The notes beneath the pieces are model-generated. The model did no database searches, was not told the origin of the DNA, and worked only from the letters and a program-made list of their open reading frames with translations. The position numbers and the translations under genes were made by a program. From an uncultured Bacteroidales bacterium (lineage in GTDB: Bacteria; Bacteroidota; Bacteroidia; Bacteroidales; UBA932), in the NCBI GenBank assembly GCA_934678915.1, contig CAKUSF010000014.1, positions 1-27,883 on the forward strand: a DNA stretch of 27,883 nucleotides, given 5' to 3'. How positions within the stretch are numbered: the first letter of the stretch is position 1; every line of letters begins with the position of its first letter. Shown one piece after another: positions 1 to 27,883 of this stretch.

Positions 1-624
1 TCGGTCCTCAACAACATCGTTGCGCAGATGCGTGACAAAACCGTTCAGAAAGACAGCCTCCGTTTCCGTTACAACCTAGAAAGGTTGGGGCACATCTTTG
101 CCTACGAAATCAGTAAAGTGCTGGACTACAGCCCGAAGGATGTTATCACCCCTCTTGCCACAGCAAGAGTCCGCACATGCGATGCAAAGATTGTGGTTTC
201 CACCATCCTGCGCGCCGGACTGCCTCTCCACAAAGGGATTCTTGATGTCTTCGACAATGCAGAGAACGCTTTCATTGCTGCTTTCAGGAAGTACGATAAG
301 GGAGATGATTTCCACATCAACGTGGAATACTGCACTTGTCCTGATTTGACAGGGAAACTCCTTATCCTCGCTGACACGATGCTTGCAACTGGTTCCTCAA
401 TAGAGATTGCCTACAACAAACTCGTCCTTGAAGGCGGAGAGCCGACCCACACACATTTCGTCTGTCCTATCGCCAGCATCTACGCCATCGAGTACCTTCA
501 GAAGCACCTTCCTGAGAACACTACCCTTTGGACTGCCGCTGTCGATGAAGAACTGACCAGCCATTCCTACATCGTCCCTGGCCTCGGTGACGCTGGAGAC
601 CTCGCCTACGGTGCAAAGCTATAG
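1..624 (+). CDS. upp: Uracil phosphoribosyltransferase (5' end cut by window)
   Basis: The enzyme joins uracil and PRPP to give UMP in cytosolic pyrimidine salvage. The reading frame is open from base 1, and residues before the first in-window ATG (base 28) still fit the family, so the true start lies outside and at least 207 residues are present. The PRPP-binding loop reads ADTMLATGSS (the family usually has D-P-M where this has D-T-M). The C-terminal uracil-binding signature HSYIVPGLGDAGDLAYG is intact. The gene runs convergently into rpoN and the two coding regions share the last six bases. The family call is secure from these two motifs; regulation cannot be judged because the upstream region is missing. 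Confidence 0.95.
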   Translation, partial: SVLNNIVAQMRDKTVQKDSLRFRYNLERLGHIFAYEISKVLDYSPKDVITPLATARVRTCDAKIVVSTILRAGLPLHKGILDVFDNAENAFIAAFRKYDKGDDFHINVEYCTCPDLTGKLLILADTMLATGSSIEIAYNKLVLEGGEPTHTHFVCPIASIYAIEYLQKHLPENTTLWTAAVDEELTSHSYIVPGLGDAGDLAYGAKL

Positions 625-2031
625 TTCCTTGCGGAGGCGAGCCTTAGGGATGTCGAGTTGATCACGGTACTTGGCGATCGTACGGCGCGCCACCTTGTAC
701 CCACGTTTGTTCATCTCAGCCACCAACTGATCATCAGTCAAAGGCTTACGCTTGTTCTCTGCATCCACACACTCACGAAGAGCCTTTTTGAGTTCTCGCG
801 TGGAAATTTCCTCCCCATCCTGATTCTCAAGTCCCTCAGAAAAGAAATACTTAAGAGGGAATATCCCGAAATGCGTCTCAATGTACTTGCTGTTGACCAC
901 TCTGGAAATCGTTGAAATGTCAAAACCAGTTCTCTCAGCGATGTCCTTGAGAACCATCGGCTTAAGATGCGACTCATCTCCATCCATGAAATAGTCATGC
1001 TGATAGTCAATGATGGCTTTCATGGTACTCTCCAAAGTGTTGTAACGCTGCTTCAAGGCCTCGACAAACCATTTAGCAGAATCCAATTTCTGCTTCACAA
1101 AAGTAGCGGCCTCCTTTTTCTGCCTATCCGATGACCCCTGAGCCTCCGCAAGAAGCTCTGCATACTTGTGATTCACACGGATCTCAGGAATGTTGAACCT
1201 CGGCATGGTCAACTTAAGTTCACCGTTATCCAACGTGAGCACAAAGTCAGGGACAATCTGCTGAGCCTGATCATTGTAAGAATCATCAATCTGCCCACCA
1301 GGAGCAGGATTCAACTTGACAATTCTGGCCATGACAGCCTTCATGTCTTCTTCGGTAAGACCAAGCCTAGTAATAATCTTCTGGAAATGTCTGTTTGAAA
1401 ATTCTTGAAAATAGTCAGTCAGAATCGTCTCAGCGACCTGCACTTCCTTTGTCTGCTTTTGAGCCTTGAGCTGAAGTAAAAGACACTCCCGCAAATCCCT
1501 TGCACCAACCCCAGCTGGCTCAAACTCCTGAATGACTTTCAGCATATTCAAGACCTCCTCAGGACTAGACTCTATGTTCGCCCTGAACGCCAGATCATCC
1601 ACAATGCTGTCAATGTCCCTGCGAAGATACCCGTCACTATCCAAACTGCCGATGATGAATGCCGCAACATCGTGATCGTGCTTGGACAGGTTACGGTAGC
1701 CAAGCTGTTCCATCAAACTCTGAGTAAAGCTCTCTTTAACTGAGAACGTGTTGTACTGAGGGCGTTCATCCTTACCGTAGTTATTGACATGCAGCTTGTA
1801 GGAAGGAATCGGATCGTTCTCATCTATCTCGTCAATGGAAATGTCCTTAGGCTCATCACTGTCCTCATTTTTGTCCGGTGCCGGAGAATCATCAAGCACC
1901 GGATTGTCCTCAAGTTCAGATTTCACCTTCTGCTCCAACTCCTGAATCGGAAGTTCGATAAGCTTGATTGTCTGAATCTGGAGAGGGGAAAGTTTCTGAG
2001 TCTGTTTGAGTTCTAATCCTTGCTTGAGCAT
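619..2031 (-). CDS. rpoN: RNA polymerase sigma-54 factor
   Basis: This 470-residue protein is the alternative sigma factor that directs core RNA polymerase to -24/-12 promoters and needs AAA+ activators to open DNA. Region I is glutamine- and leucine-rich (residues 1-46, starting MLKQGLELKQTQKLSP). It is followed by a strongly acidic region II (about 47-75) and the core-binding region. A helix-turn-helix segment lies around DIAERTGFDISTISRVV. The RpoN box ARRTIAKYR is at residues 448-456, close to the C-terminus as is usual. The start codon is 3 bp downstream of the stop of the SPOR-domain gene, so the two are probably co-transcribed from the promoter upstream of the lipoprotein gene. Its stop overlaps the stop of convergent upp. 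Confidence 0.97.
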   Translation of the reverse strand: MLKQGLELKQTQKLSPLQIQTIKLIELPIQELEQKVKSELEDNPVLDDSPAPDKNEDSDEPKDISIDEIDENDPIPSYKLHVNNYGKDERPQYNTFSVKESFTQSLMEQLGYRNLSKHDHDVAAFIIGSLDSDGYLRRDIDSIVDDLAFRANIESSPEEVLNMLKVIQEFEPAGVGARDLRECLLLQLKAQKQTKEVQVAETILTDYFQEFSNRHFQKIITRLGLTEEDMKAVMARIVKLNPAPGGQIDDSYNDQAQQIVPDFVLTLDNGELKLTMPRFNIPEIRVNHKYAELLAEAQGSSDRQKKEAATFVKQKLDSAKWFVEALKQRYNTLESTMKAIIDYQHDYFMDGDESHLKPMVLKDIAERTGFDISTISRVVNSKYIETHFGIFPLKYFFSEGLENQDGEEISTRELKKALRECVDAENKRKPLTDDQLVAEMNKRGYKVARRTIAKYRDQLDIPKARLRKEL

Positions 2032-2034
2032 AAC

Positions 2035-2595
2035 TTAATCCTGATTATCTGTCACTATCTTTTCAACAGTGTAGGAATGGAACCGGTCAACAACAGGATA
2101 ACCGATTGTCTCCCTTACGATGAATGCAGTCGGGAATGTTCCCTTAACCTGCTGAAGAAGCTGCATGGCTTCGGACCTTGTACGGAAATCTCCCACAGTC
2201 ACCTTGAAAAAAGGATTGGAATATGTCCGATAGGCGGACACTCCCGGAAACATCCCTTTAAATCGCACCAAAGCCAACTCTGAATCATTCCTCGAAGTCT
2301 GCTTGTTGTCATTGAATATCCTGACTCTGAAGCCGGTTTGTGCCCTTGAGGAATTTGCAGCCAAATAAGATTCAAAGGCATCCAAAATGCGTTGCGACTG
2401 ATGCAATGTCACATTGGTCCCCTCATTATCATGCCTTGCAGAAAGAAGATTGAATATGCTCTTGCCTATCAAGGTTGAATCCATCGCTGCACTTTGCCGA
2501 TAGATGACCGTGTCTCGTTCTTGAGCAAAAGAGACTGATAGTGATGCAATGAGCAAAAGTACTACAGCAAAGAATTTGTTAGTCATGATGTTCAT
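2035..2595 (-). CDS. Exported SPOR-domain protein
   Basis: This is a protein of about 186 residues. I place the start at 2595 (MNIMTNKFF), 4 bp after the upstream gene's stop; an ATG at 2586 is equally possible, and an in-frame ATG at 2658 would overlap the upstream gene heavily. The N-terminus is a signal peptide (hydrophobic stretch VVLLLIASLSVSFA, cleavage probably after A). The C-terminal half, from about GFRVRIFND to AFIVRETIG, follows the SPOR pattern: two halves each with a V-x-V/I strand, and the typical K-V-x-V-G-D-F-R-T-R-x-E-A segment. SPOR domains bind denuded peptidoglycan glycan strands, often at the septum. The partner and exact role are unknown. It lies between a lipoprotein gene and rpoN in a tight operon. 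Confidence 0.75.
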   Translation of the reverse strand: MNIMTNKFFAVVLLLIASLSVSFAQERDTVIYRQSAAMDSTLIGKSIFNLLSARHDNEGTNVTLHQSQRILDAFESYLAANSSRAQTGFRVRIFNDNKQTSRNDSELALVRFKGMFPGVSAYRTYSNPFFKVTVGDFRTRSEAMQLLQQVKGTFPTAFIVRETIGYPVVDRFHSYTVEKIVTDNQD

Positions 2596-2599
2596 AAGA

Positions 2600-3079
2600 C
2601 TATTTTGCCATTTCATTAAGATCGATATTCTTGAATCTAAATGTCTTCCCTGCCCCACTCTTCAACTTCACGGTGGCAGTAACATCAGTAGTGAACCCTT
2701 CAAGGTTCCCTTTTTTCACTATCTGCATCAATTTCATTAGGCTTATTCCATCGCTCAAAGTAGCGGTACAAGGCAGGTCATAGACCTTCGAGCATTTTTT
2801 GTCAACACTGATCGTGTCGGCTGTGTAGGTAGCGAAATCCTCTCCCATGTACTTCACCGTGCCGCTTACATCCATAACCTTGAACGCGAAAGTCGGGTTG
2901 TCAATGCCGACCGCAAGCACAGCATCAACAGAGCGAAGCCCTTTCAATGAATATGATTCCAGGCCGCATGAGGTAACTTTTATGTCCTTGACCTTTCTCA
3001 AACCAGAGCACCCGGAAAAAACTGCACTAGCAATCAAAATAGCCAAAACAATGAATATGTTCCTATTGAATATCTTCAT
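2600..3079 (-). CDS. LEA14-like (LEA type 2) lipoprotein
   Basis: This 159-residue protein starts with a lipoprotein signal peptide: a hydrophobic stretch, then A-V-F-S-G-C, with the Cys at residue 23 as the probable lipidated residue. The mature part resembles the LEA type 2 / WHy beta-sandwich (short strands such as VDAVLAVGIDNPTF and the following VSGTVKYMG, where the N-P after a beta strand is typical). Proteins of this family are common, uncharacterised outer-membrane-associated lipoproteins in Bacteroidota. It is the first gene of the minus-strand set with the SPOR protein and rpoN. A TATCTTTG box is 19 bp upstream of the start. The lipoprotein call is firm; the LEA family call rests on pattern only. 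Confidence 0.7.
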   Translation of the reverse strand: MKIFNRNIFIVLAILIASAVFSGCSGLRKVKDIKVTSCGLESYSLKGLRSVDAVLAVGIDNPTFAFKVMDVSGTVKYMGEDFATYTADTISVDKKCSKVYDLPCTATLSDGISLMKLMQIVKKGNLEGFTTDVTATVKLKSGAGKTFRFKNIDLNEMAK

Positions 3080-3098
3080 TTTGTCAACACTATTTCTA

Positions 3099-3106
3099 CA
3101 AAGATA
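3099..3106 (-). promoter_or_regulatory. -7 box of lipoprotein-SPOR-rpoN operon
   Basis: On the minus strand the sequence TATCTTTG matches the Bacteroidota -7 consensus TAnnTTTG and ends 19 bp before the ATG of the lipoprotein gene. A TTG lies about 22 bp further upstream, slightly farther than the usual -33 element. The assignment rests on this motif and its position in a divergent gap. Confidence 0.5.
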
Positions 3107-3118
3107 GTGAAAAATCCA

Positions 3119-3126
3119 TATCTTTG
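3119..3126 (+). promoter_or_regulatory. -7 box of miaB
   Basis: TATCTTTG on the plus strand ends 23 bp before the miaB ATG and matches TAnnTTTG. I see no clear -33 TTG at the expected distance. It lies only 12 bp from the oppositely oriented TATCTTTG box of the divergent operon, so the two promoters would overlap. Confidence 0.5.
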
Positions 3127-3149
3127 CACAAGACAGTTAATAATACGTA

Positions 3150-4469
3150 ATGAAAAGGATATACATAGAAACTTATGGTTGCCAGATGAATGTCGGTGAC
3201 TCAGAGGTGATTTTCTCGATTCTGGAAAAAGAAGGTTATCATCGGACTGAGTCCATGGATGAGGCTGATGTGATCCTCGCCAACACCTGCTCGGTAAGGG
3301 ACAATGCCGAGCAAAGGATTTGGGGACGAATAGAGGTTTTCCATAAGCAAAAAGAATCGCGGCCTGGCGTTGTTGTTGGAATTGTTGGATGCATGGCCGA
3401 AAGACTAAAGGACAAGTTGCTTGACACTCACAAGGTTGACCTTGTGGCTGGTCCTGATTCCTACAGAACCCTTCCGGCCCTGCTCAGGGACATAGCTCCG
3501 GACAAGCCTCAAATCAATGTAATGCTTTCTCACGAAGAGACCTATGCAGACATCGTTCCAGTCAGGACAGACAGAAACGGTGTCTCAGCCTTTATTTCAA
3601 TCATGAGAGGATGCAACAATGTCTGCTCGTACTGCGTGGTACCTTACACTAGAGGAGCAGAAAGAAGCAGAGATCCGCAGACAATCGTGGATGAAGCCCG
3701 TGATGTTTTCAGGAAAGGCTACAAGGAAGTGACCCTGCTCGGACAGAACGTGGATTCCTACAACTGGAAGCCGTCTGAAGGTGAGGGATGTGACTTCCCA
3801 AAATTGCTGGAAATGGTTGCGGAAATCAGTCCGGAACTTCGCGTGCGCTTCGCCACAAATCATCCGAAAGACATCAGTGATGATTTGATAAATACAATGG
3901 CAAGGCACGAAAACATCTGCAATCATATTCATCTGCCAGTACAATCAGGCAGCGACAGACTTCTGGAAAAGATGAGAAGGCGCTACACTTCAGAATGGTA
4001 CCTTGAACGTGTGGCGAAGATTCGAGAAGTCCTTCCAGGCTGCGGAATCACCACAGATGTAATTGCAGGATTCTGCTCCGAGACCGAGGAAGATCATATT
4101 CAGACACTGGAACTTTTCCGCAAGGTAGGATTCGACTACGCCTACATGTTCTACTACTCCGAACGCCCAGGAACTTTGGCCGCAAGGCATTACCCGGATG
4201 ATGTTCCCCTTGATGTCAAGACCAGAAGGTTGAACGAGATCATTGCTCTCCAAAACGAACTGAGTCTAAAAAGCAACCAGAATGATGTCGGGAAAGTGTT
4301 CAGGGTACTAGTCGAAGGCCCATCCAAGAAAAATCCTGAGGAGTTCTGTGGGCGCTCCGGAAGCAACAAAATGTGTGTGTTCCCTTGCAAAGGGCACAAG
4401 GCCGGAGACTATGTCAATGTCAAGGTACAGTCCTGCACCTCCGCGACTCTTATTGGAGTAATTGTCTAA
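3150..4469 (+). CDS. miaB: tRNA-2-methylthio-N6-dimethylallyladenosine synthase
   Basis: This radical-SAM methylthiotransferase adds a methylthio group to i6A37 in tRNAs that read U-starting codons. It has 439 residues in the usual order. The N-terminal UPF0004 domain carries three cluster-binding cysteines, C11 (YGCQMN), C47 (NTCSVRDNAEQ) and C81 (GCMAER). The radical SAM domain has C155, C159 and C162 in GCNNVCSYC, followed by VVPYTRGAERSR. A C-terminal TRAM domain (about 375-439) binds tRNA. NTCSVRDNAEQ and VVPYTRGAERSR favour MiaB over the related RimO and MtaB. A TATCTTTG box precedes it, and cls starts 6 bp after its stop, so both probably share a transcript. Confidence 0.97.
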   Translation: MKRIYIETYGCQMNVGDSEVIFSILEKEGYHRTESMDEADVILANTCSVRDNAEQRIWGRIEVFHKQKESRPGVVVGIVGCMAERLKDKLLDTHKVDLVAGPDSYRTLPALLRDIAPDKPQINVMLSHEETYADIVPVRTDRNGVSAFISIMRGCNNVCSYCVVPYTRGAERSRDPQTIVDEARDVFRKGYKEVTLLGQNVDSYNWKPSEGEGCDFPKLLEMVAEISPELRVRFATNHPKDISDDLINTMARHENICNHIHLPVQSGSDRLLEKMRRRYTSEWYLERVAKIREVLPGCGITTDVIAGFCSETEEDHIQTLELFRKVGFDYAYMFYYSERPGTLAARHYPDDVPLDVKTRRLNEIIALQNELSLKSNQNDVGKVFRVLVEGPSKKNPEEFCGRSGSNKMCVFPCKGHKAGDYVNVKVQSCTSATLIGVIV

Positions 4470-4475
4470 GCACTT

Positions 4476-6026
4476 ATGCTCCAATGGATTCTCACAGTCT
4501 TGTACGGGCTCCTGATTCTCAGCGTATTCACCATCATTTTGGTTGATCGAGGAGATTCAGGAAGGAAATTCGCGTGGCTGCTTGTCATCGCAGTGCTTCC
4601 AGTGATCGGTCTGGCCCTCTACCTAATGTTCGGCATCAACTACCGGCATCACTGGATCTTCAACCGACGGCATCAAAGGTATAGGGACATCTTCGAAGCC
4701 GGGACTACACCTGAACTGAACAGAATCCTTTTCGGTCACGACAACGAGGCACAAATCCGCGAAGAATTTCGCCCCTTAGCCAGACTGCTCGGGGCTGAGA
4801 GCTACCCTTCGGTCACTGGCGGTAACGATTTGGAAATCATCACAAACGGGCAGCGCAAATTCGACTTACTCTGCAAGGATATTCTTGCTGCCAAGGAATC
4901 AATTCATATTGAATATTTCCATTTTGGCAACGACAAAGGCAGCAAGGCCATCAAACAACTTCTTATGCAGAAGGCACATGAGGGAGTCAAAGTTCGCTTT
5001 CTGTACGAGAACATCGCCAATTTTCCAATTGCATCCGCCTACTACAACGACATGAGGAAAGCCGGAGTGGAGGTCGTCAAATTCACCAATCCAAGGATGC
5101 ATGTCCTAGATCTGGCGACAAAACTCAACTACAGGAACCACAGAAAGATTGTGGTAATTGACGGGAAGATCGGCTACACTGGTGGCATGAACATCAACGA
5201 CCACTATTTCCGTCTTTGGCGTGACACCCACATGAGGATCACTGGTGACGCTGTGGCCGTACTCCAGTACACATTTCTAGACTCATGGCTGACTGGTGGC
5301 GGCACGATTGACAAGGCGATGATCGACTTCTATCCGATGGCCAAGAAGTCCACTACGGTCACTGAGGCACCACATTCGGTCACTGAGCCTGTCGAAGTGA
5401 CTGAGCCTGTCGAAGTGACCGTGCCTGTCGAAGTGCCCGATGAAATCGACTTCCACGCCACACACCCGATCCTAAAAGACAAGTTGGTGCAGATTGTCCC
5501 TGACGAGCCCGACCTTCCTCTCCCAATCCTACAGATGAGCTACGAATGGGCCCTCCAACACGCCAAAAGGTACATCTACCTTCAAACCCCTTACTTCGTT
5601 CCGACTGAGCCGGTTATGGACGCACTCAAGACAGCTGCACTCTGCGGAGTCGATGTCCGTTTAATGCTTCCTGAAGTAGCCGATAATCTTCTGATGCGCC
5701 CGGCCAATCGGGCCTACTACGAAGAGGCTCTTCAAGCTGGTGTAAGAATATTCCTGCGCCAAGGAGAGTTCATTCACGCCAAGACCTTCGTCTGCGATGA
5801 CTACCTCTCTAGCATCGGCTCCGCCAATCTAGACTTCCGCAGCTTCGCAATCAACTACGAAGTCAACGCCTACATCTACGATGAACAGACCGCAATAATG
5901 AACAAAGGAATATTCCAGTACGACCTCCGCCAATGCCATGAGCTGACACTGGAGGAATGGAGCGCCCGCCCTTGGCACTCCCGCATCCTCGAAAGCCTAA
6001 TGCGTCTCTTCGCTCCACTACTGTAG
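4476..6026 (+). CDS. cls: Cardiolipin synthase with repeat-derived insert
   Basis: This membrane enzyme of the phospholipase D superfamily condenses two phosphatidylglycerols to cardiolipin. The 516-residue protein has two N-terminal membrane segments (about 2-20 and 33-52) and two HKD motifs: H222-R-K-IVVI-D and H434-A-K-TFVC-D, each followed by the usual G-G-M-N or G-S-A-N-L-D. Between them, about residues 292-322 hold a low-complexity insert (TEPVEV repeated, then TVPVEV) encoded by near-identical 18-bp units. This insert is not part of the family fold and probably forms a surface loop. The gene follows miaB by 6 bp. A 29-bp inverted repeat starts 8 bp after its stop. Confidence 0.93.
   Translation: MLQWILTVLYGLLILSVFTIILVDRGDSGRKFAWLLVIAVLPVIGLALYLMFGINYRHHWIFNRRHQRYRDIFEAGTTPELNRILFGHDNEAQIREEFRPLARLLGAESYPSVTGGNDLEIITNGQRKFDLLCKDILAAKESIHIEYFHFGNDKGSKAIKQLLMQKAHEGVKVRFLYENIANFPIASAYYNDMRKAGVEVVKFTNPRMHVLDLATKLNYRNHRKIVVIDGKIGYTGGMNINDHYFRLWRDTHMRITGDAVAVLQYTFLDSWLTGGGTIDKAMIDFYPMAKKSTTVTEAPHSVTEPVEVTEPVEVTVPVEVPDEIDFHATHPILKDKLVQIVPDEPDLPLPILQMSYEWALQHAKRYIYLQTPYFVPTEPVMDALKTAALCGVDVRLMLPEVADNLLMRPANRAYYEEALQAGVRIFLRQGEFIHAKTFVCDDYLSSIGSANLDFRSFAINYEVNAYIYDEQTAIMNKGIFQYDLRQCHELTLEEWSARPWHSRILESLMRLFAPLL
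5356..5435 (+). repeat. 18-bp tandem repeat inside cls (REP-like unit)
   Basis: Two identical 18-bp units, ACTGAGCCTGTCGAAGTG, at 5382-5399 and 5400-5417 are followed by a variant (ACCGTGCCTGTCGAAGTG) at 5418-5435. The left flank CGGTCACTGAG occurs twice, at 5356-5366 and 5377-5387. The unit is in frame with cls and encodes T-E-P-V-E-V. The same word occurs inverted, with two differences over 21 bp, at 6146-6166 outside the gene. This looks like a dispersed element that entered the coding region and expanded. Confidence 0.85.
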
Positions 6027-6033
6027 CTGCCAA

Positions 6034-6101
6034 GGCCAAACAAATTCTCCGCCCCGAATTTTGGTAACGTGCAAAATTCGGGGCGGAGAATTTGTTTGGC
6101 C
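6034..6101. repeat. Perfect 29-bp inverted repeat (long hairpin)
   Basis: The left arm 6034-6062 and right arm 6073-6101 are exact reverse complements over 29 bp, with a 10-nt loop (GGTAACGTGC). The arms begin GGCCAAACAAATTCTCC and have a GC-rich middle. It lies between the ends of two convergent genes, cls (stop 6026) and the glutamine synthetase gene (stop 6188), so it could act as a two-way transcription stop. However, neither side has a T-run after the arm, and the perfection and length are more than a terminator needs. A palindromic dispersed repeat is the alternative. Confidence 0.9.
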
Positions 6102-6145
6102 ACCTAAGCGGAAGATTCGCGCTTAGGATCTTCAATGTTTCGGCG

Positions 6146-6166
6146 CTTCGACAAGCTCAGCGACCG
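6146..6166 (-). repeat. Inverted copy of the cls REP-like word
   Basis: Read on the minus strand, this 21-bp intergenic word begins CGGTCGCTGAG and ends TGTCGAAG. It matches 5377-5397 inside cls at 19 of 21 positions. It lies in the short gap between the long inverted repeat and the end of the glutamine synthetase gene. Two copies 750 bp apart, one in a gene and one outside, fit a dispersed repeat family. Confidence 0.7.
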
Positions 6167-6187
6167 GATGGGACGATACTCAGGGAA

Positions 6188-8368
6188 CTAGCTGATGAAC
6201 AGCAGCTCACGGTACTTAGGGAGAGGCCATGTGCGGTTGTCAACGATTTCCTCAAGCTTGTCGATCGGACGGCGGAGGGCGGAGAAGCTCTCGGCTATCT
6301 CATGGTAGGCGACGGCTTTGGCATATTCATCCTCAAGGACATTGGCCTTCTTGCGGGCCTCCACCATTGCGGTAGCCTTCTCGCGGATCTGGTCAACATA
6401 TTTGGAAATGCTCTTGATCAGGTAGATCTCCTCCTTGCACTCATCGGTGCCACCGAACACTTCCTTGCTCAAAGAGACCTCCTTCAGAAGCTTGGACTTA
6501 TATTCAAGGGCCGCCGGGATGATGTGGTTGATCGCCATTCTCGCCATCACGCGCGACTCGATCTGGATCATCTTGCTATAGGTCTCCCACTTCACCTCAT
6601 TGCGGGCCTCAAGTTCTTTCTCTGAATATACTCCCGTCTCCTTGAACATCTTGACCGAAGCCGGATCGGTAAACACCTTGATCATCTCCGGAACGCTGGT
6701 CTCGACATCCAGACCACGCCTCTTGGCCTCGGCCTTCCACTCGTCAGTGTAGCCGTTGCCGTCGAAGCAGACGACATCGATGATTGAGGAGATTATCGGT
6801 TTCAGCGTGTCCATAATGGCCACATTCAAGGCCTTGCCGCTGGCAAGTTCCTTGTCAAGATCTTTCTTGAATGCGATAAGCTGCTCAGCCACAGCGGCAT
6901 TGAGAGTGGTCATCGCACCGGCGCAGTTCGCCAGGGAGCCTACGGCCCGGAACTCGAAACGGTTGCCTGTGAAAGCGAACGGAGAGGTCCTGTTGCGGTC
7001 GGTATTGTCCACGAATATCTCAGGGATCTCCACCAGACCGACGCTCTTGCCTTTCTTGCCGGCGATCTCGATCGGGGTGTCTGACGGAACCTCAAGCAGT
7101 TTGTGAAGCACATCGGTCATCGTCTTTCCAAGGAAGGCGGACACGATTGCAGGCGGCGCCTCGTTGGCGCCAAGACGATGGGCATTGGTGGCGGTGGCGA
7201 TGGAAGCCTTGAGCAGGGCGTTATGCTTCTGAACGGCGGCCAGAACGTTAACGAAGAATGTGACAAACTGAAGGTTCCCCTTCGCGTCCTTTCCAGGAGC
7301 CAGAAGCATTGTGCCTGTGTCGGTTCCGAGCGACCAGTTGTTGTGCTTACCGGATCCGTTCACCCCGTCGAAAGGCTTCTCGTGAAGAAGGACCACAAAA
7401 CCGTGCTTGCGGGCGATCTTGTTCATCAGGTTCATCACGATCTGGTTCTGATCATTGGCCAGATTGGTCTCCCCAAAGATCGGAGCGAGCTCGAACTGGT
7501 TAGGGGCGACCTCGTTATGCCTGGTCTTGAGCGGAATTCCAAGGCGGTGACCGGCGATCTCAAGGTCACGCATGAACTCGGCGACGCGGGTAGGGATGGC
7601 TCCGAAATAGTGGTCGTCCAGCTGCTGGTTCTTGGATGAGCTGTGCCCCATCAGTGTACGGCCGGTGATCATCAGGTCAGGTCTCGCGGCATAGAGGGAC
7701 TCATCGACAAGGAAATATTCCTGCTCCCACCCGAGATAGGAATATACCTTCGAGACAGACTTGTCAAAGAGACGGCAGATAGGGATGGCCGCGTCAGAAA
7801 CGGCCTTGAGGGCCTTCTTAAGAGGTGTCTTGTAGTCCAGAGCCTCACCAGTGTAGGCGATGAACACGGTCGGGATGCAAAGCGTGTCATCCATGATGAA
7901 CACCGGGGATGTCGGATCCCAGGCCGTGTAGCCTCTGGCCTCGAATGTGGCGCGGATGCCTCCGTTAGGGAAAGAGGATGCGTCAGGTTCCTGCTGCGCG
8001 AGGGACTTGCCGTCGAAAGTCTCGATGACACCTCCCTTACCGTCGTAGTCGATCAGGGAGTCGTGCTTTTCCGCGGTTCCCTCTGTCAGAGGCTGGAACC
8101 AGTGGGTCACATGGGTCACATGGTGCTCCATCGCCCACTCTTTCATTCCCCTGGCGACTCCGTCGGCGGTCACCCTATCCAGTGCCTTACCGTTGTCAAT
8201 GCAGTCAAGGAGCGCATTCAAAGTCTTGGCGTCCAAGTACTTGTGCATCTTCGGACGGTCAAAGACCAGTTCTCCGTAGTAGTCGGAGGTCTTGCCCTCA
8301 GGGCGTTCAGCCGGAACAGCCTTCTTCTCGAAGGATTCCCTTACCAGATCAAATCTGTCAATGCTCAT
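6188..8368 (-). CDS. glnN: Glutamine synthetase type III
   Basis: This enzyme makes glutamine from glutamate, ammonia and ATP in the cytosol. The 726-residue length is typical of the large type III family (about 700-730, against about 450 for type I). It opens with the type III N-terminal domain (HKYLDAKTLNALLDCI; HVTHWFQPLTEGTAEKHDS). The catalytic core has HNEVAPNQFELAPIFGE and, from residue 337, NGSGKHNNWSLGTD. The C-terminal helical extension carries the long charged helices of this family. The start at 8368 gives the expected MSIDRFDLVRESF. The upstream 100 bp (8369-8470) are AT-rich, with TACCTTTA on the minus strand at 8384-8391 as a weak -7 candidate. Further upstream are a terminator-like hairpin and a possible leader or small RNA. 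It converges on cls. Confidence 0.97.
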   Translation of the reverse strand: MSIDRFDLVRESFEKKAVPAERPEGKTSDYYGELVFDRPKMHKYLDAKTLNALLDCIDNGKALDRVTADGVARGMKEWAMEHHVTHVTHWFQPLTEGTAEKHDSLIDYDGKGGVIETFDGKSLAQQEPDASSFPNGGIRATFEARGYTAWDPTSPVFIMDDTLCIPTVFIAYTGEALDYKTPLKKALKAVSDAAIPICRLFDKSVSKVYSYLGWEQEYFLVDESLYAARPDLMITGRTLMGHSSSKNQQLDDHYFGAIPTRVAEFMRDLEIAGHRLGIPLKTRHNEVAPNQFELAPIFGETNLANDQNQIVMNLMNKIARKHGFVVLLHEKPFDGVNGSGKHNNWSLGTDTGTMLLAPGKDAKGNLQFVTFFVNVLAAVQKHNALLKASIATATNAHRLGANEAPPAIVSAFLGKTMTDVLHKLLEVPSDTPIEIAGKKGKSVGLVEIPEIFVDNTDRNRTSPFAFTGNRFEFRAVGSLANCAGAMTTLNAAVAEQLIAFKKDLDKELASGKALNVAIMDTLKPIISSIIDVVCFDGNGYTDEWKAEAKRRGLDVETSVPEMIKVFTDPASVKMFKETGVYSEKELEARNEVKWETYSKMIQIESRVMARMAINHIIPAALEYKSKLLKEVSLSKEVFGGTDECKEEIYLIKSISKYVDQIREKATAMVEARKKANVLEDEYAKAVAYHEIAESFSALRRPIDKLEEIVDNRTWPLPKYRELLFIS

Positions 8369-8462
8369 AATTTGTCTATTTGTTAAAGGTATTATATTTC
8401 CTTAAACTATATATTGTGTTTTCAAAACCATCTATCAAACCCTCCAGTACAAAGCCACACTT

Positions 8463-8498
8463 AAAAAGGAAGAAGGCTGATCCGTCAGGACCAGCCTT
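8463..8498 (-). terminator. Hairpin with T-run upstream of glnN (terminator or attenuator)
   Basis: On the minus strand, AAGGCTGGTCC (8498-8488), loop TGAC and GGATCAGCCTT (8483-8473) form an 11-bp stem with one G-U pair, followed by CTTCCTTTTT. In plus-strand RNA the same position would be an A-C mismatch, so the stem favours the minus strand. It lies about 95 bp before glnN and about 330 bp after the stop of the next upstream minus-strand gene, which has its own hairpin. It may therefore end a separate small transcript or attenuate glnN. Confidence 0.65.
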
Positions 8499-8688
8499 TC
8501 ATTTAAACCATAATATGCTTTTGTAATGAATATGCCGTCAGGCTGGAAGAGCGGCACACACGAAAGCGTTCAGGACCTGAACATTCTGGCTCTGAAATCC
8601 CTGCTGGAACTGCTGCTGTCGGTATGTGTGGGCTTCGAGTATCATTCTCTTGAAATTTTGATGGCGCAAGTTATGAAATCAATTCTGA
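8463..8688 (-). ncRNA. Candidate structured small RNA or glnN leader
   Basis: A minus-strand TATCTTTG box at 8700-8693 is followed by about 190 nt without a convincing ORF, and then by the hairpin plus T-run at 8498-8463. Several distant segments of the minus-strand RNA can pair into a rod: UUUCAU near the 5' end with AUGAAA just before the terminator, AAUGA with UCAUU, GAAG with CUUC, and CACACA with UGUGUG. At the tip is GUUCAG-GUC-CUGAAC. Size and rod shape recall 6S-type RNAs, but I cannot identify a family. The alternative is an attenuated leader of glnN. Pairings were found by eye. Confidence 0.4.
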
Positions 8689-8692
8689 ACCA

Positions 8693-8700
8693 CAAAGATA
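8693..8700 (-). promoter_or_regulatory. -7 box for the candidate small RNA
   Basis: TATCTTTG on the minus strand is the same octamer as the boxes before miaB and the rpoN operon, preceded by a run of six A. No TTG is seen at -33. It would start RNA near 8686, running toward the hairpin at 8498-8463. Confidence 0.4.
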
Positions 8701-8720
8701 TTTTTTGACTTTATCGGTTT

Positions 8721-8808
8721 AGTGCAGCCTTTCGGAGCGTAGCGACGCAAGGGGTCTGGGGAATACGGTCCCCAGTGCCCCACTGGGGCTGTCACGAAGT
8801 GACTGGGG
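8721..8808. repeat. GC-rich region of overlapping hairpins
   Basis: This non-coding stretch between the small-RNA region and the GDPD-HAD gene is far richer in G and C than its flanks. It contains CTGGGGA/TCCCCAG (8756-8762 with 8769-8775), CCCCAGTG/CACTGGGG (8770-8777 with 8781-8788) and GTCAC/GTGAC (8791-8795 with 8799-8803). The first two stems share CCCCAG and cannot form together. The composition suggests an intergenic repeat element rather than a gene; only one copy is in the window. Confidence 0.5.
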
Positions 8809-8819
8809 GTTGAGGGAAA

Positions 8820-8851
8820 TTGGAGTTTCTAGAAGAGAAACTCCAATTTTT
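8820..8851 (-). terminator. Terminator hairpin overlapping the GDPD-HAD stop codon
   Basis: TTGGAGTTTCT (8820-8830) and AGAAACTCCAA (8836-8846) are perfect 11-bp arms around a 5-nt loop. The stop codon (8831-8829) lies across the loop edge, so the gene's last codons form one arm. A T-run follows on the plus strand (8847-8851), and a shorter T-rich run (ATTTCCC) follows on the minus strand, so it may work in both directions. The coding strand makes the minus direction the relevant one. Confidence 0.7.
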
Positions 8852-10328
8852 CTGGTAATCTCGTATAATCATCTATCCTGATATAATCCATGCCTCCAAG
8901 CCTAATCTGGCTGTCGTTGCCACCGTCTAGGAAGTCATCCCCCACGAAAAGAATCTGGTCAATAGTGTAGCCCTTCTCTTCCGCATAGGACATCACAGCA
9001 TCAAACTTGTTGTACCGTTTAGGAGTGATGTCGAAAGAGGTCGTTCCACCGATGAACACGGAATAATCCTTGAATATCTCACTGACCTCCGGGAACATGG
9101 CACGCCTGCGGATCTTATCCGGATCGAAAGACAATTTGTCCGCTTTGTCCGCCTTCGTGCCCAGAAGACCGAAAGTCACCATACCGGACTCGTGGAACTC
9201 AAGAGGCTCTCCCTTGTAGTCCGTGTAGCCATATTTCTTCCTAAGATAGTCGCAGTTTTTCTGGAAGAATTTTCTATCAATAGGAGCCTTCTCTTCCCTA
9301 ACCATCTTGAATTTACCATCTACAATGCGGCTCTCCTCCATCCCATAGTTACCAAGAATGGTGATCGGATATTCACCCATCTGCTTGTAGATCCTCGCAC
9401 AATTGCCACCACCTGCCATGATTATCTCATAACGCTTGGCCAATGTGTCCAGAACCGCCTTGTTGGCAGCTGTCAATGGAGTTTTGTGCTGTGTCAGAGT
9501 TCCGTCCAAGTCAAAGCAGATCAACTTCTTCTCCTGCTTCCATCTTAGTTCGCGGATTGAATCCATCAGACGCTTCATTCCTTGAGGTTGGTCGGTCGAA
9601 ACGTAGGTCACACCGTGTCTCATCGCGAAATCAGCGAGGTCATAGCTATTCACTGGCCAGAGAACCGTCTGAAGACCAGCAGCATGAGCCTCATCGAGGA
9701 AATGAGCGGAATTGATCACCACATTATAATTATAAGACACACCGGCATAGCCCCTGTCCTTAAGCTCTTTCACTGAATATGTCTTCCTTGACGTGATCGG
9801 AATCACCTCAGCGCCTGGATGAAGGCGAAGGACCTCATCGCAGAGATGCTCGCTGAAAGAAATGAAGCAAACCTGATCGTACATATTCATTTCATCACAA
9901 AGAGCAATTACTTTTTCCGCCAACTGAGTCTCCCTTGCAGGGGTCGGATGGGACTTCAACTCCAGGAACAGCTTCAAAGCGGAAGTTTTCTTCGCTTGGG
10001 TGAAATATTCCCTCAATGAAGGAATATGATCACCGTTCGGAAGAGTGCAGCTCTTGACGGTAGCATAGTCCAGTTTCTGAATATCCTTGAACTTCGTTCC
10101 CGGAATCATCGGACCATGCAGAATCACGAGCGAATCATCCGTGGTGAGATGGACATCCAATTCAACGCTCTCGACATCAAGTTTCTGAGCACCTGAAAGG
10201 CTAGTCAATGTGTTTTCGAAAGATCCCGGATGGGCATAGAACCCCCTGTGGGACATGATTTTGGTCTGTGCAGGAAGCAGCCCCGCGCAAAGCAGTGAAA
10301 TCACTGCAGCAAGAATGTACTTTTTCAT
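8829..10328 (-). CDS. Exported glycerophosphodiesterase fused to PMM-like HAD phosphatase domain
   Basis: This 499-residue protein has two domains behind a signal peptide (residues 1-20, no good lipobox). Residues 22-265 form a GDPD TIM barrel with the expected metal and catalytic residues: H27-R28, E38-N39-T40, E56-x-D58 and H71. It should cleave glycerophosphodiesters to glycerol-3-phosphate and an alcohol. From about residue 268 a HAD domain begins with DLDGT (273-277) and has AGGGN, GGTTSFDITP and VGDDFLDGGND. The last two match the eukaryotic-type phosphomannomutase branch (HAD-IIB), not ordinary bacterial Cof phosphatases. The HAD part could dephosphorylate or isomerise a sugar or polyol phosphate; the substrate is unknown. 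A minus-strand TAATTTTG box (10340-10333) lies only 4 bp from the ATG, which would give a nearly leaderless mRNA. It is divergent from mraZ. Confidence 0.85.
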   Translation of the reverse strand: MKKYILAAVISLLCAGLLPAQTKIMSHRGFYAHPGSFENTLTSLSGAQKLDVESVELDVHLTTDDSLVILHGPMIPGTKFKDIQKLDYATVKSCTLPNGDHIPSLREYFTQAKKTSALKLFLELKSHPTPARETQLAEKVIALCDEMNMYDQVCFISFSEHLCDEVLRLHPGAEVIPITSRKTYSVKELKDRGYAGVSYNYNVVINSAHFLDEAHAAGLQTVLWPVNSYDLADFAMRHGVTYVSTDQPQGMKRLMDSIRELRWKQEKKLICFDLDGTLTQHKTPLTAANKAVLDTLAKRYEIIMAGGGNCARIYKQMGEYPITILGNYGMEESRIVDGKFKMVREEKAPIDRKFFQKNCDYLRKKYGYTDYKGEPLEFHESGMVTFGLLGTKADKADKLSFDPDKIRRRAMFPEVSEIFKDYSVFIGGTTSFDITPKRYNKFDAVMSYAEEKGYTIDQILFVGDDFLDGGNDSQIRLGGMDYIRIDDYTRLPEKLEFLF

Positions 10329-10374
10329 GCCTCAAAATTACACAAAAAAAACATATTGACAGCAGATAATAACG

Positions 10375-10409
10375 TGGAAAAATTTGGAAAGAGGTGGAAT
10401 AAAATGGAA
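10375..10409 (+). promoter_or_regulatory. Probable MraZ operator: four TGGAA repeats at 10-bp spacing
   Basis: TGGAA occurs at 10375-10379, 10385-10389, 10395-10399 and 10405-10409, exactly one helical turn apart, each followed by 5 variable bases. MraZ proteins are known to bind short direct repeats near their own promoter; in E. coli the repeats are TGGGN separated by 5 bp. The block ends 9 bp before the mraZ -7 box, a position suited to autoregulation of the dcw operon. It also lies upstream of the divergent GDPD-HAD gene. Confidence 0.75.
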
Positions 10410-10418
10410 AAATATTTC

Positions 10419-10426
10419 TAACTTTG
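10419..10426 (+). promoter_or_regulatory. -7 box of the mraZ-ftsZ operon
   Basis: TAACTTTG matches TAnnTTTG and ends 27 bp before the mraZ ATG. A -33 TTG is not at the usual distance; that position is occupied by the TGGAA repeats. It is the only good promoter-like box I noticed ahead of the 13-gene cluster. Confidence 0.55.
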
Positions 10427-10453
10427 TAACCAAGCGTGAAAAGTTAAAGTAAA

Positions 10454-10906
10454 ATGATAACATTCATCGGAGAATATTCAGGAAAAATTGACGACAAGGG
10501 AAGAGTTGTGTTCCCTTCGCCGTTCAAGTCCTTGATGCCTACCGATGGTGATCAACGGTTTGTCATCAAGAAGAATATCTTCGATGACTGCCTAGAAATG
10601 TACACCTTCGAGGAGTGGGAACACCAATCGGAGGAAGTTAAATCCAAACTGAATATCTTTAATCGCGCTCACGATGCTTTCTGGAGAGAGTACATGCGTG
10701 ACCGGGCAATAGTCGAACCTGATGCAAAGCTCGGACGCATCTCAATTCCTAAGAAGCTTCTGGAATCAATTGGTGTAACGAAAGAGGTGGTCTTTTCGGG
10801 CAACGATTACAAGATTGAGATCTGGGCCAAGGACAAGTACGAAGCCAGCGCGATCTCCAAAGAGGAATTCTTGAATATTGCCGGACAGCTGTCTCAGGAG
10901 AGATAG
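10454..10906 (+). CDS. mraZ: MraZ, transcriptional regulator of the dcw cluster
   Basis: This 150-residue protein is built of two AbrB-like swapped-hairpin halves. Each carries the conserved motif: K-I-D-D-K-G-R-V-V-F-P near residue 11, and D-A-K-L-G-R-I-S-I-P near residue 90. MraZ forms ring oligomers that bind direct repeats upstream of mraZ and in known cases represses the operon. It is the first gene of the dcw operon, with four TGGAA repeats and a TAACTTTG box upstream. Its stop codon TAG is part of the ribosome binding site of rsmH, 11 bp before the rsmH start, so translation may be coupled. Confidence 0.96.
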   Translation: MITFIGEYSGKIDDKGRVVFPSPFKSLMPTDGDQRFVIKKNIFDDCLEMYTFEEWEHQSEEVKSKLNIFNRAHDAFWREYMRDRAIVEPDAKLGRISIPKKLLESIGVTKEVVFSGNDYKIEIWAKDKYEASAISKEEFLNIAGQLSQER

Positions 10907-10910
10907 GAGG
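10905..10910 (+). promoter_or_regulatory. Consensus Shine-Dalgarno site of rsmH overlapping mraZ stop
   Basis: AGGAGG, 7 bp before the rsmH ATG, uses the last two bases of the mraZ TAG stop. Most starts in the window have no such motif, as is usual for Bacteroidota, so this one stands out and confirms the rsmH start. Confidence 0.8.
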
Positions 10911-10917
10911 GAACGGA

Positions 10918-11874
10918 ATGTCAGAATACCACACACCAGTGATGCTTGACGAGAGCATTTCCGCTCTTATCACTAATCCATCAGGAACTTACGCCGATGT
11001 CACATTCGGAGGCGGTGGTCACACCGCCGAATTACTTTCACGCTTAAACGAAGACGGTCACGTCATCGCCTTCGATCGTGACAGCGACGCAATCAGCAAT
11101 AGGATAGACGACCCTCGCCTGACAATGGTACGGGCCGATTTCCGGTTCATACACAATTTCGTGCTAAACGAGGCGCACGAGACCCAAGACGTAATTCTTA
11201 GGGAAAAACTCTCAAACGGTCTCGACGGCATTCTTGCAGATCTAGGAGTGTCTTCCCACCAGTTCGACACTGCGGAAAGGGGCTTCTCGTTCAGGTACGA
11301 TGCTCCTCTAGACATGAGGATGAACCGAGATGGAGGGAAAACAGCCGCAGATGTGATCAATGAATATTCAGGAGAAGACCTCGAAAGGATATTCCGCATC
11401 TATGGCGAGGTCGAAAATGCTCGGAAGGTAGCCCAACTGATTGTCTCCGCAAGGGACAAAGGCAGCATCGGAACTACCGGTGAGCTCGACGAGGCCATCA
11501 AAGCCGCTCTTCCTAAATTCGCTGAACACAAATACCTTGCAAAGGTCTATCAAGCCTTGAGAATCGAAGTCAACCACGAGATGCGCTCTTTGGAAAAATT
11601 CCTTGAAGGTGCGGTTGATTCTCTTAGGCCGGGAGGAAGGTTGGTCGTGATCACTTATCACTCCCTTGAGGACAGAATGGTCAAGAACTTCATCAAGGCC
11701 GGGAACGCGGACGGGAAGGAGGAGAAGGACATGTTCGGGAATATTCATGCCCCGCTTAAGGCAGTGAACCGCAAGCCTATCCTGCCTAAGGAAAATGAGA
11801 TAGCCGCCAACACCAGGGCAAGAAGCGCCAAGTTGAGAGTAGCGGAGAAAATCGACGGAGGGAAAAGCCTATGA
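10918..11874 (+). CDS. rsmH: 16S rRNA (cytosine-1402-N4)-methyltransferase
   Basis: RsmH (MraW) methylates N4 of C1402 in the ribosomal P site using SAM. The 318-residue protein has the N-terminal HTPVMLDE signature, the SAM-binding GGGGHT at 31-36, ILADLGVSSHQFD in the middle, and GGRLVVITYHSLEDRMVKNF toward the C-terminus, all diagnostic for the family. Its place after mraZ is the classic one. The start is supported by an AGGAGG site. Its stop overlaps the start of the FtsL-like gene by 4 bp (ATGA). Confidence 0.97.
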   Translation: MSEYHTPVMLDESISALITNPSGTYADVTFGGGGHTAELLSRLNEDGHVIAFDRDSDAISNRIDDPRLTMVRADFRFIHNFVLNEAHETQDVILREKLSNGLDGILADLGVSSHQFDTAERGFSFRYDAPLDMRMNRDGGKTAADVINEYSGEDLERIFRIYGEVENARKVAQLIVSARDKGSIGTTGELDEAIKAALPKFAEHKYLAKVYQALRIEVNHEMRSLEKFLEGAVDSLRPGGRLVVITYHSLEDRMVKNFIKAGNADGKEEKDMFGNIHAPLKAVNRKPILPKENEIAANTRARSAKLRVAEKIDGGKSL

Positions 11875-12227
11875 CGGAATTGAGAAAGTGGAAATTCTCC
11901 GACATTGGCCTTTGGCTGAAAAACGCAGCTATTGCAACAATCAAGGGTGAACTGTTGTTGAGACTGCACGTAAGTAGATATTTCATTCACATAATTTACA
12001 CGTTTTTCCTCTTCTGGGTCAGCATTTGGTTGAGTATCAAGATAGAGAAGACTTTGACAAGAGTAGAGGACAACCGCAAGGCCTTGGCTGACGTGGAGAT
12101 TTACCACGCACAGAAAACCGTAGAACTTACGGGGCTTTCCAGAATGAGTGAAATCCAACGAATGTTAGAAAAGGTTGGTTCAAAGTTGACAATGCCAACA
12201 AAGCCAGCCGACAAGATAAAAGAATAG
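11871..12227 (+). CDS. ftsL: FtsL-like divisome protein
   Basis: This small 118-residue protein has a cytoplasmic N-terminus of about 35 residues and one membrane segment (about 37-56, IHIIYTFFLFWVSIWLSI). A periplasmic stretch with heptad-like spacing follows (about 57-105). FtsL proteins form a coiled coil with FtsB-type partners and link FtsQ to FtsW and FtsI. Sequence identity in this family is low, so the call rests on size, topology and the position between rsmH and ftsI. It overlaps rsmH by 4 bp and ends 4 bp before ftsI. Confidence 0.8.
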   Translation: MTELRKWKFSDIGLWLKNAAIATIKGELLLRLHVSRYFIHIIYTFFLFWVSIWLSIKIEKTLTRVEDNRKALADVEIYHAQKTVELTGLSRMSEIQRMLEKVGSKLTMPTKPADKIKE

Positions 12228-12231
12228 GACA

Positions 12232-14343
12232 ATGGTCGCATCGAAACAGAACACGACAAAGAAAGAACGGGACAGAATAGGTTTGATTCTGTACTGTTTT
12301 TATGCCGTGTTGCTGTTTGTCGGTGTGGCAATAATAGGCAAAATGGTCTATATCCAGTGGATTTGGGAACCGGACAAGGATGTGGCGCGTTTCTTTCTTC
12401 CTCCAAGTACAAGAAGTGTCATAGAGCCTGAACGAGGAGCAATCATCGGCTGTGATGGGAAGATACTAGCCTTGTCAACTCCTATGTACCAACTCTACAT
12501 GGACTGCACTGTGCTTAAAAATGAGTTCAAGACTGAAAAGAACAAGCATAAGGGCGACAGTCTGGAGCGGAACTGGATGGAAAAGGCTAGAATGTTCACA
12601 GCTGGCTTGGCTGCCGAAACAGGGATCAATGCAGACGACTGCTTCAGAATGATTGCAAACGGCAGGAAAGAAGGTAATCGTTACATGAAGTTGCTAGGGA
12701 ATCTGGACCGAGGTACGCTTCTGCGCCTAAAGAACTTGCCACTGATGAATGAAGGACAGTACAAGAGCGGAATCATCGTCAGGAAAAAAGATTCCAGACA
12801 GTACCCCTATGGTACACTGGCTAGAAGAACAATCGGTTACGTCAAGGACAACAGGAACTCCAACGGCAACAATCACATTGGTCTGGAGGGCAAGTACGAC
12901 TACGTCCTTCATGGCAAAGAGGGAGAAATCTGGCTCAGGCCGACTGACAACAGGGAGAAAATACAAAATTACGACAGCACCTACGTCAAGCCGGAAGACG
13001 GGCTGGATGTCCGGACAACTTTGGACATCACCCTCCAAGACATTGTTGACAAAGCCATGAGAAAGCAGATGGCTGCCAACCCGAAAGTAGTGGAGGGCTG
13101 CGCTGTGTTGATGGATGTCAAGACAGGGGCCATCCGTTCGATGGTAAACCTGACCAAAAATCCGAAGGACAGCAGCTTGAACGAAGTTTACAACATGGCG
13201 ATTGGATTTGGTGCAGAACCCGGTTCTGTGTTCAAGGCCACTACATTGATGACAGCCATTGAGGATGGATTCGTCAAGTCATTGGACGATGTAATCCCTA
13301 AGAATAACGGTGTGATTCCTGGCTACCCACGAGACGAGCACATCAACGGCAATGGTGACATCTCAATCCTTCATGGTTTCGAGATTTCCTCCAACTATGT
13401 CTTCCGGTACCTTGCCGTCAAGAACTATGCAGACAATCCCAAGAGATTCTTGGACAAACTGTACATGTACAAAATGGGACAGGCTTTTGACTTCGATCTT
13501 GAAGGCCTTCAGGAACCGGTGCTGCCGAACCCTGACTCAAAGCATTGGAGCAGCACAGACCTTGGATCTACTGCTATCGGATACTCCATCAAAGAGACTC
13601 CTCTTCACATACTAACATTCTACAATGCAATTGCCAACAAAGGCAGGATGATGAAGCCTTACTTGGTCGAGAGCATCGAAAGGAACGGAGTTGTCAAGAC
13701 GAAAAAGGGACCGAGCGTGCTGAACGCCTCGATTTGCTCAAAAGCGACTGCTGACACGATGCTTAGAGCCATGAGAGCCGTAACTTCTGAGGGAACGGCC
13801 ACAAGACTTAAAGGAGCCAGACTCCGAGTCGCAGGAAAAACCGGAACTTCAAGGCAGGTGCTCAGCGGAGAGGAAATCAAGGAATATGGCATGACGAACC
13901 CTTACGTCACCAAGGACGGAAGCTATCACAATCTCGCCACTTTCGTTGGATTCTTCCCGGCAGAAAATCCAAAGTACAGCGCTATCATCTGCATGAAATC
14001 CGACTTGATTAGAGGAAGTCTGTACGGTGGAGTCGGTCCGGCTTCCGCAATGCGTGAGATAGTGGATGCCGTCTATACTCTTGAGCCTGAATGGGGTTCC
14101 GAGTTGACTGCTTCTGCCAAGGTACCGGAAATGGAGGTAGAGAACAACATTCAGAACCAGTCCGACATCAAGAATCCTATTGTTCCTGATGTGACGGGGC
14201 TCGGTCTGAAAGATGCCTTGTACGTAATTGAGAACAGTGGCCTAAGGTGCAAATATTCAGGGACAGGACATGTCAGCTCACAGAGTCCTAAGGCTGGAAC
14301 AAAGACGGCCAATGGTTCAACAATAACATTTACACTGAAATGA
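12232..14343 (+). CDS. ftsI: Septal peptidoglycan transpeptidase with PASTA domain (PBP3/FtsI)
   Basis: This 703-residue class B penicillin-binding protein cross-links septal peptidoglycan. It has one membrane segment (about 15-38) and the N-terminal pedestal domain opening R-x-x-x-E-P-E-R-G-A-I-I. The transpeptidase domain holds the three active-site motifs: S332-V-F-K335, S386-S-N388 and K536-T-G-T539. Residues about 644-703 form one PASTA domain (IVPDVTGLGLKDALYVIE, then a second half with Q-S-P-K-A-G). A PASTA tail is typical of Bacteroidota and Gram-positive FtsI/PBP2x/SpoVD, not of proteobacterial FtsI. It overlaps murE by 4 bp (ATGA) and works with the FtsW polymerase encoded downstream. 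Confidence 0.95.
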   Translation: MVASKQNTTKKERDRIGLILYCFYAVLLFVGVAIIGKMVYIQWIWEPDKDVARFFLPPSTRSVIEPERGAIIGCDGKILALSTPMYQLYMDCTVLKNEFKTEKNKHKGDSLERNWMEKARMFTAGLAAETGINADDCFRMIANGRKEGNRYMKLLGNLDRGTLLRLKNLPLMNEGQYKSGIIVRKKDSRQYPYGTLARRTIGYVKDNRNSNGNNHIGLEGKYDYVLHGKEGEIWLRPTDNREKIQNYDSTYVKPEDGLDVRTTLDITLQDIVDKAMRKQMAANPKVVEGCAVLMDVKTGAIRSMVNLTKNPKDSSLNEVYNMAIGFGAEPGSVFKATTLMTAIEDGFVKSLDDVIPKNNGVIPGYPRDEHINGNGDISILHGFEISSNYVFRYLAVKNYADNPKRFLDKLYMYKMGQAFDFDLEGLQEPVLPNPDSKHWSSTDLGSTAIGYSIKETPLHILTFYNAIANKGRMMKPYLVESIERNGVVKTKKGPSVLNASICSKATADTMLRAMRAVTSEGTATRLKGARLRVAGKTGTSRQVLSGEEIKEYGMTNPYVTKDGSYHNLATFVGFFPAENPKYSAIICMKSDLIRGSLYGGVGPASAMREIVDAVYTLEPEWGSELTASAKVPEMEVENNIQNQSDIKNPIVPDVTGLGLKDALYVIENSGLRCKYSGTGHVSSQSPKAGTKTANGSTITFTLK

Positions 14344-15824
14344 GACTTGGAAACATCATAAAAAACGCAGGTGTAATCGAAGTACGTGGAAACAACGACC
14401 TCGAAATAACCGACATCTGCAATGACTCAAGGAAAGTTGGCCCCGGAGCGATTTTCATTGCTGTCAAAGGTCATGACAGCGATGGACATGCTTTCATCGG
14501 GAAGGCCATAGAGTCTGGAGCAGTGGCTATCGCCTATGAAGACGAAGATGCGCTCCAGAAGGCTCTATCTGAATATTCAGAAACAACTCTCACACTGGTC
14601 AAGGTTGCAGACTCCCGCCACGCTGTGGCAATGATGGCAGCTGACTTTTTCGACAACCCTTCCAAGAAACTCACTCTTGTTGGAATCACCGGAACGAACG
14701 GGAAGACCACCACTGTCACCCTTCTTTACCGACTGTTCATGTCACAAGGGTACAACTGCGGGTTGCTCTCCACGATAGCCAATTACGTAGGTTCAAGACG
14801 TCTGGAGACAGCCAACACAACTGCGGATCCTATCACAATCAACTCTCTGATGGATCAGATGGTAGCCGCTGGTTGCGAATTTTGCTTCATGGAGGTCAGC
14901 TCGATCGGAGTGGAGCAGGAACGTGTGGCTGGTTTGACTTTCAAAATTGGAATCTTTTCAAACCTTACCCACGATCATCTGGATTACCATAAGACTTTCG
15001 CTGAATACCTCCGCTGCAAGAAATTGTTTTTCGACAATCTGCCGGCCACGGCCACAGCTATCACAAACATAGATGACAAGAACGGAGAGGTCATGGTCCA
15101 GAACACCAAGGCCAAAGTAGTGAGATATTCATGCAGAAGCATCGCTGACCACACCTGTCGCATCATGGAGGAAACAATCGAAGGGATGCTCCTAAAGATT
15201 GACGGAAGGGAGACTTGGACACGTCTAATCGGCCAACACAACGCCTACAACATCCTCGCTATCTATAGCACAGCCATTGCGCTTGGGGCTGACCCTGAGG
15301 AAACTCTGATCGCCATCAGCAAGTTGGAATCCGCTCCAGGACGCCTTGAGGTCATAAGAGGACCAAGAAAACTGTCTGTCGTCATAGACTACGCCCACAC
15401 TCCGGATGCACTTGAGAATGTGCTTAAAACTCTCAAGGACATTGACGGAAGCAAGGAGCTGATCTGTGTGTTTGGATGCGGTGGAGACCGTGACAAGACA
15501 AAGAGACCGGAAATGGCTGAAATTGCCCAGACATTTGCCGACAGGATCATAGTAACATCTGACAACAGCCGCACGGAAAAAACGGAGGACATCCTTAACG
15601 ACATTCGCAAAGGATTTAGCACTAAGGGATTAGCAAAAGCAATCTTCATTGCAGACAGGAAGGAGGCCATCAGGTCGGCCATCATGTTCGCCAATGACGG
15701 TGCTGTCATCCTTCTCGCTGGCAAAGGTCACGAGACTTATCAGATCATCGGCACAGAGCATCGGCATTTCGATGAGAGAGAGGTGGTCGCAGAAGTGTTC
15801 AACAGCATGAATGCCAACGAATAG
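14340..15824 (+). CDS. murE: UDP-MurNAc-tripeptide synthetase (probably meso-DAP adding)
   Basis: MurE adds the third stem residue to UDP-MurNAc-L-Ala-D-Glu, using ATP. The 494-residue protein has the Mur ligase P-loop GTNGKTTT (118-125), the SNLTHDHLDYH motif (its lysine-carbamylation neighbourhood follows), and DYAHTPDALENVL. The residues that select the amino acid normally read D-N-P-R in diaminopimelate-adding enzymes. Here they are D408-N-S-R411 (SDNSRTEKTEDI): the arginine that contacts DAP is kept, the proline is replaced by serine. I infer DAP as substrate. Its start overlaps ftsI by 4 bp, and its stop overlaps the ribosome binding site of mraY. Confidence 0.95.
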   Translation: MRLGNIIKNAGVIEVRGNNDLEITDICNDSRKVGPGAIFIAVKGHDSDGHAFIGKAIESGAVAIAYEDEDALQKALSEYSETTLTLVKVADSRHAVAMMAADFFDNPSKKLTLVGITGTNGKTTTVTLLYRLFMSQGYNCGLLSTIANYVGSRRLETANTTADPITINSLMDQMVAAGCEFCFMEVSSIGVEQERVAGLTFKIGIFSNLTHDHLDYHKTFAEYLRCKKLFFDNLPATATAITNIDDKNGEVMVQNTKAKVVRYSCRSIADHTCRIMEETIEGMLLKIDGRETWTRLIGQHNAYNILAIYSTAIALGADPEETLIAISKLESAPGRLEVIRGPRKLSVVIDYAHTPDALENVLKTLKDIDGSKELICVFGCGGDRDKTKRPEMAEIAQTFADRIIVTSDNSRTEKTEDILNDIRKGFSTKGLAKAIFIADRKEAIRSAIMFANDGAVILLAGKGHETYQIIGTEHRHFDEREVVAEVFNSMNANE

Positions 15825-15828
15825 GAGG
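15823..15828 (+). promoter_or_regulatory. Consensus Shine-Dalgarno site of mraY overlapping murE stop
   Basis: AGGAGG lies 9 bp before the ATG at 15838 and uses bases of the murE TAG stop. It decides the mraY start in favour of 15838 rather than the in-frame ATG at 15811, which would overlap murE. Confidence 0.75.
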
Positions 15829-15837
15829 AGAATAGCA

Positions 15838-17148
15838 ATGATTTACCACCTTTTTGAATATCTCAAGCAATACGACATTCCTGGGCAAGGGCTTTTCACC
15901 TACTTGTCATTCAGGGCGATGCTGACCAGCGTGACTGCTATGCTTCTTTCGTTCTTCGCTGGACGCAGGATCATCAAGTGGCTCCAACTCAAACAAATTG
16001 GAGAAACCATTCGTGATCTTGGTCTTGAAGGTCAAATGCAGAAGAAGGGAACCCCTACAATGGGAGGAATCATCATCATTCTCAGCATTGTGGTCCCGGT
16101 TCTGCTGTTTTGCAACCTTAAGAACATCTACATCCAACTATTGCTCCTTACGACTGTGTGGTGCGGAGCCCTAGGCTTCGCAGATGACTACATCAAAGTC
16201 TTCAAACACAACAAGGAAGGCCTTCATCCTAAGGCTAAGTTGATCTGCCAACTAGGATTGGGGCTTGTGATTGGTCTTACGGTCTGCTTTAGCAATGATA
16301 TTGTGGTCAGAGAAAAAGTACCAGTAAAACCGGGAGTAGCGAATGTTGTCGAACAAGGCAACAGCAACTCACTCAACGTTGATTCAGAGACTCTTGTAGC
16401 CCAAGATTCAGGCTGGAAGATGGAGAATGTGATTAAGAGCACAAAGACCACTCTGCCTTTCGTCAAGGACCACGAGTTCGACTACAAAAGCTTTTCTCCT
16501 TTCAAAGGGAAATGGGGATGGTACTGCAAGTGGGCGATTTATGTGCTGATGATTGTGATTGTCATCATGGCATGTTCCAACGGTACGAACCTTACTGACG
16601 GGATGGACGGACTCGCAGCCGGGACAAGTGCGATTGTCGGAGTCGTTCTTGGCATCCTTGCATGGCTTGGAGGCAATCTGATCAACTCTAACTACCTAAA
16701 CATCATGTACATTCCTGGTAGCGGAGAGATTGCAATCTTTATGTCTGCATTCGTTGGCGCCTTAATGGGATTCCTGTGGTACAACTCCTATCCGGCTCAA
16801 GTGTTCATGGGCGACACCGGCAGTCTCACAATAGGGGGAATCATCGGTGTAAGTGCTGTCTTGATGCGTAAGGAACTGCTACTGCCGATTCTTTGCGGAA
16901 TATTCTTGATGGAATCGCTGTCAGTCATAATGCAAAGATTTTACTTCAAATACACTAAGAAAAAATACGGAGAAGGCAGAAGAATCTTTAAGATGACACC
17001 TCTCCATCACCACTACCAAAAGGAAGGCATCCCAGCACTGATCAGCAGGCCTGAGCATGCCATCCCAGAAGCGAAGATTGTCACCAGATTTTGGCTCATT
17101 GGGGTCATTCTGGCCGTCACAACACTTGCTTTGCTAAAAATTAGATAA
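15838..17148 (+). CDS. mraY: Phospho-N-acetylmuramoyl-pentapeptide transferase
   Basis: MraY transfers phospho-MurNAc-pentapeptide to undecaprenyl phosphate, making lipid I at the inner membrane. From the chosen start it has 436 residues beginning MIYHLFEYLKQYD. Signature segments are visible in order: KKGTPTMGG, LGFADDYIK (the D-D pair), NGTNLTDGMDGLAAG, YNSYPAQVFMGDTGSL and MTPLHHHYQ. Between the fourth and fifth groups of membrane segments it has a roughly 80-residue soluble insert (from about VVREKVPVKPG to FKGKWGW), which is known in Bacteroidota MraY and explains the length above the usual 320-360. An AGGAGG site overlaps the murE stop. murD follows after 9 bp. Confidence 0.96.
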   Translation: MIYHLFEYLKQYDIPGQGLFTYLSFRAMLTSVTAMLLSFFAGRRIIKWLQLKQIGETIRDLGLEGQMQKKGTPTMGGIIIILSIVVPVLLFCNLKNIYIQLLLLTTVWCGALGFADDYIKVFKHNKEGLHPKAKLICQLGLGLVIGLTVCFSNDIVVREKVPVKPGVANVVEQGNSNSLNVDSETLVAQDSGWKMENVIKSTKTTLPFVKDHEFDYKSFSPFKGKWGWYCKWAIYVLMIVIVIMACSNGTNLTDGMDGLAAGTSAIVGVVLGILAWLGGNLINSNYLNIMYIPGSGEIAIFMSAFVGALMGFLWYNSYPAQVFMGDTGSLTIGGIIGVSAVLMRKELLLPILCGIFLMESLSVIMQRFYFKYTKKKYGEGRRIFKMTPLHHHYQKEGIPALISRPEHAIPEAKIVTRFWLIGVILAVTTLALLKIR

Positions 17149-17157
17149 TAAAAAGTA

Positions 17158-18504
17158 ATGAATATGAGCAGAATTGTAGTATTGGGAGGCGCTGAAAGCG
17201 GAGTTGGAGCCGCTGTTCTGGCCAAGGTGAAAGGATTTGACGTGTTCCTTTCCGACTACGGAAAGATTTCTGAGCATTTTGCGGACGAACTCCGCAAATG
17301 GGACATCGCATTCGAGGATGGGCATCACACCGAAGAACTCATCCTGAACGCTGATGAAGTCATAAAAAGCCCTGGAATCCCAAGCACTGCACCGATCATC
17401 AAGAAGATTGAGGCGCAGGGCATCCACATCATCTCTGAAATCGAGTTCGCAGGACGTTACGACAGTGCGAAGAAGATTTGCATCACTGGAAGCAACGGAA
17501 AGACGACCACTACATCCCTCATCTACTACCTGCTTCAGAATGCTGGGCTCAATGTAGGCTTAGGCGGTAACATCGGCAAGAGCTACGCCTACCAGGTCGC
17601 CACCGAGCATTTTGACTACTACGTACTGGAAATCAGCAGTTTCCAACTAGACAACTGCTACGATTTCCGTCCAGACATCGCAATAATCACAAACATCACT
17701 CCTGATCATCTTGACCGTTACGACTATCAGATGGAAAACTACGTGAAAGCAAAGTTCCGCCTTACCCAGAATCTCAGGCCGGAGGATTGCTTCATCTTCG
17801 ACTCCGATGACGAGATCACGATTGACCATCTGAACAAAATCATCATCTCGGCAAAGCGTCTGCCTTTCACCCAAAAGACAGAAGTGAAACAGGGAGCGTT
17901 CCTCAAGGAAGACAAGATCGTGGTGAAGTACGGAGAGGACGAATGCGACATATTCCTTAAAGAACTTGCTCTAGGTGGCAAACACAACATCTACAACTCA
18001 ATGGCCGCTGCCCTCGCTGCTAAGGCTTCAGGCATCGACAACAAGACCATTCGAGAGGCTTTAGCCACCTTCCAGCCAATTGAACACAGGCTGGAACCTG
18101 TCCTCAGCATAAAGGACGTACTTTATGTCAATGACTCGAAAGCGACTAATGTCGATGCGGCATGGTACGCACTAGAATGCCAAAAGCGCCCAGTCGTGTG
18201 GATTGTTGGAGGAACCGACAAGGGCAATGATTATGATGTCCTAAAGGATCTAGTGAAGGAGAAAGTCAAAGCAATAGTCTGCATGGGATTGGACAACCAC
18301 AAGTTCCACGAGGCATTCGAGGAAATTGTCGGTAAAGAGAACATCGTTGACACGAAATCTGCCGAAGAAGCTGTGAAAGCAGCTAGTGGATTCGCGAAAT
18401 CCGGTGATGTCGTGCTCCTCAGCCCATGCTGCGCCAGCTTCGACCTCTTCACCTGTTACGAAGATCGCGGTGAGAAATTCAAGGAGGCTGTGAGACGACT
18501 CTAA
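17158..18504 (+). CDS. murD: UDP-MurNAc-L-alanine:D-glutamate ligase
   Basis: MurD adds D-glutamate to UDP-MurNAc-L-Ala with ATP. The 448-residue protein has an N-terminal Rossmann-like UDP-binding domain (IVVLGGAESGVGAAVLA), the P-loop GSNGKTTT at 111-118, the middle-domain NITPDHLDRY, and EHRLEPV and NDSKATNVDA in the later domains. NDSKATN and the missing N-terminal extension separate it from MurC, MurE and MurF. The start reads ATGAATATG, so translation may begin at either ATG (M1 or M3). It follows mraY by 9 bp and precedes ftsW by 10 bp. Confidence 0.97.
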   Translation: MNMSRIVVLGGAESGVGAAVLAKVKGFDVFLSDYGKISEHFADELRKWDIAFEDGHHTEELILNADEVIKSPGIPSTAPIIKKIEAQGIHIISEIEFAGRYDSAKKICITGSNGKTTTTSLIYYLLQNAGLNVGLGGNIGKSYAYQVATEHFDYYVLEISSFQLDNCYDFRPDIAIITNITPDHLDRYDYQMENYVKAKFRLTQNLRPEDCFIFDSDDEITIDHLNKIIISAKRLPFTQKTEVKQGAFLKEDKIVVKYGEDECDIFLKELALGGKHNIYNSMAAALAAKASGIDNKTIREALATFQPIEHRLEPVLSIKDVLYVNDSKATNVDAAWYALECQKRPVVWIVGGTDKGNDYDVLKDLVKEKVKAIVCMGLDNHKFHEAFEEIVGKENIVDTKSAEEAVKAASGFAKSGDVVLLSPCCASFDLFTCYEDRGEKFKEAVRRL

Positions 18505-18514
18505 AAAAAGTGTA

Positions 18515-19996
18515 ATGAATATGGCCGAGCAAGCTAAGAAAAAGAAGACACTCTGGAACTTCGTGGATTCCTTCGAAGGAGACAAGGTTGTGTGGATGAT
18601 CGTCATTCTGCTCATCCTATTTTCCATCGTGGCCATATTCTCATCCACTTCCCTACTGGCACTAAAGCAGCACACAACGAGGATTGCCATCATCAGTGAA
18701 CAGATGATCGTGTCACTCATAGGTCTAGGAGTAATACTCGTCTGTTGCAGCATAAAAAAAATAGGATTCTTCAGGATAGTCTCGCAACTAGGCTACGCTG
18801 TTTCCATCGGACTGCTTGCCATTCTTGCCTTGCACATCACAGCCGGACCAATCAAAGCCTTATACATCAATAAAGCGTGGAGAATAGTTTCTGTCTTTGG
18901 ATTCCAAGTCCATGTGTTCGAGGTTGTTAAGGTCGCGATGATCATGTACCTTGCATGGGCAGTCAATGCTTTTCGTAATGACAGCTACACAATAGCCAAT
19001 CTATTGGGGGAGAAATATCCTATTTGGAAAAAGCCTCTGACCAAGAAGATTGCCTACATCTACTTCCCGATTTTCAGTGTATGTCTGCTGATGATGATCG
19101 GCAGTTTGTCCAGTACCGTGTTCATCGGAGGGATGATGTTCATCACAATCCTAATCGGAGGAATCAGCATCAAAGAACTTGTCAAGCCGATAGCAATAGG
19201 AATTGGCCTGCTCGCTGTCTGCTTCTGCGTGAACGCTGCATGGAAAGGCGAAAACAAACCGTTCCCGCACCTTGACTCCGCTATCAATCGAGTGGTCGGA
19301 GACGGGATTGAAGACAATCTGAGGACCATGCGGGAGAACCCGCAGAACAGCGTTGAGTTCCAAGATGCACTTGACAAGGTCAAACAGCCTATGAGCGCAA
19401 AAATCGCCATTCATGAAGGTGGACTGATCGGCAAAGGACCTGGAAGAAGTACACAAAGGTACGTTGTACCGATCATGTTCGAGGACTACATGTTCAGCTT
19501 CGTGGTGGAGGAGTACGGGCTGCTCGGAGGGATATTCGTCATCATCCTTTACATAAGCCTTTTGGCCCGTGGGTCCATCATTGTCAGAAACTGCGACAAC
19601 CATTTTGCCAAGACTGCTGTGGCAGGACTGGTGTTGCTTATCACATGTCAAGCCATGATGCACATTGCCATCAACTGCGACATGGGACCGCTCACAGGCC
19701 AGACACTTCCGATGATCAGCCACGGCAATTCATCATTCTTGATGTTCAGTCTCGCTTTCGGCATCATCCTGTCCATCAGCAAGATGGCTAAGAGGAAGAT
19801 TGAAAGGGAAGCAGCCAATGCCGATCCTTTGGTCGATAGGGAGATCAAAGACGAAGTCAGCAGTAGCATGGATGACCTTGACCAAATGGAAAGCGGCCTG
19901 ACAGCAGAGGAAAACCTCGAAGACCTTGACGGGAATATTCCCGTTCACGATAATGACATCCCTGACTATGGGATCGATGATCATAACAATGAATAA
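18515..19996 (+). CDS. ftsW: Septal peptidoglycan polymerase FtsW (SEDS family)
   Basis: FtsW is a polytopic SEDS glycosyltransferase that polymerises lipid II at the septum together with FtsI. The 493-residue protein has about ten hydrophobic segments from residue 24 to about 425. Its family signature near the C-terminal end is P399-M-I-S-H-G-N-S-S, where most FtsW proteins have a G-G pair (for example Y-G-G-S-S). The change is conservative in place but unusual. A basic N-terminus (AEQAKKKK) and an acidic tail of about 60 residues (DLDQMESGL onward) are cytoplasmic. The start again reads ATGAATATG. The murG start overlaps or abuts its stop. Confidence 0.94.
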   Translation: MNMAEQAKKKKTLWNFVDSFEGDKVVWMIVILLILFSIVAIFSSTSLLALKQHTTRIAIISEQMIVSLIGLGVILVCCSIKKIGFFRIVSQLGYAVSIGLLAILALHITAGPIKALYINKAWRIVSVFGFQVHVFEVVKVAMIMYLAWAVNAFRNDSYTIANLLGEKYPIWKKPLTKKIAYIYFPIFSVCLLMMIGSLSSTVFIGGMMFITILIGGISIKELVKPIAIGIGLLAVCFCVNAAWKGENKPFPHLDSAINRVVGDGIEDNLRTMRENPQNSVEFQDALDKVKQPMSAKIAIHEGGLIGKGPGRSTQRYVVPIMFEDYMFSFVVEEYGLLGGIFVIILYISLLARGSIIVRNCDNHFAKTAVAGLVLLITCQAMMHIAINCDMGPLTGQTLPMISHGNSSFLMFSLAFGIILSISKMAKRKIEREAANADPLVDREIKDEVSSSMDDLDQMESGLTAEENLEDLDGNIPVHDNDIPDYGIDDHNNE

Positions 19997-21146
19997 CATG
20001 GAGCACACGGCATTGAGAGTCATAATCAGCGGAGGCGGCACAGGAGGACACATCTTCCCGGCTGTGTCAATCGCGAACAAACTTAAAGAGCTGAATCCAG
20101 AGACGGAGATTCTGTTCGTTGGAGCTGAAGGCAAGATGGAGATGGAAAAGGTCCCTGCTGCCGGGTACAAGATCGTAGGGCTGCCAATCGTAGGATTACA
20201 GCGCCAGCTGAACCTGAAGAATGTGCTCAACGACCTCAGTGTACCGTTCAAGGTTGTGGCAAGTTTGTTCAAGGCAAAAAAGATCATACGGGAATTTAAG
20301 CCGCAAGTAGCAATCGGAGTCGGGGGTTATGCAAGTGCTCCCCTGCTTTGGGCGGCCACAGGAATGCACATCCCGTCACTGATCCAAGAGCAAAATGGCT
20401 TCGCAGGGCTGACAAACAAGAAGTTGGGGAGCCGGGTACAATGCATCTGCGTAGCCTACGAAGGAATGGAACGCTTCTTCCCGGCTGACAAAATCGTCAT
20501 GACAGGAAATCCAATCAGAAGCATAATAGTTCCCGCGACTCCGAAGATGAAAGAAGATGGGGTAAAGGAATATGGTCTTGACCCCTCCAGAAAGCACATT
20601 TTCATCGTGGGCGGAAGTCTTGGAAGCAGCCGTTTCAATCAGGTCATGAAGAAATGGATAACGGACGGATGCAAAGGGCTTGACGGAGTTGATGTCCTCT
20701 GGCAATGCGGAAAGTACTACAAGCCCGACATCGACAGATTTATGGCAGAGGAGCGAGAGAAGAACCCAGAAGCGCTTAGGAATATTCATCATTCAGATTT
20801 CATCGGGCGGATGGACCTCGCCTACGCAGCTGCTGACGTTGTGATTTCGCGCTCAGGAGCAAGTTCGGTTTCCGAGTTGTGTGCTGCTCACAAGGCCGTG
20901 ATATTCATCCCTTCACCTAACGTTGCCGAGGACCATCAGACCCACAACGCCATGGCTTTGGTAAGGAAGGATGCAGCCTTGATTGTCAAGGATTCCGAGG
21001 CAATGGAGAAGATGATCCCCACTGCACTTGAATTGCTTAAAGACTCGAAGCGGATTTCAGTGCTTGAGGAAAACGCAGGTAAGATGGCCCTGCCGGATGC
21101 GGCAGGAAAGATTGCAGAAGAGGTTTACAAGTTGATCAACGGTTAG
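19989..21146 (+). CDS. murG: Lipid II synthase (UDP-GlcNAc transferase)
   Basis: MurG adds GlcNAc to lipid I on the cytoplasmic face, giving lipid II. The N-terminal glycine-rich loop GGGTGGHIFPA, VGVGGYAS-type and QEQN motifs, the second GGSLGSS loop, and ISRSGASSVSEL near the UDP-GlcNAc site are all present. I place the start at 19989 (MNNMEHTALRV, 385 residues), overlapping the ftsW stop by 8 bp; an ATG at 19998, 1 bp after that stop, is equally likely. The in-frame ATG at 19926 would add an unrelated extension inside ftsW. murC follows after 2 bp. Confidence 0.96.
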   Translation: MNNMEHTALRVIISGGGTGGHIFPAVSIANKLKELNPETEILFVGAEGKMEMEKVPAAGYKIVGLPIVGLQRQLNLKNVLNDLSVPFKVVASLFKAKKIIREFKPQVAIGVGGYASAPLLWAATGMHIPSLIQEQNGFAGLTNKKLGSRVQCICVAYEGMERFFPADKIVMTGNPIRSIIVPATPKMKEDGVKEYGLDPSRKHIFIVGGSLGSSRFNQVMKKWITDGCKGLDGVDVLWQCGKYYKPDIDRFMAEEREKNPEALRNIHHSDFIGRMDLAYAAADVVISRSGASSVSELCAAHKAVIFIPSPNVAEDHQTHNAMALVRKDAALIVKDSEAMEKMIPTALELLKDSKRISVLEENAGKMALPDAAGKIAEEVYKLING

Positions 21147-21148
21147 AA

Positions 21149-22513
21149 ATGTCAAAATATTCAAAGATTTATTTCATTGGCGTTGGTGGCATCGGTATGA
21201 GCGCCATCGCAAGATACTACAAATTCAAAGGCTATCCGGTCGCTGGCTATGACAGGACGCCTTCCGAGTTGACTCATGCCCTCGAAAAGGAAGGAATCGA
21301 CGTTCATTACACTGATGACCCGGATTATATTCCTAAAGATGTCGCTTCAACTCTGGTTGTTTACACTCCGGCAATTCCTGAGGATCTTAAAGAGCTTGTC
21401 TATGTCAAGGAACACGGCTACACGCTAGTTAAGAGATCACGCATGCTAGGAGAATTGGCCGAAGGGCAGACTTGCCTGGCTGTGGCCGGTACTCATGGAA
21501 AGACGACAACCAGCACTCTAGTTGCCCACATCCTGACCGAAAGCGGGAAAGGCTGTTCTGCATTTCTAGGCGGCATTTCCAAGAACTACGGTACGAACCT
21601 GCTGACCAGCCACACTCCGACAATCGTTGCCGAAGCCGATGAGTTCGACAGGTCTTTCCTCCAGCTTCGTCCAGCGATTGCAGCAATAACTGCCATGGAC
21701 GCTGACCACCTTGACATCTATGGCACACTTGAAGAGTACAAAAAGGCTTTCAAAGCTTTTGCAGCACAAGTAAGCCGCAGGCTAATCGTCAAACTTGGAT
21801 TGGACATCACTCCAGAAGACACGAAAGCTAAAATCCTCCATTACAGCTATGATGATCCGACAGCCGACTACTATGCAGTCAACTCGAAACCGGATGAGGT
21901 CGGGCACTACATTTTCGATCTGGTTCATCCTGAAGGCGTGATCGAGAACATCAGAGTCGGAATCCCAGGCTGGGTCAATGTCGAGAACAGTGTGGCTGCG
22001 GCTGCTATCTGTCTCAGCCATGGCGTCTCCCCGGAAGATGTCAAGGAAGCGATAGGGACATATTCAGGAGTTAAGCGACGTCTGGACGTGCACCTCAACA
22101 CCACTCACCTTTCCTACATTGATGACTACGCGCACCATCCAAAGGAATTGGCCTCAGCGATTTCATCGATTAGAGGAATATTCCCAGGAAGGAAGCTCAC
22201 CGCAATCTTCCAGCCGCATCTGTTCACTAGAACAAGAGACTTCGCTGAGGATTTCGCGGCAGCGTTGAGCAAAGTTGACAAACTCATCCTTTTGGACATC
22301 TATCCGGCCAGGGAAGAACCGATTCCAGGCGTAACTTCCGAAATCATATTCGACAAAGTGACAGCTCCGGAAAAAGTACTGCTGAAAAAGGAGGAGCTCA
22401 TGTCATACCTTGAGAATGAGCCAATTGATGTTTTGGCTACATTCGGAGCCGGCAACATCGACCGTTTCATCACCCCGATAACAAATCTTCTCGAAGACAG
22501 GCTTAAGAAATGA
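21149..22513 (+). CDS. murC: UDP-MurNAc:L-alanine ligase
   Basis: MurC adds the first residue, L-alanine, to UDP-MurNAc. The 454-residue protein shows the N-terminal GVGGIGMSAIA nucleotide-sugar loop, the P-loop GTHGKTTT (114-121; the His is typical of MurC), EADEFDRSFLQL, DADHLDIY, DDYAHHPKE, and FQPHLFTRTRDF. Together these distinguish it from Mpl and the other Mur ligases. It starts 2 bp after the murG stop and overlaps ftsQ by 4 bp (ATGA), so murG, murC and ftsQ are probably translationally coupled. Confidence 0.97.
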   Translation: MSKYSKIYFIGVGGIGMSAIARYYKFKGYPVAGYDRTPSELTHALEKEGIDVHYTDDPDYIPKDVASTLVVYTPAIPEDLKELVYVKEHGYTLVKRSRMLGELAEGQTCLAVAGTHGKTTTSTLVAHILTESGKGCSAFLGGISKNYGTNLLTSHTPTIVAEADEFDRSFLQLRPAIAAITAMDADHLDIYGTLEEYKKAFKAFAAQVSRRLIVKLGLDITPEDTKAKILHYSYDDPTADYYAVNSKPDEVGHYIFDLVHPEGVIENIRVGIPGWVNVENSVAAAAICLSHGVSPEDVKEAIGTYSGVKRRLDVHLNTTHLSYIDDYAHHPKELASAISSIRGIFPGRKLTAIFQPHLFTRTRDFAEDFAAALSKVDKLILLDIYPAREEPIPGVTSEIIFDKVTAPEKVLLKKEELMSYLENEPIDVLATFGAGNIDRFITPITNLLEDRLKK

Positions 22514-23286
22514 AAAAAGGAATCAGGATAACCCTCATCACCGCTGCCATCTGCCTGGTTGGATTGCTCTTTTTCGTCATTCAAGGAATGAACGAGAAGA
22601 GGATTCGGCAACTCACATGCGCGGGAGTCAAGGTTGAGTTCACGGACGATTTCAAGTTCGTGACGGCCAAAGACGTGGAAGGCTACCTGAGCAAAGAGTA
22701 TGGAGCCTACATCGGGCAACGTCTGGATAGCGTTAACCTACTGAAAATCGAGAACATCCTCGACGGGAAAAGCGCAATCCTCAAAGCAGAGGCCTACACG
22801 ACTCCTGACGGTTATCTTAATGTAAAAATCCGTCAGAGAGAGCCTGTGGTACGATTCCAGGAGGACAACAATGGCTACTACGCTGACGAAAAAGGATTCC
22901 TGTTTCCTCTTCAGCGCAACTACACTTCGATGGTGCCTATCATAGACGGCTCTCTTCCGCTGAACATCGAAAGAGGCTACAAAGGAGAGCCTAAAACAGA
23001 GGCCGAGAGGGAATGGCTTGCCGAAGTGATCAGGCTGGTCAACTACATGAAAGATTCCAAAATCTGGGCAGAAAACATCAGCCAGATCACAGTCAGAGAC
23101 AATGGTGATTTCGTCATGATTCCCAGACTTGGAAAAGAAAAGTTCATCTTCGGGCCACCCACGGATTTCGAGCAGAAATTTGATAGGCTAAGCCGCTACT
23201 ACACAACAATCCTTCCTGAAAAAGGGAATGGTTGTTATTCGACTGTGAACATTAAGTACAATGGACAGATAGTCTGCAGAAAATAG
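22510..23286 (+). CDS. ftsQ: Cell division protein FtsQ/DivIB
   Basis: This is a bitopic divisome protein of 258 residues. It has a very short cytoplasmic tail (MKKGIR), one membrane segment (about 7-24) and a periplasmic part. The POTRA-like region spans about 34-110 (VEFTDDFKFVTAKDVEGYL ... VKIRQREPVVRF), and the beta domain follows (YYADEKGFLFPL). FtsQ links early Z-ring proteins to FtsL and FtsI. The R-E-P-V-V-R-F and D-E-K-G-F-x-x-P patterns are typical. The call is supported by its position between murC and ftsA. It overlaps murC by 4 bp and ends 4 bp before ftsA. Confidence 0.92.
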   Translation: MKKGIRITLITAAICLVGLLFFVIQGMNEKRIRQLTCAGVKVEFTDDFKFVTAKDVEGYLSKEYGAYIGQRLDSVNLLKIENILDGKSAILKAEAYTTPDGYLNVKIRQREPVVRFQEDNNGYYADEKGFLFPLQRNYTSMVPIIDGSLPLNIERGYKGEPKTEAEREWLAEVIRLVNYMKDSKIWAENISQITVRDNGDFVMIPRLGKEKFIFGPPTDFEQKFDRLSRYYTTILPEKGNGCYSTVNIKYNGQIVCRK

Positions 23287-23290
23287 ATAA

Positions 23291-24895
23291 ATGAATATGG
23301 AAGAGAGATACATAGCATCCGTTGACTTGGGAACATCCAAACTGGCAGTGTGCGTGGCCAAGGTCACGGAGCAGAATGTCGAGGTGATCTACTACAAGGA
23401 ATCGCCTTCGCTTGGGATACGCTACAGCTATGTCCTGATTCCAGGAAAAGTCAAGACCGAATTGAGAGCCGCGATTAGCGAAGCGCAGCAATCGCTCCGA
23501 ATCAAAATCCAGCAAGTGATTGTTGGACTGCCGCGCTGGTACGTGCGTCAGGAAACGGCCTCGGCCAGCATGACAAGGCCAGAGCCGGACGACTTGATTC
23601 AAGAAAGCGAGATTCGCGCTCTGAAATCCATGGCTCTGGAGTCTTACCCATTGGAGGACTCAACCAAAGAGGTAATCTATGGCGCTGTAGCTCAATCATT
23701 TTCCACAGAAGACTGCTTCAATGAGCCTGAGAACGACATCATCGGAATGGCCGCTGAAACCCTCGAAGGCAACTTCAAAGTGTTCATCGGGAACCGGAGA
23801 TATTCCTCAAACATCGACAGCGTGTTCAACGATTTGGGAATAGCCATCGCCAAGAAATATTTCACGCCGGGAATCACTGCACGCGCTGTGCTCAAATCAG
23901 AGCAGATGGAGAACGGGGTCGCTCTGATCGACATCGGAGCCGGAGTAAGTTCCGTCACCATATTCAAAGACAAAATCATGCGGTTCTACGCTGCAATTCC
24001 TTTCGGTGGAAATAGCGTGACCAACGACATCAAGTCTGAATGCAACTTTTCCTACGACCTTGCTGAGAACATCAAAAAGGCCTACGGAGCCTGCATGCCA
24101 AACAAATTGTCCTCACTTGGGGAAAAGTCCATCCAAATCGTTGACGAGGACGGGAACGCCACTGCACAGGTCTCAGTCAAGTACATCTCTGAAATCATCA
24201 CTGCGAGGATGAAAGAAATCATCGAAGCCCTCCTATTCAAAATCCAGGAAAGCGGCTACGCCTCCGAAGATGACCTCAGGGCAGGAGTTGTCGTGACCGG
24301 TGGAGGAGCGGAACTCGTGAATTGCGCCAACTTCATCAAGGAGTTGTCAGGATATTCAGTAAAAATCGGGCGTCCAAGGAGGTCCTTCTCTTGTGAAGGG
24401 TGCGCTGAGGCAAGTGAAGCTAGTGCGGCAACGTCCATGGGAATGATACTTTCTGCAAAAAGTGACCGCTCGTTGAATTGCGTGAATGAGGCTGTCTCCC
24501 GGCTTGACAATCCAATCGTCACTGAAAGAGTCACACCTCAGGAAGAAAGTGCAACTCAAATTGCAGAAGCCCCAGATCCTTCAACAAGCCCTCAACAGGA
24601 AGAGCCATCAAAGAATGAATCAAATGAGGTCGAACTTGATCCATATTCACAAATTGAGAATCCAGTCATTGAGGCAGCGGTAGCGGCAGCTCAAGAAGAA
24701 GATGAAGGATCCGGAGTATTCGACAAGCCGACTGAAAAGGAGATAAAAGAATATAACAAGAAAAAAGCTCAGGAGAAAAAAGAGAAGAAGGAGCACAAGA
24801 AACTGTTCAATTTCACTTGGACCAAACACATTCTTGGCAAAGTAGGAGAGACCGTTGGAGGTCTGTACGATGAGATGAATAACGAAGAGGTTTAA
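23291..24895 (+). CDS. ftsA: Cell division protein FtsA with long acidic C-terminal extension
   Basis: FtsA is an actin-like ATPase that tethers FtsZ to the membrane. Visible parts are phosphate loop 1 (D12-L-G-T-S-K), the 1C domain, phosphate loop 2 (D214-I-G-A-G-V-S-S) and the adenosine motif VVTGGGAEL. The conserved fold ends near residue 395. About 135 further residues follow: a Pro/Glu/Ser-rich linker, then a Lys/Glu-rich helix (KKKAQEKKEKKEHKK), then a final segment FNFTWTKHILGKVGETVGGLYDEM that may be the membrane-targeting helix. At 534 residues it is much longer than the roughly 420 of E. coli FtsA. The start is ATGAATATG; ftsZ follows after 12 bp. Confidence 0.96.
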   Translation: MNMEERYIASVDLGTSKLAVCVAKVTEQNVEVIYYKESPSLGIRYSYVLIPGKVKTELRAAISEAQQSLRIKIQQVIVGLPRWYVRQETASASMTRPEPDDLIQESEIRALKSMALESYPLEDSTKEVIYGAVAQSFSTEDCFNEPENDIIGMAAETLEGNFKVFIGNRRYSSNIDSVFNDLGIAIAKKYFTPGITARAVLKSEQMENGVALIDIGAGVSSVTIFKDKIMRFYAAIPFGGNSVTNDIKSECNFSYDLAENIKKAYGACMPNKLSSLGEKSIQIVDEDGNATAQVSVKYISEIITARMKEIIEALLFKIQESGYASEDDLRAGVVVTGGGAELVNCANFIKELSGYSVKIGRPRRSFSCEGCAEASEASAATSMGMILSAKSDRSLNCVNEAVSRLDNPIVTERVTPQEESATQIAEAPDPSTSPQQEEPSKNESNEVELDPYSQIENPVIEAAVAAAQEEDEGSGVFDKPTEKEIKEYNKKKAQEKKEKKEHKKLFNFTWTKHILGKVGETVGGLYDEMNNEEV

Positions 24896-24907
24896 CGAGA
24901 AAAGATT

Positions 24908-26188
24908 ATGGGCGAGATGATTGACAATTTTGACATAGATGTGGCTGATTTCAGCCCGATAATGACACCAATCCAGTCAATGATTAAAGTCATTGGTGTT
25001 GGAGGTGGAGGATGCAATGCTGTTAACTACATGTACCGAGAGAAGGTGGAAGGATGCAGTTTCATCGTCTGCAACACCGACCGGCAGGCTCTTGACGGGA
25101 GCCCAGTGCCTGTCAAGATCCACATCGGAGAGAATGCCCTCGGAGCCGGGACCGATCCGGCAAAGGGGCGCAAGGCTGCATTGGAAGCTCACGATCAAAT
25201 AGATAAAGTAGTCCTTGGCAACGACACCCAAATGCTGTTCATCACTGCCGGAATGGGTGGCGGCACAGGTACGGGAGCAGCCCCAATCATCGCCAAGATG
25301 GCCAAGGACAAGGGAATCCTGACCGTTGGAGTGGTGACTCTTCCTTTTGAAAACGAAGGCGAAAATGCCATGTCCAGAGCCATTGACGGCATCCACGAGC
25401 TCGTGAAGAACGTGGACAGTCTTCTTATTATCAACAATGAGAAACTCTACGATTTCTTCGGCAGCCATCTCGTCCATGAGGCTTTCCCGAAAGCAGATGA
25501 AGTCCTCTCCACCGCAGTCAAAGGCATCACGGAGATCATCAGTCGCCCAGGCTACATCAACGTGGACTTCGAAGACATCAAAACCATGATGCGTAACAGC
25601 GGAATGGCTCTAATGGGATGTGGGACCGGAACCGGCAAAAACAGGATAGATGATGCAGTGAAAGGTGCATTACAGTCACCGCTTCTGAACGACTTTGACC
25701 TCAAGACAGCCAAGAGTCTGCTCATCAACATCACCTGCGGCAAAAATGACAAGGGCCTGACAATGGACGACCTGTCAGAAATCAACCATAAAATTTCTGA
25801 ATATACCGGCAATGTCAAGAAATTCAAGACCGGACTAGTCTGGATGACAGATCCCGAAATCGGTGACAACATCCAAATCACTGCCATAGCCACAGGCTTC
25901 AAGGTCAACGATTTGAGAAAAATTGCCAGAGCCGATCTCGGTAATCTGATCATCATCGGTAAAGACTTCACATTCGAGAAGCAATCGCTCCCGGAACCGG
26001 AGGAAGAAATAAACCTCACTGGCAAGGTCAAGATCATCGGCTACAACACTTCCGACAATGTGAAGCGTTTCCATTTCGATCCGGACAAGAAGCCGGCCTT
26101 GGCAGTGGAACACGGCCAGAGCCTTGCCGAACTGGAACGAATTCCAGCCATCAAGCGCGCTGACCGTCAGGAAAAAGAAATGGTGTAG
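24908..26188 (+). CDS. ftsZ: Cell division GTPase FtsZ
   Basis: FtsZ is a tubulin-like GTPase that forms the division ring. The 426-residue protein has the N-terminal GVGGGGCNAVN, the tubulin signature GGGTGTG at 117-123, and the T7-loop NVDFEDI. A variable linker leads to the C-terminal peptide IPAIKRAD (412-419), which resembles the I-P-A-F-L-R-x motif that binds FtsA and other partners. A short tail RQEKEMV follows it. It is the last gene of the dcw operon. It converges with the next minus-strand gene with only 15 bp between stops and no terminator hairpin in the gap, so the transcripts probably overlap. Confidence 0.98.
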   Translation: MGEMIDNFDIDVADFSPIMTPIQSMIKVIGVGGGGCNAVNYMYREKVEGCSFIVCNTDRQALDGSPVPVKIHIGENALGAGTDPAKGRKAALEAHDQIDKVVLGNDTQMLFITAGMGGGTGTGAAPIIAKMAKDKGILTVGVVTLPFENEGENAMSRAIDGIHELVKNVDSLLIINNEKLYDFFGSHLVHEAFPKADEVLSTAVKGITEIISRPGYINVDFEDIKTMMRNSGMALMGCGTGTGKNRIDDAVKGALQSPLLNDFDLKTAKSLLINITCGKNDKGLTMDDLSEINHKISEYTGNVKKFKTGLVWMTDPEIGDNIQITAIATGFKVNDLRKIARADLGNLIIIGKDFTFEKQSLPEPEEEINLTGKVKIIGYNTSDNVKRFHFDPDKKPALAVEHGQSLAELERIPAIKRADRQEKEMV

Positions 26189-26203
26189 GCACCACTTCCA
26201 TTG

Positions 26204-26656
26204 CTAATACATCATGCCATCGAACCAGTCATTGGCCCACTTGTCAGTGATGTCAACTTTCCATTGACCATTCTTTTCTTTATAGATGGTCACAACCTCT
26301 TCCTTGTCGTTGATCTTTCCCGTAACGTAGGCAACATCAGTGTTAAAATAGAGGTCATCGAATTCCCTCCTTTCGGAAAGAATCTTGACTTTGACGTCAC
26401 CGGACATCTTAGCTTTTTTCAATTCCGCTGGAAGGACCTCCTTTCGAGCTGACTCAGCAGTCATGGCAAGTTCGGACAAAAACGCTCCATCGAACTTGAT
26501 GTAATCCGCAACCTTGATGTCTCCTGAATAGTATAATTTAAAAAACTGTTCGGCAACTCCTGATGGAGTTGCCGGGTACTCTTCCTTTGGCGTTGCAGAA
26601 CAAAGCACACAAGCCAAACTGGTAAAAGCAAACAGTATCGAGATGAAACGCTTCAT
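26204..26656 (-). CDS. Exported small protein, DUF4878/NTF2-like
   Basis: This protein has about 150 residues when started at 26656 (MKRFISILF), 2 bp after the stop of the upstream gene; an in-frame ATG at 26683 would overlap that gene. The N-terminus is a signal peptide (hydrophobic ISILFAFTSLACVLCSA). The mature part, with A-E-Q-F-F-K-L-Y-Y-S-G-D early and a final run of beta strands ending in G-Q-W-K-V-D-I, follows the pattern of DUF4878-like proteins with an NTF2-like fold. Function is unknown. It pairs with the membrane-protein gene upstream, so both probably share a transcript that runs toward ftsZ. Confidence 0.6.
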   Translation of the reverse strand: MKRFISILFAFTSLACVLCSATPKEEYPATPSGVAEQFFKLYYSGDIKVADYIKFDGAFLSELAMTAESARKEVLPAELKKAKMSGDVKVKILSERREFDDLYFNTDVAYVTGKINDKEEVVTIYKEKNGQWKVDITDKWANDWFDGMMY

Positions 26657-26658
26657 AA

Positions 26659-27291
26659 CTAAACAGACGCGATCTTCTTCCAACCGATGATTATCATTAT
26701 AAATGCAATGATGTCAAGGACACCTCCGATGAAACCACCGACAACAGGGATGAGGCCTATCACTGCTCCGATTATCGAAAGAATCATTGCTGTGTAGAGT
26801 TTAGAAGCACCCTCGCGAGCAATTGTCGGGAAAGTTTGCGAGTTTCTTAGAGCAGAGTAGCCTAAAAGCATCATGATGCAAGAGACAATGACACAAATTC
26901 CTTTGAGAATCCATCCAGCAAGTGGAATAAGTCCCAACACATAGCCTACAATGCTGATTATCGTAGCGGTGAAGAGTTTCTGCACGGCATCCTTATCTTG
27001 GATATTCACCACATTCCTAAAATCCTTCAAACCGAGGAAGAACATGACATAGCCGGCAATTATCGCCAATGAGATGATGGCATTGAAAGCGACTCCACCG
27101 CCTCCACCATTACCGCTGAGCATGGACACTCCAGAAGATATCGAAATAATAGGACTTACAACGTTAGCAACGACCCCGCATAGTGAATAGATCAAAACAC
27201 CGTAATACATCTGTTTTGTCACCGCAGTCCAAGCGTTTCTGTTGAAAGGCTCAAGCGGGCCTTGGTTCTGGAAATTGTTTACTGTTTCCAT
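26659..27291 (-). CDS. Membrane protein built of three hairpin repeats, unknown function
   Basis: This 210-residue protein has a polar N-terminus (about 25 residues, rich in N and Q) and about six hydrophobic segments. I do not recognise a characterised family. Two stretches are clearly homologous: about 107-149 (ATIISIVGYVLGLIPLAG ... LLGYSAL) and about 167-208 (AMILSIIGAVIGLIPVVG ... IIIGWKKI). A third, more diverged unit begins at about residue 29 (GVLIYSLCGVVANVVSP) and carries a glycine-rich loop (GNGGGGG). Each unit looks like a membrane hairpin followed by a short polar link. The downstream gene for an exported small protein starts 2 bp after its stop, suggesting a functional pair. Confidence 0.65.
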   Translation of the reverse strand: METVNNFQNQGPLEPFNRNAWTAVTKQMYYGVLIYSLCGVVANVVSPIISISSGVSMLSGNGGGGGVAFNAIISLAIIAGYVMFFLGLKDFRNVVNIQDKDAVQKLFTATIISIVGYVLGLIPLAGWILKGICVIVSCIMMLLGYSALRNSQTFPTIAREGASKLYTAMILSIIGAVIGLIPVVGGFIGGVLDIIAFIMIIIGWKKIASV

Positions 27292-27538
27292 GGTAAATAG
27301 TTTTTTTGTACGACCCTCGCTCTATCAGGCCATTGGTTCTAATACAAAAGTGTAGAGCTAATTCCGTCCACTCAAATCAGCTTGACGAAAACACTTTAAA
27401 TGTTGATGTTTGAGAAAACTCCCCAAAAACGTTACAAAAATAAGAAATAATCTGCTCTATAGCAACAGCTACTTTGGCAAAACTCAGAGAATATTCATCT
27501 ACAAAGACAGCAACTCATTACTTAGTAATCCTAAAAGG

Positions 27539-27883
27539 CTACCCGAATATGTCGCGGAGTTCCTTGTTGCTGAGTTTGCCTATCCAGCTTTCTCCGGTGG
27601 AGACGGTCATCTCGGCGAGATGTTTCTTACGCTGGATCATATCATCTATCCTCTCCTCGAAGGTGTCCTTGGTGATGAAACGGTGCACCATCACGTTCTT
27701 GTTCTGGCCGATGCGGTAAGCACGGTCGGTGGCCTGGGCCTCCACGGCAGGGTTCCACCAAAGGTCGAAATGAATAACGTGAGAGGCAGCGGTCAGGTTC
27801 AGTCCGGTTCCGGCGGCCTTCAATGACAGGATGAATATCTTGTCCTCCTTCCCGTTCTGGAAACGGGACACCATCTCGTTGCG
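27539..27883 (-). CDS. SNF2-family helicase, C-terminal end (5' part outside window)
   Basis: The reading frame is open to the window edge, and 114 C-terminal residues are visible. They contain the end of the SF2 helicase C domain: SLKAAGTGLNLTAASHVIHFD (motif V), W-W-N-P-A-V-E-x-Q-A-x-D-R-A-Y-R-I-G-Q (motif VI, typical of SNF2/RapA-type ATPases), and FEERIDDMIQRKKHLAEMT. Bacterial members are DNA-translocating ATPases, often 900-1200 residues long. Domains upstream cannot be seen. About 250 bp without a recognisable gene separate it from the membrane-protein gene downstream. Confidence 0.92.
   Translation of the reverse strand, partial: RNEMVSRFQNGKEDKIFILSLKAAGTGLNLTAASHVIHFDLWWNPAVEAQATDRAYRIGQNKNVMVHRFITKDTFEERIDDMIQRKKHLAEMTVSTGESWIGKLSNKELRDIFG

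Follow-up and report, generated by a model that had tools for sequence, protein, structure and literature searches.

Why should one stretch of DNA from an uncultured Bacteroidales bacterium, 27,883 nucleotides long and here called the window, carry the palindrome GAATATTC 11 times when about 0.4 copies are expected? An earlier note, made from the letters alone, had counted these copies and proposed a genome-wide DNA-level signal. All 11 were found where it had placed them (Table 1), and its expectation agrees with 100 dinucleotide shuffles of the window (mean 0.39, maximum 3). The excess of the half-sites is also real, although their number is 78 (40 GAATAT and 38 ATATTC) and not about 66 as first counted. 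Second-order and third-order Markov models predict 11.6 and 22.6, respectively, so that the excess stands in the third-order test which the note had named. Genes hold 75 of the half-sites, as compared with 20.4 after synonymous codon shuffling and 23.6 after a shuffle that preserves the protein sequence, codon usage and the dinucleotides at codon junctions; codon-level shuffles thus fall short of the observed counts, as expected from the note's view that codon or amino acid bias would not be enough. Each of the three codon phases is over-used, in sense and antisense alike, and half-sites are present in both plus- and minus-strand genes. The statement that both strands are involved is nevertheless true of half-sites only, since all ten genic copies of GAATATTC lie within plus-strand genes, the eleventh being intergenic. 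The signal does occur outside genes, with three of the 78 half-sites intergenic according to the gene list and five according to an ORF proxy.

Table 1. GAATAT sites in the window. Pair, GAATATTC, consisting of two overlapping opposed GAATAT sites; single, one GAATAT site.
Site	Position	Strand
Pair	5746..5753	
Pair	5908..5915	
Pair	10472..10479	
Pair	11362..11369	
Pair	11739..11746	
Pair	14571..14578	
Pair	16898..16905	
Pair	19933..19940	
Pair	20780..20787	
Pair	22176..22183	
Pair, intergenic	27489..27496	
Single	859..864	+
Single	1544..1549	-
Single	2219..2224	+
Single	2314..2319	+
Single	2452..2457	+
Single	2625..2630	-
Single	2949..2954	+
Single	3053..3058	+
Single	3068..3073	+
Single	3925..3930	-
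Single	4096..4101	-
Single	4879..4884	-
Single	4911..4916	+
Single	6323..6328	-
Single	6500..6505	-
Single	6624..6629	+
Single	7013..7018	+
Single	7715..7720	-
Single	7740..7745	+
Single, intergenic	8528..8533	+
Single	9072..9077	+
Single	9369..9374	-
Single	9775..9780	+
Single	9883..9888	-
Single	10005..10010	-
Single	10022..10027	+
Single	10079..10084	+
Single	10573..10578	+
Single	10651..10656	+
Single	10873..10878	+
Single	11389..11394	-
Single	13882..13887	+
Single	14253..14258	-
Single	15125..15130	-
Single	15856..15861	+
Single	17160..17165	+
Single	17950..17955	-
Single	18517..18522	+
Single	18635..18640	-
Single	19532..19537	-
Single	20568..20573	+
Single	20901..20906	-
Single	21157..21162	-
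Single	21327..21332	-
Single	22060..22065	-
Single	22346..22351	-
Single	23293..23298	+
Single	23800..23805	-
Single	23960..23965	-
Single	24352..24357	-
Single	24643..24648	-
Single	24749..24754	+
Single	25799..25804	+
Single	27002..27007	-
Single	27545..27550	+
Single	27833..27838	+

The genome-wide test was run on the genomes of relatives, the window's own genome being represented by the window alone. Among 28 relative genomes, chosen from 80 loci, six contain 272-511 copies of GAATATTC and the remaining 22 contain 13-57; a scan of 199 genomes of the family added a further high genome, G156. With the junction-preserving synonymous shuffle, GAATAT is the top-ranking hexamer in all seven high sets, the window's 75/23.6 (observed/expected) comparing with 407/140.6 in G002, 772/362.6 in G003, 292/139.7 in G005, 374/189.7 in G011, 246/150.4 in G019 and 131/59.3 in G156, while in all five low sets it ranks between 45 and 1446. 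Its first place in G019 is by a narrow margin (z 7.8): unrelated words go up to z 7 in the same genome and to z 8 in G069. The proposed genome-wide signal is therefore borne out in the relatives, and the comparison with related Bacteroidales that the note had suggested finds it concentrated in one clade. The eight high members, window included, all fall within a single clade of nine with 100% support, in which the ninth, G004, lacks the excess; the high or low state changes twice on the tree. The strong form is found only in this clade of uncultured gut Bacteroidales, across whose genomes GAATAT is repeated thousands of times. A mild excess is seen outside it with the simple codon shuffle (15/5.6 at the G015 locus, 41/20.7 for L009 and L029 together), and the stricter, junction-preserving shuffle gives 203/163 for 16 pooled low loci, so that the border of the clade is a matter of degree.

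The repeated unit is GAATAT, an asymmetric hexamer bordered by graded and likewise asymmetric flank preferences, rather than the palindrome on which the earlier note had laid its emphasis. GAATATTC is simply two GAATAT sites overlapping head to head. Its ratio never exceeds the product of the two half-site ratios in any of six high sets (11.3 against 14.8 in the window, 7.1 against 12.5 in G002, 5.1 against 6.1 in G003, 6.0 against 6.2 in G005, 3.0 against 5.3 in G011 and 3.6 against 3.6 in G019), and the palindrome was rejected as the unit on these grounds. Codon-controlled flank preferences are asymmetric and lie mostly within positions -7 to +7, giving a footprint of about 20 bp: T is preferred at -1, G or T at +1 and C at +2/+3, with G avoided at +3, and the preference at -1 differs between lineages. 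The 18 one-mismatch cores of TGAATATG, when summed, show no overall enrichment (101 v 128.7 in G002, 238 v 229.3 in G003), a result whose power is limited by the weak excess; exceptions are GAAATATG (16/5.5 in G002, 30/14.7 in G003) and ATGAGTATG (12/1.2 in G003, Markov model). The excess of GAATAT extends to nearly all frames, both strands, genes and non-coding DNA, and coding and intergenic densities are similar overall. No strand or gene-direction bias was seen: TGAATATG counts on the two strands are 649/651 in G002 and 742/746 in G003, and the fetched pieces are roughly balanced, the genomes being fragmented and their replichores unmapped. This disfavours a polar mark, whether Chi-like or for segregation, the latter being one of the note's suggestions. 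Chi and KOPS are polar signals and, like GAATAT, over-represented short asymmetric words, from which it differs in its lack of such bias. Chi is mentioned in PMC4390886.

Retention of the sites was scored where amino acids are identical, with permuted words as the control. At such synonymous positions GAATAT is kept far more often than comparable words: 18 of 22 sites are retained between the window and L001 (permuted words 34 of 139; Fisher p 4e-7), 12 of 15 between the window and L002 (p 4e-6), 12 of 14 between L002 and L001, and 11 of 20 between the window and G156 (p 1e-4), permuted-word retention being 0.15-0.35 in these comparisons. Retention is weaker to the most distant high member (4/11 for the window and L019). 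Synonymous changes inside GAATAT fall below expectation in three pairs, all of which include G003 (9.5 v 21.5, 5.5 v 11.2 and, with little effect, 11 v 14.3 for G003-G005); the formal p, computed for the single pair G003-G011, is about 0.005. Such long-term retention at orthologous positions makes it improbable that a simple mutational bias is at work, and the mutational context effect raised in the note is disfavoured in its simple form.

On balance, a sequence-specific protein or enzyme that binds DNA probably acts chromosome-wide in one Bacteroidales clade, with GAATAT as the strict core of the site that it recognises. The candidate site would span about 20 bp, the core together with its graded flanks; a trans-acting protein would read it, and selection or molecular drive would keep the sites in place. 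As a recognition site, we place GAATAT in the same general class as the HIP1 of cyanobacteria or uptake sequences. Its likeliest role, put forward tentatively, is that of a self-DNA mark, with a bias in DNA transfer or repair maintaining the thousands of sites; our argument is that fitness selection acting separately on each of so many sites would have to be very weak. Chromosome organisation and then a HIP1-like methylation target follow closely as alternative roles.

One specific form of self-mark, which we consider rather doubtful, is modelled on the DUS of Neisseriaceae and the USS of Pasteurellaceae: a competence receptor would favour DNA bearing GAATAT together with its flanking context, and the sites would be spread and maintained by the preferential uptake of DNA from kin. 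As with DUS and USS, the word is asymmetric, with a strict core and graded flanks, is equally frequent in both orientations and has dialect-like lineage differences, here at -1. Again as with those systems, several genes of often-transferred type are poor in the word: in G001, G003, G005 and G011, which are closely related, 21 methyltransferase genes (some of them mutual orthologues) hold 45 sites v 76.1 expected, GNVR/AAA_31 capsule-kinase-like genes hold 1 v 8.5 (G003) and 0 v 4.2 (G019), and a SNF2/ResIII helicase in G156 holds 0 v 7.9. Ten annotated site-rich genes include those for MutS, PriA and a Mg-chelatase protein, which we take to be ComM. Helicase-domain genes are enriched in G003 (59/38.0) and G011 (67/46.6) and marginally in G019 (32/22.2), but this bias is not general, with none seen in G002 (21/19.2) or G156 (54/58.4, or 40/33.4 once three genes of restriction or SNF2 type are set aside). 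Other genes run against the pattern: methyltransferases in G019 are not site-poor (15 v 11.6), a Cas3-like gene there is site-rich (10 v 3.8), and the core gene murD is among the poorest (0 v 2.0 in G003, 0 v 2.2 in G002). The ComEC domain is present in 18 of 18 genomes tested, high and low, and hence does not discriminate. DUS and USS also differ in having a stronger excess and a core of 9-12 bases instead of six, and a receptor for GAATAT is hypothetical. For self-recognition, six bases make a short core, which counts against a self-mark role. One-mismatch forms of known uptake sequences are enriched, according to PMC1939737, and those of GAATAT are in general not.

Slightly less likely is that an abundant nucleoid or architectural protein, bound to GAATAT every ~350-630 bp, would space the chromosome. 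The even spread of sites over genes (dispersion 0.63-1.24) is consistent with this, as are the similar coding and intergenic density, the lack of polarity and the footprint. However, the distances between sites hardly depart from random (CV 1.0-1.2), the proposal comes without a candidate protein, and here too selection per site over thousands would, we infer, have to be very weak.

A methylation target resembling HIP1 is unlikely. An orphan methyltransferase would mark GAATAT, perhaps at the fifth-base A or at a C on the opposite strand, and methylation-dependent repair or function would maintain the word. C5 methyltransferases (PF00145) are indeed present in five of six high genomes and in one of the ten others searched, but in the five families searched (G156 left out) no methyltransferase group was found in all six high genomes. 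G002, which like the others may be incomplete, has no match over the cut-off in these families, and the C5 enzyme of G019 is just 24-29% identical to the C5 enzymes compared from G001, G003, G005 and G011, a comparison that leaves out the group of ~431 aa present in those four. Density and spread of GAATAT are like those of HIP1 and its variants, for which PMC4390886 gives about 500-2500 per million bases. The same paper describes HIP1 (GCGATCGC) and alternate HIPs in cyanobacteria as short words of very high copy number, present across most of a lineage but scarce in some of its members, with flank extensions in some genomes; GAATAT is likewise in excess genome-wide, in coding and non-coding DNA, across its lineage. 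HIPs, however, are palindromes tied to orphan methyltransferases, whereas GAATAT is an asymmetric AT-rich hexamer, and it occurs in another phylum.

Slightly more unlikely is a bias of mutation or repair, by which the GAATAT context would be unusually stable or often produced, without function. Strand symmetry, presence in nearly all frames and in non-coding DNA, and a clade-wide trait missing in one member would all fit, as would the depletion of one-mismatch neighbours in the TGNNNNNNG frame of G002 at core positions 2 (6 v 16.1) and 6 (4 v 14.6). Yet the depletion covers all three bases at a position, not a single substitution type, most one-mismatch neighbours are undepleted in G003, and the context would have to reach from -7 to +7. 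Furthermore, retention is 50-86% among the window, G156, L002 and L001 against 15-35% for permuted words, and the close-species synonymous rate inside the word is cut only to 0.44-0.77, a time dependence that purifying selection fits better than a low mutation rate does; a context-dependent low mutation rate for GAATAT is unlikely rather than impossible. Finally, a codon-pair, amino-acid or compositional artefact is very improbable: codon use absorbs part of the raw excess, raising the expectation from 11.6 (second-order Markov) to 23.6, but the junction-preserving shuffle, with GAATAT first in every high set, refutes it for the sets tested, and the excess is also seen antisense, in nearly all phases and in non-coding DNA.

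Genome-wide iterated words have so far been chiefly HIP1, uptake sequences and Chi/KOPS. To return to the self-DNA mark, it is quite possible, if short of probable, that the clade bears a Bacteroidota self-recognition watermark, in which the asymmetric GAATAT sites, thousands in number and with flanks that form lineage dialects, would be read by a putative undescribed receptor or DNA-binding protein distinct from both the uptake system of Neisseria/Haemophilus and the HIP1 methylation system of cyanobacteria. This non-palindromic iterated word in gut Bacteroidales, which has high relatives, a close relative lacking the excess and a retention of sites that can be measured, is a natural system for asking how thousands of sites persist and what reads them. 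GAATAT could also help to separate native genes from those that these uncultured genomes have gained recently.

The excess of GAATAT in the window was assessed by direct counting and by shuffling. All 11 copies of the 8-bp palindrome GAATATTC listed in the earlier note lie where it placed them, against 0.39 expected and a maximum of 3 in 100 dinucleotide shuffles. Its estimate of about 66 half-sites was right in pointing to an excess but wrong in its figure, since the window contains 78 (40 GAATAT and 38 of the reverse complement, ATATTC). The window, which we take to be the Bacteroidales cell-wall and division (dcw) cluster with its neighbours, the gene names being read from the open reading frames rather than from a database, has 75 sites within genes where synonymous codon shuffling predicts 20.4. 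The expectation rises to 23.6 when dinucleotides at codon junctions are also preserved, the strictest shuffle applied, which stops short of full codon-pair preservation. Under this shuffle GAATAT ranks first among all hexamers in all seven sets with a strong excess (the window and genomes G002, G003, G005, G011, G019 and G156; z 8 to 22) and only 45 to 1446 in the five sets without it (‘low’ sets). G019 is the weakest of the seven, with z 7.8 for GAATAT, compared with z 7 for unrelated words in the same genome and z 8 for such words in the low genome G069. Both the sense and the antisense orientation show the excess, as do nearly all phase classes, with sense phase 2 in G002 (24 against 24.1) as the exception; density in non-coding DNA is broadly like that in coding DNA.

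Further hexamers deviate under the simple codon shuffle, among them TGTCAA in G069. With junction dinucleotides kept, TGTCAA drops off the top list and other words persist at z 7–8. The low genomes G069, G202 and G208 have over-represented hexamers of their own under codon shuffles (TGTCAA, ACGGCA/CGGCAT, CTGTCC/GACAGG), of which ACGGCA remains at z 7 under the junction-preserving shuffle. A depletion of CATATG seen with a third-order model is probably spurious, through an expectation that is set too high.

Genome-wide counts come from relatives of the window rather than from its own genome. With MurD as query, 80 related loci were retrieved, from which 28 genomes were picked. GAATATTC totals 488 in G001, 450 in G002, 511 in G003, 426 in G005, 464 in G011 and 272 in G019, and 13–57 in each of the remaining 22; a reversed control word occurs 2–55 times per genome across the 28. 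Among 199 family genomes, the word TGAATATG is most frequent in G003 (1488), G011 (1318), G002 (1300), G156 (709), G069 (558) and G019 (478), the other 193 having 20–383. G156 is truly a high genome; in G069, G202, G057 and G208 GAATAT is not among the leading words. Mild excess is visible beyond the clade, with 15 sites against 5.6 in the G015 locus and 41 against 20.7 in loci L009 and L029 together (simple shuffle), and 203 against 163 in 16 pooled low loci (junction-preserving shuffle).

A tree of 26 rows, built from nine concatenated proteins, places all eight high rows in a nine-member clade with 100% support, with two changes of state; an 81-row tree lacking G156 agrees. The ninth member is the low genome G004 (locus L004, GC about 60%), in which a screen for a replacement word found no outlier exceeding those of other low sets. 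We prefer one gain and one loss of the excess, gain and loss being indistinguishable from the tree.

The over-represented unit is GAATAT rather than the palindrome emphasized by the earlier note. As the table shows, GAATATTC ratios nowhere exceed the product of the two half-site ratios. In the window TC follows GAATAT in 22 of 78 cases, where base frequencies taken singly at +1 and +2 would give about 18%, so that the double site may still be slightly preferred. Summed over the one-mismatch cores in the TGAATATG frame, counts are 101 against 128.7 in G002 and 238 against 229.3 in G003. Enriched exceptions are GAAATATG (16 against 5.5 in G002, 30 against 14.7 in G003) and, in G003, ATGAGTATG (12 against 1.2, Markov model); one-mismatch neighbours in G002 are depleted at core positions 2 (6 against 16.1) and 6 (4 against 14.6).

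Codon-controlled flank preferences, from pooled rows that are not independent, lie mostly between -7 and +7, with a few positions outside, such as +9, deviating slightly. T is favoured at -5, -4 and -1, A at -2, C at +2 and +3, and either G or T at +1; G is avoided at -3, +3 and +6. Since these preferences are not symmetric around the palindrome centre, they argue for asymmetric recognition. The -1 preference varies with lineage, being for T in G002 (2.48), the window (1.64) and G003 (1.47), for T (1.30) and G (1.22) in G156, and for G in G019 (1.36). The G003 sample also has 10 instances of sites overlapping at offset 4 (GAATATATTC), and a start-to-start distance of 9 is likewise seen 10 times.

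Palindrome excess over codon shuffles, and retention of window sites in relatives (L, locus; G, genome)
Measure	Sequence	Observed	Compared with
GAATATTC ratio; GAATAT x ATATTC product	window	11.3	14.8
GAATATTC ratio; GAATAT x ATATTC product	G002	7.1	12.5
GAATATTC ratio; GAATAT x ATATTC product	G003	5.1	6.1
GAATATTC ratio; GAATAT x ATATTC product	G005	6.0	6.2
GAATATTC ratio; GAATAT x ATATTC product	G011	3.0	5.3
GAATATTC ratio; GAATAT x ATATTC product	G019	3.6	3.6
Sites retained; permuted words retained	window to L001	18/22	34/139
Sites retained; permuted words retained	window to L002	12/15	25/132
Sites retained; permuted words retained	window to G156	11/20	29/197
Sites retained; permuted words retained	window to L019	4/11	9/108
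Sites retained; permuted words retained	window to L004	0/9	4/106
Sites retained; permuted words retained	window to L015	2/7	10/94

Retention in the table was scored as GAATAT or ATATTC of the window kept in a relative where amino acids are identical, with permuted words as control. Conversely, where one genome lacks the word at positions at which identical amino acids permit it, the other has it in 9/32 (window and L002), 12/32 (window and L001) and 5/22 cases (L002 and L001); at word-less positions with differing amino acids, the figures are 2/33, 8/35 and 19/45. Presence being this infrequent where the partner is without the word, the identity of sites is inherited, beyond density alone, and shared favourable flanks could contribute. 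Among near relatives (94–97% identity, dcw loci), in-word synonymous third-position changes number 9.5 against 21.5, 11 against 14.3 and 5.5 against 11.2. Modest short-range protection combined with strong long-range retention is more readily explained by purifying selection or drive than by a low rate of mutation.

The two strands carry GAATAT roughly equally in the fetched pieces, and equally genome-wide in G002 and G003. No orientation bias was found relative to gene direction, and a polar signal was rejected on these counts. Spacing is near random (CV 1.0–1.2), with dispersion among genes of 0.63–1.24. The idea that dense clusters mark an origin or hub was rejected after inspection of all cluster loci except L156, four of five: the cluster in L257 falls inside a 620-aa frame, and the other three, assessed by eye, looked ordinary.

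Among the genes with few sites are capsule-kinase-like genes (G003, G019), SusC-like and SusD-like genes, an Mrr-type endonuclease and a SNF2/ResIII helicase in G156. The 21 methyltransferase genes counted in G001, G003, G005 and G011, some of them not independent of one another, have 45 sites against 76.1; the count omits the duplicate loci L183 and L172 and any match without a locus. There are counter-cases: G019 methyltransferases are not poor (15 against 11.6), a Cas3-like gene in the same genome is rich (10 against 3.8), and murD, a core gene, has no sites in G003 (0 against 2.0) or G002 (0 against 2.2). One GAATAT-poor gene of the gut Bacteroidales genome G156 (L276:7348-9078) codes for a protein in which Pfam recognises the thiol-activated cytolysin domain PF01289.

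Site-rich genes include those for MutS, PriA and a Mg-chelatase/ComM-like protein, but among the rest are a GDSL lipase and an MBOAT protein. Helicase-domain genes were therefore tested, as 28 genes from 36 matches (excluding L208 and L211, which yielded no usable reading frame, and matches without a locus). They are enriched in two closely related genomes, G003 (59 against 38.0) and G011 (67 against 46.6), and marginally so in G019 (32 against 22.2, partly through Cas3 and the PriA that prompted the test), but not in G002 (21 against 19.2). A replicate in G156 (10 genes from 11 matches, L293 being the same gene as L289) gave 54 against 58.4, or 40 against 33.4 without three restriction- or SNF2-type helicases. 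Being absent in G002 and G156, the bias is not a general trait.

A search for CRISPR arrays, whose spacers might point to phages of the clade, found none that was convincing, only three 3-copy repeats (L015, L106, L109). Around L015:2870 three exact copies of GACCACCTAGGGCAGA recur at 51-base spacing, and the locus has CCCACCTA and CCCTAGGT as its top 8-mers. A small dispersed repeat is suggested in the G002 sample (L113-L123, L158-L166, L002) by 12-mers, for example AGCTGTTTTGAA and AGATTCATAAGA, that occur 5–8 times each. G019 has imperfect GTCACCCC-type repeats adjoining an AT-rich stretch (L110:17581-17760), and GGGGTGACGAAC is among its top 12-mers.

Among the matches listed, no paper reports GAATAT as a bacterial genome signal, most subscription papers lying outside the literature covered. 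Searches for it as a ‘methylation motif’ found none, and as ‘overrepresented’ in a ‘genome’ one maize paper only. Matches listed for GAATATTC are mostly plant and human, with one on colibactin cross-linking; those for uptake sequences in Bacteroidetes never mention Bacteroidetes, and a broader search listed such a word in no title or abstract start.

As to the recogniser, ComEC is no discriminator, its domain being present in 18 of 18 genomes tested (an 18-row ComEC tree was poor, with very long rows, and was set aside). GAATAT as a methylation target gains from the C5 methyltransferases (PF00145) found in five of six high genomes (G001, G003, G005, G011, G019) against one of ten others searched. 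However, across PF01555, PF02086, PF02384, PF07669 and PF00145 no methyltransferase group was found in every one of the six high genomes searched (G001, G002, G003, G005, G011 and G019), and these families were rejected as the sole cause. G002, which may be an incomplete genome, has zero matches above cut-off in all five, and the C5 enzyme of G019 is 24–29% identical to the others compared. Among 39 methyltransferase loci (four sub-cut-off), identity of at least about 70% is confined to G005–G011 (two pairs), G001–G011, G011–G012 and G002–G015, the last among the sub-cut-off matches; the C5 enzymes of high genomes, as compared, are mostly non-orthologous.

Our reading goes no further than a genome-wide recognition site. 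GAATAT would be read in trans by a protein whose footprint is about 20 bp, and for the role of the site we place a mark of self DNA first, a chromosome-organising site second and a methylation target last.
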